A model generated the notes under the pieces. That model was not told where the DNA came from and ran no database searches. It was given only the letters and a program-made list of their open reading frames with translations. A stretch of 45,312 nucleotides of DNA, taken from NCBI GenBank assembly GCA_017552535.1, contig JAFZPV010000008.1:1-45312 (forward strand), written 5' to 3'. Below, piece after piece: positions 1 to 45,312 of this stretch (position 1 is the stretch's first letter; each line of letters starts with the position of its first letter). This stretch comes from Clostridia bacterium. Its GTDB lineage: Bacteria; Bacillota; Clostridia; Christensenellales; Aristaeellaceae. The translations under genes were made by a program, and so were the position numbers.

Positions 1-1007
1 AGGTCGCAGCCCCAGGAGACAGGATACTCGAATTCCACGTCCGCCTTCTGGAGAATTTCGATGGCGTCGGTGTAGCTCACCCGGGCGAATTCGGAATAGG
101 CCACGTGCTTCAGCCGCTCGATGAGGCCCTTGTCCCGGAACTCGTTCAGGAAGGCCAGCTCCTCGGGGGCTTCGGTGAGCACGGCGTCGATGATGTATTT
201 GATCATGTCCTCCTGCAGCTCCATGTCCTCCTTGAGGGTGGCGAAGGCGATTTCCGGTTCGATCATCCAGAACTCCGCCGCGTGGCGGGGGGTATAGCTG
301 ATCTCGGCCCGGAAGGTGGGCCCGAAGGTGTACACGTTGCGGAAGGCCGTGGCGAATATCTCCGCGTTCAGCTGGCCGGACACGGTGAGGGACACGGGCT
401 TGCCGAAGAAGTCCTTGTCGAAATCCACCTGCCCGTCCGGCGTGCGGGGCGGATCTCCCGCGTCCAGCGTGGTCACGCGAAACATCTCGCCCGCGCCTTC
501 GCAGTCGCTGCCGGTGATCAGCGGGGTGTGCACGTATACAAAACCCCGGTCGTGGAAAAACCGGTGGATGGCCTGGGCCGCTACGGAGCGGATGCGGAAC
601 ACCGCCTGGAACAGGTTGGCCCGGGGGCGCAGGTGCTGTATGGTGCGCAGATATTCCACGGTGTGGCGCTTTTTCTGCAGAGGATAGTCCACAGGGCTGT
701 CGCCCAGCACCGTGACGGAAGAAGCCTTCATCTCGAAGGGCTGCTTCATCTCGGGGGTGGGCACGATGTCGCCCACGCACTCCACGGAGGCGCCCACGCT
801 CACTCGCTTCAAGGCGTCGGCGAAGTTATTGACCGCGCTCTCCTCCACGACGATCTGAAGATTGTTGAAAAAGCTCCCGTCGTTCAATTCGATAAACGCG
901 ATGGTCTTGCTCTCGCGGCAGGTCCTCACCCAGCCGCGCACGCGCACTTCGCTCACGGTTTCCGTCGGAATGGAACGGAACAGCTCGCGCACGGTGACGT
1001 CCTTCAT
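1..1007 (-). CDS. asnS: Asparaginyl-tRNA synthetase, C-terminal part outside the window
   Basis: Class II aminoacyl-tRNA synthetase that charges tRNA-Asn in the cytoplasm. The first 335 residues are visible; the usual length is about 460, so the catalytic C-terminus lies to the left. The start (MKDVTVRELF) is preceded by GGGGAAG. An N-terminal OB-fold anticodon-binding domain (VRVRGWVRTCRESKTIAFIE) covers about residues 20-110. The class II core follows, with motif 2 seen as FGPTFRAEISYTPRHAAEF and the acidic stretch WMIEPEIAF after it. AspRS is less likely because the order and spacing around motif 2 are AsnS-like. A sigma-A promoter sits about 55 bp upstream, leaving no room for a T-box leader. 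Confidence 0.93.
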   Translation of the reverse strand, partial: MKDVTVRELFRSIPTETVSEVRVRGWVRTCRESKTIAFIELNDGSFFNNLQIVVEESAVNNFADALKRVSVGASVECVGDIVPTPEMKQPFEMKASSVTVLGDSPVDYPLQKKRHTVEYLRTIQHLRPRANLFQAVFRIRSVAAQAIHRFFHDRGFVYVHTPLITGSDCEGAGEMFRVTTLDAGDPPRTPDGQVDFDKDFFGKPVSLTVSGQLNAEIFATAFRNVYTFGPTFRAEISYTPRHAAEFWMIEPEIAFATLKEDMELQEDMIKYIIDAVLTEAPEELAFLNEFRDKGLIERLKHVAYSEFARVSYTDAIEILQKADVEFEYPVSWGCD

Positions 1008-1061
1008 GGCTGCTTCCCCTTTCTGTGATTTTTGTTTTTTCCGCGGGTCGCGGATTGAGAC

Positions 1062-1090
1062 ATTATAATGCCGAAACACATAAAAGTAAA
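1062..1090 (-). promoter_or_regulatory. Probable promoter of asnS
   Basis: Read on the minus strand: -35 TTTACT (1085-1090), 17 bp spacer, -10 TATAAT (1062-1067). The -10 is perfect and the -35 matches 4 of 6. The implied 5' leader is about 50 nt. Confidence 0.65.
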
Positions 1091-1100
1091 GTTAATAGTT

Positions 1101-1128
1101 GGGGCGAGGGGGATAAGCCCCTCGCCCC
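1101..1128. terminator. Hairpin between the sigma-fusion gene and asnS
   Basis: Perfect 11-bp inverted repeat GGGGCGAGGGG / CCCCTCGCCCC with a 6-nt loop, 15 bp past the stop of the leftward sigma-fusion gene. No strong T-run follows, so termination may be weak. Confidence 0.6.
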
Positions 1129-1142
1129 GCCATAAAACCCGT

Positions 1143-2972
1143 CTACAGGATGCGGAAGACCGGCCTGCCGTTTTCGTCCAGTTCGAAGATCAGCGTGCCG
1201 CCCCTGAGAGCGTCCAGGCTATCCAGCTTCCAGTCGTAGGACACGCCATTCGGATAATCCTGATGCGGCTTTGTATTCTGTTCCCTCAGGGTGATGCGCA
1301 GCAGGAAGGGCCCGCTGACATCAGAATACGCAGGATTGATCTGCGCTGTGTGCCACTGCCCGTCGTAGAGCCAGCCGTTCAGAAGGCCCCCGCGCAGGTT
1401 TCCGTTATAGCCCAGATACAGTTCTGTCATGGTAATTCCCGTGCGGTTTTCCACCCGGAAGCAGTTTTCTCCCAGTATCTCCCGCCTGAGGGCTGCCTCT
1501 GCGGCCTCGTCATTTTCGCCGGAAACAGTTTCCTTTACCTTCAGCCAATATTTGACGGATGGACCGCCTGTGCTCTGAAATTCGCTCGTGAACACCAACG
1601 TTTTGCCCAGCACTTCTGTCAGCTTGAATCCGTTTGATTTGTAGGCATATTCCTTCGCCGCGTATTGCTCCTGCGGAACGGTGATATACCATACGTCGTC
1701 TCCGGCAAGGTCTTCTTCGCTGACGCGGACGGTGACGGTCTCCCCGTAGTCCACCGGCCTGTCGCTGCATCTCCTGGCGCCGGGATACAGGTATATCTCC
1801 CAAATCTTTTGTGCGCGGTTTTCGATATAGAATTCCAGCGGCGTATCGCCGGCCTGCTCCTGTGCGGCCTCGGGCGCCGGCTCTTCTGCAGGCTCCGGTG
1901 TCGGTGTGGGTTCCGGAGAAGGCACAGGCGTGGGCGTAGGAGTCGGCTCCGGCGTGCGTACCGGGTCAGGTGCCGGTGTGGGTCCCTGCGCCGGTTCGGG
2001 CGTGTGCGGCAGCGCGGGCGTTTCCTCCTGTACGTCCTGCCCGGGCGGGACGTCCGTCTCGGGCGCAGACGGGACGTACGCGGCGGGCGCAGTGGTCGCC
2101 GCCGCTGTGACGGCACCATCCCATGTAAGATCTGTTTCTCCGCCCCGGTCCGGCACCGCGCCCCACAAAAGCGCCAGAACGGCGGCAGCGGCAGCGCACA
2201 GAGCCGCAGCCCGCGCCTTTTTCCTGCGGCAGCGCCTGTTTTTTGCCCGCAGGGCGCGTTCCTCCTCCGCACGGCGCTTGGCTTCAAACAGCCGGTACGC
2301 CCGCGCCTTCTCGGCGGGCGCCGGCTGGCAGGCTTCACCCTCCAGGATGCCTTGCTTTTCCCGGCGTTCCGCCTCTTTCAGGGCGCGGCGGATGAGCGCG
2401 TCCAGACGGTCGTCCGTCATGCCGTGATTTGTCCGCTTCATCCGTTCCGCCCCCCCTTCCCCGCCGATCGCCTTGCGGATATGCTTTCTGCCCCGGCTGA
2501 TGTATTTGCGCACGCTGGACGCGGAAATGCCGTTTTCCAAAGCGATCTGCTCGTCGCTTTTGCCCAGAAGGAATTTGAGCTTTATACAGGCCTTTTCCTT
2601 TTCGGGCAGTTCCTCTATGGCCAAAAGCACCCGGTCCAACTCTTCGCGCTTAAGCCACCCGTCCGCACCGGACGCATCCTCTCTGTCCAGGGCAGCTTCC
2701 CGCTCTTTTCTGCGCCTCAATGCCTCCCTGCTCACGCGCTCGACGGCTGTTCTGCGCACGGCGGTAACGATGTATGCCTTCAGGCGCGGCGGGGAAAGGC
2801 TGCTGAGCGTATCCGCGTGACGCATCAGGCGCAGCATGGCAGTGGAAACGACGTCTTCCGCCGCTTCCTTCCTGAGCCCGAAGCCGTATGCAGTTTTGAA
2901 CATCAGCCCGGCATGGCGTTCGTACAGTTCCGCCACGAACGCGCTGTCGCCGGGCCGCGAAAGCTTCTTCAT
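1143..2972 (-). CDS. ECF-type sigma factor fused to a membrane-anchored extracytoplasmic two-domain protein
   Basis: The 609-residue frame starts with an ECF sigma factor: sigma region 2 at about 9-80 and region 4 with a helix-turn-helix at about 113-168 (EEL-P-EKEKACIKLKF, then KSDEQIALENGISASSVRKY). A charged cytoplasmic stretch (178-255) leads to one transmembrane helix (about 254-272). A Pro/Thr/Glu-rich linker (about 300-378, [10 protein letters not shown] type) follows, then two related outer domains (379-478 and 503-609), each opening with an N-x-(T)...EIYLY-like strand. Normally the sigma factor and its membrane anti-sigma are separate genes. Here they are joined at residue 177, right at a G7 run (2450-2456 on the plus strand). 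With G6 the sigma frame would stop at a TGA overlapping the ATG of residue 178 (2441). The inferred role is signal-responsive transcription controlled from the membrane; ligand and targets are unknown. The outer domains resemble the secreted protein at 27400-28167. The ribosome binding site is weak. Confidence 0.75.
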   Translation of the reverse strand: MKKLSRPGDSAFVAELYERHAGLMFKTAYGFGLRKEAAEDVVSTAMLRLMRHADTLSSLSPPRLKAYIVTAVRRTAVERVSREALRRRKEREAALDREDASGADGWLKREELDRVLLAIEELPEKEKACIKLKFLLGKSDEQIALENGISASSVRKYISRGRKHIRKAIGGEGGAERMKRTNHGMTDDRLDALIRRALKEAERREKQGILEGEACQPAPAEKARAYRLFEAKRRAEEERALRAKNRRCRRKKARAAALCAAAAAVLALLWGAVPDRGGETDLTWDGAVTAAATTAPAAYVPSAPETDVPPGQDVQEETPALPHTPEPAQGPTPAPDPVRTPEPTPTPTPVPSPEPTPTPEPAEEPAPEAAQEQAGDTPLEFYIENRAQKIWEIYLYPGARRCSDRPVDYGETVTVRVSEEDLAGDDVWYITVPQEQYAAKEYAYKSNGFKLTEVLGKTLVFTSEFQSTGGPSVKYWLKVKETVSGENDEAAEAALRREILGENCFRVENRTGITMTELYLGYNGNLRGGLLNGWLYDGQWHTAQINPAYSDVSGPFLLRITLREQNTKPHQDYPNGVSYDWKLDSLDALRGGTLIFELDENGRPVFRIL

Positions 2973-3100
2973 GCCGCCAGGACCGATCCTTTCCCTGGGA
3001 TTCGCTCTGTGTATAATTAAGACAGGCGGGACGCATAAAACGCGACATGTTTATGGTTAATTATGTGTTAATATACATTCTTTCAAAACGCACTCCCCTC

Positions 3101-3129
3101 TTGCCCCGAAGACCGCGCAGGCGTATAAT
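3101..3129 (+). promoter_or_regulatory. Probable promoter of the PNPOx-like gene
   Basis: -35 TTGCCC (3101-3106), 17 bp, -10 TATAAT (3124-3129). A strong ribosome binding site (GCAGGAGGTG, 3141-3150) follows before the ATG at 3156. Confidence 0.7.
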
Positions 3130-3155
3130 AGGCCAAAACCGCAGGAGGTGTTTCT

Positions 3156-3632
3156 ATGTTCCGACAGATGCGGCGCGCGCGCCAGGCGCTGACCCGCGAG
3201 GAGTGCCTGGACATACTTACAAACGAAAAACGCGGCGTGCTCTCGCTGCTGGGAGACGACGGCTATCCCTACGGCGTACCCCTGAACCACTTTTACTGCC
3301 CCAAGGACGGCAAGATCTACTTTCACGGCGGCAAGGCGGGCCACCGGGTGGACGCGGCGAAGGCCTGCGGCAAGGCCAGCTACTGCGTTTTCGGTGAGGG
3401 CTTCTGCGCCCCCGGAGACTGGGCGCTCACCTTTCGCAGCGTGATCGTGTTCGGGCGCCTGGAGCTGATCGAAGACCGGGAAACGGCCGAACGGATCTCC
3501 CGCCTGCTGAGCTATAAATTCACACAGGACGAAGATTACATTTCCCGCGAGGTCGCTTCGTTCGGCACCGGCACGCTGCTCACGGCGCTCACCATAGAGC
3601 ACATGAGCGGAAAACAGGTGCACGAGGCTTGA
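3156..3632 (+). CDS. Pyridoxamine 5'-phosphate oxidase-like flavin-binding protein
   Basis: 158 residues, the usual size of the small PNPOx-like, split-barrel flavoproteins often annotated as NimA-type 5-nitroimidazole reductases. The typical pattern is present: an N-terminal helix (LTREECLDILTNEKRGVLSL), the strand pair with DGYPYGVPLNHFY, then IYFHGGKAGHRVDA, which in this family contacts FMN, and a central strand VIVFGRLELIED. It is probably cytoplasmic and binds FMN or a related cofactor. The substrate cannot be read from sequence, and nitroimidazole resistance should not be assumed. The gene has its own promoter and strong ribosome binding site. It stands alone between the divergent sigma-fusion gene and argS, whose promoter starts at this gene's stop codon. 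Confidence 0.85.
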   Translation: MFRQMRRARQALTREECLDILTNEKRGVLSLLGDDGYPYGVPLNHFYCPKDGKIYFHGGKAGHRVDAAKACGKASYCVFGEGFCAPGDWALTFRSVIVFGRLELIEDRETAERISRLLSYKFTQDEDYISREVASFGTGTLLTALTIEHMSGKQVHEA

Positions 3633-3657
3633 ATATTAACCGAATGTACTGTATTAT
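3629..3657 (+). promoter_or_regulatory. Probable promoter of argS
   Basis: -35 TTGAAT (3629-3634) overlaps the stop codon of the upstream gene; 17 bp spacer; -10 TATTAT (3652-3657). argS starts at 3690 after AAAGAGG. Confidence 0.6.
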
Positions 3658-3689
3658 GATAAGAAATCTGTTTAAAAGAGGTCTCACAT

Positions 3690-5399
3690 ATGGATTTTAA
3701 GGCTGAAATCGCATCCATCGCCGCCAAAGCGGCCCTGGAGTGCTTCCCCGGCGCGGCGGTAGACGAAGCGTCCCTTTCCGGCATGCTGGAAACGCCGCCC
3801 GATCCCGCCATGGGCGATTTCGCGCTGCCCTGCTTCAAGCTGTCCAAAGTCCTGCGCAAGGCGCCGCCCCAGATATCGGACGCGCTGGCAGCAAAGATCT
3901 CCTCCCCCCTGCTGAGCAAGGTGGAGAGCGTGAAGGGGTATCTCAACTTTTTCGTATCTCCGGATATGTTCGCCAGAACCGTGGTGGAAGCCGCCCTTTC
4001 CCGGAAAGACAGGTTCGGCTCCAGCGACGAAGGCGCGGGCAAAACGGTAGTGATCGACTACTCCTCCATCAACATCGCCAAGCGCTTCCACATCGGCCAT
4101 TTGTCCACCACGATGATCGGCAACGCGCTGTACAACATGTATAAATTTTTGGGCTACCACGTTGTGGGCGTGAACCACCTGGGCGACTGGGGCACACAGT
4201 TCGGCAAGATGATCGCCGCCTATAAGCGCTGGGGCGACGAGGAGACCGTGCGCAAGGGCGGCGTAGACGAAATGGTAAAGCTCTACGTGCGCTTTAACAC
4301 CGAAGCCAAAAGCAATCCCGCGCTCGAGGACGAAGGCCGCGCCTGGTTCAAAAAGATCGAGGACAGCGACGGGGAAGCGCTGAAGATCTTCAACTGGTTC
4401 AAGGAAGTGACGCTAAAGGACGCCGAGCGCGTGTACGACATGCTGGGCGTGAAGTTCGATTCCTATGCGGGTGAGAGCTTCTACATCGACAAGATGCAGC
4501 CCGTGCTTGACGAACTCAAGGAAAAAGGGTTGCTGGTCGAAGATCAGGGCGCTCAGATCGTAAAGCTGGACGAGTACGGCATGCCGCCGGCGATGTTCCT
4601 GCGCTCGGACGGCGCTACTCTGTACATGACCCGCGACCTGGCGGCGGTAAAGTACCGCCACGATACCTACGATTTCGCCAAGTGCCTGTACGTGGTGGCC
4701 TACCAGCAGGACCTGCACTTCAAGCAGCTGTTCAAGGTGTGCGAGCTGCTGGGCTGGGACTGGGCCAAGGGCTGCGAGCACGTGAACTTCGGCATGGTGT
4801 CCTACGAGGGACAGGCGCTGTCCACCCGCGAAGGCCATATCGTATACCTGGACGAGCTGCTCACCCAGGCCGTGGAAAAGGCTGCCGAGATCATCGAGGA
4901 AAAGAGCCCCTCGCTTGAAAACAAGGACCTCGTCGCCCGCCAGATCGGCATCGGCGCGGTGGTGTTCTTCACGCTGTTCAACGGCCGCATCAAGGACATC
5001 GATTTCTCCTGGGAGCGCGCCCTGAACTTTGACGGCGAGACCGGCCCCTACGTGATGTACACCCACGCCCGGCTGTGCAGCGTGCTGCGCAAGGCCGGTG
5101 AGTGCGACGCCCAGCCGGATTATTCCGCCCTCTCCGACCCGGAAGCCCAGGCCGTGCTGCGTCTGATCGAGTCCTTCCCCCAGCAGATCGCCCTGGCGGT
5201 AAGCAAGAGCGAGCCCTCCGTGATCACGCGCTTCGGCTGCGAGCTGGCCAAGGCCGTGAACAAGTTCTACTACGAGCGCCGCATCCTGGACGACGACATG
5301 GGCGCCCGCGCCGCGCGCCTCGCCCTCACGAAGGCCGCCCGCCAGACCATCGCCACCGCCCTGAAACTGATCGGCATCGCTGCACCGGAAAAAATGTAA
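3690..5399 (+). CDS. argS: Arginyl-tRNA synthetase
   Basis: Class I synthetase charging tRNA-Arg. It has 569 residues, normal for bacterial ArgS (about 550-580). The N-terminal Add-1 domain (about 1-110) precedes the HIGH signature in KRFHIGHLSTTMIG (about 134-137). The Rossmann core includes GVNHLGDWGTQFGKM and the family-specific SYEGQALSTREGHIVYLDELL region, where the KMSKS motif is relaxed as in most ArgS. The C-terminal DALR anticodon-binding domain includes YVMYTHARLCSVLRKAGE. The frame starts at the ATG after an AAAGAGG site. Transcription probably ends at the hairpin at 5404-5436, which is one end of repeat element A. Confidence 0.97.
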   Translation: MDFKAEIASIAAKAALECFPGAAVDEASLSGMLETPPDPAMGDFALPCFKLSKVLRKAPPQISDALAAKISSPLLSKVESVKGYLNFFVSPDMFARTVVEAALSRKDRFGSSDEGAGKTVVIDYSSINIAKRFHIGHLSTTMIGNALYNMYKFLGYHVVGVNHLGDWGTQFGKMIAAYKRWGDEETVRKGGVDEMVKLYVRFNTEAKSNPALEDEGRAWFKKIEDSDGEALKIFNWFKEVTLKDAERVYDMLGVKFDSYAGESFYIDKMQPVLDELKEKGLLVEDQGAQIVKLDEYGMPPAMFLRSDGATLYMTRDLAAVKYRHDTYDFAKCLYVVAYQQDLHFKQLFKVCELLGWDWAKGCEHVNFGMVSYEGQALSTREGHIVYLDELLTQAVEKAAEIIEEKSPSLENKDLVARQIGIGAVVFFTLFNGRIKDIDFSWERALNFDGETGPYVMYTHARLCSVLRKAGECDAQPDYSALSDPEAQAVLRLIESFPQQIALAVSKSEPSVITRFGCELAKAVNKFYYERRILDDDMGARAARLALTKAARQTIATALKLIGIAAPEKM

Positions 5400-5403
5400 A
5401 CAT

Positions 5404-5713
5404 CGCCGGAAATGAAACAAGATTTCATTTCCGGCGGTTTGGTTTTTGGCGCCGTTTGCCCATGAGTCTTCCAAAACGCCTGACCTGTGCCTGCTTTAGC
5501 CACAGGTCTCCGTTTTTTCTGAAATGCCTGCGGGCATTTCCAGGCGAAAAAACTGCATAGTAGCGATTCTTTGCTCTGGTCGTCTCCGCTTTGCTTCGCT
5601 CCCGGCGCAAAAATCGCTCCTCGGGCCGGCAAGGCTGGCCCTGCGGATTGAAATATGGAGGGGCGTCCCCCTCCAGACCACCCGGCTTATTCTCCTGTCT
5701 TTTGCAACAGCTC
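5404..5713 (-). repeat. Dispersed structured intergenic element, copy A
   Basis: One of three related copies (others at 16455-16766 and 40453-40735), here on the minus strand. In element order: a GGAGGGG / CCCCTCC hairpin, a GGGCC / GGCCC hairpin, a conserved core closed by AGCGATT / AATCGCT, a composite hairpin (outer arm GTTTTTTC / GAAAAAAC, inner arm GAAATGCC / GGCATTTC at 5521-5540), a variable stretch, and a perfect 14-bp terminal hairpin at 5404-5436. Read on the plus strand, that terminal hairpin is followed by a T-rich run (GGTTTGGTTTTTGG) and probably terminates argS. This fills the whole gap between argS and the convergent glycosidase gene. I see no coding sequence in it. Confidence 0.88.
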
Positions 5714-5721
5714 ATCTATAT

Positions 5722-5742
5722 GCCCAGATCATGAAATCGGGC
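5722..5742 (+). terminator. Short hairpin at the end of the GH36-like gene
   Basis: GCCC-A-GAT pairs with ATC-GGGC around CATGAA, followed on the plus strand by TTTTGTCTTT. It lies between repeat A and the stop of the leftward glycosidase gene and could act on transcripts from either side. Confidence 0.45.
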
Positions 5743-5750
5743 TTTTGTCT

Positions 5751-7334
5751 TTAGTTCTCCGTCCAGACGAACGTCTTTTCCGTTCCGTCCAGCAGCCATC
5801 TTTCGGGGCAGCAGTTTTCCATCCAGTCCAGGGGCACGGCGCTGTGATTTTGACTGGCGCCCCGGACGAGGCAGGCGGAGATATCCCTGAATTCCGCCGG
5901 CGACGGCACGTCCGGCTGGGTGGAAAAGAACAGGGGCGTGCCGCTGAAGGAAAGCAGCTCGGCCCAGCGGGAATTGAGCGTCCAGGGGATCCGGCCCGTG
6001 ATGCCCACGCAGTCGTGATCCGCTTTGTAGAACGCCCCGTCGTGCATGGCGTGGAAGGCCAGGGTATTCACGCCCATGCGGCGCGTGCGCGCCCACTCCC
6101 GTCCGCTGGTGTCGTCACCGACGCGGTTTATGTGGCACAGGCCCGCCGTGAGGAAGCCGGGCACGTTGCAGGCCAGGATCACCGTGCCCGGACAGGCGCT
6201 TTCGTATACCGCGCGGTAAAAGTCCGCCATGATCTCGGCGGAGGTGCGGCTCTGGTCAAAGAAGCGCCAGCCGCCGTCCGTAAGGGTCTCCGGGCGGCGG
6301 AAGCCCCAGTCGCCGAACACGTCGAAGCAGGAGAAATCGTGCTTGATGAGCCGGTAGCCCCACTCGGCGCTGAGCCGCTGCGTGACTTCGCGCACATATC
6401 GGAGCACCTCCGGATGCGAAGGATCGAGGTACTTCGGATTGCGTTTAAGCCGCCACGCAGGCGGCACGTCCTGCATCCTGCCTTCCTCGTCGCTCAGATA
6501 CCGCACCCAAATGCCGGGCACCGCGCCGGCGGACGCGATCTCCCCCGCCAGGGTGCCCATGTGGCCGTAATCGGGATTGCCCCTGTCCCAGGGACCCGCG
6601 CCGGGGCACTCGCTCCAGCCGGCGTCTATCACCATGTATGGCCTGGGCATAAGGCCTTCGCTCAGGCGGCTGATGAGCCGCGCGTCCCCGATGATGCGTG
6701 CGCGGCTGCTTTTCCCGTAGGCGTAATACCAGTTGTTGGAGCCGTACACCGGGAAGTCGGGCAGCAGGGGATCGTCGCACAGCGTGCGGTAAAAATTTTT
6801 CAGGGCGCTGAAGGCGCTTTGATCGGCATAGTCTTCCATGCGCACCCTGCAGGCCGCCAGCTCCCGCCCGGCCAGCACCACGCCCTCGCCGCCGCTGCGC
6901 ACGTCCAGGATCAGCGTGACGCGCCCGGGCTCGTACATCCACGCGGCGACGGCACCGGGACGCACCTTTACGCCGAAGCATTCCGTGAAGCGGCCCCGCA
7001 TGTCCGGCACGCTGTCCGTGCCGTTCGAAACGGCGAAGGCCCAGGGCATGCGCCTGTGGGGAATGACGCCGCTCCACTGCAGGTCTCCGTATCCCCGCTC
7101 CCAGCAGTCGGAAAAAACCTTCACGGGCTCAGAGCGCCTATCGTCCCCGCGCAGGCGCCACACGAGGGTGACCCATTCGACGGGCGTATCCTGCGCGCGC
7201 AGATACACGCCCAGCGCGCCATTCTCCATGCGGCAGAAGGCGCTCACGTCCCCCTTTTCGGCGCAGCTTCCGTCCGCAAAGACGTGCTCTTCCCGCGCGT
7301 CAAAGCCGATCATGTCCGGCAAGCGAAGCTTCAT
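5751..7334 (-). CDS. GH36-like glycoside hydrolase (alpha-galactosidase-type)
   Basis: 527 residues resembling clan GH-D/GH36 melibiases, which release alpha-linked galactose or related sugars with retention. An N-terminal beta-rich region (about 1-180) precedes the barrel, which opens at PVYGSNNWYYAYG. Later barrel strands read MVIDAGWSE, then RLIKHDFSCFD (position of the catalytic nucleophile Asp), and CHINRVGDDTSG (position of the acid/base Asp). It is shorter than classic GH36 enzymes (about 700) and has no signal peptide, so it probably acts on imported oligosaccharides. The ribosome binding site is AAAGGAG before ATG 7334. It is divergent from the Fic gene. With the GH38 gene nearby, it suggests use of plant or host glycans. 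Exact substrate is not readable. Confidence 0.8.
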   Translation of the reverse strand: MKLRLPDMIGFDAREEHVFADGSCAEKGDVSAFCRMENGALGVYLRAQDTPVEWVTLVWRLRGDDRRSEPVKVFSDCWERGYGDLQWSGVIPHRRMPWAFAVSNGTDSVPDMRGRFTECFGVKVRPGAVAAWMYEPGRVTLILDVRSGGEGVVLAGRELAACRVRMEDYADQSAFSALKNFYRTLCDDPLLPDFPVYGSNNWYYAYGKSSRARIIGDARLISRLSEGLMPRPYMVIDAGWSECPGAGPWDRGNPDYGHMGTLAGEIASAGAVPGIWVRYLSDEEGRMQDVPPAWRLKRNPKYLDPSHPEVLRYVREVTQRLSAEWGYRLIKHDFSCFDVFGDWGFRRPETLTDGGWRFFDQSRTSAEIMADFYRAVYESACPGTVILACNVPGFLTAGLCHINRVGDDTSGREWARTRRMGVNTLAFHAMHDGAFYKADHDCVGITGRIPWTLNSRWAELLSFSGTPLFFSTQPDVPSPAEFRDISACLVRGASQNHSAVPLDWMENCCPERWLLDGTEKTFVWTEN

Positions 7335-7446
7335 GGCAAAGTCTCCTTTCCTGTCAAAGCGGCATCTGACCTGTTCCCTGTCCTGCGCGTTTGTTTATCG
7401 AAGGCACGTTCCATACAGGAAACCAGACAAGATAACATACAAGTTC

Positions 7447-7475
7447 TTGATTATTCCGCGATCCGGGCATATAAT
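7447..7475 (+). promoter_or_regulatory. Promoter of the Fic gene, which decides its start codon
   Basis: -35 TTGATT (7447-7452), 17 bp, -10 TATAAT (7470-7475). The -10 overlaps the first possible ATG (7474), so that ATG would not be in the mRNA. The GTG at 7501, with GAGGTG six bases upstream, is the likely start. Confidence 0.7.
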
Positions 7476-7500
7476 GGCGGATGAAAGCGAGGTGCTGAAC

Positions 7501-8493
7501 GTGGAAAGCTATACGCCTCCGTTCTCTATCACCCATCAGATGCTGAACCTGTGTACGCAGATCGCAGAGAAGATCGGCATGGTCAGCAACTACCGCTGCT
7601 TTGAAACCAGACCGTACCTGCGCCGCAGCGGGCGCATCCGTTCCATCCACTCTTCCCTGGCCATCGAAGCCAACTCCCTGTCGCTGGATGAAGTCAGGAG
7701 CGTCATCGACGGCAAATCCGTCATCGGACCCCGCAAAGAGATCCAGGAGGTAAAAAACGCGTACCAGGCCTACGATATGCTGGGCCGGTTCGACCCGTAT
7801 TCACTGGAGAACCTGAAAAAGCTCCACGGCGTTGTGACCCGGCTGACGGTAGAGGAATCCGGCGTGTTCCGCAGCGGCAGCGAGGGCGTGTTCAGCGGAG
7901 GAAGATGCATTTTCATGGCGCCCCCGCCCCATCTGGTTTCGGAGCAGATGCGCCTGCTCTTTGACTGGATGGTCCGCGCGCGCAGAGAGGTCCATCCGCT
8001 GATACTGTCATCGGTGTTCCACTATGAGTTCGTCTTCATCCACCCGTTCGCCGACGGCAACGGGCGCATGGCGCGTCTGTGGCAGACCGCCTTGCTCTCC
8101 CAGTGGAATCCGATCTTTCAGTACCTTCCGCTCGAAAGCCGCATACACGAGTTTCAGGACGAATACTACCGGGCGATCGCCGCGTGCCACGCCGCCGGAA
8201 ATTCGGACGCTTTGATCCTGTTCATGCTGGACAAGATCGATATGACGCTGGACTGGGCGCTTGGGCAGGTCTCCGCGCCGGACGCGTACGTAAGCACGGA
8301 AGTGCGCAGGCTGCTGGATTTTATGGAATACGACGTACCGTATACGACAGCCCAGCTGATGGCCGGGCTGAAGCTGAAGTCCCGCGACAGTTTCAGAAAG
8401 ACGCACCTTCTTCCGGCGCTGCGTCACGGACTCATCGTTATGAGCGTCCCGGACAAGCCCACCAGCCGGAATCAGGCATACATCAAAAAATAA
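7501..8493 (+). CDS. Fic domain protein (probable AMP transferase, class II)
   Basis: Fic proteins transfer AMP or another nucleotide part to hydroxyl side chains of target proteins. The catalytic motif is intact: HPFADGNGRMAR at about residues 181-192. An inhibitory-helix-like segment SSLAIEAN (about 51-58) lies near the N-terminus, as in class II Fic proteins; it has E-A-N where E-G-N is usual, with the key Glu kept. The C-terminus (about 265-330) looks like a winged helix (TTAQLMAGLKLKSRDSFRKT). I prefer GTG 7501 (330 aa) because ATG 7474 lies inside the -10 box. No antitoxin-like neighbour is present, which fits a self-inhibited enzyme. Target unknown. Confidence 0.9.
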   Translation: MESYTPPFSITHQMLNLCTQIAEKIGMVSNYRCFETRPYLRRSGRIRSIHSSLAIEANSLSLDEVRSVIDGKSVIGPRKEIQEVKNAYQAYDMLGRFDPYSLENLKKLHGVVTRLTVEESGVFRSGSEGVFSGGRCIFMAPPPHLVSEQMRLLFDWMVRARREVHPLILSSVFHYEFVFIHPFADGNGRMARLWQTALLSQWNPIFQYLPLESRIHEFQDEYYRAIAACHAAGNSDALILFMLDKIDMTLDWALGQVSAPDAYVSTEVRRLLDFMEYDVPYTTAQLMAGLKLKSRDSFRKTHLLPALRHGLIVMSVPDKPTSRNQAYIKK

Positions 8494-8553
8494 TCACTGC
8501 TCCGCGCCTGCCTGATACCGCCGCCGTGCAGGCTGGAACCGTCTGCTTTCTTT

Positions 8554-9249
8554 TCAGCAGCAGAATATCCCGCAGCGGCCGCACAGGAGATTGGCAAACA
8601 GGCACATCAGCGCGCTGGACCATATGTTTCGCGGCATGCGGAAGCGGGTCGCATAGGACTGGCGCGCGCTGCCTGTGTAGCGCAGGCGCCGCACCAGGGA
8701 AGCGTATTCCATATTCATGGGCTCCATGGAGGCGGCCTTCTGGGCGTGGTCCAGGGCGTCCATATGCCGCCCCGTGCCTTCATTCGCCAGGGCGCTCAGG
8801 TAGTACCAGTAGGCGTCGCGCCGGGTGACGGTGGCCAGCAGGCTCAGCGCTTCGGCGTAGCGGCCCTGGTTGATCAGGTTCCTTGCGCTGCCCAGCGCAG
8901 AGTCCCCGCCGGAGGAATACGCGCCGAAATTCCCGAAGGGATTCGCGCCGCGGAAGAACTCGAATGGATCGGCGTAACTGCGCCCGTAGCCCTGCCCGTA
9001 ACCGTAGCCCTGGTTCTGGTAGCCGCCCGCGCCCTGATAGGAGGCGCCCTGCCGGGCATTGGGATCGTATTTGCCGTTCACGATAGTATCGTAGGCCTCG
9101 TTGATCTCCTTCATCTTCTGCTCGGCCTCTTTGGAGCCGGGGTTCAGATCGGGATGATACTTTTTGGCCAGCCTGCGGTACGCGGCCTTCACCTCGTCGG
9201 GGGCGGCGCCGGGGCTTAGGCCCAGCACGGTATATGGGTCCTGTGTCAT
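8554..9249 (-). CDS. J-domain protein with TPR-like region and Cys-rich tail
   Basis: 231 residues. An N-terminal J domain (about 4-65) has the HPD tripeptide in [11 protein letters not shown], which activates Hsp70 (DnaK) partners. A Gly/Tyr/Gln-rich linker (about 75-120) follows, then a TPR-like helical region ([17 protein letters not shown]... [16 protein letters not shown]), and a hydrophobic Cys-rich end ([11 protein letters not shown]). It lacks the zinc-finger and client domains of true DnaJ, so it is a specialised co-chaperone, perhaps membrane-associated through its tail. Its ATG overlaps the stop of the upstream DUF5685 gene (ATGA), showing translational coupling; the two products may work together. 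Confidence 0.85.
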
Positions 9250-10082
9250 GCGTTTTCCTCTCCGGCCGCGTCCCGGCGCTTGATGGAATACCGGGTCCAT
9301 ACCCCGGAATAGATGATGTTGCGAAGGATACCGATGTCCTGTACGATGGGCAGCGTCTCGAACGCCCCGGCGCACAGGGCCATCTGGGTCTGAAGCAGGT
9401 CGTACACCCGCTCTTCGTAATCCGGCAGGGCGCGCATGTCCTTAAGCGGATTGTAGCGCCCCTTCTTTTCGTCGCGCCTGGCGTCGTCCCAGGCGTCCAT
9501 AATGTAGATAAAGCGCCCCAGCGCGGCGCCCATGTTCTTAAGCGCTGGGGCCCACATGTCGTCCCGGTACGCGAACACCTCGCCCAGCATGCTGCCGAAG
9601 CAGTCCGCCGCGCCCAGTACGTCCCCGGACCTTTCGCGCTCGAATCTCCTCAGGCGCCCAAGCTGCTTTTCGATGGCAAAGGCCTGCCTCATGCGCCTTG
9701 CACGCGCGGACAGAAAGGCGTCCATCAGCTGTTTCGCGCCCAACTCCTTTAAGCGGTTTTTGTCGTCCGCCCAGTCGTCCAGGCAGTTGTAGAAAGCCAG
9801 CAGCAGGTCGATGTCCGCGGCGTAAGTGGTCATCTCACTGAAAACAAAGGCGTGCTTTTTCACCGGATGGGCGGCGCATACGCCGCGCCCGGCGGTCTCC
9901 TCCGGCTCGTACAGCGCACCCAGCACCGCGGCCAGAAACGCCGCGTCGTAGGACAGCGCCATGCGACCCTTCGGCCCCGCCGCGCTCCGCAGGCATTCGC
10001 ACACGCCGCAGTATATGCTGCGGAAGCGCGCCTTCTCCGCCTTGCCGAGCGTGCCGGGGTCGATCCTGACGTAGCCGAACAT
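9246..10082 (-). CDS. DUF5685-like helical protein
   Basis: 278 residues, all-helical by appearance, resembling the DUF5685 family of Bacillota. The start is [20 protein letters not shown], followed by YCGVCECL with a CxxC-type Cys pair. Two Asp-rich helices stand out: [18 protein letters not shown] and [21 protein letters not shown]. Such paired Asp-rich helices recall the metal-binding motifs of isoprenoid synthases, but the function of the family is not established, and this is only a resemblance. The gene starts one base after the zinc-ribbon gene's stop and overlaps the J-domain gene by ATGA, so the three are co-translated. Confidence 0.7.
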
Positions 10083-10083
10083 A

Positions 10084-10488
10084 TCAGGCCTTCTTGGTGA
10101 AGGTCGCCCCGCACTTGCCGCAGGTCACGGTCTTTTCGCCCACGTGGCGTGGAAGCTTGAGCCAGCTTTTGCACTTGGGGCAGCGGTAATACTTGTAGAC
10201 TTTTCGGTTTTTGAACCTTACCCAGGCCTGGGAAACGCGCCTTTTGAGCGGCTGGTATTTGGCCAGGAACCAGCGGTTCTCCTTTTCGCGCCGGACAAGA
10301 TTGCGGCTGAAGGCCCGGTATATCGCGTATATCCACATCGCCAACGACAGAAGGTTCAGAATGCCAAACCTTGTGAACAGGGCAAGGATATACAGCACGA
10401 GCCCCGTTACGTACAGGGCCATGCCGAACTGGTCCATGCCGCGCCGCCCCGCCATGAAGCGGTACAGCCACGCCTTGAATTTGCTCAT
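10084..10488 (-). CDS. Small membrane protein with C-terminal zinc ribbon
   Basis: 134 residues. A basic N-terminus is followed by one or two hydrophobic helices (about 20-60: FGMALYVTGLVLYILALFT and ILNLLSLAMWIYAIY). A basic segment leads to a zinc ribbon with two CxxC knuckles, YRCPKCKSWLKLP and VTCGKCGATFTKK, close to the end. The zinc ribbon is probably cytoplasmic. No specific function is recognised. Ribosome binding site AAAGGAG, seven bases before the ATG. It lies 30 bp after the alpha-mannosidase stop and 1 bp before DUF5685, so it probably belongs to the same leftward transcript. Confidence 0.75.
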   Translation of the reverse strand: MSKFKAWLYRFMAGRRGMDQFGMALYVTGLVLYILALFTRFGILNLLSLAMWIYAIYRAFSRNLVRREKENRWFLAKYQPLKRRVSQAWVRFKNRKVYKYYRCPKCKSWLKLPRHVGEKTVTCGKCGATFTKKA

Positions 10489-10518
10489 GATCCAGCTCCT
10501 TTCAGATAGTATCTCAGA

Positions 10519-13500
10519 TTATTTTACCCGGATCGTAACGATCTCGTAGGGCTTGAACTCGTACGCCAGCTCGTTCCCGGCAAAGGGTGCCGGGCCCAGG
10601 TCGTCCTCCATGAGGCTGGTGAACTGCGCTTCTTTAGGCGCTTTTTCCAGCCTGAGCACCGCCTTCGTGCGGGCGCCGTAGCACTCGTACATGCGCACGA
10701 TCGTGCCCTCGCCGTGCAGCGCGGCCTTCACGGTCTCCACGATGACGTTGGGCCTGTCCGTACGGGCAAAGGAGAAACCGGCTTCCCTGCTGCCGCTGCC
10801 GCTCAAGCGCACCGCCTCCGCGGGGATGTTGAACTCGTATGCCCTTGCCGGCACCGCGGCTTCGCGCCAGGTGCCCGCGTGGGGCATGAGGGAATAAGCG
10901 AACACATGCCTGCCGATATCGGCGGTGGGATCTGGATGGGTGGCGCTCTTGAGCAGGCTCAGGGCCACGCCGTTTTCGTCCACGCTGTAGCCGTACTTGC
11001 AGTCGCTCATCACCGCCGCGCCGTAGGCGGCCTCGCTCACGTCTGCCCACTTGTGGGCGCACACCTCGAAGCGGGCCACGTCCCAGCTGGTGTTTTTGTG
11101 GGTGGCGCGGGTGACGTTGCCGTACTGGATGTCGAACTGCGCCTGGTTGTAGAAGATGTCCAGCGGGAAGTGCGCCTTGAGCAGGCCGTGGGGCTCGCGC
11201 CAGTCGATGTCGGCCACGAAGTCCACGCGCTTCACGTCCGCATAGAAGCGGAGGTCTTCTTTCACGGTGGAATCTCCGGTCTTCCAGGTGACGCGCAGCA
11301 CGCTCATCACCGGGCCTTCGCTTATGCGCTCCACGCTCACAGGCTCGTCCACGGGCCAGGAATGCTCGTCGTAATAGATATTGATGTCCCAGGCGTCGTA
11401 GTTGTGGGGGCGGTTCTCGTAATACACGATGCGGTTCAGGGCCTTGCCGGGCTTTACCAGCTCGCGCTGTTCCGCCTTGTCCACCAGGCTTTCGATGTGC
11501 ATGGCGGCGTCGAAGCGGCCCGTAAAGAACGGCGTTTCAAAGCCGTTCTCGTCTGCGTGCAGGCGTGCGGGAGCCTCGGGCCCGAACACGAACCAGGCGC
11601 TCTTGGCGCCCATGGCCGGGATACCCGCAACGTACGCGGCATAGCGTCCCTCCACCCGCTGGGCGGGATACGTATTGCCGGCTTTGTCCTTCAGTGCCGA
11701 TACGCCCTCCGGACCGTCGAACCACACGATATCGTTTCTCTCTTCGCTCAGGGTGTTGGTCAGAAGCACATCGCCCTCCGCGTCCGCGCTCAGGGCGTCC
11801 ATAGCCCGGGCCTTGAGGGCGCCCACCCTTTCAAACAGCTCCGCGTAGGTCTTGTCCGAATCCTCGTACACCTTGTGGATGGAACTGCCGGGCAGGATAT
11901 CGTGGAACTGGAGTGTGAGCATGCTGCGCCAGATGAGCCTGAGCTCGTCCTGGGGGTACTCCACACACGCTCTGGTGAGCCAGAATTCCGCGTCCCGCAG
12001 GGCGATCTCCAGCTTGCGGTTGTTCTTCTTGTTTTTGCCCTGGGAGGTATAGGTGCCCCGGTGATACTCCAGGTACAGTTCCCCGCTCCATTTGGGCAGG
12101 CGCTTATTGCCCGCCACGCGCTTTTCCAGCTGCTGGAAGAAGTCCCGCGCGAAGGTCTGCCTTACGGCCGGGCAGCCCGCCACGGGCGCGGCCATGCGCC
12201 GGGCGTTTTCGATCATCCATTCGGTGGAGCCGCCGCCGCCGTCGCCGAAGCCGTAGGACACCAGGTAGTGGTTGTCCACGCCCTTCTGCTGGAACCGCTT
12301 CCAGCCGCCCTTGATCTGATTGGGCTCCAGCATGGCGTTGTAGGTGGTGAAGAACTTCAGATCGTCGTGGCGCTCGTAGTCGTCCTCGGCGCCGTACTCG
12401 CGGGAAGGCGTGAAGTGGGTGAGCACCTCGCTGCCGTCGATGCCCTTCCACATGAAGGTGTCGTAGGGCGAAAGGTTGAACTCGCTCCAGCTGAGCTTGC
12501 TGGTCATAAAGTAATCGATGCCGCTCTTTTTGAGGATCTGGGGCAGGGCGGCGCTGTAGCCGAAAACGTCCGGCAGCCACAGCACACGGGAGCGCACGCC
12601 CAGCTCCTTCTCGAAGAATTCGTTTCCGTACAGGAACTGCCTCACCAGGGCCTCGCCGCCGGAAAGGTTGCAGTCCGCTTCTACCCACATGCCGCCTTCG
12701 GCTTCCCAGGAGCCGTCTTTTACGGCCTTGCGGATGCGCCCGAAGAGCTCGGGCTGGTCCTCTTTGACAAACTGGTACAGCTGCGCCTGGGAGGACATGA
12801 ACTTGAATTCCGGATACCTTTCCATGAGCTTGAGCATCGTGGCAAAGGTGCGCACGGCCTTGTGGCGTGTCTGGTAGATGTCCCAGAGCCAGGCCACGTC
12901 TATGTGGGTGTGGCCGATGCAGTCTGCCACGGCTTCGGGCGCGATCTGACTCACGGCATCGTAATAGTTTTCTTTCAGATATTTGCGGCAGGCCGCCACG
13001 GACTCGTGGAATTCTGCGGAATACGGCCTTCTCAGATCCAGCAGGTTCACCGCGTCGGAGAGGGTCTGCAGGGTGAGCTCCCGGTCCCGGCAGCCGTTCT
13101 TTTCAAGCATCGCCGCCTGATAGGGCACGTCTATGTCGTAGTACAGCTGCTGCACATCGTCCATGTAATCGGCCAAATACAGGCGCATGCGGGGCGGCAT
13201 GCGGCCCGCCTTGTTGCTCTGGGTGTTGTGGTACGCCTGCAGGAATATCTCAAAGGTCTCGCCGGGCTTTGCCTTTTCCTGCAGAACCAGGCTCAGATGG
13301 CGGGTGTCGAAGGCCTGCTCGATGCGGCCGTTCACCCACACCACGATCTGGCTCATGGTGGCTTCCCAGCCGTCCATGCCCGTGGCCTCGCACAGGCGCA
13401 CCTGGCCGTAAAAGTCCTCCGGCACGGTGCAGGTAAAGCGGAAGTCCTGCCAGTTCTCCCCTTCTTCCAGGGCCCAGTGGGACCCGTTTTCAAAGGGTTC

Positions 13501-13623
13501 GAAGCGGTCCGTGCCCCTGGGGGCGATCCCGATCCCCTCCACATTCCGTTCCGCCCTGACCACCAGAGAGGAGATGACCTCCCTCATTTTTCGGATGCGC
13601 GCGTCCAGCTGATGCATGATCAT
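10519..13623 (-). CDS. Alpha-mannosidase, glycoside hydrolase family 38
   Basis: 1034 residues, the normal length of bacterial GH38 enzymes, which hydrolyse alpha-mannosides using a zinc ion. The catalytic domain contains HTHIDVAWLWD (about 235-245; His and Asp bind zinc) and VLWLPDVFGYSAALPQI (nucleophile Asp near 351). EYHRGTYTSQG and the helical DPILPGSSI-type region (HDILPGSSIHKVYED) are also family hallmarks. The C-terminal half is the usual beta-sandwich. There is no signal peptide, so it is cytosolic, acting on imported mannosides. ATG 13623 is chosen because GGGAGG lies eight bases upstream; a start 13 codons further out would lie upstream of that site. Its own promoter is at 13689-13718. 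Confidence 0.94.
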   Translation of the reverse strand: MIMHQLDARIRKMREVISSLVVRAERNVEGIGIAPRGTDRFEPFENGSHWALEEGENWQDFRFTCTVPEDFYGQVRLCEATGMDGWEATMSQIVVWVNGRIEQAFDTRHLSLVLQEKAKPGETFEIFLQAYHNTQSNKAGRMPPRMRLYLADYMDDVQQLYYDIDVPYQAAMLEKNGCRDRELTLQTLSDAVNLLDLRRPYSAEFHESVAACRKYLKENYYDAVSQIAPEAVADCIGHTHIDVAWLWDIYQTRHKAVRTFATMLKLMERYPEFKFMSSQAQLYQFVKEDQPELFGRIRKAVKDGSWEAEGGMWVEADCNLSGGEALVRQFLYGNEFFEKELGVRSRVLWLPDVFGYSAALPQILKKSGIDYFMTSKLSWSEFNLSPYDTFMWKGIDGSEVLTHFTPSREYGAEDDYERHDDLKFFTTYNAMLEPNQIKGGWKRFQQKGVDNHYLVSYGFGDGGGGSTEWMIENARRMAAPVAGCPAVRQTFARDFFQQLEKRVAGNKRLPKWSGELYLEYHRGTYTSQGKNKKNNRKLEIALRDAEFWLTRACVEYPQDELRLIWRSMLTLQFHDILPGSSIHKVYEDSDKTYAELFERVGALKARAMDALSADAEGDVLLTNTLSEERNDIVWFDGPEGVSALKDKAGNTYPAQRVEGRYAAYVAGIPAMGAKSAWFVFGPEAPARLHADENGFETPFFTGRFDAAMHIESLVDKAEQRELVKPGKALNRIVYYENRPHNYDAWDINIYYDEHSWPVDEPVSVERISEGPVMSVLRVTWKTGDSTVKEDLRFYADVKRVDFVADIDWREPHGLLKAHFPLDIFYNQAQFDIQYGNVTRATHKNTSWDVARFEVCAHKWADVSEAAYGAAVMSDCKYGYSVDENGVALSLLKSATHPDPTADIGRHVFAYSLMPHAGTWREAAVPARAYEFNIPAEAVRLSGSGSREAGFSFARTDRPNVIVETVKAALHGEGTIVRMYECYGARTKAVLRLEKAPKEAQFTSLMEDDLGPAPFAGNELAYEFKPYEIVTIRVK

Positions 13624-13688
13624 GGTGACGTCCTCCCGTCGATCTTTGATGCTCCGCCCCAAAGGCGGATGTGTTTTGCGTTACGCCC

Positions 13689-13718
13689 ATTATACGGTCT
13701 TAAGCATCGCGTTGTCAA
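13689..13718 (-). promoter_or_regulatory. Strong promoter of the alpha-mannosidase operon
   Basis: On the minus strand: consensus -35 TTGACA (13713-13718), 18 bp spacer, consensus -10 TATAAT (13689-13694). It likely drives GH38, zinc ribbon, DUF5685 and the J-domain gene. Confidence 0.8.
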
Positions 13719-13747
13719 TGAAAGATGTTTGGGCAAAGCCCGCGCTT

Positions 13748-14581
13748 TCAGGCTTCGTCCGGCCAGTCGCCCGTGAACACGGTCTGGGCCGGACCGGTCA
13801 TAAAGGCCTGGCGCGTGGTTTCGTCGTATTCGATCCTAAGCTCCCCGCCGGGCAGGATCACCCGGGCGCGGGAGCCGCAAAGCCCCATCCGGTAAGCCGC
13901 CACCAGGCAGGCCGTGGCGCCGCTGCCGCAGGCCAGGGTCGCGCCGCTGCCCCGCTCCCATATGCGGGCGCGGATCAGGTCGGGTGCCTCCACGCGGATG
14001 AACGATATGTTCGCCCGCTTCGGAAAGACGCTGTGGCGCTCGAAGGCGCTGCCCAGGCGCTCGAACAGGGCGCCTTCCGGAAAGATGTCCGCCGTCACCG
14101 CGTGGGGATTGCCGGGATTCAGGCAGTAGAACATGGCCCGGACGCCTTCCGCTTCGATGTGCACCTCGTTGCTCTCAGCGTTCACCGGTATGTCCTTCGG
14201 GTCAAAGCGCATCTCTCCCATATCCACCCGCGCGCCCAGGGCCTTTTCGCCGTCCGTGAGCATTTCCAGAAGCTTCATGCCCCCGCGGGTCATCACCCGG
14301 ATCACGGGCTTTTGGGCAATGCCGCTGTCGTAAAGGTACTTGCCCACGCATCGGATGCCGTTGCCGCACATCTCGCCCTCGGAACCGTCCTTGTTGAATA
14401 TGCGCATGCGCGCGTCCGCGCCCTCGCAGGGCTCGATCAGGATCAGCCCGTCGGAGCCCACGCCCGTGTGGGGCCGGGATATCACCGCGGAAAGGGCCGC
14501 GGGGTCGGCGGGCGGCTTCTGGGAAAAGCAGTCCACGTAAACGTAATCGTTGCCGATGCCGTGCATTTTGGTAAACTTCAT
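13748..14581 (-). CDS. dapF: Diaminopimelate epimerase
   Basis: Converts LL- to meso-diaminopimelate, the last step before lysine and the cross-linking residue of peptidoglycan. It has 277 residues, a normal length. The start reads MKFTKMHGIGNDYVYVDCF. The two catalytic cysteines are in EMCGNGIRCVGK (Cys72) and LACGSGATACL (about Cys218), and each lies in one of the two mirror-image domains. Substrate-binding segments HTGVGSDGLILIEP and NPGNPHAV are present. Ribosome binding site GGAGG is nine bases before the ATG. It is divergent from the methyltransferase gene, with abutting -35 boxes. Confidence 0.97.
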   Translation of the reverse strand: MKFTKMHGIGNDYVYVDCFSQKPPADPAALSAVISRPHTGVGSDGLILIEPCEGADARMRIFNKDGSEGEMCGNGIRCVGKYLYDSGIAQKPVIRVMTRGGMKLLEMLTDGEKALGARVDMGEMRFDPKDIPVNAESNEVHIEAEGVRAMFYCLNPGNPHAVTADIFPEGALFERLGSAFERHSVFPKRANISFIRVEAPDLIRARIWERGSGATLACGSGATACLVAAYRMGLCGSRARVILPGGELRIEYDETTRQAFMTGPAQTVFTGDWPDEA

Positions 14582-14601
14582 ATGCGTATTCCTCCAATGG
14601 T

Positions 14602-14630
14602 ATTATAAAATATCAAAGGGACGCGGTCAA
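14602..14630 (-). promoter_or_regulatory. Promoter of dapF
   Basis: Minus strand: -35 TTGACC (14625-14630), 17 bp, -10 TATAAT (14602-14607). Its -35 directly abuts the -35 of the divergent promoter (14631-14636). Confidence 0.75.
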
Positions 14631-14659
14631 TTGATAAAGATAGAAAATTTGTGTATAAT
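14631..14659 (+). promoter_or_regulatory. Promoter of the methyltransferase/amidohydrolase pair
   Basis: -35 TTGATA (14631-14636), 17 bp, -10 TATAAT (14654-14659). A strong GGGGAGGAG ribosome binding site follows before ATG 14683. Confidence 0.8.
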
Positions 14660-14682
14660 ACGCTTGGGGAGGAGCAATATCC

Positions 14683-15282
14683 ATGTATGAAATAGCGATC
14701 GGGGGCCGCCGCGTGGCCATATACGAGTCCGAGGGCCTGTTTTCGCCGTCCCACGCGGACAGAGGCACGCTGGCCATGCTGTCGCACGTAACCCCGGAGC
14801 CCGGGCAGAGGGTGCTGGACCTGGGCTGCGGCTGCGGGCTGGTGGGCATTTACGCCGCCATGATCTGCGGCGAAGAAAACGTGTTTCTGTGCGACATCGA
14901 TCCCGAGGCGGTGAAGTGCGCGCGGCTGAACGCCCAAAAAAACGGCCTGGACCTCACCGTATACGAAAGCGACGGCCTGGAGGGCGTAAAAGAGAGCGGC
15001 TTCGATCTCATCCTTTCCAACCCGCCCTACCAGAGCGATTTTGCCGTGGCCCGGCGGTTCATCGAAAAGGGCTTCAACCGCCTGCGCCTGGGAGGAAGGA
15101 TGTACATGGTCACCAAGCGCCGCGCCTGGTACGAAAACAAACTTCGGTCTGTTTTTGGAGGCGTGCGGGTGTATGAGACCGACGGCTATTTTGTGTTCGA
15201 AGCGGAAAGGCGCTCTTTCGAGTACGCCTGCGCCGGGCACCGGAAGCGGAAAAACCAAAGCCGCGGGAAGGAAAATCCATGA
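14683..15282 (+). CDS. Class I SAM-dependent methyltransferase (RsmC/RlmG-like)
   Basis: 199 residues with a Rossmann methyltransferase fold. The SAM-binding loop is VLDLGCGCGLVGIYAA (about 44-58), the acidic residue after the second strand is in LCDIDPEAVKCARLNA, and the catalytic NPPY motif is LILSNPPYQSD (about 110-120). NPPY marks enzymes that methylate an exocyclic amino group, such as rRNA guanine or glutamine. The single short domain resembles RsmC/RlmG-type proteins (MTS family), but the target cannot be decided here. The last residues are basic (HRKRKNQSRGK). The stop overlaps the start of the amidohydrolase (ATGA), so the two are coupled. Confidence 0.85.
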   Translation: MYEIAIGGRRVAIYESEGLFSPSHADRGTLAMLSHVTPEPGQRVLDLGCGCGLVGIYAAMICGEENVFLCDIDPEAVKCARLNAQKNGLDLTVYESDGLEGVKESGFDLILSNPPYQSDFAVARRFIEKGFNRLRLGGRMYMVTKRRAWYENKLRSVFGGVRVYETDGYFVFEAERRSFEYACAGHRKRKNQSRGKENP

Positions 15283-16433
15283 GCTGCATGAATGACGCGA
15301 AAAAAGGCTACCGTTCCTATCCCCTTTGCGACAGCCACGTGCACCTGGCCTTTCCCATGCACGTAAACGGCACCGCCCACATGCTGGAAAGCTTCATGGC
15401 CTATTTCGGGCTGGAAGGCCTGTGCCTGCTGGCGCTGCCCCATTCCAGCCGCGCCAAAGCCACCGATCCCGCCAACAACGTAAAGGCCCTGTACCTCAAG
15501 CACGTTTTAAGCGCCCGCCGGCCGGGCCGCCGCATATACGCCTTCGGGGGCCTGTACCATCACTTTGACGCCCGCGACACCGCGCAGGGGCTGCTTGCCC
15601 AGGTCAAGGCGCTCAAAAGCGCGGGCTTCGACGGCCTCAAGCTGCTGTATGGCAAACCCCCGCTGCGCCGCCGCCTGGGCGTGGGCCTGGACGACAGTTT
15701 GTTTGCGGAGGTCTGGCGCTTCTGCGAAAAAGAGCGCTTTCCCGTTACGCTGCACCCGGGCGACCCCGCCGAATTCTGGCGGGCCGGCGAAAACGGGGAG
15801 CCGCCCGTGTACGGTCCGGACGATACGCCCCTGGAAACGATACGCACCGAGATCAGAAATGTGCTCTCCGCCTGCCCGGAGCTGGATATCACCCTGTGCC
15901 ACTTCGCGTTTCTGGCGGACGACATAGGCCGCGCGGACCGGCTGCTTTCGTCTTATCCCGGCGTAAAGTTCGACCTGGCTCCCGGCAGCGAAATGTTTTA
16001 TCACTTCTCGCAGGACCCCTCTTCCTGGCGTGACTTCTTCATCCGCCACTCAAAGCGCATCCTCTTCGGCACCGACACCGACAACTGGGGCGACCCTGAC
16101 CAACTCGAGGGCTGCGAACACTGCTTCTCCTATCCCTTCAACCTGGTGCGCAGCGGGCTGGAGGGAAAAGCGCCTTTCCGCTTTGAGGACCGCGATTACG
16201 GCCTGCTGATGCCCCTCGGCTTGCCCGAAAGCGCGCTAAAGGACATCTACTTCCAAAATCTGATATCCCGGCTGGGCGAGCCGAAGAGCGTGGACGGAGA
16301 CGCCCTGCGTTCGGAGGCGGAAAGGCTGCGGGCGCTTTCGCACGCCGGTCTGCTTGGGGACAGCGACGCGGAAAGGCAGCGCCTGAACCGGGAGAGCCTC
16401 GAAACCATCTGCACACAGCTGCGCCCGCGGTAG
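15279..16433 (+). CDS. Amidohydrolase-superfamily metal-dependent hydrolase (TIM barrel)
   Basis: 384 residues. Metal-binding pattern of the amidohydrolase_2 type: HxH in LCDSHVHLAF (His20, His22), a His in PVTLHPGDP (about 159), a His in ITLCHFAFLADD (about 208) and an Asp in RILFGTDTDNW (about 266). Relatives are cytoplasmic hydrolases or decarboxylases of small molecules; the substrate is not known. The C-terminal 90 residues are helical. The gene is coupled to the preceding methyltransferase by a 4-bp overlap. Repeat element B begins about 20 bp after the stop. Confidence 0.78.
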   Translation: MSCMNDAKKGYRSYPLCDSHVHLAFPMHVNGTAHMLESFMAYFGLEGLCLLALPHSSRAKATDPANNVKALYLKHVLSARRPGRRIYAFGGLYHHFDARDTAQGLLAQVKALKSAGFDGLKLLYGKPPLRRRLGVGLDDSLFAEVWRFCEKERFPVTLHPGDPAEFWRAGENGEPPVYGPDDTPLETIRTEIRNVLSACPELDITLCHFAFLADDIGRADRLLSSYPGVKFDLAPGSEMFYHFSQDPSSWRDFFIRHSKRILFGTDTDNWGDPDQLEGCEHCFSYPFNLVRSGLEGKAPFRFEDRDYGLLMPLGLPESALKDIYFQNLISRLGEPKSVDGDALRSEAERLRALSHAGLLGDSDAERQRLNRESLETICTQLRPR

Positions 16434-16454
16434 CGGGATACAGGTGCCATTTAC

Positions 16455-16766
16455 GAGGCTGTTACAGAAGAAACGAGAAGAATCCGGGTGGTTTGGAGGG
16501 GTACGCCCCTCCAATCTTTGATCCGCAGGGCCAGCTTTGCCGGCCCGAGGAGCGATTTTTGCGCCGGGAGCGCAGCAAAGCGGAGACGACCAGAGCAAAG
16601 AATCGCTACCTTGCAGTTTTTTCGCCCGGAAATGCCCGGAGGCATTTCAGAAAAAACTGAGAACCAGTTGATGCAGCCAGATAGCATAAGACGTTTCAGA
16701 TATGCATCGGGCAGAAGGTTCCAAAAACCAAACCGCCGGGAATGAAATGAGATTTCATTCCCAGCG
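16455..16766 (+). repeat. Dispersed structured intergenic element, copy B
   Basis: Plus-strand copy, closest to copy A over its full length, including the 5' part (GTTACAGAAG... CCGGGTGG). Modules: GGAGGGG / CCCCTCC hairpin (16495-16513), GGGCC / GGCCC, AGCGATT / AATCGCT closing the conserved core, composite hairpin with outer arms CAGTTTTTTC (16614-16623) / GAAAAAACTG (16650-16659) and inner arms GAAATGCC / GGCATTTC (16629-16648), and a terminal hairpin (16734-16766; 14 bp with one C-A mismatch). It fills the gap between the amidohydrolase gene and the secDF terminator/promoter region. No gene is seen in it. Confidence 0.88.
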
Positions 16767-16767
16767 A

Positions 16768-16797
16768 GGGGCTGCTTGGCAGCCCCTTATTTCGTTT
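16768..16797 (+). terminator. Rho-independent terminator upstream of secDF
   Basis: GGGGCTGC, three-base loop TTG, GCAGCCCC, then TTATTTCGTTT. It separates the amidohydrolase transcript and repeat B from the secDF promoter 13 bp further on. Confidence 0.75.
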
Positions 16798-16809
16798 ACC
16801 TTTTCTCCG

Positions 16810-16838
16810 TTGACACTTATTCAAACAGACTGTATAAT
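16810..16838 (+). promoter_or_regulatory. Consensus promoter of the secDF operon
   Basis: Perfect -35 TTGACA (16810-16815), 17 bp, perfect -10 TATAAT (16833-16838). Transcription should begin near 16845, so the ATG at 16841 cannot be used and the start must lie downstream. Confidence 0.85.
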
Positions 16839-16882
16839 TTATGGATATTATTATGGGAAGGAATTTCGCGGTAGACGGAGAC

Positions 16883-19099
16883 ATGAGAGCTAAGAACGGT
16901 TGGACACTGATCCTGATTGTGATCCTTACGGTCGCCTGCGCCGTTGCGGCCTTTACGGGCATCAGCAGCGGCGAAAAGAAGATCTTTAAGCCCCTGGGCG
17001 AGGACCTGAGCCTGGGCCTGGATCTGAGGGGCGGCATATACACGGTGTTCCGCGCCCAGCGGAGCGAAGACGAAGACGCCGACTTTGACGACCAGCTGAA
17101 GGCCACGGCGGAGGTGCTGCGCGCCCGCCTGACCGACCAGGGCTATACGGAAGCCAATGTGTCGCTGCAGGGCAGCGACTGCATCCGCGTGGAGATCCCC
17201 GAGATCTCCGATCCCCGCCAGGTGGTGGAGCTGATCGGCAAGCCCGCGCACCTCACATTTGAGGACCCCGACGGAAACGTGATCATCGAGGGCAAGGACA
17301 TCGTGGAAGTCGCCCCCGCCCTGAGCCAGGAAGACGGCCTGTACGTGGTGCGCTTCAAGCTCTCCTCCGAAGCCGCCAAGGCCTTCTCGGCAGCCACGGC
17401 GCGCCTGATCGGCCAGCCGATCAGCATCTGGCTGGACGACGAAGAGATCTCCGCTCCCCGGGTCAGCGAGCGCATATCCGGCGGCGAAGGCAACATCTCC
17501 TTCGGCGGCAATATGTCCACGAGCGAGTCCTACCAGGAAGCCCGCCGGCTGACCACCCTGATCCTCTCCGGCGCGCTGCCGCTGGACATCGAGGAGACCG
17601 AGACCCGCGCCATTTCCGCCACGCTGGGCGAGGACGCCCTGAGCAAAGCGCTGGTTGCCGGCATCGCAGGCGTGGCGCTGGTGATGCTGTTCATGCTCCT
17701 GGTGTACCGCCTGCCGGGCCTGATGGCCGATATCGCCCTTGCCTGGTACATACTGGTGCTGTTCTTCGCCCTGGGAAAACTGGGCGTCCAGCTCACGCTG
17801 CCGGGCATCGCGGGCATACTGCTGGGCATCGGCATGGCGGTGGACGCCAACGTGATCATCTTCGAGCGCTTCCGCGAGGAGCTGAGCGTCGGCCGCAGCT
17901 ACGAATCCGCCGTGAAGGCCGGATTCAAAAACGCGCTGGGCGCCATCGTGGATTCCAACGTGACCACCCTGATCGCGTCCTTCGTGCTGATGTACTACGG
18001 CACCGGTCCCATCAAGGGCTTCAGTTACACCCTGTGCCTGAGCGTGGTCATATCCATGCTCACGGCGGTGTTCCTCACCCGCTTCCTTCTGAACCGCGCC
18101 GTGCGGCTGGGCTTTGCCGACAAGGGCCTGTACACCCGCCCCGTCCGCAAGGCGAAGGGCAGCGTGATGAAGAGGGCCCGCACCATGTTCATTGTCCCCG
18201 CCGTGATCCTTTTGGTCGCCATCGTGATGAATATCGCGGGCGTGGGCCTCGCCCCGGGCATCGACTTTACCGGCGGCTCCATCGTGGAATACGCCGTGGG
18301 CGGCGAATTCGCCACGGAAGACGTGAGCGCCCTGCTCAAGCAGAACGGCTTTTCAGACAGCGTGGTGAGCCGCGTGCAGGCCGAGGACGGCAGCATGACC
18401 AACCTGCAGATCCGTCTCAAGCTGGAAGACGGCCAGGAAGAGGGCGATTCCTCCGACCAGCTCACCCTCTTAAACAGCCTGCTGGCCGACACCTATGAAG
18501 GCATCCGCTTCATCTCCATGGAATACGCCGGTGCCACCTCCAGCGCAGAGCTCATCAAAAACGCCCTCAAGTCCATTGTGGCGGCGCTGGTGCTGATGCT
18601 GGTGTACATCGCCATCCGCTTCGACCTGTATTCCGGCGCGGCGGCCCTGTTCGGCCTGTGCCACGACGTACTGGTGATGCTGGCAGCCATGAGCTTTGCG
18701 GGAGCCCTGTTCCAGGTGAACTCCTCCTTCATCGCGGCCCTGCTCACCATCGTGGGCTACTCCATCAACGATACCATCATCATCTTCGACCGCATCCGCG
18801 AAAACAAAAAGCGCCTCAGCCGCGCGTCCAACGGCGAGATCGTGGACGTGTCGGTTTCGGCCTCGCTTTCCCGCACGGTGAACACCTCCGTGACCACCCT
18901 GATCACGCTTCTGGCCCTGTTCATCCTGGGCGCGGCCTCCATACGGGAGTTCGCTTTCCCGCTGATCATCGGCATGGTGGCGGGCACCTACTCCTCCAAC
19001 CTGCTGAGCGGGCCGCTGTGGGCCTGGCTGATGGATAAGAAGGAAAGCCGCCGCCAGGGCCGCCGCGCAAAGACCGCCCCGGAGCATGCCGATGCTTAA
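16883..19099 (+). CDS. secDF: Fused SecD-SecF protein translocase subunit
   Basis: Membrane protein that uses the proton gradient to help SecYEG export. About 738 residues with SecD and SecF in one chain. The SecD half has an N-terminal helix (WTLILIVILTVACAVAAF), the LGLDLRGG motif, a large outer P1 domain, then GMAVDANVIIFERFREE. The SecF half has GIDFTGGSIVEY and YSINDTIIIFDRIRENKKR. Twelve membrane segments are expected. The start at ATG 16883 is my choice: ATG 16841 precedes the predicted transcription start, and ATG 16853 has no ribosome binding site. 16883 has GGAG close by (spacing is short). The end overlaps recJ by 8 bp. Confidence 0.95.
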   Translation: MRAKNGWTLILIVILTVACAVAAFTGISSGEKKIFKPLGEDLSLGLDLRGGIYTVFRAQRSEDEDADFDDQLKATAEVLRARLTDQGYTEANVSLQGSDCIRVEIPEISDPRQVVELIGKPAHLTFEDPDGNVIIEGKDIVEVAPALSQEDGLYVVRFKLSSEAAKAFSAATARLIGQPISIWLDDEEISAPRVSERISGGEGNISFGGNMSTSESYQEARRLTTLILSGALPLDIEETETRAISATLGEDALSKALVAGIAGVALVMLFMLLVYRLPGLMADIALAWYILVLFFALGKLGVQLTLPGIAGILLGIGMAVDANVIIFERFREELSVGRSYESAVKAGFKNALGAIVDSNVTTLIASFVLMYYGTGPIKGFSYTLCLSVVISMLTAVFLTRFLLNRAVRLGFADKGLYTRPVRKAKGSVMKRARTMFIVPAVILLVAIVMNIAGVGLAPGIDFTGGSIVEYAVGGEFATEDVSALLKQNGFSDSVVSRVQAEDGSMTNLQIRLKLEDGQEEGDSSDQLTLLNSLLADTYEGIRFISMEYAGATSSAELIKNALKSIVAALVLMLVYIAIRFDLYSGAAALFGLCHDVLVMLAAMSFAGALFQVNSSFIAALLTIVGYSINDTIIIFDRIRENKKRLSRASNGEIVDVSVSASLSRTVNTSVTTLITLLALFILGAASIREFAFPLIIGMVAGTYSSNLLSGPLWAWLMDKKESRRQGRRAKTAPEHADA

Positions 19100-21401
19100 A
19101 TATCAGCTCCGCCAGCCGGAAGCCGGGATCAGCTGGCCCTGCCCGGAAGACATGCATCCCATCCTGCACCGCATGCTCATGGCACGCGGCGTGGGCAGCG
19201 AAGAGGAAGCCCGTCGCTTTTTAAAGCCCGGACGGGACATGTTTCACGACCCGTTCCTGTTAAGCGACATGGGCGAGGCTGTGTCCATCATACGCGACGC
19301 CATCGCAAAGCGCGAGCGCATATGCGTGTACGGCGATTACGACGTGGACGGCGTGTGCGCCTCGGCCATCCTCACGCTGTACCTGCGGGACAAAGGCGCG
19401 TCCTGTGACGTATACCTGCCCTCCCGCCACACGGAGGGCTACGGCCTGAACGCCGACGCGGTAGATCACATCGTGGAGAAGTTCGAGCTTCTGATCACGG
19501 TGGACTGCGGCATCACCGCCTTCGAGCTGGTGGAGCGCGCCAAGGCACGGCACCTGCGCGTGATCGTGACCGACCACCACCGGCCTGACGACCGGCTGCC
19601 GGACTGCCCCACGGTGAACCCGCTTCTGGCGGACTATCCCTTCGGCTACCTGTGCGGCGCGGGCGTGGCCTTCCAGCTGGTGGCGGCGCTGGAAAACCGA
19701 GACAAGGCCATGGAGTATATCGACCTGGCGGCGCTGGCCACCATCGCGGACATCGTGCCCCTGAGGGACGAAAACCGCGCCATCGCGTCTTTGGGCTTAA
19801 AGCGCATCAACCTGTCTGCCCGGCCCGGCATCCGCGCCCTGATCAGCGTGACCGGCCTGGAGGGGCGGGAGATCAGTGCGGGCAACGTGGCCTTCCAGCT
19901 CACGCCCCGCATGAACGCCAGCGGGCGCATGGGCGACGCCAAACGCGCCTACGACCTTGTGACCTCCACAGACATGAGCCTGTGCGAGTCCCTGGCCCAG
20001 GAGCTGGACGAGGAGAACCGCCGAAGGCGCGAGCTGGAAAACGCCGCGCTGGAGGAAGCGGAAAAACAGCTGGAGGGCTTTGATTTTTCCGCCCACGCCG
20101 TGATCATCGTCAAGGGCGACGACTGGAACCCCGGGGTGATCGGCCTGGCGGCTTCGCGGCTCACGGAAAAGTATCACTTTCCCAGCGTGGCGCTCACGCG
20201 GGACGGGGATTATTACACCGGCTCCTGCCGCTCCATCGAGGGCGTGAACATCCACGAGGCGCTCACCCATACCGCGCAGCTTCTGGAACGCTTCGGCGGC
20301 CACGAGATGGCAGCGGGGCTGAAAGTGCACCGGGACCGGCTGCCCGCCTTCCGCAGGGCGCTTGACGAGTACCTGCTGTCCGCCTGCGACCGGGAGCTGT
20401 GGATCCCCACGGCGGAATACGATGCGCTGGCTGAAGGTCGCGACCTGACCGTGGAACTGGTGGAACAGGTGGACCGCCTGGCGCCCACGGGCTGCGGCAA
20501 CCCCGCCGCGGTGTTTCTTACCGCCGGCAGCGTATCGGAAGCCTATCCCGTAGGCCGCGAAAAGGAACACCTGAAGCTCACGCTGCTCACCCAGGACGAA
20601 AAGCGCCTGCCTGCCATATGGTTCCGCCACGCGCAGGATATAAACACACTGCCCAGGCGCCTGGACGTACTGTACGCGCCTTCCATAAACGAATATATGG
20701 GCGTCAAGACCGTGCAGGCGGAAGTCAAACAGATCCTGGCCCGCATGCCCGATCCCTCCGCCGCCACGGACGGAAAGCGGTTTTCCGCCTACTGCATGGA
20801 GGCGATGGCGGCCTTCGAGCCGGATTCCCAGCCGGAAGAAGCCTCCCCTGAAGAAGTGCGCGCCGCCTTTGAAAGCAACTGCATGGGCAGCCTGGTGATC
20901 TGCTCAGGCGCCGAGAGCGCCGGGGCTGTGATGAGCCTGATCGGCGGAAAAGCGGACTTTTTTACCGGGGAGTATCCCTCCGACGCGCGCTGCTTCAACG
21001 CCGTGTGCGAATGCCCCCTGGGCGCGCGGCCCGCGAAGTACAAAAACGTGTTTTATGCCGGCGTGCCCGGCTGCCTGGCCGCCGGAGGCAAAACGCTGAA
21101 GAGCGTGCCCGCAAGCCTCCTGTTCTCTCAGGTGCCCGACGTGGACAGCCTCCGGAATGTCTTTAAGGCAGCCCGCGCCCTGGCGCTCAGAAAAGGCGTG
21201 TACCCCGGCGCCGGAGAAGCCTGCCTGGCCCTGGCGGAGGAAGCGGGCCTGAAGCCGGAAGAAGTCGCCCTGGGCCTGGGCGTACTTCGTCACATGGGCC
21301 TGGCTTCCGCCGAAAAGACGGAGGACGGCTACATGCTTTCCTTCGCCACGGAGCGCAAAAACCCCGCCGAAGACGAGCTGTTTATCGCCCTTCGTTCCTG
21401 A
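19092..21401 (+). CDS. recJ: Single-stranded-DNA-specific exonuclease RecJ
   Basis: 5'-3' exonuclease of recombinational and mismatch repair. About 769 residues. DHH phosphoesterase motifs: VYGDYDVDGVCAS (about 80), LLITVDCGI (about 136), VIVTDHHR (about 160, the DHH itself). The DHHA1 domain ends with GGHEMAAGL. An OB-like domain and a long C-terminal extension (about 560-769) follow, as in many Firmicutes RecJ. The start at ATG 19092 is preferred because GGAG is seven bases upstream; ATG 19086 is only one base from it. The gene overlaps secDF and begins the conserved recJ-relA-dtd order; the apt gene often found here in related bacteria is absent. Confidence 0.95.
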   Translation: MLKYQLRQPEAGISWPCPEDMHPILHRMLMARGVGSEEEARRFLKPGRDMFHDPFLLSDMGEAVSIIRDAIAKRERICVYGDYDVDGVCASAILTLYLRDKGASCDVYLPSRHTEGYGLNADAVDHIVEKFELLITVDCGITAFELVERAKARHLRVIVTDHHRPDDRLPDCPTVNPLLADYPFGYLCGAGVAFQLVAALENRDKAMEYIDLAALATIADIVPLRDENRAIASLGLKRINLSARPGIRALISVTGLEGREISAGNVAFQLTPRMNASGRMGDAKRAYDLVTSTDMSLCESLAQELDEENRRRRELENAALEEAEKQLEGFDFSAHAVIIVKGDDWNPGVIGLAASRLTEKYHFPSVALTRDGDYYTGSCRSIEGVNIHEALTHTAQLLERFGGHEMAAGLKVHRDRLPAFRRALDEYLLSACDRELWIPTAEYDALAEGRDLTVELVEQVDRLAPTGCGNPAAVFLTAGSVSEAYPVGREKEHLKLTLLTQDEKRLPAIWFRHAQDINTLPRRLDVLYAPSINEYMGVKTVQAEVKQILARMPDPSAATDGKRFSAYCMEAMAAFEPDSQPEEASPEEVRAAFESNCMGSLVICSGAESAGAVMSLIGGKADFFTGEYPSDARCFNAVCECPLGARPAKYKNVFYAGVPGCLAAGGKTLKSVPASLLFSQVPDVDSLRNVFKAARALALRKGVYPGAGEACLALAEEAGLKPEEVALGLGVLRHMGLASAEKTEDGYMLSFATERKNPAEDELFIALRS

Positions 21402-21443
21402 GACCCGCTTTGACCTTTGATTTTTCTGCCGGGAGGTGAGCAT

Positions 21444-23636
21444 ATGGAAAACGAAAACCGCATCGTACCCTGTGAAGAGATCATAGCCCACGCGCGCAAA
21501 TACCATCCCCAGGACGACATGAGCCTGATCGAGCGCGCCTACGCCTACGCCGAGGACGCCCACAAGGACCAGAAGCGCATGAGCGGCGAGCCATACTTCG
21601 CCCATCCCTGCCAGGTAGCGCTGATCCTGGCGGACATCATGATGGACCCCGCCACCATCGCCGCGGGCCTTCTGCACGACTGTGTGGAGGACGTGGAGGG
21701 CGTGACCGCCGAAGTCATCGAAAAGCAGTTCGGCAGCGAGGTCGCCATGATGGTGGACGGCGTGACGAAGCTGAGCCGCGTGGACTTTTTCAGCAAGGAA
21801 CAGCAGAAGGCGGAATCCATACGCAAGATGTTCATCGCCATGGCCAAGGAGATCCGCGTGGTGCTCATAAAGCTCGCCGACCGGCTGCACAACATGCGCA
21901 CCCTGGATACCCAGCGCCCCTCCCGCCAGCTGGCCATCGCGGAGGAGACCCTGTATATCTACGCGCCCCTGGCCCACCGCCTGGGTGTGTACGGCATCAA
22001 GAGCGAGCTGGAAGACCTTTCCCTTAAATATATCCACCCTTTGGACTATCTGTCCATCAAGGCCAAGTGCGAACTGAACCACGACGCGCAGCAGGCCCTG
22101 ATCGGGGAAATTCAGCACCGCCTGCGCGCGGCTCTGGAAAAGGAAGGCCTCAAAGACTTTGAGATCAGCGGGCGCATCAAGCACATATATTCCATCTACC
22201 GCAAGATGAAGGCCCAGAACAAGAACTATGACGAGATCATGGACCTGGTGGCCGTGCGCGTGGTGGTCAAGGAGCTGCAGGACTGCTATGCCGCCCTGGG
22301 CGTGGTGCATTCCATATGGAAGCCCGTGTCCGACCGCATCAAGGACTATATCTCCACGCCCAAATACGGCATCTACCAGTCACTGCACACCACGGTGATG
22401 AGCAAAAACAGCGGCGGCCTGTTCGAAGTGCAGATCCGCACGGAGGAGATGCACCGCAACGCCGAATACGGCATCGCCGCCCACTGGCGCTACAAGGAGG
22501 GCCACGCCGCCGACGAATTGGACGAAAAGCTCAGCTGGGTCAGGCGCATCGTGGACATCTCCGGCGAGGCAGGCGACAGCAGCGAATTTTCGCAGCTGCT
22601 CAAAACGGACCTGTTCGCCGAAGACGTGATGGTGTTCACCCCGGCCAGCGACGTGATCAGCCTGCCCAAGGGCTCCACGCCCGTGGACTTCGCCTACCGC
22701 ATCCACACCGCCGTGGGCAACCGCTGCACCGGTGCCCGCGTGAACAAAAAGATGGTGCCCCTCTCCACGCCACTCGTGAGCGGCGACGTGGTGGAGATCG
22801 TCACTTCCTCCGCCTCCAAGGGCCCGTCGCTGGACTGGCTCAACTTCGTGGTGACCGCCGAGGCCAAGAGCAAGATCCGCGCCGCGCTCAAAAAGGCCTC
22901 CCGGGACGAAAACCTCGCCCGCGGCCGCGACATGATCGAGCAGGAGCTGAAGCGGCGGGAATACACCTTCCCCCAGCTGTTCACGCCCGCGTTTCTGGAA
23001 GTGCTGTACAGGCGCTATTCTCTGCAGAACCTGGATGATCTGTACGTCACGGTGGGGTTCGGCGGCCTAAGCTGCGCGCAGGTGATCAACCGCCTGGCGG
23101 ACGAGTACCGCAAGACCGTGCACCAGGAGGCACCCAAACCCCCGGAGCCCCCGTCGGAGCTGGGCGAAAAGCAGTCCGGCGGAGGCGGCGAGCAGGGCGT
23201 GGAGGTGGACGGAGATCCCAGTATGCTGGTCAAGTTCGCCCGCTGCTGCAATCCCCTTCCCGGGGACCGCATCGTGGGCTACGTCACAAAAGGGCGCGGC
23301 GTTTCCATCCACCGGGCGGACTGCGTGAACATGCTGGACGAGAGCATCGACCCGGGGCGCATGGTGCGCGTGAACTGGACGGGGCAGAGCGCCGGCGCTT
23401 ACGAAGCGGAGATCCAGGTGCGGGGCTACGACCGCACGGGCCTGCTGGGGGATCTGAGCATACTGTTCGCGGGCATGAACGTGCCGCTGCTCAAGGTGTT
23501 CGCCGTCAGGCAGAAAAACGGCACGACCCAGATCAACCTGACCATATCCATCAAGGATACCCAGCAGCTGGACAAGGTGATCCGCCAGCTGCAGAAGAGG
23601 AACGACATCATCGAAGTATTCCGCACGGGAATGTAA
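21444..23636 (+). CDS. relA: Bifunctional (p)ppGpp synthetase/hydrolase
   Basis: RSH enzyme making and degrading the alarmone (p)ppGpp. 730 residues, full length. N-terminal HD hydrolase with intact LLHDCVEDVEG (about 76-86), so hydrolysis is expected. Synthetase domain with HIYSIYRKMKAQNK, KYGIYQSLHTTV and EVQIRTEEMHRNAEYGIAAHW. Then TGS (VMVFTPASDVISLPKGSTPVDFAY region, about 395-460), zinc-finger-like FARCCNPLPGDRIVGYVTKG, and a C-terminal ACT domain. Ribosome binding site GGGAGGTGAG precedes ATG 21444. It sits 42 bp after recJ and 12 bp before dtd, in one operon. Confidence 0.96.
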   Translation: MENENRIVPCEEIIAHARKYHPQDDMSLIERAYAYAEDAHKDQKRMSGEPYFAHPCQVALILADIMMDPATIAAGLLHDCVEDVEGVTAEVIEKQFGSEVAMMVDGVTKLSRVDFFSKEQQKAESIRKMFIAMAKEIRVVLIKLADRLHNMRTLDTQRPSRQLAIAEETLYIYAPLAHRLGVYGIKSELEDLSLKYIHPLDYLSIKAKCELNHDAQQALIGEIQHRLRAALEKEGLKDFEISGRIKHIYSIYRKMKAQNKNYDEIMDLVAVRVVVKELQDCYAALGVVHSIWKPVSDRIKDYISTPKYGIYQSLHTTVMSKNSGGLFEVQIRTEEMHRNAEYGIAAHWRYKEGHAADELDEKLSWVRRIVDISGEAGDSSEFSQLLKTDLFAEDVMVFTPASDVISLPKGSTPVDFAYRIHTAVGNRCTGARVNKKMVPLSTPLVSGDVVEIVTSSASKGPSLDWLNFVVTAEAKSKIRAALKKASRDENLARGRDMIEQELKRREYTFPQLFTPAFLEVLYRRYSLQNLDDLYVTVGFGGLSCAQVINRLADEYRKTVHQEAPKPPEPPSELGEKQSGGGGEQGVEVDGDPSMLVKFARCCNPLPGDRIVGYVTKGRGVSIHRADCVNMLDESIDPGRMVRVNWTGQSAGAYEAEIQVRGYDRTGLLGDLSILFAGMNVPLLKVFAVRQKNGTTQINLTISIKDTQQLDKVIRQLQKRNDIIEVFRTGM

Positions 23637-23648
23637 AAGGAGCTTTTT

Positions 23649-24098
23649 ATGCGCGCAGTGGTGCAGCGCGTCTCCTGGGCGTCGGTGGACGCCGAGGGAG
23701 AGCGCACGGGAGAGATCGGCAAGGGCTTCATGGTGCTTCTGGGCGTCATGGAGGGCGATACGGACGCGGACCTGGACTATATCGTAAAGAAGATATCGGG
23801 CCTGCGGATATTCGAAGACGAACAGGAAAAGATGAACCTGTCCGTGGGCGACGTGGGCGGCAGCATCCTGCTGGTGAGCCAGTTCACGCTGGCGGGCGAC
23901 GCGCGCCACGGAAACCGCCCCTCCTTTTCCCACGCCGCCAGGCCGGAGACCGCCGAGCCCATGTGTGAAAAAGCCGCGTCCCTGCTGCGGGGCATGGGCC
24001 TCAAAGTGGAAACGGGACGCTTCCGCACCCACATGGAGGTACAGCTTTTGAACGACGGTCCCGTGACGATACTTTTGGACAGCCGGAGGGAGTTCTGA
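23649..24098 (+). CDS. dtd: D-aminoacyl-tRNA deacylase
   Basis: Removes D-amino acids (and mischarged Gly) from tRNA. 149 residues, the family's standard length. Hallmarks: start [18 protein letters not shown], central [24 protein letters not shown] containing the SQFTL motif, and the C-terminal [12 protein letters not shown] motif whose Gly-Pro forms the active site across the dimer. The ribosome binding site AAAGGAG precedes the ATG. The stop overlaps the next ATG by one base (TGATG). Position after relA is typical of Bacillota. Confidence 0.96.
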
Positions 24099-24700
24099 TG
24101 CTTCTGAGCGTGAAGGCGCTGGGCCCGCTGGAAACCAACTGCTATATCGTGAACGGCGCGCTTCTGATCGACCCGGGCGACGATGTGCCGGGCCTGGACG
24201 CGTTCATCCGGGAACAAGGCGCGCACGTCGAATACGCCCTGATCACCCACGGCCACTACGACCACATGCTGGGCGCGGCGCACCTGCAAAAGGCATACGG
24301 CGCCCGCCTGCTGATCTCCCGCGCGGACGAACAGGCGCTGTTTTCCCCCGAAGCCGCCCTCGTGCCCGCTGAAACTGAGACCCCGTTTACGCCCTGCCAT
24401 GCAGACGCATACCTGGAGGAAGGCCCCCTTGCGCTGGCGGACGTCAAATTTACCGTGATCCCCACGCCCGGGCACACCCCCGGCGGCATATGCCTGTACA
24501 GTGAAGCGGAAAAGACGCTTTTCTCCGGCGACACGCTGTTCCGTTACGGCTTTGGCCGCACGGACATGCCGGGCGGCGACATGCACCTGCTGGTGGAATC
24601 GCTCAGAACGCTTCTGCGCCTTCCGGATGATACCCGCGTGTGGCCGGGCCACGGCGAAGGCGGACTCATGGGCGACATCCGGAGGAGCTATTACCGATGA
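24098..24700 (+). CDS. Metallo-beta-lactamase-fold hydrolase (glyoxalase II-like)
   Basis: 200 residues. Zinc-binding motif THGHYDH (about 50-56), next His in TPGHTPGG (about 126), Asp in LFSGDTLFRYGFGRTD, and the last His in VWPGHGEGG. The start, LGPLETNCYIV, is typical of the small YcbL/glyoxalase-II-like hydrolases found between dtd and hemZ in Clostridia. The substrate is not established; thioester hydrolysis is the usual guess. The gene is coupled to dtd (TGATG) and overlaps hemZ by ATGA. Confidence 0.9.
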   Translation: MLLSVKALGPLETNCYIVNGALLIDPGDDVPGLDAFIREQGAHVEYALITHGHYDHMLGAAHLQKAYGARLLISRADEQALFSPEAALVPAETETPFTPCHADAYLEEGPLALADVKFTVIPTPGHTPGGICLYSEAEKTLFSGDTLFRYGFGRTDMPGGDMHLLVESLRTLLRLPDDTRVWPGHGEGGLMGDIRRSYYR

Positions 24701-26154
24701 CGCGCGTTCAGCTCACCACAAACGAAAACTGGCTGTACCCCGAACTGTGCGACGTGGTGCGCCTGTTCCTGGGAGACGTACCCATCTCTGAGACCGAGGG
24801 AGACTTGCATGTTTTCCATACCCACGCGGACGGAGGCGAATGCTGGGAGGAGACCGCGTCCGACGGCGAAAAAACCGTCCTGCGCCGCGTGCCCGCCTGC
24901 CGCGGGGGTCTTGCGGAAAAGCGCACGCTCAAGCGCGCCGCCAAGACCGCGGTGTTCCTGCTTTTGCGGGAAAAGCTGCAGTCGTCCCCGCCCTGGGGCT
25001 CGCTCACCGGCATACGCCCCACGCGCCTGATGTATGAGGCGCTGGAGGAAGGCAAAACTCTTGCGGAAGCGGAAGAGCGCATGAAAAACGAGTTTTTCGT
25101 GTCCCCCGAAAAGGCGCGCCTTCTCAGCGAGATCATCGAGATGCAGCGCGGGCTCGTGTTCCCGCCTGAAGACAGCTTCGATCTGTACATACACATCCCG
25201 TTCTGCGTGAGCCGCTGCTCGTACTGCTCCTTCGCCTCGGGCGAGGTGGGCGACGGGCGGCTGACCGAACCTTATACGCAGGCGCTCATCCGGGAGATGG
25301 AACAAAGCGCTCCCCTCATGCGTCAGCTCGGACTGAAGCTCAGGGCCGGCTACGTGGGCGGCGGCACGCCCACCGCCATATCCTGCGATCAGTTGCGGCG
25401 CATCCTGCTTTCGGCGCAGACGCTGTTTCCGGACGCCCGGGAGTGGACGGTGGAGGCCGGACGGCCGGACACCATAACGGAAGAAAAGCTTTCCATGCTG
25501 AAAAGCCTGGGCATCGGGCGCATCAGCGTGAATCCCCAGACTTTTTCAGACGAGACGCTCAAGCGCATCGGACGCGCCCACAGCGCCGAAGACACCGTCA
25601 GGGCCTACGAACTTGCGCGCCGGATGGGCTTTCACCACATCAACATGGACCTGATCGCCGCCCTGCCGGGCGAGGGGATGCAGGAGTTTGAGGATACGGT
25701 AAACAAGGTGATCGCCCTTGCCCCGGAATCCGTCACCGTACATTCGCTGGCCATCAAGCGCGCCAGCCGCATCCACGAGCAGCTCACCGTGGCCGGAGAC
25801 AGTCACAACCAGGCAGACGCCCTGGACGCGGACAGGATGATCTCCTTCGCGCGCGAACGACTGTCGGAGAGCGGCTGGAAGCCCTACTACCTCTACCGCC
25901 AGAAATACATGGCAGGCAACCTGGAAAACGTGGGCTACGCCAGGCCCGGCTACGCCTGCCTGTACAACATTGGCAACATGGAGGAGATCGCCCGGGTGCT
26001 GGCCGTGGGCGCCGGCTCCATCACCAAGTGGGTGTTCGACCGGGAGAGGCGCATCGAGCGGGCGCCCAACCTGAGAAACATCGAGGAATACATCCGGCGC
26101 GCGGACGATATGGTCGCGCGCAAGCGCCGGATCATACTGGGAGAAAAAGAATGA
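24697..26154 (+). CDS. hemZ: HemZ-type oxygen-independent coproporphyrinogen dehydrogenase
   Basis: Radical SAM enzyme of the HemN/HemZ family, acting in haem or other tetrapyrrole synthesis without oxygen. 485 residues. The cluster-binding motif CVSRCSYC (Cys170, 174, 177) is followed by GYVGGGTPTAIS and FTVEAGRPDT-like strands typical of HemN relatives. An N-terminal region (about 1-150) with LTGIRPTRLMY is characteristic of HemZ. Whether this strain makes haem is not shown here, and some relatives are haem chaperones or have other substrates. The start ATG 24697 overlaps the upstream stop; GGAGGAG is about 10 bases before it. It overlaps the cyclophilin gene by ATGA. Confidence 0.9.
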   Translation: MTRVQLTTNENWLYPELCDVVRLFLGDVPISETEGDLHVFHTHADGGECWEETASDGEKTVLRRVPACRGGLAEKRTLKRAAKTAVFLLLREKLQSSPPWGSLTGIRPTRLMYEALEEGKTLAEAEERMKNEFFVSPEKARLLSEIIEMQRGLVFPPEDSFDLYIHIPFCVSRCSYCSFASGEVGDGRLTEPYTQALIREMEQSAPLMRQLGLKLRAGYVGGGTPTAISCDQLRRILLSAQTLFPDAREWTVEAGRPDTITEEKLSMLKSLGIGRISVNPQTFSDETLKRIGRAHSAEDTVRAYELARRMGFHHINMDLIAALPGEGMQEFEDTVNKVIALAPESVTVHSLAIKRASRIHEQLTVAGDSHNQADALDADRMISFARERLSESGWKPYYLYRQKYMAGNLENVGYARPGYACLYNIGNMEEIARVLAVGAGSITKWVFDRERRIERAPNLRNIEEYIRRADDMVARKRRIILGEKE

Positions 26155-26825
26155 AGAAAACAAGGCTGCTGGCGTCACTGCTGGTGATGTGCATTTTTCT
26201 GGCGGGCTGCGGCGTGGAATACATAAATCCGTACGTCAGCATTCCCAAGCCCGTGGCGACGATGGCGCTGGAAATGGATTCCGTAATGTACGTGATGCGC
26301 TTTACACTTGACCCCGCCGCGGCGCCCAACACCGTTTCCAACTTCATCAATCTGGCCAATTCGGGCTTTTACGACGGGCTGAAGATCGACTACGTATACC
26401 CCACCTATTTCCTGCGGGGCGGCGACCCGGACGGGGACGGAACCGGCGGTCCCGATTATACGATAGACGGGGAATTCAGCGCCAACGATTTCAAGCTTCC
26501 CGGCCTCAGGCACACCCGCGGCGTGATATCCATGTGCCGGCTGCTGGACGACTATAATTCCGCGGGCAGCCAATTTTTCATCATGCTTTCGCCCCACTCG
26601 GAATTCAACGGCGAATACGCGGCCTTCGGCTGCATCGAATCCTCCGACAGCGAGAGCCTGGCCACGCTGGAAGCGCTGGAAAGCGCGCTGGTGGACCGCT
26701 CTTACCGCCCGGTGCTCAGGCAGACCATCACTTCCATCCGCGTGGACACCAGGGGCTACATCTACGAAGTGATCAAGCACGGCGAGCAGGAAGAGGCGCA
26801 GCCTGCCGGCTCGCCAAATGTGTAA
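26151..26825 (+). CDS. Cyclophilin-like lipoprotein, catalytic Arg missing
   Basis: 224 residues. Signal peptide with lipobox LAGC (Cys at about 20), so an exported, lipid-anchored protein. The cyclophilin fold is clear: NTVSNFINLANSGFYDGL, GGDPDGDGTGGPDYTI, SMCRLLDDYNSAGSQFFI and AAFGCI. In active peptidyl-prolyl isomerases the segment after FYDGL reads F-H-R-V-I-P and its Arg is catalytic. Here it reads I-D-Y-V-Y-P, so both His and Arg are gone. Isomerase activity is therefore likely low or absent, while binding or chaperone roles remain possible. The gene is coupled to hemZ by ATGA and lies in the secDF operon, consistent with export-related folding. Confidence 0.88.
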   Translation: MKKTRLLASLLVMCIFLAGCGVEYINPYVSIPKPVATMALEMDSVMYVMRFTLDPAAAPNTVSNFINLANSGFYDGLKIDYVYPTYFLRGGDPDGDGTGGPDYTIDGEFSANDFKLPGLRHTRGVISMCRLLDDYNSAGSQFFIMLSPHSEFNGEYAAFGCIESSDSESLATLEALESALVDRSYRPVLRQTITSIRVDTRGYIYEVIKHGEQEEAQPAGSPNV

Positions 26826-26839
26826 AGGCAGATAAGCAT

Positions 26840-27310
26840 ATGCTCAGAAGTACGCTGATATACGTGGAGCGCGGCGAAAAATACCTGATGCTGCACCGCG
26901 TGAGCAAAAAAAACGACCCCAACCGGGACAAGTGGATCGGCGTGGGCGGCAAGTTCGAAGCGGGCGAGACCCCGGAAGACTGCGCCCAAAGGGAAATGCT
27001 GGAGGAGACCGGCCTGAAGCCCCTGAAGCTTGACAAGCGCGGCGTGGTGTACTTTTTCTCCGACCTGTACGAGGATGAGGAGATGCACCTGTTCACCTGC
27101 CCGGCTTTTTCCGGAACGCTTCACGAATGCGACGAGGGCGTGCTGGAATGGGTGGACAAGGCAAAAGTCCCTTCCCTTCCGCTGTGGGAGGGCGACCGGA
27201 TCTTCCTGCGCCTGCTGGCCCAGGACGCGCCTTTCTTCCGCCTGAAACTGCGCTACGAAGGCGACAGCCTCAGGGAAAGCCGTATCCTGGAGGACGGCGA
27301 AACGGTGTAA
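26840..27310 (+). CDS. NUDIX hydrolase (MutT/8-oxo-dGTPase-like)
   Basis: 156 residues with a complete Nudix box: G-K-F-E-A-G-E-T-P-E-D then REMLEETGL (about 36-58), which binds Mg and cleaves nucleoside diphosphate-X compounds. The N-terminal LIYVERGEKYLMLHRVSKKND and WIGVGGKFEAGE resemble clostridial 8-oxo-dGTP diphosphatases, but substrates of Nudix enzymes are hard to infer. It is the last gene of the secDF run, 14 bp after the cyclophilin gene, and is followed by a strong terminator. Cytoplasmic. Confidence 0.88.
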   Translation: MLRSTLIYVERGEKYLMLHRVSKKNDPNRDKWIGVGGKFEAGETPEDCAQREMLEETGLKPLKLDKRGVVYFFSDLYEDEEMHLFTCPAFSGTLHECDEGVLEWVDKAKVPSLPLWEGDRIFLRLLAQDAPFFRLKLRYEGDSLRESRILEDGETV

Positions 27311-27344
27311 GCGAAATACTGCCCATTTTCGGTTCATGACACAC

Positions 27345-27381
27345 GAAAACGGCCCGCTCAAAGGCAGGCCGTTTTGTTTTG
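27345..27381. terminator. Bidirectional terminator between convergent genes
   Basis: AAAACGGCC, about 12-nt loop, GGCCGTTTT, then GTTTTG. The A-run on the left and T-run on the right allow it to serve both the rightward NUDIX gene and the leftward secreted-protein gene. Confidence 0.85.
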
Positions 27382-27399
27382 CGCTTTCGTATCGAAGGA

Positions 27400-28167
27400 T
27401 CAGAATCCGGAGTTGTAGGGCTTGATGTAGTAGCCGCCGTCGCTGTAACGGCTCACCATCATGGTGCCGCCCAGGTAATCCCTGAGGTCCACGTCCTCCC
27501 ACTCCACATAGCTCCAAGTCCGCTTTCCGACGTCGAAGCCGATGCGGATGTTCCAGGTGAAGCTGGAGTACAGCTCGGTGCTGGTGAGCTTCACCGTGGT
27601 CTGGTTTCCGTCGTACACCCGGCGGCTGTTGCGCACGCTTCCCCAGCGGGAGCTGCCGTTTTTGTAGATATAGATCTCGGTGATCGGGTATCCGGTGTCG
27701 TTCAGAACGTTAAAGTAATTGGCGTAGTTGGCGGGATCGTCCCCGTACTCGTCGTCATCCATATACCGCAGGTTGTAATCGCCGTTTTCCAAAACCTCCA
27801 CCACGAGCATCTCACCCAGCAGCGCGCTCAGGTCCAGGTCTTCCCAGCGATAATAGTATGCATGCCAGCCCTGCTTGAAGTTCAGCTGGAGATTCCACAG
27901 GCAGTCCCTCTGGGCTTCCAGGCGGGTGACGCTGAACGTGGCGCCGCTGCCCGTATAGATCCATTCCTTGTTGCGGGGCTGGCCCAGGGAAGAGCTGTAG
28001 GAGGGAAACAGATAAATCTCGGTGATAGAGGCGGTGGTGATGTTGGCGATATAGATCTCATACTGGCCCACATTATTGTATGAGGACGCCTGCACGGCGG
28101 GGCACATGCCCGTGAGCAGCACCAGGATCAGCGCGAGGCTCAGGAACGTGCGGAAAAATCTTTTCAT
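27400..28167 (-). CDS. Secreted protein with two related beta-rich domains
   Basis: 255 residues. Signal peptide 1-27 (LSLALILVLLTGMCPAVQA); no membrane or wall anchor follows, so it is probably released. Two repeats of about 100 residues, at about 35-136 and 151-250. Each begins with (I/V)xNxTxxxITEIYxY, has a W-N-(L/I)-x-(L/I) strand, then WEDxDLxxxLG and a last strand with G-x-Y. The same pattern occurs twice in the outer part of the sigma-fusion protein at 1143-2972 (EIYLYP and ELYLGY segments). I do not recognise the family and give no enzymatic function; the fold looks like a binding module. It has its own promoter at 28200-28228. Confidence 0.8.
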   Translation of the reverse strand: MKRFFRTFLSLALILVLLTGMCPAVQASSYNNVGQYEIYIANITTASITEIYLFPSYSSSLGQPRNKEWIYTGSGATFSVTRLEAQRDCLWNLQLNFKQGWHAYYYRWEDLDLSALLGEMLVVEVLENGDYNLRYMDDDEYGDDPANYANYFNVLNDTGYPITEIYIYKNGSSRWGSVRNSRRVYDGNQTTVKLTSTELYSSFTWNIRIGFDVGKRTWSYVEWEDVDLRDYLGGTMMVSRYSDGGYYIKPYNSGF

Positions 28168-28199
28168 ATTCTGCCTCCTGTATACAGTTTCTTAACCAT

Positions 28200-28228
28200 A
28201 TCATACAATCGCCCGGGGCGCATTGCAA
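28200..28228 (-). promoter_or_regulatory. Probable promoter of the secreted two-domain gene
   Basis: Minus strand: -35 TTGCAA (28223-28228), 17 bp, -10 TATGAT (28200-28205). AGGAGG lies shortly before the ATG at 28167. Confidence 0.6.
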
Positions 28229-28255
28229 CCGTTTACAACGTAAAATTAACGTAAA

Positions 28256-28286
28256 CAGGCGTCCAGGATCATCTGCCGGACGCCTG
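28256..28286 (-). terminator. Terminator of the 1258-aa surface protein gene
   Basis: Nine-bp arms CAGGCGTCC / GGACGCCTG with a 13-nt loop, 9 bp beyond the stop, followed on the minus strand by a T-rich stretch (GTTTACGTTAATTTT). Confidence 0.6.
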
Positions 28287-28295
28287 TGGGTTATA

Positions 28296-31200
28296 TTACG
28301 GCTTGTTTTCAAGCTGCTCCATGATGTAGCGGTAGGTGCGCTCGTCGATGGGGTAGTAGTCTCCCGTGCCGTGATCGGCGCGGTAGAATCCGCCCTCGTC
28401 CCTGACGCTCGCCATGAGCGGATCGTTTGCGTACTGCTGTACCGCCCAGACCGCCGCGTAGGTCACATCTCCCAGGGAGCCGTATTCGCCCATGATCTCC
28501 AGCTCGCTTATATCGAGCCAGCCCCTCTCCGCCAGCCTGTCCTGGAAGGCCCTGATCTTCGCTTCGTCCTTTACCCAGTTTTCGTCATAGTCCGACGAAG
28601 CCGGCGTGGGCGTTGGCGTGGGTGTCGGGGTCGGAGTGGGCGTGGGTTCCGGCGTTGGTGTGGGCGTCGGCTCCGGTGTAGGAGTCGGCGTAGGTTCAGG
28701 TGTCGGAGTCGGCGTAGGTTCCGGCGTAGGTGTGGGTGTCGGTTCCGGTGTAGGCGTTGGCGTAGGTTCAGGTGTCGGAGTTGGCGTAGGTGTCGCCGTC
28801 GGTTCCGGCGTGGGTGTCGCCGTCACTGCCGGCGTAGGCGTCGGCGGAACGTTTTCGTAGATGTCGAAATCCACTTCAAGCGCGTAGGCGATCAGCCCGT
28901 TGGCGGGATTCTCGATGCGCAGCCATTCGCCGCCCGTGGCCAGCAGCCGGTAGCGCTCCGAAGCGTTGACCTTCGCCCAGGGGTCCGAAACGGAGGGCGT
29001 ATGGTATATGGCTGTGCCGTCGCGCCTGGCCATGACATATTTGTCGCCCGTGACGGGAATAAACGCGATCTCCTCCGGCGTGGCGGTCGGCGCCGGCGTG
29101 GGTGTGGGCGTCGGGGTTGGCGTCGGTGTTGCCGTGGGCGTCGGCGTGGGTGTCGGGGTGGGTGTGGGCGTCAGGGTAGGCACGGCGGTGGGGCCGGGCC
29201 GTTCGAACACGTCAAATTCATTGGCCAGCACGTAGCCGATATAGTTGTTGGAGCTGTTGCGGATGCGGTACCAGTATCCGCCCGTGGCCAGGAGCTCAAA
29301 TTCGCTGCTGGCGTTCACCACCGTCCACACGGCGGCGGGGTCCCCCAGCACAGGTACGCGGTACACCGTGGTGGCGTCCCGGCGGGCCCGCACGTATTTG
29401 TCGCCCGTCACCTCCACGAAGATCACGGGTGTCGCCGTGGGCGTGGGCGTGAGCGTGGGCCTGGGGGTGGGAGTAGGCGTGGGCGTTGGCGTCACGCTGG
29501 GCCTGGGCTCCAGCGCGCTGCGCCTGGCGTAGCCCTGCACGCCGCCGGCTGTGGTGACCTGCGCCCAGCTGGGACTCAATGCGCTCACCGTGAGGGTCTC
29601 GTTATAGTACGCGCGGCCCACGATGCGGGCAGACGCATACGGTTGGTCGTACAGGTCGGTATAGGTCACCTTGACCCGGTATGCCGCGGGCTCGAACAGG
29701 GGCGTAAAGCTCTCCGGCGTAGCCGTGGGCACAGGCGTGGACGCAGAGAAGCTGAGGTTCGCCTGCAGGGTGTATCCGGTGTACCCGGCGGCGTTCTGCA
29801 CCCGTGCCCAGGTCCCGTTGGCCGCCAGGAGCTTAAGGGCGCTGCCGCGGTTCACGTACCCCAGCGTGCGGGAAGTGGTGTCCGGGCTTTCGTAGATCGT
29901 GGCGTAGGTGGCACTCACCGTGACGTCGACGCCGCTGCCGTAATCCCAGAACGGTTCCATGGTGGGCGCCGCGGTGGGCGCGGGCGTGGCGTATACCGGG
30001 GCGGAAGAAGAATACAAAAGCGCCTGGGTAGCGGGGTCCGCAACGCCCGTCACAGTGAGCCCTGCCCGCGCCTGGAAGCTGCTCACGGCAGCGCGCGTGC
30101 GGGTCCCGTAGTTGCCGTCCGAGTTTCCGGGCTGGTATCCGAGACTCCTCAGCCGGTTCTGCAGCTGCCGGACGCGGTCGTTTTTGTCGCCGTAGGCAAG
30201 GTCCACGTAACCGTCGTTTTCGGGCGCCGTGGCGGAGAACAGCCGCGTTTGCAGGTATACGGACGCCTTGCCGCTCTGCCAGTAGCCGAGCCTGGCCTGG
30301 AAGTTTTTCACCGCTTCGGCCACCTGCTCGTCGTACCGGCTGCCCCTGGCGGAGGTGGGCAGATAATACAGTTCGATCAGCCTGTCAATAAGTTCGGCGA
30401 CGCGGTATCCGCTGTCGCCGTCCTTGAGTTCTATGTAACTTGTATTTCTTGGAGCGCCGTCCGCGTAGAGCGCTTTGAGCGTTTCCGCGTCCGCCGTGCC
30501 GGTCTGCGTCAGGCCTTTCTGCTTCTGGAACGCGAGCACCGCGTTGTAGGTGGCGGCGCCGTATTTGCCGTCCACAGCGCCCGCGAGGTACCCCAGCTCC
30601 TTGAGCCGGCTCTGCAGCGTGCTCACCCGGGTGCCGCTGTCGCCGCGCCTGAGCTCCTTGTAGGGATCGTAGGCGGGGATCTCGCCGTTCATCAGGCGCT
30701 GCATCAGGGCATTGTCCACCTTGCCGGTCACGGTCAGACCGAGATCCGCCTGCAGCTGCTCCACGGCGGTCTGGGTCTTGCCGCCGAACACGCCGTCCGC
30801 GGTGTCGGACAGGTAGCCCAGCTCGATCAGCTTATCCTGCAGAAGGCGCACACTGTCGCCGCGGCTGCCCCGCTGCATCGCGGGATACACCGTGGGCACG
30901 GGCGTGGGCGTGGGGGTGGGCAGGGGCGTGGGCGTCACTTCGGGAATGGTGGGATGCTCGGTCTCGCCCACGAACACCTTGTAGAAAAATTCCAGATCGT
31001 CTTTGTTGCCGCTCTTGGGCATATCGTACACCAGCAGCTCCTCGCCCGCTCCCAGCAGGCGGGGCTCCACGTCGTCAATGACGCCTTCGTAGTTGCCGGC
31101 GAGCTTCATGTACACGGCGTATTTGCCTGTGGAGGGGCTCACGCGGTACACCGTGTATTCCGTGTCGATGATAAAGATATATTCGCCCGCGCACACGAGC

Positions 31201-32072
31201 TGGCCCATGAGCTCGCGCATCATGCGCGTGAGCACCTTGCTGGAGCGCGTCACGGGATCGAAGCGATAAATGTCCGTAAGCCAGCGCGTGCGGCGCAGAT
31301 AGTACACGCAGCCGTCGTGCAGGGCAAATTCCTGCACGGAATCGTTGATGGTGAGGTATACGCCGTTTGCGGCGTCGAGGCGCAGCTCCAATACGCCGTC
31401 CGGGGTGAGGAGCACCTCAAAGCCGTTGTACATCTCGCTCTGCTTATACTCGTCGAACACGCCCGGGTTTACCGGAATGGCGCGGGAAAGCATGGGCAAA
31501 AAAAGGTATGCGCCGGTGGCGGTCTTAAAGGCCAGGCCGTTCACCGTCAGGCGCAGCGCCTCTATCGGGCCGTCCGCCGCGTAGAGCTCCACATCCTGCA
31601 GGCCCAGCGCCGGGTATTCCGCCGCCAGGCGTACGGCGTCGGGGCGGGCAGCGTCCACATAATATACGTAGCCGCTGGTCTCGTCCAGCACGGCGCGCCC
31701 CAGCACGCTATCGCTCAGCGTCACGCCTTCGCGGGCTTTCTGCTCCAGCCCGCCGGTGGCCACCACCACGTTTTCCATGGTGCCGTCCGCCTGTATGTAT
31801 TCGTCGCTCACCAGGTGCAGCGGCTGGCGGATGAGGCTGCTCACGCCTCCCACGGGCGCGGTCTGGTAGTATACGCATTCGTCGTACACGCCCAGGATGT
31901 ACTCCGCTCCGTCTTCCACCACGGGGGTCTCGTACCACGCCTGGTACACAGAGTTGCCCACGCGGTACACGCCGAAAGCTCCCGTTCCGCCGGTAAAGCC
32001 GGACGCCAGCGCCAGTTCGGGCACCAGAAGCGCGACCAGGAGCACCGCGCACACAAGTTTTTTCATATTCAC
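28296..32072 (-). CDS. Large exported protein with peptidoglycan-binding repeats, SH3-like domains and Thr-Pro linkers
   Basis: 1258 residues. Signal peptide 1-24, then an N-terminal domain (about 25-370) with propeller-like strands such as [21 protein letters not shown] Thr-Pro linker is followed by four peptidoglycan_binding_1 repeats (about 395-705), with the hallmark LxxxLxxLGYL...DGxYGxxTxxAVxxFQ. Four SH3-like domains follow (about 715-1070; the last two share VTGDKYVxARRD), separated by TPTPT linkers. A long TPEPTPTP-type linker (about 1072-1157) leads to a divergent fifth peptidoglycan-binding-like domain ([13 protein letters not shown] ... [10 protein letters not shown]). It probably binds the cell wall non-covalently; no catalytic domain is seen. 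GTG 32072 has GGAGGGG six bases upstream; ATG 32066 is the alternative, with AGGTG. Confidence 0.88.
28600..28850. repeat. Coding minisatellite (24-bp-type units) for the TPEPTPTP linker
   Basis: Imperfect tandem units encoding E-P-T-P-T-P-T-P. Synonymous third-base differences between units indicate selection on the protein linker. Shorter tracts of the same type lie near 29090-29200, 29430-29510 and 30890-30955. Such tracts can change length by slippage. Confidence 0.8.
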
Positions 32073-32121
32073 ACCTATCCCCTCCGGTATAAATGACGCA
32101 TTTACAAGCCGTTATGTTCCG

Positions 32122-32796
32122 TTACCGCGGTATTTTTGCCTCCAGGCGCCGGGCGGCGTCGGAGTCAAAGGCCCTTTCAAAGCCCTTCACCAGCGCGCGG
32201 CAAAGCCTGTCTTTCCACTGCGGCGGCACGTTTTCGCTTTTGTTCACGTTGATCAGCATCGGGATCAGCGCCTTCTCGCAGCGGCGTTCGTTGTCCGCCT
32301 TGCTCAGGCGGAAGCCCAGAAACATGGAATTGGCGTTGGAATGCTTTATGAACAGATCCACGTATCCGGCGGCCATCTCGTCCAGGTATTCGCCGATAAA
32401 GGCTTCCCTGTCCGGCGCCATGCCGGCTACCCGTTCCAGTTCCGGGTTTTCAAAAAAGCGCGTGAGCATCTCCCGGCGCATCCCGCGGCTGAACTCCCTG
32501 GGCTTTTCCAGCGCGCTCAAGGGCCAGAAGGGGATGCGGTAAAAGTCCGGCCGGCCGCCGCGTTCATACATGCGGCCCAGGTACAGTATCTCCCGTTCCA
32601 CCTCCAGGCGGCCAGGGTATTCTTCCCTCAGCTTCATCAAAAGCGCGTACTTCGTAACGGGATCGTCCTCCGCCCGCGCCTCGCGGAGCCTTTCTTCCAG
32701 GAGCTCCTCTGCCGGCAGCCTCTCCCCGCACCAGGGGCAGAACAGAGGCCTGCCGGTCGAGAGATCTATCTGTTTTTTGCAGGCAGGGCAGATCAA
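32122..32796 (-). CDS. Zinc-ribbon protein of unknown function, TTG start
   Basis: 224 residues. An N-terminal zinc ribbon (ICPACKKQIDLSTGRPLFCPWCGERL, read as two CxxC pairs) is followed by an all-helical region of about 190 residues with many Arg/Glu (EELLEERLREARAEDD). No known catalytic motif. The only start that fits is TTG at 32796: GGAGGAGG lies seven bases upstream, and the TTG overlaps the stop of radC (TTGA), so translation is coupled to radC. Upstream in-frame sequence is antisense-like and lacks sense. Cytoplasmic. Function not recognised. Confidence 0.75.
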   Translation of the reverse strand: MICPACKKQIDLSTGRPLFCPWCGERLPAEELLEERLREARAEDDPVTKYALLMKLREEYPGRLEVEREILYLGRMYERGGRPDFYRIPFWPLSALEKPREFSRGMRREMLTRFFENPELERVAGMAPDREAFIGEYLDEMAAGYVDLFIKHSNANSMFLGFRLSKADNERRCEKALIPMLINVNKSENVPPQWKDRLCRALVKGFERAFDSDAARRLEAKIPR

Positions 32797-33410
32797 AGGT
32801 CTTCCTCCTCCATGATCCCGACGGCGCCCGAGCGCGTGACGATCACGTGCTCCAGAAGCGTGACGCCGATCAGCTTCAGCGCGTCCTGAACGCGCCGGGT
32901 GAGTTCGATATCCTGCCGGGACGGCTTCAGGGTGCCGCCCGGATGATTGTGGCAGAGCACCGCGTATTTCGCCCCGGTGCGCAGCGCCGTCTGGGCGATC
33001 GCGCGCACGTACAGGGCGTAGCTCTCCGGGGCGCCTTTGCCCATCAGCGCACAGCGGATGAGCCTCTTTTTGTCGTCGAGGCACGCCAGATAGCAGTACT
33101 CCACCCGCCGTCCCCGGCACAGGGCGCCGAAATAGTCCCCGCGCGCCCGGGCCGAATCCAGCCGGGGAGCCGCCCCTTTTCTCTCGACGCCGGCGTAGCG
33201 GCCCAGCTCGGAGACCATCGCCACCGCCCCGGAAGCCTCCCGGGAGATGCCTGAAAGCCGCATGATGTCTTCCGGCGCCATCTCAAAGACCCGCGCGGGG
33301 CTGGTTACGCCCGCCATCAGCCGCCGGGAAGCCTCAGAGGCGTCCGCGCGGCTGTCCAGCGCGCCGATCAGCTTTTCCAGCGCCCGGGCGACCTCTTCGT
33401 TTTCACCCAT
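32793..33410 (-). CDS. radC: RadC/JAB-domain protein
   Basis: 205 residues, the family's usual size. N-terminal helix-hairpin-helix part (MRLSGISREASGAVAMVSELGRY) and C-terminal MPN/JAB domain with the metal-binding motif LCHNHPGGTLKPSRQD. RadC was named for DNA repair, but that role has been questioned and the true function is unsettled. Starts inside the end of the small upstream gene (8-bp overlap) and is coupled downstream to the zinc-ribbon gene. Confidence 0.92.
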   Translation of the reverse strand: MGENEEVARALEKLIGALDSRADASEASRRLMAGVTSPARVFEMAPEDIMRLSGISREASGAVAMVSELGRYAGVERKGAAPRLDSARARGDYFGALCRGRRVEYCYLACLDDKKRLIRCALMGKGAPESYALYVRAIAQTALRTGAKYAVLCHNHPGGTLKPSRQDIELTRRVQDALKLIGVTLLEHVIVTRSGAVGIMEEEDL

Positions 33411-33678
33411 GGCGCTCCATGGCCGAGCGGAGCGCAGAAAGGATCTCTTCGGTGTCTTCCGCCAGTTCGCCCATATACCAACCGTCCAGCGCTTCGTCGT
33501 ATTCCAGGTAGGCGGCGGCCGCGAGCCTCGCCTCTTTTTCCGTAACGAACAGGTCCAGGGTGAGCGGCCTGGGAGCGTCGTACAGGTCGGCGATGAACTC
33601 CGTGTCGCTCAGGCGGCTGCAGTCCTCGTCCGATTCCAGAAACGCTGTCAGGCGCGTTACATCGATATCCAGAAGCAT
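33403..33678 (-). CDS. Small acidic protein of unknown function
   Basis: 91 residues, acidic, alpha/beta, rich in Leu and Glu (DEALDGWYMGELAEDTEEILSALRSAM). No signal peptide or known motif. The ATG at 33678 (MLLDIDVTRL) is chosen because GGAGG lies eight bases upstream; the earlier ATG at 33693 contains that site. First gene of a leftward operon (small protein, radC, zinc ribbon, possibly the large surface protein), overlapping radC by 8 bp. Has its own promoter. Confidence 0.7.
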   Translation of the reverse strand: MLLDIDVTRLTAFLESDEDCSRLSDTEFIADLYDAPRPLTLDLFVTEKEARLAAAAYLEYDEALDGWYMGELAEDTEEILSALRSAMERHG

Positions 33679-33701
33679 AGCCTGATCCTCCATTTCATTT
33701 T

Positions 33702-33730
33702 ATTGTACATCATTTTGAGGGCATATGCAA
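33702..33730 (-). promoter_or_regulatory. Promoter of the small acidic protein-radC operon
   Basis: Minus strand: -35 TTGCAT (33725-33730), 17 bp, -10 TACAAT (33702-33707). Confidence 0.65.
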
Positions 33731-33758
33731 GCGGATTCATGTATATTACGGATTTATT

Positions 33759-33792
33759 TCAATATATGAATTTTTCATTTCCGATATATTGA
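33759..33792. promoter_or_regulatory. AT-rich inverted repeat at the NodB-like gene promoter
   Basis: TCAATATAT (33759-33767) and ATATATTGA (33784-33792) form 9-bp arms; the right arm overlaps the -35 box (33789-33794). Candidate operator or DNA-bending site; no regulator is identified. Confidence 0.4.
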
Positions 33793-33817
33793 CTGTTATG
33801 CGCATATGGCGTATAAT
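33789..33817 (+). promoter_or_regulatory. Promoter of the Ig-like/NodB-like gene
   Basis: -35 TTGACT (33789-33794), 17 bp, -10 TATAAT (33812-33817). Confidence 0.75.
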
Positions 33818-33870
33818 TCTGATGTATGCGCGTTTATACGCGCCCGAAGAAACACGAAGGAGACGAACGG

Positions 33871-36030
33871 ATGAAACGGATCACAGCCTGGTTTTTATGC
33901 CTCGTGACCGCGCTGTTCTGCTTAGACGCCGCTTTCGCCGACGGATATACGCTCAAGCTTTCCCCCACGTCCATCCGGCTCGCCCCCGGTGAGAGCCGGT
34001 CCCTGGCCTGGAGCGTGGAACCCAAAAACCTGGTGACCCACACCCTGACCTTTACCAGCGACAACCCCTATGTGGCCTCTGTTGACGACAAGGGCAAGAT
34101 CACCGGCAAGGCGGCTGGCAGCACCCGCGTGCGGGCAACGCTGGAGACCGGCACGAGCCGCAGCGTAACGGTGACCGTGACCGGCCAGCCCGTTACACGC
34201 CTTACGATCACGAATCCCGAGGTCCAGCTGGAAGTGGGAGAGACCGCCGTACTGGAATATACCATAAACGAAAGCGCCGACGACAAGCGCGTCAAGTGGT
34301 CCTCCGACGATACCTCTGTGGCCACAGTGGACAAAAACGGCAAGGTCACGGCGGTGGGCGGCGGCGTGGCGACGGTGACGCTGCTGGCCGTGAACGGCAT
34401 GACCGCCACCGCCATCATCTACGTGCCCAGCGAAGTCAAACGCATCCAGATCGATCCCGCCGAAGCCTATCTGGGCATCGGCGCGAGCATGGAGCTTGAC
34501 GCTTACGTGTTTCCCGGCAACGCGCGCAACCGCGAGCTGATCTGGGAAAGCCGGGACGAAAGCATCGCCCGGGTCGACCAGAACGGCGTGGTGACCGGCG
34601 TAAGCGAAGGCGACTGCTACATACGCGCCATGTGCGCAAACGGCGTGTACGCCACGACGCTTCTGCACGTTTCGCTTTTGCCCATGAGCCTGAGCCTTTC
34701 CCCTGCCGTGGTGGTGCTCACCCGCGAGGACAAGACCCGGACGCTCACCGTAGGCGCGATCCCCGCCGGGGCCGAAAACGCCCCTCTCGCCTGGTCAAGC
34801 TCCGACGAGGCAGTGGTGAGCGTCGCGGGCGGCGTGCTTACCGCCAAGGGCTACGGGCAGGCGCAGGTGAGCGCCGAGGCCGTGAACGGCGTGCGCGCCG
34901 AGGTGACCGTATACGTGAGCGAGCCGCCCACCTCCGTAAGGTTCGAGTCCTCCGCCTACACGCTGCCCCAGGACGGGGACAGCATACGCCTCGTGCCCGT
35001 ATTCAGCCCCGAGGGCAGCATCACCCGCGACTACACCTTCTCGGTGGACGACGAAAGCGTCGCCATCGTGGACAAGGACGGAAATCTCACGCCCCTTTCC
35101 TACGGCGTGTGCCGCGTGACCCTCACCACAGCCGGCGGCCTGAGCTGCCAGGCGGACGTGCGCGTGTACGAGAACGTGAAGAGCCTGCGCGCCGCCGAGA
35201 GCAATGTGGTGATGAAGCAGTACGAATTCAGGCCCGTCACCCTGTACTCCGAGACCGGCAAGCCTTACCTCAGCGAGCCCACGGCCTTCGTGGACGACGA
35301 AAATGTGTGCGTGTACGCAAACGGGCAGCTCTATGCCAAGAATCCCGGAAAAGCCCGCGTGACCTTTTCAAACCCCGGCACCACCGTCACCTGCCAGGTG
35401 AACGTGACGGTGCTGGAATCGGACGCGGTCTTCACCCGCTGCGTCGCCCTGACCTTCGACAACGGCCCGGACAAATACACCTCCGACATCCTGGATGTAC
35501 TTTCCGCGTACGGCGTGAAAGCCACGTTCTTCGTGCTGGGCACGAGCATCGAAGCGCACCCGGAGCAGATGGCGCTTTTGGGCGCCAGCCCGCACGAGCT
35601 GGGCAACCACACCTACGACAACTCCTCCATCGCCTCCGGCAGCGTGGCGGAAACGGCTTCCGGCCTGCAGAAGACCGACCAGCTGTGCCAGGCCGCCGCC
35701 GGCCGCACGCCCACCGTGCTGCGCGCGCCGGACGCGCTTCTGCCCGCGGGGCTGTTCTCCTCCTTCCTGGACACGCGGCGCTTTATCGGCCGCGGCTTCG
35801 ACATGAACGATACGGACGGAACGCTTTCCTTTGAGCAGCTGTACGAAGGCGCCCTCGCCTGCACATACAACACGTCCGTTCTCACCTTTCACGACTGCGG
35901 CCCAAACACCGCCGAGGCCCTGAAGCTGCTCGTGCCCGAGCTGCTCAAAAGGGGCTACCGCTTCCTCACGGTCAGCGAGCTGATCGAATATACGGGAAAC
36001 GAAGAAATGGTGTTCAGTACAAAACCATGA
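33871..36030 (+). CDS. Exported protein with six Ig-like (BIG2) domains and a degenerate NodB deacetylase domain
   Basis: 719 residues. Signal peptide 1-25, then six BIG2-type domains of about 80 residues (27-517), each with the S-D-x-x-V-A-x-V-D-x-x-G-x-(V/I)-T pattern. The C-terminal polysaccharide-deacetylase-like domain (about 520-719) keeps the fold (VKATFFVLGTSIEAHPEQM ... YRFLTVSELIEYTG). Motif 1 reads TFDNGP where active enzymes have TFDDGP, so the metal-binding Asp is Asn. Motif 2 reads HTYDN where H-x-x-x-H is needed, so the second His is Asn. Motif 3 (R-x-P-Y-G) is eroded to LRAPDAL. Activity on peptidoglycan or chitin-like polymers is therefore doubtful. ATG 33871 follows AAGGAG. 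The last 4 bp overlap the YkuD gene. Confidence 0.88.
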   Translation: MKRITAWFLCLVTALFCLDAAFADGYTLKLSPTSIRLAPGESRSLAWSVEPKNLVTHTLTFTSDNPYVASVDDKGKITGKAAGSTRVRATLETGTSRSVTVTVTGQPVTRLTITNPEVQLEVGETAVLEYTINESADDKRVKWSSDDTSVATVDKNGKVTAVGGGVATVTLLAVNGMTATAIIYVPSEVKRIQIDPAEAYLGIGASMELDAYVFPGNARNRELIWESRDESIARVDQNGVVTGVSEGDCYIRAMCANGVYATTLLHVSLLPMSLSLSPAVVVLTREDKTRTLTVGAIPAGAENAPLAWSSSDEAVVSVAGGVLTAKGYGQAQVSAEAVNGVRAEVTVYVSEPPTSVRFESSAYTLPQDGDSIRLVPVFSPEGSITRDYTFSVDDESVAIVDKDGNLTPLSYGVCRVTLTTAGGLSCQADVRVYENVKSLRAAESNVVMKQYEFRPVTLYSETGKPYLSEPTAFVDDENVCVYANGQLYAKNPGKARVTFSNPGTTVTCQVNVTVLESDAVFTRCVALTFDNGPDKYTSDILDVLSAYGVKATFFVLGTSIEAHPEQMALLGASPHELGNHTYDNSSIASGSVAETASGLQKTDQLCQAAAGRTPTVLRAPDALLPAGLFSSFLDTRRFIGRGFDMNDTDGTLSFEQLYEGALACTYNTSVLTFHDCGPNTAEALKLLVPELLKRGYRFLTVSELIEYTGNEEMVFSTKP

Positions 36031-36485
36031 TCACGATCTACAAATCCCAGCGCATGCTCTTTGTGACCAAGGGCAAAAGAACCGTGTTCACCTGCCCCGT
36101 TCACCTGGGCTTCGCCCCGGACGGCCACAAGCAGGCCGAGGGCGACGGCAGAACGCCCGAGGGCAAGTACCGCATCTGCAGCGTGAACCCGGACAGCAAG
36201 TTCCACTTTGCCTTCGGCATCAGCTATCCCAATGCCCGGGACGCGCGCAGGGCCTGGCGGGAAAAACGCCTGAAGCCGGCGGACGCGCTTTTCGTCATCC
36301 TGGCTAACGCCCTGCTCCTTAAGCCCAAGTGGACTACGCCCCTGGGCGGCTGCATCATGCTGCACGGCGAAAGCCCTGAGAAGAAGAACGGCGACTGGAC
36401 GCAGGGCTGCGTCGCCGTGTCCGACCGGGACATGGACACCCTCGCCTCCCTGTGCAAACGCGGAGAAAAAATCATCATAAAATAG
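36027..36485 (+). CDS. L,D-transpeptidase-family (YkuD) protein without signal peptide
   Basis: 152 residues, almost entirely one YkuD domain. Catalytic motif: His in IMLHGES (His113) and Cys in DWTQGCVAVSD (Cys128); the G-C-(I/V)-A-(L/V) form with D-x-D-M-D after it is a common YkuD variant. Such enzymes make 3-3 peptidoglycan cross-links or attach proteins to the wall. Oddly, no signal peptide is present: the protein begins directly with the first strand. Its ATG overlaps the stop of the exported NodB-like gene, so the start is fixed. It may be exported by an unusual route, act inside, or be made as a frameshift fusion to the upstream protein. Confidence 0.85.
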   Translation: MITIYKSQRMLFVTKGKRTVFTCPVHLGFAPDGHKQAEGDGRTPEGKYRICSVNPDSKFHFAFGISYPNARDARRAWREKRLKPADALFVILANALLLKPKWTTPLGGCIMLHGESPEKKNGDWTQGCVAVSDRDMDTLASLCKRGEKIIIK

Positions 36486-36493
36486 GAAATAGG

Positions 36494-36557
36494 AAAGAGG
36501 AAAGAGGAAATGATATGGTTGGGAGCACCCGACAAACTCATTTCCTCTTTCCTCTTT
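36494..36557 (+). terminator. Purine/pyrimidine hairpin after the YkuD gene
   Basis: Twenty-bp perfect arms (36494-36513 and 36538-36557), purine on the left and pyrimidine on the right, with a 24-nt loop that can itself pair (GTTGGG / CCCGAC). A pyrimidine-rich tail follows. Likely transcription end for the NodB-YkuD pair. Confidence 0.6.
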
Positions 36558-36693
36558 TCTCTTTCCTCTTTCGCCCTTCCTCTTCAGCAAACCTGAAAGA
36601 AAGCTCTCCCCCGCGCCAACAAACTATCATCTCCTCCCTCCTCCCTCCACACTCGTCTAAATTTCCTCTTTCCTCTTTTCTCTTTCCTCTTTC
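36541..36693 (+). repeat. 32-bp pyrimidine direct repeats
   Basis: Identical 32-bp tracts at 36541-36572 and 36662-36693, built of TTTCCTC heptads, 121 bp apart. The purine arm at 36484-36510 is the same heptad inverted (AGGAAAG/T four times). The spacer (36573-36661) is C-rich and shows no gene. The second copy ends at the -35 of the SDR promoter. Confidence 0.8.
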
Positions 36694-36723
36694 TTGACAA
36701 ACTCCCTCCTCTTCCGCTACAAT
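36694..36723 (+). promoter_or_regulatory. Promoter of the SDR gene
   Basis: -35 TTGACA (36694-36699), 18 bp, -10 TACAAT (36718-36723). Immediately follows the second pyrimidine repeat. Confidence 0.75.
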
Positions 36724-36754
36724 ATCTCCATCCTAAGCGAGAAAGGTGACGGGC

Positions 36755-37552
36755 ATGCAGGACGAAAAGCTGATCGCCATCGTTACAGGCGCGGGCAGCG
36801 GCATCGGATACGAGACCGCCAAGCTCCTGTGCGAAAAAGGCTGGGAGGTATGGGATCTTTCGCGCCGGGACAGGGCGTATGAGGGCGTGAACCACATCTC
36901 CTGCGACATCGCAAACGAGGACCGCGTGCGCACGGCGGTGAACGTGATCGCCTCCCGCGCGGGCCATATCGACCTGGTGATCAACAACGCGGGCTTCGGC
37001 ATATCCGGAGCGGTGGAGTTCACCGCCCGGGAGGACGCCCTGCATCTTCTGGAGGTCAACCTGCTGGGCGCGGACAACGTGACCCGCGCCGTGCTGCCCC
37101 ACATGCGCAAAAACGGCTCCGGGCGGCTGATCTTCATCTCATCCGCCGCCGCCATCTTCCCCATCCCCTTCCAGGCCTGGTATTCCGCATCCAAAGCAGC
37201 CCTCAGCTCTTACGCGCTGGCCCTGCGGAACGAACTGAAGCCCTTCGGGATCGACGTGTGCGCGCTGATGCCCGGCGACATCAAAACCGGCTTTACCGCC
37301 ATGCGCGAAAAGCACCACGAGGGAGACGACCTCTACGGCGGACGTATCGAAAAGGCCGTGTCCGTGATGGAAAAGGACGAAACGAACGGCATGTCTGCCG
37401 CCTATGCCGCCCAGCAGGTGGTCAGGTGCGTATACGCCCGCAATCCCGCGCCGCTGAAGTGCATCGGCGCAAAATACCAGCTATTTGCCGTGCTGGACCG
37501 GCTTTTGCCCAAGAGATTTGTTAACTTTCTTATCGGCAAACTCTATTCCTGA
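36755..37552 (+). CDS. Short-chain dehydrogenase/reductase (SDR)
   Basis: 265 residues, a classical SDR using NAD(P). Cofactor loop TGAGSGIG (about 11-18), NNAG motif (LVINNAGFGI, about 75), catalytic Ser in LIFISSAAAI and the YSASK motif (Tyr near 142, Lys near 146). The C-terminus (RLLPKRFVNFLIGKLYS) resembles SDRs acting on lipids or alcohols, but no substrate can be named. ATG 36755 is chosen because AAGGTG lies six bases upstream; a GTG at 36746 lies inside that site. It stands alone with its own promoter. Confidence 0.9.
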   Translation: MQDEKLIAIVTGAGSGIGYETAKLLCEKGWEVWDLSRRDRAYEGVNHISCDIANEDRVRTAVNVIASRAGHIDLVINNAGFGISGAVEFTAREDALHLLEVNLLGADNVTRAVLPHMRKNGSGRLIFISSAAAIFPIPFQAWYSASKAALSSYALALRNELKPFGIDVCALMPGDIKTGFTAMREKHHEGDDLYGGRIEKAVSVMEKDETNGMSAAYAAQQVVRCVYARNPAPLKCIGAKYQLFAVLDRLLPKRFVNFLIGKLYS

Positions 37553-37560
37553 TTCCGCTA

Positions 37561-37589
37561 TGGACTTTACGCCGGTTTTGTGATATAGT
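37561..37589 (+). promoter_or_regulatory. Possible promoter of ireB
   Basis: -35 TGGACT (37561-37566, 4 of 6), 17 bp, -10 TATAGT (37584-37589). Followed by GGGGAGGG before ATG 37622. Confidence 0.5.
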
Positions 37590-37621
37590 AGTAAGGTAAA
37601 TAATTGGGGAGGGTGCGTGCC

Positions 37622-37858
37622 ATGCTTCCGTACGACGAGTCCATGAGCGCTGAAGACGTCATCAAATACGTGTATGCCGCGCTCAAAGCCAAGGGACACG
37701 ATCCCATCATGCAGATCGTGGGCTACCTCATTTCGGGCGATCCCACCTATATCACCAGCTACAACAACGCCCGCTCCCTGGTAAGCCGTGTGGAAAGGGA
37801 CGAGCTTTTGGAGGAATTCGTGCGCTTCTATGTGGCCAAAAACCACCTGGAAGACTGA
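37622..37858 (+). CDS. ireB: IreB-family regulatory protein
   Basis: 78 residues, matching the IreB/YrzL family (former DUF965): VIKYVYAALKAKGHDPIMQ, then IVGYLISGDPTYITSYNNAR and ERDELLEEFVRFYV. In Enterococcus faecalis IreB is phosphorylated on N-terminal threonines by the wall-sensing kinase IreK and affects cephalosporin tolerance. Here the N-terminus (MLPYDESMSAED) has no threonine, so that regulation may be lost or use Ser. GGAGGG lies eight bases before ATG 37622. The order ireB, ruvX, DUF1292 is the standard Bacillota one. Confidence 0.93.
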   Translation: MLPYDESMSAEDVIKYVYAALKAKGHDPIMQIVGYLISGDPTYITSYNNARSLVSRVERDELLEEFVRFYVAKNHLED

Positions 37859-37872
37859 ATCATGCAAAAGGA

Positions 37873-37898
37873 AAGCCCGGCACACGCTGCCGGGTTTT
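37873..37898 (+). terminator. Attenuator-like terminator between ireB and ruvX
   Basis: GCCCGGCA, CACGC loop, TGCCGGGT, then TTTTG. A good Rho-independent terminator just after ireB; ruvX translation starts 18 bases beyond, so read-through or a separate promoter is needed for ruvX. Confidence 0.75.
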
Positions 37899-37915
37899 TG
37901 CATATGGAGGCAAAC

Positions 37916-38677
37916 GTGCGGCGCATACTGGGACTGGATATCGGCGACAAACGCATCGGCGTGGCGGTGAGCGACCTGCTGGGGCTTACGGCCCAGGGCG
38001 TGGAGACCATATTTACCAAAGGTATGGACAGCGACGTAAGGCGCGTATGCGAGCTGGCGCGTCTGTACGATACCGACCGCGTGGCCGCCGGCCTGCCCCG
38101 GCGCCTGAGCGGAGAGGAAGGCCTGCAGGCCGGAAAGGTGCGCGCTTTCGCGGAAAAGCTTGAAGAAAACGGCCTGAGCGTGCGCTTTGTGGACGAGCGG
38201 CTCACGTCCGTGAGCGCCGAGCGCCTTCTGATCGACGCGGGCATACGCAGGGACAAGCGCAAACAAGTGATCGACAAGCTGGCCGCCACCTATATCCTGC
38301 AGGCGTTTCTGGACATGGGCGGCTGGCAGGAAAGCGCGCCTCAGGCAAACGACGACACAAACGAAACGGAGGTTTTCAGACTTATGGAAGGCTACAGCAT
38401 GGAACAGGACGACATCGTAACGCTGCTGGACGAAGACGGCAAGGAGTGCCGCTTTCAGCACCTGATGACGCTGGAGTTCGAGCAGAAGAACTACGTGATC
38501 CTCGCCCCCGCCGAGGAAATGGAAGACATCGCGCCGGACGAGGCCGTGGTGCTGCGCATCGATACAGACAAGGACGGCAACGACGTGTACACCTCCCTGA
38601 CCGACGAAGACGAGATGGAGCGCGTGTTCGAGCGCTATCTCGAGATCGCGGGCGAGGACGAAGAAGAGGAAGAGTGA
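37916..38677 (+). CDS. ruvX: RuvX (YqgF) nuclease-like protein fused to a DUF1292 domain
   Basis: 253 residues in one frame. Residues 1 to about 140 are RuvX/YqgF: ILGLDIGDKRIGVAVSD (first acidic residue), AAGLPRRLSGEEG, VRFVDERLTSVSAE and DKLAATYILQAFL. This RNase H-fold protein is linked to 16S rRNA 5'-end maturation and once was proposed as a Holliday junction resolvase. After a linker (about 145-165), residues 166-250 are DUF1292/YrzB (IVTLLDEDGKECRFQHLMTLE, YVILAP), normally a separate small gene. A GGAGG and ATG (38384) remain at the join, so separate translation of DUF1292 is possible. GTG 37916 is preferred as the start (GGAGG five bases before); upstream ATGs lie in the terminator. 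Confidence 0.87.
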   Translation: MRRILGLDIGDKRIGVAVSDLLGLTAQGVETIFTKGMDSDVRRVCELARLYDTDRVAAGLPRRLSGEEGLQAGKVRAFAEKLEENGLSVRFVDERLTSVSAERLLIDAGIRRDKRKQVIDKLAATYILQAFLDMGGWQESAPQANDDTNETEVFRLMEGYSMEQDDIVTLLDEDGKECRFQHLMTLEFEQKNYVILAPAEEMEDIAPDEAVVLRIDTDKDGNDVYTSLTDEDEMERVFERYLEIAGEDEEEEE

Positions 38678-38700
38678 TCTGTTCATCAGACAGCGTCAGG

Positions 38701-38737
38701 GCCCCCGGAGCGCAAACCGCTCCGGGGGCCCTGTCGC
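38701..38737. terminator. Very GC-rich hairpin after the ruvX fusion
   Basis: CAGGGCCCCCGGAGCG and CGCTCCGGGGGCCCTG flank CAAAC: a 16-bp perfect stem between the convergent ruvX and nrdG genes. It lacks a T-run but should fold very stably from either strand. Confidence 0.7.
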
Positions 38738-38782
38738 ATGATCGTTTTCGCAAGCGACCATGCCAGCCTCTTCATAAAAGCT

Positions 38783-39283
38783 TCACGCCTTTTCCACCGC
38801 ATTCCCCGTTTTGAGGGATGCCTGCACGTCGATCAGGCGCTGGTTTCTGCTGCCCCGAAACCGCAATTCCAGCGTGCGCTGGGCCAGGATGAAGGGCCCG
38901 TCCACCAGCACGTCGGTAAGGGACAGAAGTTCCTTTACGTCCGGCTCCGTCTCAGCCTTGTGCAAAAGCTGCTCGTAGGTCCAGCCGCTGTAAGCCCATA
39001 CGTTGAGTCCCGCCTCACGCGCTGCCCTGGCCAGCTCGGCGCAGGCCGCGGCCTGGCAGAAGGGATCGCCGCCGGTCAGGGTGATGCCGTCCAGAAGCGG
39101 GTTGTCTTTCATCATCCGTACGATGCGCTCGGTGGTGTCGGTTTTGCCGCCCTGAAAATCGTGGGTGTCCGGGTTGTGGCAGCCCGGGCAATGGTGGGGG
39201 CAGCCCTGGGTGAACACCGCCAGGCGGAAGCCGGGGCCGTCCACGATGGAATCGTTCACCACGCCGGCAATGCGTATATCCAT
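38783..39283 (-). CDS. nrdG: Anaerobic ribonucleotide reductase activating protein
   Basis: Radical SAM enzyme that puts the glycyl radical on NrdD, enabling deoxynucleotide synthesis without oxygen. 166 residues, normal length. The cluster motif is FTQGCPHHCPGCHNP (Cys28, 32, 35), followed by GITLTGGDPFCQ, the GGxP-type SAM-binding region. The partner nrdD is not in the window. Ribosome binding site GGAGG is seven bases before the ATG. It lies 45 bp after ruvC on the same strand and may share its transcript. Confidence 0.93.
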   Translation of the reverse strand: MDIRIAGVVNDSIVDGPGFRLAVFTQGCPHHCPGCHNPDTHDFQGGKTDTTERIVRMMKDNPLLDGITLTGGDPFCQAAACAELARAAREAGLNVWAYSGWTYEQLLHKAETEPDVKELLSLTDVLVDGPFILAQRTLELRFRGSRNQRLIDVQASLKTGNAVEKA

Positions 39284-39328
39284 ATGCTTTCCTCCGATGA
39301 TCCAGGCTTTGTTCCGGCGCGCGCCGGT

Positions 39329-39823
39329 CTATTTGATCCTGTATAATTCCTTGGCGTGCAGGCAGTTGGCGTGGGTGATGGCCACAGCCAGCGCGTCCGC
39401 CGCGTCGTCCGGCTTTGCGGGCTCGTCCATCTTTAAAAGCAGCTTCACCATGTTCTGCATCTGCTGCTTTTCCGCTTTGCCGTAACCTGTGATGGCCTGC
39501 TTGATCTGCATAGGCGTGTACTCATACAGATTTTCGGTGCGCTCCGCGGCCGCCGCCAGCGCCGCACCGCGGGCCTGCGCCACCGCGATGCCCGTGGTGA
39601 CATTGTGGCCGAAAAACAGCTCCTCAAAGGCGATGTCTTCCGGCTGAAAGGTGTCGATCAGCTGGCCCAGCGCCGTGTGGATAGTGCGCAGCCTTTGGGG
39701 CATGGGCGAGCGCGCCGCGGTGGAGATCACGCCGTAGGTGAGCATTTTGTGCCTGCCGCCGGAATAATCGATCACGCCGTAGCCCATGAGCGCGAGGCCG
39801 GGATCGATGCCCAGGATGATCAT
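39329..39823 (-). CDS. ruvC: Holliday junction resolvase RuvC
   Basis: Cuts Holliday junctions together with RuvAB. 164 residues, standard length. Acidic catalytic residues: Asp in MIILGIDPGLALMGYG (residue 7), Glu in IAFEELFFGHN (about 67), and the pair in KPDDAADALAVAITH near the end. ATG 39823 has GGAGG six bases upstream and overlaps the NUDIX stop (ATGA). ruvA and ruvB are not in the window. Confidence 0.96.
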   Translation of the reverse strand: MIILGIDPGLALMGYGVIDYSGGRHKMLTYGVISTAARSPMPQRLRTIHTALGQLIDTFQPEDIAFEELFFGHNVTTGIAVAQARGAALAAAAERTENLYEYTPMQIKQAITGYGKAEKQQMQNMVKLLLKMDEPAKPDDAADALAVAITHANCLHAKELYRIK

Positions 39824-40281
39824 CTGTCGCCTCCGCGCCTTTCGCTGCCCAGGTATATGGTTTCGCCGTAATCCAGCAGGGCGGGCAGATTGTCCCTCAC
39901 CACCCTGGGAAACAGGCTGGCCGCACAGGCCTCGTCCACCGTGAGCCACTCCATGCCCACCTGGTACGCGTCCCGCTCCACGGGCTCGCGGGCCGGCACC
40001 TCGGGCAGATAGCGGCACAGGAACACGAAGTACATCTTGTGCGCCTTCACGCTGCCTTCATGGCCACTGACGCGCTCGAAGACGGCGCTTAAGCGCATGG
40101 GTTCCACGGTCAGTCCCGTTTCTTCCATGACCTCGCGCTTTACCGCCTCGGTGAGCAGTTCTCCTTCATGCTGACCGCCGCCCGGCAGCGCGTAATACAC
40201 GCCCAGCCGTGACACACACTTGTTGAACAGCAGTCTGCCTTCATGCAAAATCAGCGCTTTCGCCGAATTGCGAATCGCCAA
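39820..40281 (-). CDS. NUDIX hydrolase, probable TTG start
   Basis: 153 residues with a complete Nudix box in LPGGGQHEGELLTEAVKREV followed by MEETGL (about 34-58). Family substrates vary; nothing here fixes one. The only start in frame before the conserved part is TTG 40281 (an in-frame stop lies three codons upstream), with weak purine-rich sites before it. A 24-codon open frame begins at ATG 40315, close to the predicted transcription start, and overlaps the NUDIX start in another frame (see findings). First gene of the NUDIX-ruvC-nrdG run. Confidence 0.82.
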   Translation of the reverse strand: MAIRNSAKALILHEGRLLFNKCVSRLGVYYALPGGGQHEGELLTEAVKREVMEETGLTVEPMRLSAVFERVSGHEGSVKAHKMYFVFLCRYLPEVPAREPVERDAYQVGMEWLTVDEACAASLFPRVVRDNLPALLDYGETIYLGSERRGGDR

Positions 40282-40323
40282 ACTCCATCATCTCTTCCGG
40301 GTTATCCCATTTCATAATGTGTA

Positions 40324-40352
40324 ATTATACCCCAAGAAAGCCGATTTGGCAA
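40324..40352 (-). promoter_or_regulatory. Promoter of the NUDIX-ruvC operon
   Basis: Minus strand: -35 TTGCCA (40347-40352), 17 bp, -10 TATAAT (40324-40329). Predicted transcription start near 40317. Confidence 0.75.
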
Positions 40353-40452
40353 TAGCGCAAGCCATGAAAAAACACCGGTGCGCTCCTTCCGATGGCGCGA
40401 GCGAAGCGCACGCGCCACACCGATCCCACAGAGAGGAGATCTCGTCGCCCCT

Positions 40453-40735
40453 CCCGGGGTGGCCAGGAGGGGCCGCGCCCCTCCAAATTCAATCCGCAGG
40501 GCCAGCTTTGCCGGCCCGAGGAGCGATTTTTGCGTCGGGAGCGCAGCAAAGCGGAGACGACCAGAGCAAAGAATCGCTTCTTTGCAGTTTTTGCGCCCGA
40601 AAACTCCGCAGAGTTTTAGCAAAAACTGAAAACCTGTTACTGGAGCCGGAAAAAGCCTTACGTTTCGGAAAACCAATGATCAAAAGCACCCCAAAACCAA
40701 ACCGACGGAAATGAAACAAAGTTTCATTTCCGTCG
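40453..40735 (+). repeat. Dispersed structured intergenic element, copy C
   Basis: Plus-strand copy, the most diverged in its 5' part and stems but with a nearly identical core (about 40490-40580). Composite hairpin: outer arms CAGTTTTTGC (40585-40594) / GCAAAAACTG (40619-40628), inner arms AAAACTC / GAGTTTT (40600-40617). Terminal hairpin 40703-40735, 14 bp perfect (CGACGGAAATGAAA / TTTCATTTCCGTCG). Read on the minus strand, the terminal hairpin follows the L,D-transpeptidase stop and is trailed by GGTTTGGTTTTGG, so it probably terminates that gene. The 100 bp before the element (40353-40452) hold no gene; they are GC-rich with small inverted repeats. Confidence 0.87.
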
Positions 40736-40752
40736 AAAAGCATCAGCTTTTT

Positions 40753-41790
40753 TCAGCAGTATCCCCAGGCCTTCAGCACCGGGTGCACCGTCCAGCTGGG
40801 CGTGGGAGCGGGGGTCACGCCGGGATAGGGCGTGGGATCGGGCGTGGTGTCCGGCGAGGGCGTGTAGCGGTATCTTTCGGGCGCTTCGGGGTCAGTGGGA
40901 TCGTAATTGGCGTTGATCAGCGGAGCGGGCTTGAGGGCCTCCAGCAGCTCCTCGTCCCTTACGCCGCTGGTGATCACGTGGATTGGCGTGCCCTCGGGGC
41001 AGTTGTTGTAGATCCAGTAGGCGTTGGCGCACTCCAGGCGGATGCAGCCGGAAGAGGCGTTGGTTCCCAGCTTTTCGTAGTAGCGCACCTTGAGCTTGTT
41101 GATCTTCGCCTCGTAATAGCAGGCGGAATGGAAGAGATACGGCCCGGAGATGCGGCTGGCGTACTGGGCGTAGGAGCCGTTGCCCATCTGCTTCCAGCGG
41201 TATTTGTCCCCGATGCGGTACCAGCCGTCCTCCACCTTGTCGCAGTGGCCCGTGGAGCAGATGAACTGCTTGACGATCTGGGTATAGTAGCCGTCGGCAT
41301 CCAAAGTGAACACCGTGATCACCTGCTTGCTCTTGTCCACTTCGATCTCGTAGGGATACTTGAGCTTCACCGGCTTGGGCGTTGGGGTGGGCTTGGGCGT
41401 AGGCGTGGGCACCGGCGTGGGCGTCGGCTCCGGCGTGGGTTCCGGTTCCGGGGTGGGCGTATAGACCGGCGCTTCGGTGGGTTCAGGCGTTTCGTGCTCT
41501 GCGGGGAAGCCCTGCACGTCCATATTCTGAATACCGGAAGGGTTCTCGTTTGACGCGATCTGCTCCGGGGCTTTGGTAGCGATCGCCGGGACCGGCGCAT
41601 CCGGCTTGTCCGCCCGGGCGGCGGTAACGGCCCATATGCCAGCGCCCGCCAGAAGGGCGACCAGCACCGCCACCGCGCCGTAGGTTTTGATCTTTTGCCG
41701 GCGGCGGCGTTTGGCGCTGCGCCGTGACGCAGCGGTATTTTTCTTTTTTACGGTCTGACCGGACGGCGCACCCGTCCTCTTTTTTTCCAT
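40753..41790 (-). CDS. Membrane-anchored L,D-transpeptidase with Thr-Pro linker
   Basis: 345 residues. Very basic N-terminus, one transmembrane helix (about 37-57), Glu/Pro/Thr linker (about 90-145, [14 protein letters not shown]-like), then a YkuD catalytic domain (about 150-285). The catalytic motif is His in FHSACYY (His221) and Cys in SGCIRL (Cys249), intact. It should cross-link peptidoglycan stems or anchor proteins on the outer face of the membrane. A second Pro/Thr-rich tail (290-340) ends with Trp-Gly-Tyr-Cys. ATG 41790 is chosen because GGAGG is five bases upstream. Own promoter; probably terminated by the hairpin of repeat C. Confidence 0.92.
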   Translation of the reverse strand: MEKKRTGAPSGQTVKKKNTAASRRSAKRRRRQKIKTYGAVAVLVALLAGAGIWAVTAARADKPDAPVPAIATKAPEQIASNENPSGIQNMDVQGFPAEHETPEPTEAPVYTPTPEPEPTPEPTPTPVPTPTPKPTPTPKPVKLKYPYEIEVDKSKQVITVFTLDADGYYTQIVKQFICSTGHCDKVEDGWYRIGDKYRWKQMGNGSYAQYASRISGPYLFHSACYYEAKINKLKVRYYEKLGTNASSGCIRLECANAYWIYNNCPEGTPIHVITSGVRDEELLEALKPAPLINANYDPTDPEAPERYRYTPSPDTTPDPTPYPGVTPAPTPSWTVHPVLKAWGYC

Positions 41791-41817
41791 ATATTCCTCC
41801 ATGGTAGAACTGATACG

Positions 41818-41846
41818 ATTATAAGCCCTCCGGCGGGAACTTGCAA
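41818..41846 (-). promoter_or_regulatory. Promoter of the L,D-transpeptidase gene
   Basis: Minus strand: -35 TTGCAA (41841-41846), 17 bp, -10 TATAAT (41818-41823). Confidence 0.75.
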
Positions 41847-41927
41847 GCCCCGTTTGTAACGCCTGCAATAAAATCTCCTGAAGAAACATGAAGGGTTTTT
41901 CTTTCTGTCCTGCTATTACGTGCAGCG

Positions 41928-41956
41928 TTGACAGGAAGCCGGCTCTGTGGTATCAT
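41928..41956 (+). promoter_or_regulatory. Promoter of the GNAT gene
   Basis: -35 TTGACA (41928-41933), 17 bp, -10 TATCAT (41951-41956). GCGGGAGG precedes ATG 41976. Confidence 0.75.
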
Positions 41957-41975
41957 CCCTGCGGGAGGCAGAAAT

Positions 41976-42443
41976 ATGGATATTCGGCGCGCTTCGGTCC
42001 ATGACGCGGACCGCATAAACGATCTTCTCCGGCAGGTGGCAGCAGTGCACAACCGCATACGCCCCGATCTGTTCAAAGCCGGGCAGAAAAAGTATACCGA
42101 CGCAGAACTGCTTGACATCATCCGTGACGACCAAAAGCCCATCTTCGTGGCTGAGGAGAACGGGCAGGTGCTGGGCTACGCGTTTTGCGTATTCCAGCAG
42201 CACGTGAACGACAACGTGCTCACCGACGTAAAAACGCTGTACATCGACGATCTGTGCGTGGACCAAAGCGCCCGCGGGAAAGGCGTAGGCCGCGCACTGT
42301 ACGACTTCGCCGTGCGCTTCGCCCGCGAAAGCGGCTGCTACAACCTGACGCTGAACGTCTGGGCAGGCAACGACTCTGCCCAGCGCTTTTACGAAGCGAT
42401 GGGCATGAAGCCGCAGAAGACCGGGATGGAATGCATCCTGTAA
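41976..42443 (+). CDS. GNAT-family N-acetyltransferase
   Basis: 155 residues. Acetyl-CoA-binding motif QSARGKGVGRALYDFA (about 94-109) after the strand LYIDDLCVD, then LTLNVWAGNDSAQRFYEAMGMKP, typical of the family. It transfers an acetyl group to an amine of a small molecule or protein; the acceptor is unknown. ATG 41976 is chosen for its GGGAGG site; the upstream in-frame codons overlap the promoter. It stands alone and ends before a hairpin at 42476. Confidence 0.88.
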   Translation: MDIRRASVHDADRINDLLRQVAAVHNRIRPDLFKAGQKKYTDAELLDIIRDDQKPIFVAEENGQVLGYAFCVFQQHVNDNVLTDVKTLYIDDLCVDQSARGKGVGRALYDFAVRFARESGCYNLTLNVWAGNDSAQRFYEAMGMKPQKTGMECIL

Positions 42444-42475
42444 ACGATCCCCGATCCGTTTTACGTGATAAAACC

Positions 42476-42502
42476 GGGAGCCGCGCTTTCGCACGGCTCC
42501 CC
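42476..42502 (+). terminator. Terminator after the GNAT gene (repeat copy 1)
   Basis: GGGAGCCG and CGGCTCCC around a 10-nt loop, followed by CTGATCTTTT. Part of a 54-bp segment repeated at 42716-42769. Confidence 0.6.
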
Positions 42503-42769
42503 TGATCTTTTGGATATGGTCGGTTATTCTGTTCATAAGTATGAATCACAATCCATCGGATTTTGCAATATCAATCCGATATATTTTTATATTCCATTCC
42601 ATGCAATTCAATAATTTCAGACCGACAGATTTGTAAATGAGAGCGGAAATACGATTTGGCCAGAACGATGGAATGATGCATCGCATCCTCTGTTTTGCGC
42701 ACTGTATAAAGAGCAGGAGCCGCGCTTTCGCGCGGCTCCCCTGATCTTTTGGATATGGTCGGTTATTCT
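42477..42769. repeat. 54-bp direct repeat flanking an AT-rich segment
   Basis: 42477-42530 and 42716-42769 are identical except for one base in the hairpin. The second copy includes the last 7 bases of nifJ (AGAATAA) and its hairpin. The 185 bp between (42531-42715) are clearly AT-rich compared with the rest of the window and hold no open frame I can support. Confidence 0.85.
42716..42741 (-). terminator. Terminator after nifJ (repeat copy 2)
   Basis: GGAGCCGCG and CGCGGCTCC around CTTTCG, 21 bp beyond the nifJ stop. No strong T-run on the minus strand. Confidence 0.6.
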
Positions 42770-45312
42770 CCGGCCAGCTTCTTGTAGCTTTCGAGCCTCT
42801 TGGCGGCGTCGGTCTCGGCCTCCGCGAAGAGCTTCTCGGCCTCGGCGGGGAACTGGCGGATGAGGCTGGCGTAGCGGTTCTCGCCCTTGATGAACTCCTG
42901 ATAGCTGGCGGTGGGCGCTTTGCTGTCCACGGTCATGGGGTTCTCATTGTCGGGGTTGAAGCGGTACAGCTGCCAATAGCCGGCGGCCACAGCCTTCTTG
43001 ATCTCAGCCTGGGCATTGTTCATCTTGATGCCGTGGTTGATGCAGGGCGCATAGGCGATGATCAGGGACGGGCCGTGATAGGCTTCGGCCTCGGTGACCG
43101 CCTTGAGCAGCTGGGCGGGATCGGCGCCCATGGCGACCTGCGCCACGTACACGTAGCCGTAGGACATGGCCATCATGCCCAGGTCCTTCTTCTTGGTGCG
43201 CTTGCCTGCCGCGGCGAACTTGGCCACAGCGCCGGTCGGGGAGGACTTGGAGGCCTGTCCGCCGGTGTTGGAGTACACCTCGGTGTCCAGCACGAGGATG
43301 TTGACATCCTGGTTCTGGGCCAGCACGTGGTCAACTCCGCCGTAGCCGATGTCGTAGGCCCAGCCGTCACCGCCGAAGATCCACTGGCTCTTCTTCACCA
43401 GCAGGTCCTTGTCGGCCAGCACGGCGTCGGCCAGCTCGTCATTCTTGGGCAGCACGGCCAGGAGCTCCTTGGCGGCTTCCTTGCTGGCTTCGCCCTCTTC
43501 CTTGACTTCGAACCACTTGTCGATGGCGGCCGCCAGCTTCTTCTTGCGGCTGTTGGCTTCCTTGAGCTTCAGCAGGTTCTCAGCCAGCTTCTCGCGCCTC
43601 TGGGCGGTGGCCAGGAACATGCCGTAGCCGAACTCGGCGTTGTCCTCGAACAGGCTGTTGGCCCAGGCGGGACCGTGGCCTTCTTCGTTCACGGTGTAGG
43701 GGCAGGTGGGAGCGCTGCCGCCGTAGATGGAGGAGCAGCCCGTGGCGTTGGCGATCATCATGCGGTCGCCGAAGAGCTGGGTAATGAGCTTGACGTAAGG
43801 CGTCTCGCCGCAGCCCGCGCACGCGCCGGAGAACTCGAACAGGGGCTTTTTGAACTGGCTGTCCTTCACGGTCTTCACGTTCAGCTCGCCCTTGAACTCA
43901 GGCAGCGTCTGGGCGAATTCCCAGTTGGCTTCCTGGGCGGTCTGGGTGGCGAGGGGCTTCATGACCAGCGCCTTTTCCTTGGCGGGGCAGACGTTGACGC
44001 AGTTCTCGCAGCCGGTGCAGTCCAGCACGCTCACCTGCATGCGGTAGGCAAAGCCCTTGAACTTGGGGCCGATGGCGGCCTTGGTCTCGAAGGAGGCGGG
44101 CGCCTTCTTGAGATCCTCTTCGCCGATCAGGTAGGGACGGATGGCGGCATGCGGGCACACCAGAGAGCAGTTGCCGCACTGGATGCACTTGGTGATGTCC
44201 CACTCGGGAACCTTCACAGCGATGCCGCGCTTTTCGTACTTGGTGGTGCCGGTGGGCACGGTGCCGTCGATGGTGAAAGCGGATACGGGCAGCTTGTCAC
44301 CTTCCTGCGCGAGGATGGGGGCGATGACGCTGTCGAAGTACTCGGTGGCTTCGACCTTTACGGGCACGGCGCCTTCGGTGGTGGTAGCCCAGGCAGCGGG
44401 CACCTTCACTTCGTTCAGGCCGCTGATGGCCACGTCAATGGCCGCCCAGTTCATCTTGACGACTTCGTCGCCCTTCTTGGCGTAGCTCTTCTTGGCGTAA
44501 GCCTTCATGTACTCATCCGCCTTCTCGTAGGGGATGATGTCGGCCAGCTTGAAGAACGCGGCCTGCATGGTGGTGTTGATGCGTCCGCCCATGCCAACGG
44601 AGGCGGCCAGCTTCACGGCGTCGATGGTGTAGAAGCGTGCTTTCTTCTGGGCGAGCTTGTTCTTCATGGAAGCGGGCAGCTCTTTCTCCAGCTGTTCAGC
44701 CGTCCAGGGGCAGTTGAGCAGGAACACGCCGCCGGTCTTCAGGGCGCTCACCATGTCGTACTTGGTCACATAAGCGGCATTGTGGCAGGCGATGAAGTCC
44801 GCGCTGTCGATCAGGTAGGTGCTCTTGATGGGGGTGTCGCCGAAGCGCAGATGGCTCACGGTGATGCCGCCGGACTTCTTGGAGTCGTAGCTGAAATACG
44901 CCTGCGCGTACTTGTCGGTATGGTCGCCGATGATCTTGATGGAGTTCTTGTTGGCGCCCACGGTGCCGTCGGAACCCAGGCCGTAGAACATGCAGCTCAC
45001 GGTGCCCTTGGGGGCCACGTCCAGCGTCTTGCCCAGGGGCAGGCTGGTCTTGGTCACGTCGTCGTTGATGCCCACGGTGAAGTGGTTCTTGGGGGCCTTC
45101 TTGGCGATGTTGTCGAACACAGCCTTGACCATGGTGGGGTTGAACTCCTTGGAGCCCAGACCGTAGCGGCCGCCCACAACGGCGATGTCCTTCTTGCCCG
45201 CTTCGATCAGCGCGGAGCACACGTCCTCGTACAGAGGCTCGCCCAGAGAGCCGGCTTCCTTGGTGCGGTCGAGCACCGCGATGGTCTTACAGGTGTCAGG
45301 TATCGCCTTAAG
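42763..45312 (-). CDS. nifJ: Pyruvate:ferredoxin (flavodoxin) oxidoreductase, N-terminus outside the window
   Basis: Oxidises pyruvate to acetyl-CoA and CO2, passing electrons to ferredoxin; central to fermentation in anaerobes. 849 residues are visible of about 1170; the pyruvate-binding N-terminus lies to the right. In order: domains II/III, two 4Fe-4S motifs (CIQCGNCSLVCP and CTGCENCVNVCP), the proximal-cluster/TPP domain with CAGCGETPYVKLITQLFGDR and NATGCSSIYGGSAPTCPYT, TPP-binding GGDGWAYDIGYGGVDHVL, and EVYSNTGGQASKSSPTG. The C-terminus reaches KLAGE. The open frame runs to the window edge. The stop codon is included in a 54-bp direct repeat. Confidence 0.97.
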   Translation of the reverse strand, partial: LKAIPDTCKTIAVLDRTKEAGSLGEPLYEDVCSALIEAGKKDIAVVGGRYGLGSKEFNPTMVKAVFDNIAKKAPKNHFTVGINDDVTKTSLPLGKTLDVAPKGTVSCMFYGLGSDGTVGANKNSIKIIGDHTDKYAQAYFSYDSKKSGGITVSHLRFGDTPIKSTYLIDSADFIACHNAAYVTKYDMVSALKTGGVFLLNCPWTAEQLEKELPASMKNKLAQKKARFYTIDAVKLAASVGMGGRINTTMQAAFFKLADIIPYEKADEYMKAYAKKSYAKKGDEVVKMNWAAIDVAISGLNEVKVPAAWATTTEGAVPVKVEATEYFDSVIAPILAQEGDKLPVSAFTIDGTVPTGTTKYEKRGIAVKVPEWDITKCIQCGNCSLVCPHAAIRPYLIGEEDLKKAPASFETKAAIGPKFKGFAYRMQVSVLDCTGCENCVNVCPAKEKALVMKPLATQTAQEANWEFAQTLPEFKGELNVKTVKDSQFKKPLFEFSGACAGCGETPYVKLITQLFGDRMMIANATGCSSIYGGSAPTCPYTVNEEGHGPAWANSLFEDNAEFGYGMFLATAQRREKLAENLLKLKEANSRKKKLAAAIDKWFEVKEEGEASKEAAKELLAVLPKNDELADAVLADKDLLVKKSQWIFGGDGWAYDIGYGGVDHVLAQNQDVNILVLDTEVYSNTGGQASKSSPTGAVAKFAAAGKRTKKKDLGMMAMSYGYVYVAQVAMGADPAQLLKAVTEAEAYHGPSLIIAYAPCINHGIKMNNAQAEIKKAVAAGYWQLYRFNPDNENPMTVDSKAPTASYQEFIKGENRYASLIRQFPAEAEKLFAEAETDAAKRLESYKKLAGE

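Follow-up and report, generated by a model that had tools for sequence, protein, structure and literature searches.

The element that occurs three times in the window, by which we mean the whole stretch of 45,312 nt that was analysed, probably represents a BOX-like family of non-autonomous transposons (MITEs) with an interior hairpin fold that is conserved across a bacterial family. The MITE reading is strongly supported because the copies are numerous, carry inverted-repeat ends and include filled and empty sites, because target duplications are found in relatives, and because an insertion sequence with the same habit was recovered. The original prediction had left the choice between a small-RNA family, a non-autonomous mobile element and a 3'-UTR processing element. 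The second reading is now the favoured one, and an RNA nature is supported in part, given a predicted fold that is conserved and biased to the plus strand. Short mobile repeats tend to be regarded as junk in which hairpins are incidental. The conservation of the fold here, while stems, ends and many insertion sites change, means that selection acting on what is transcribed from a transposon passenger can be tested directly.

The three copies in the window

Copies A, B and C were identified as the same element by BLAST and, as had been predicted, by shared features, i.e. the module order, one nearly identical block and an end hairpin, the last being 33 nt long. With copy B as query, copies A and C were recovered with E values of 7.2e-85 and 5.4e-62, respectively. 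The pattern AGGAGCGATTTTTGCG matched exactly at all three copies and, with at most three mismatches, gave 5 matches in the window, which was reached in none of 100 shuffles. Given these shuffles and the BLAST E values, the likeness of the three copies is beyond chance.

Copy A (5404-5713, minus strand; BLAST limits 5404-5711, minus strand) contains the end hairpin at 5404-5436 and the structured core at 5510-5679. It is located 3' of the argS stop codon and antisense to argS, between that stop (5399) and a minus-strand stop at 5751. Copy B (plus strand) is bounded by 16433 and 16841 (SecDF) and extends from 16455 to 16766, or to 16790 when the terminator-like hairpin at 16768-16786 and the T's that follow it are taken in. 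Copy C (40453-40735, plus strand) is bounded by 40281 and 40753 and comprises the structured core (40461-40628) and the end hairpin (40703-40735), the latter extending beyond the BLAST limits of 40457-40731. Directly 3' of copy C a short terminator-like hairpin, AAAAGC..GCTTTTTT, could be read from the sequence (40736-40753, plus strand); this hairpin runs up to the point where the minus-strand gene stops. The gene limits confirm that all three copies are strictly intergenic, as was proposed. The element is longer than first delimited, both on account of the terminator-like hairpin past the end hairpin (in copy B to ~16790) and on account of a left end, GGGGCTGTTGCA, that is present in other copies.

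A conserved chain of hairpins

The core consists of a chain of hairpins, for which we give the plus-strand positions in copy B. Two-sided changes, in which both partners differ and pairing is kept, were found in 9 of 9 pairs of helix 1 (H1, TTGGAGGGG..CCCCTCCAA, 16493-16514), in 5 of 7 pairs of helix 2 (H2, 16528-16546), the inner two pairs of which are weak, in all 12 pairs of helix 3 (H3, 16551-16607, with a variable top) and in all 18 pairs of helices 4 and 5 (H4, 16614-16659, with the conserved asymmetric loop CGCCCG/A). The chain is followed by the end hairpin H6 (16734-16766), which has the general form CGNNNNAAATGAA..TTCATTTNNNNCG. In some copies elsewhere the 5' arm of H4 holds an additional hairpin set.

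Taken together, 44 of the 46 base pairs in the family alignment of 71 distinct core sequences showed two-sided changes, a count that included antisense rows; within the genus-level alignment this was 33 of 62 pairs. The pairing score of the family core alignment was 0.611, against at most 0.12 for slid controls, and 92.8% of the cells were paired, against 41-51% in the slid controls and with none of 500 shuffles as high. The predicted RNA folds of copy B and of a relative in genome G006 had z-scores of -5.8 and -6.5, respectively. Loci L001, L002 and L011 were left out of alignment A5, as their first hairpin is shifted by one base. The hairpin chain is therefore real: pairing has been held across the bacterial family while the letters of the stems change. 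The fold is biased to the plus strand, since among the non-Watson-Crick pairs G-U types outnumber A-C types, both in the family alignment (35 versus 11, p 0.0005; counted on alignment A6 after the removal of nine weak antisense rows and of four duplicate rows) and in the genus alignment (25 versus 12, p 0.047).

Palindromes are prone to DNA-level repair by template switching, and such repair, together with the expansion of founder copies within lineages, might produce co-changing stems in purely selfish MITEs that carry no selected RNA. The stem sequences are indeed lineage-specific, as founder expansion predicts. Nevertheless, we consider this explanation rather unlikely, as it does not account for the excess of G-U over A-C on one strand (although strand-biased mutation could explain part of it), for the conservation of the unpaired motifs between the core stems, or for the fact that the core is combined with transposon ends of at least three kinds. 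Because of this last observation, the core probably has a value of its own, with a putative function as plus-strand RNA.

Distribution, genomic setting and insertion sites

The element was found at 52 places in the genome of the window. At least 15 of these are contig ends, where the assembly broke; the repeats fit many of the assembly breaks of the draft genome. A BLAST search recovered the element in 14 of 60 genomes, the window's own included. The covariance-model search that had been suggested as a check revealed that further copies abound, with matches in 74 of the 120 family genomes searched, spread over 35 of 50 genera and again including the own genome. In an order-wide draw the same model gave 18 of 248 genomes, nine of which were of the window's family (own genome included) and nine of other families. 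Full copies measure ~220 bp in genome G090 and ~300-400 bp in G000.

Similar DNA was not found in phage and plasmid records, and a pattern scan of viral contigs gave 7 raw pattern matches. Another 8 pattern matches in named genomes (Streptomyces and other unrelated groups) were judged to be chance on the basis of their hosts. The expectation that no described family would fit was upheld in Rfam, which gave no match above the curated thresholds for the whole window and only matches far below threshold for copy B and six related loci. With this and the many further copies, neither outcome that would have spoken against the original prediction came about. Searches of the open-licence papers in PubMed Central likewise brought up no account of this repeat.

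Around half of the copies for which both neighbours were called (31 of 60) lay between convergent genes and 2 of 60 between divergent genes. Copies are frequently located close 3' of stop codons, which makes putative 3'-UTR effects plausible, and many of them end, on the 3' side, in a terminator-like hairpin. Between co-directional neighbours there was no preference in orientation (12 versus 15), so that read-through out of one neighbouring gene cannot apply generally. Four of 16 copies retrieved from G002 are positioned 3' of the same gene, and in the same orientation, as copies in G000, which suggests long persistence more than recent movement at these shared sites.

The clearest traces of insertion were found in G090, where the copies have the inverted-repeat ends GTTACTRTTC/GAACAGTAAC. 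Among its 13 two-ended copies seven are flanked by a perfect 8-bp target duplication and one by a perfect duplication of 9 bp; of the remainder, three show 6-7 matching positions out of 8 and two lack a duplication. These 8-bp duplications are too short to comprise whole hairpins. Elsewhere, direct repeats of 15-35 bp flank 9 of 49 loci (six of the 55 loci were dropped because of too little flank), against 0.05% in shuffled pairings at a criterion of at least 14 bp, and eight of the nine are different whole or near-whole palindromes, mostly terminator-like hairpins. In addition, a comparison of matching sites in related species yielded a filled/empty pair, L004 of G000 versus L107 of G006.

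Many copies in the window's genus have the inverted-repeat ends GGGGCTGTTGCA/TGCAACAGCCCC; the right end, TGCAACAGCCCC, is absent from copies A and B and both ends are absent from copy C. The possibility that these two ends pair to close a single RNA was also considered and was rejected, as there was no visible co-variation between copies. A presumed likeness of the GGGGCTGTTGCA end to IS6-family ends was an idea that we dropped. As a group, the copies of this genus showed no enrichment of target duplications, either among 18 two-ended copies or in a second test on 59 copies with recognised first and end hairpins; only L076 (TTTACAC, 7 bp flush) and L016 (6 of 8 positions) resemble a target duplication. 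The original remark that no transposase or target duplication is to be seen thus holds for copies A, B and C and fails for the relatives, which have duplications and, in G123, an insertion sequence that is flanked in the same way.

The same observations bear on the proposal that the copies are small or regulatory RNA genes, multiplied by duplication and gene conversion without transposition of their own, each copy being functional with its own terminator. Such a history would agree with the strong conservation of pairing, the plus-strand bias of the fold, the terminator-like hairpin in which many copies end and the four sites in common with G002. Considering the clean 8-bp duplications in G090 and the hairpin duplications elsewhere, which indicate insertion as a unit, and the unbiased orientation between co-directional genes, we regard it as improbable, and as regards movement in relatives it is largely refuted.

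Candidate enzyme, proposed mechanism and known systems

IS1182 transposases were identified in G123 (438.6 bits) and G081 (442.4 bits; cut-off 270). The IS1182-family insertion sequence of G123 is located 3' of a stop codon and has a perfect 31-bp hairpin repeat on both flanks. The left ends of the two IS1182 elements start with CAGAC, like their MITEs, and have a short TGNC-AAA block in common, without being identical. The DUF772 domain was found in five of the seven genomes with hairpin duplications, three of these five matches being short, weak or interrupted, and in none of the seven genomes where no such duplications were seen. An IS1182 gene was not found in G000, G001, G002, G005 and G006 with PF13751, nor in G000, G002 and G006 with PF05598. 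Within the window's genus, whose GGGGCTGTTGCA ends are unlike the IS1182-like ends, neither a mobilising transposase nor an autonomous element with matching ends was found. For G090-type ends there was no pair at insertion-sequence distance among the matches listed (at least ~100 positions).

REP/ERIC-type repeats are dispersed palindromic sequences behind stop codons, which the present element resembles in dispersal and in setting. REP elements depend on Y1 transposases, and group IIC introns, which are reverse-transcribing, favour terminators. Movement by a single-strand transposase (HUH/Y1, REP-like) or by reverse transcription, with the fold needed on the moving strand, would suit the hairpins at both ends, the strand bias of the fold, the sites next to terminator-like hairpins and the one Y1 transposase in the own genome, yet it is very improbable, since that enzyme is of the IS200 type (154.8 bits; REP-associated score 33 versus a cut-off of 80), Y1 was not found in 7, and RVT_1 reverse transcriptase not in 8 (own genome included), of the 12 element-rich genomes searched (all with at least 12 covariance-model matches; drafts may miss genes), and a DDE enzyme is more in keeping with target duplications and inverted-repeat ends.

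For the MITE family we propose the following course of events. A DDE transposase made elsewhere would act on the ends of the element; in several genera this enzyme is probably of the IS1182 type and would recognise hairpins like those of intrinsic transcription terminators, inserting beside such a hairpin with duplication of the latter. Since two copies of a palindrome also constitute an inverted repeat, such an insertion could supply the core with new ends on both sides, and this proposed renewal could be the reason that the ends differ between lineages and the core does not. Copies would settle 3' of stop codons because insertions elsewhere are presumably harmful, and the fold of the core may be maintained because it is present in plus-strand transcripts. 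The benefit would most likely be a harmless or stabilising 3' end of the mRNA, which is the weakest step of the proposal. A more tentative possibility, to which we attach limited confidence, is that the core constitutes a structured RNA of a new class, which rides on transposons, with ends renewed by the duplication of terminator palindromes and with an RNA function (e.g. the protection or insulation of mRNA 3' ends) thanks to which the copies are tolerated.

Among the closest known parallels are the BOX elements of Streptococcus pneumoniae. These short repeats are modular in build, have inverted repeats at their ends as well as target duplications, are predicted to form RNA stem-loops, are expressed in several cases and are over-represented between convergent genes (PMC3049150). 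The present element is alike in its modularity, inverted-repeat ends, target duplications, stem-loops and excess between convergent genes, a likeness by analogy. The host group and the modules are different, boxA-boxB-boxC being streptococcal modules, and, unlike for BOX, the fold is evidenced by co-changing pairs across a bacterial family and is found together with more than one kind of transposon end. Two other pneumococcal repeats, SPRITE and RUP, are likewise small and enriched between convergent genes, SPRITE being terminator-like and near genes; their ends differ from those found here and the relevant sections of PMC3049150 describe no multi-hairpin core for them.

With respect to target choice, the IS1182-family members IS1272 and TnSha1 insert at hairpins without sequence preference, and five of seven TnSha1 targets were reported to be terminators on the basis of RNA-seq (PMC5678879, PMC4923244). 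The same habit was seen at the eight palindromic loci among the nine with long repeats. The present elements, unlike the IS1182 family, are without a transposase gene. In the cases described for IS1272 and TnSha1 the hairpin was wholly or partly deleted and no duplication was left (PMC5678879, PMC4923244), whereas in the present elements and in the G123 insertion sequence it is duplicated. Hairpin duplication is drawn in Fig 13 of PMC5678879 (pathway b) only as a possible pathway, of which the duplications at the passengers and at one IS1182 element are natural examples; they would offer a simple route for a mobile element to gain new ends.

Organization of the element and its copies in the window

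Inspection of the sequence together with BLAST supported the original prediction that A (5404-5713, minus strand), B (16455-16766, plus strand) and C (40453-40735, plus strand) are three copies of one element, and likewise its claim that each lies between genes. Copy A is located behind argS and antisense to it, copy B between a gene ending at 16433 and secDF, and copy C between two minus-strand genes. Using copy B as the query, 50 matches were found by BLAST in G000, the genome holding the window (2.39 Mb in 62 contigs, 76.7% complete), and merging these with further copies found via the end sequence yielded 52 distinct places. As at least 15 of these 52 have a contig end within 60 bp, the true copy number is uncertain.

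The module order was fixed in an oriented alignment of 27 copies. The left end (GGGGCTGTTGCA) is followed by the hairpins H1 and H2, by H3, of which more than one version occurs, and by H4, a hairpin whose asymmetric loop reads CGCCCG/A. The linker that comes next is less structured, contains a conserved CGTTT and leads to an end hairpin of 33 nt (CGNNNNAAATGAA...TTCATTTNNNNCG), which is frequently followed by a terminator-like hairpin. The end hairpin showed 19 arm combinations, with full complementarity in 16. Eight copies in G000 and one in G002 represent a long form, with extra hairpins within H4, whereas shortened forms consist of the right part alone (two copies) or of little besides the ends (one copy). 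An H2 version near GGCGGCATGTACGCCGC recurs in G006, G002, G007, G012, G090 and G284; its loop letters are almost constant between genera and the surroundings vary.

Evidence for movement and for persistence

The element is mobile. The near-identical copies of genome G090 have the ends GTTACTRTTC/GAACAGTAAC, and among the 13 copies with both ends present (16 loci supplied), seven were flanked by a perfect 8-bp duplication, one by a perfect 9-bp duplication, one by a repeat matching at 7/8 positions and two at 6/8, while two showed none. In a set of 49 loci, chiefly from other genera with a few from G090 and the genus of the window, direct repeats of 15 to 35 bp flanked nine loci (shuffled pairings: 0.05% at 14 bp or more). 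Eight of these nine repeats are whole or near-whole palindromes, each different, which lie flush with the element ends or a few bases away. Some are followed by T's. They look like intrinsic terminators. Empty sites were also recovered: locus L004 of G000 is the empty counterpart of the copy-bearing L107 of G006, and at argS a copy occupies the site in G000 and G003, G001 retains a remnant and the G002 site is empty. No element was recognised in the argS regions fetched from G004, G005 and G006.

Within the genus of the window the group test for target duplications was negative, and duplications were convincing in only two copies. Four of 16 G002 copies follow the same gene as a G000 copy does and are oriented alike (one flank judged each). 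By our rough estimate this is more sharing than random insertion would give, so some copies have probably been retained over a long time. No such pairs were recognised among 20 G006 copies, although a few adjoin the same gene as a G000 copy at another site or in another orientation. At L066:1073-1890 (G000, contig C6), a copy lacks its 3' part and an IS200-type element comes after it, an arrangement that would fit insertion of IS200 into the copy.

Gene context was counted with a home-made gene caller on 93 copies of at least 120 bp, including a few overlapping loci. Both neighbours were called for 60 of these, with 31 convergent, 15 and 12 co-directional (two orientations) and 2 divergent pairs. 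The nearest described element, judging from the portion of the literature covered here, is pneumococcal BOX, which according to PMC3049150 is a modular, structured element with inverted-repeat ends, target duplications and a preference for convergent gene pairs. By analogy the present family would work like BOX; the likeness is one of behaviour and does not imply kinship.

A candidate IS1182-type partner

The element is non-autonomous, and its ends would be the substrate of a DDE transposase, which in several genera is probably an IS1182-type enzyme that recognises hairpin shape. In genome G123 an insertion sequence of the IS1182 family (438.6 bits, cut-off 270) has a perfect 31-bp hairpin copy on both sides, the first beginning around 20 bp past a stop codon. 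Its transposase gene (L239:640-2320) lacks internal stops and adjoins the terminator-like hairpin. The same holds for the IS1182-family gene of G081 (L244:346-1893), where the hairpin lies behind a stop codon and no duplication of it was seen. DUF772 is a domain of IS1182 transposases. It was found in 5/7 genomes with hairpin duplications and in 0/7 where none were seen (Fisher p 0.021), in a comparison of genomes that we selected and in which three of the five matches were short, weak or interrupted. No IS1182 gene was found in the searched genomes of the window's genus.

According to PMC4923244 and PMC5678879, the IS1182-family elements IS1272 and TnSha1 target hairpins, among them several reported terminators, and delete the target wholly or partly, leaving no duplication. 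The hairpin is duplicated here, in contrast to its removal by these two elements. Whole-hairpin duplication is sketched as a possible alternative pathway in PMC5678879, and the repeats of the present family and of G123 are the product expected from it. Any insertion of this kind could give the element fresh inverted-repeat ends, as a duplicated palindrome is by nature an inverted repeat. Such renewal may explain why G023 and G090, two genomes of one genus, carry unlike ends on related cores.

Conservation of the fold and spread among genomes

The hairpin fold is real: RNAalifold on 46 genus-level copies gave 62 base pairs, of which 33 showed compensated changes on both sides. Sixteen sequences from two genera were used to build a covariance model, which matched the 67 loci supplied to it. 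This match is no independent test of presence because many of the loci were originally fetched with the same model, but the letters in their stems are independent evidence. In the family alignment (71 distinct rows, including nine weak antisense matches), 92.8% of the cells were paired, two-sided change occurred at 44/46 pairs, and the covariation score was 0.611, compared with 0.170 for shuffles and no more than 0.121 when partners were slid. This alignment was fitted to the model and is biased towards it; a MAFFT alignment at genus level agrees with it. On the plus strand the family alignment, with antisense and identical rows left out, contained 35 G-U versus 11 A-C types (87 versus 13 cells), and the genus alignment 25 versus 12 types. 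This excess favours selection acting on a plus-strand RNA or single strand, with strand-biased mutation as a possible contributor. Unpaired bases are conserved on both sides of H2, in the stretch joining H3 to H4 and in the loop of H4. That the core RNA might affect mRNA 3' ends is a guess.

The element was detected by BLAST in 14/60 genomes and by the covariance model in 74/120 genomes of the family (35/50 genera), G000 counted in both, with at least 24 scored matches in each of the richest. An order-wide draw gave matches in 18/248 genomes, nine within the family (G000 counted) and nine in families f10, f22, f23 and f33, four of the latter nine with a single weak match. Between genera the module order is kept and stem sequences diverge strongly.

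The window contains further repeats. Two 61-nt direct repeats (42470-42530 and 42709-42769; 93% alike, starts 239 bp apart) each include a GC-rich hairpin, and the intergenic stretch 36475-36697 has purine/pyrimidine-rich direct and inverted repeats (ATTTCCTCTTTCC...). At 28594-29193, 41375-41482 and 1894-2013, in or near reading frames, lie repeats with a period of 12 bp, which likely encode threonine/proline/glutamate-rich linkers on the minus strand.
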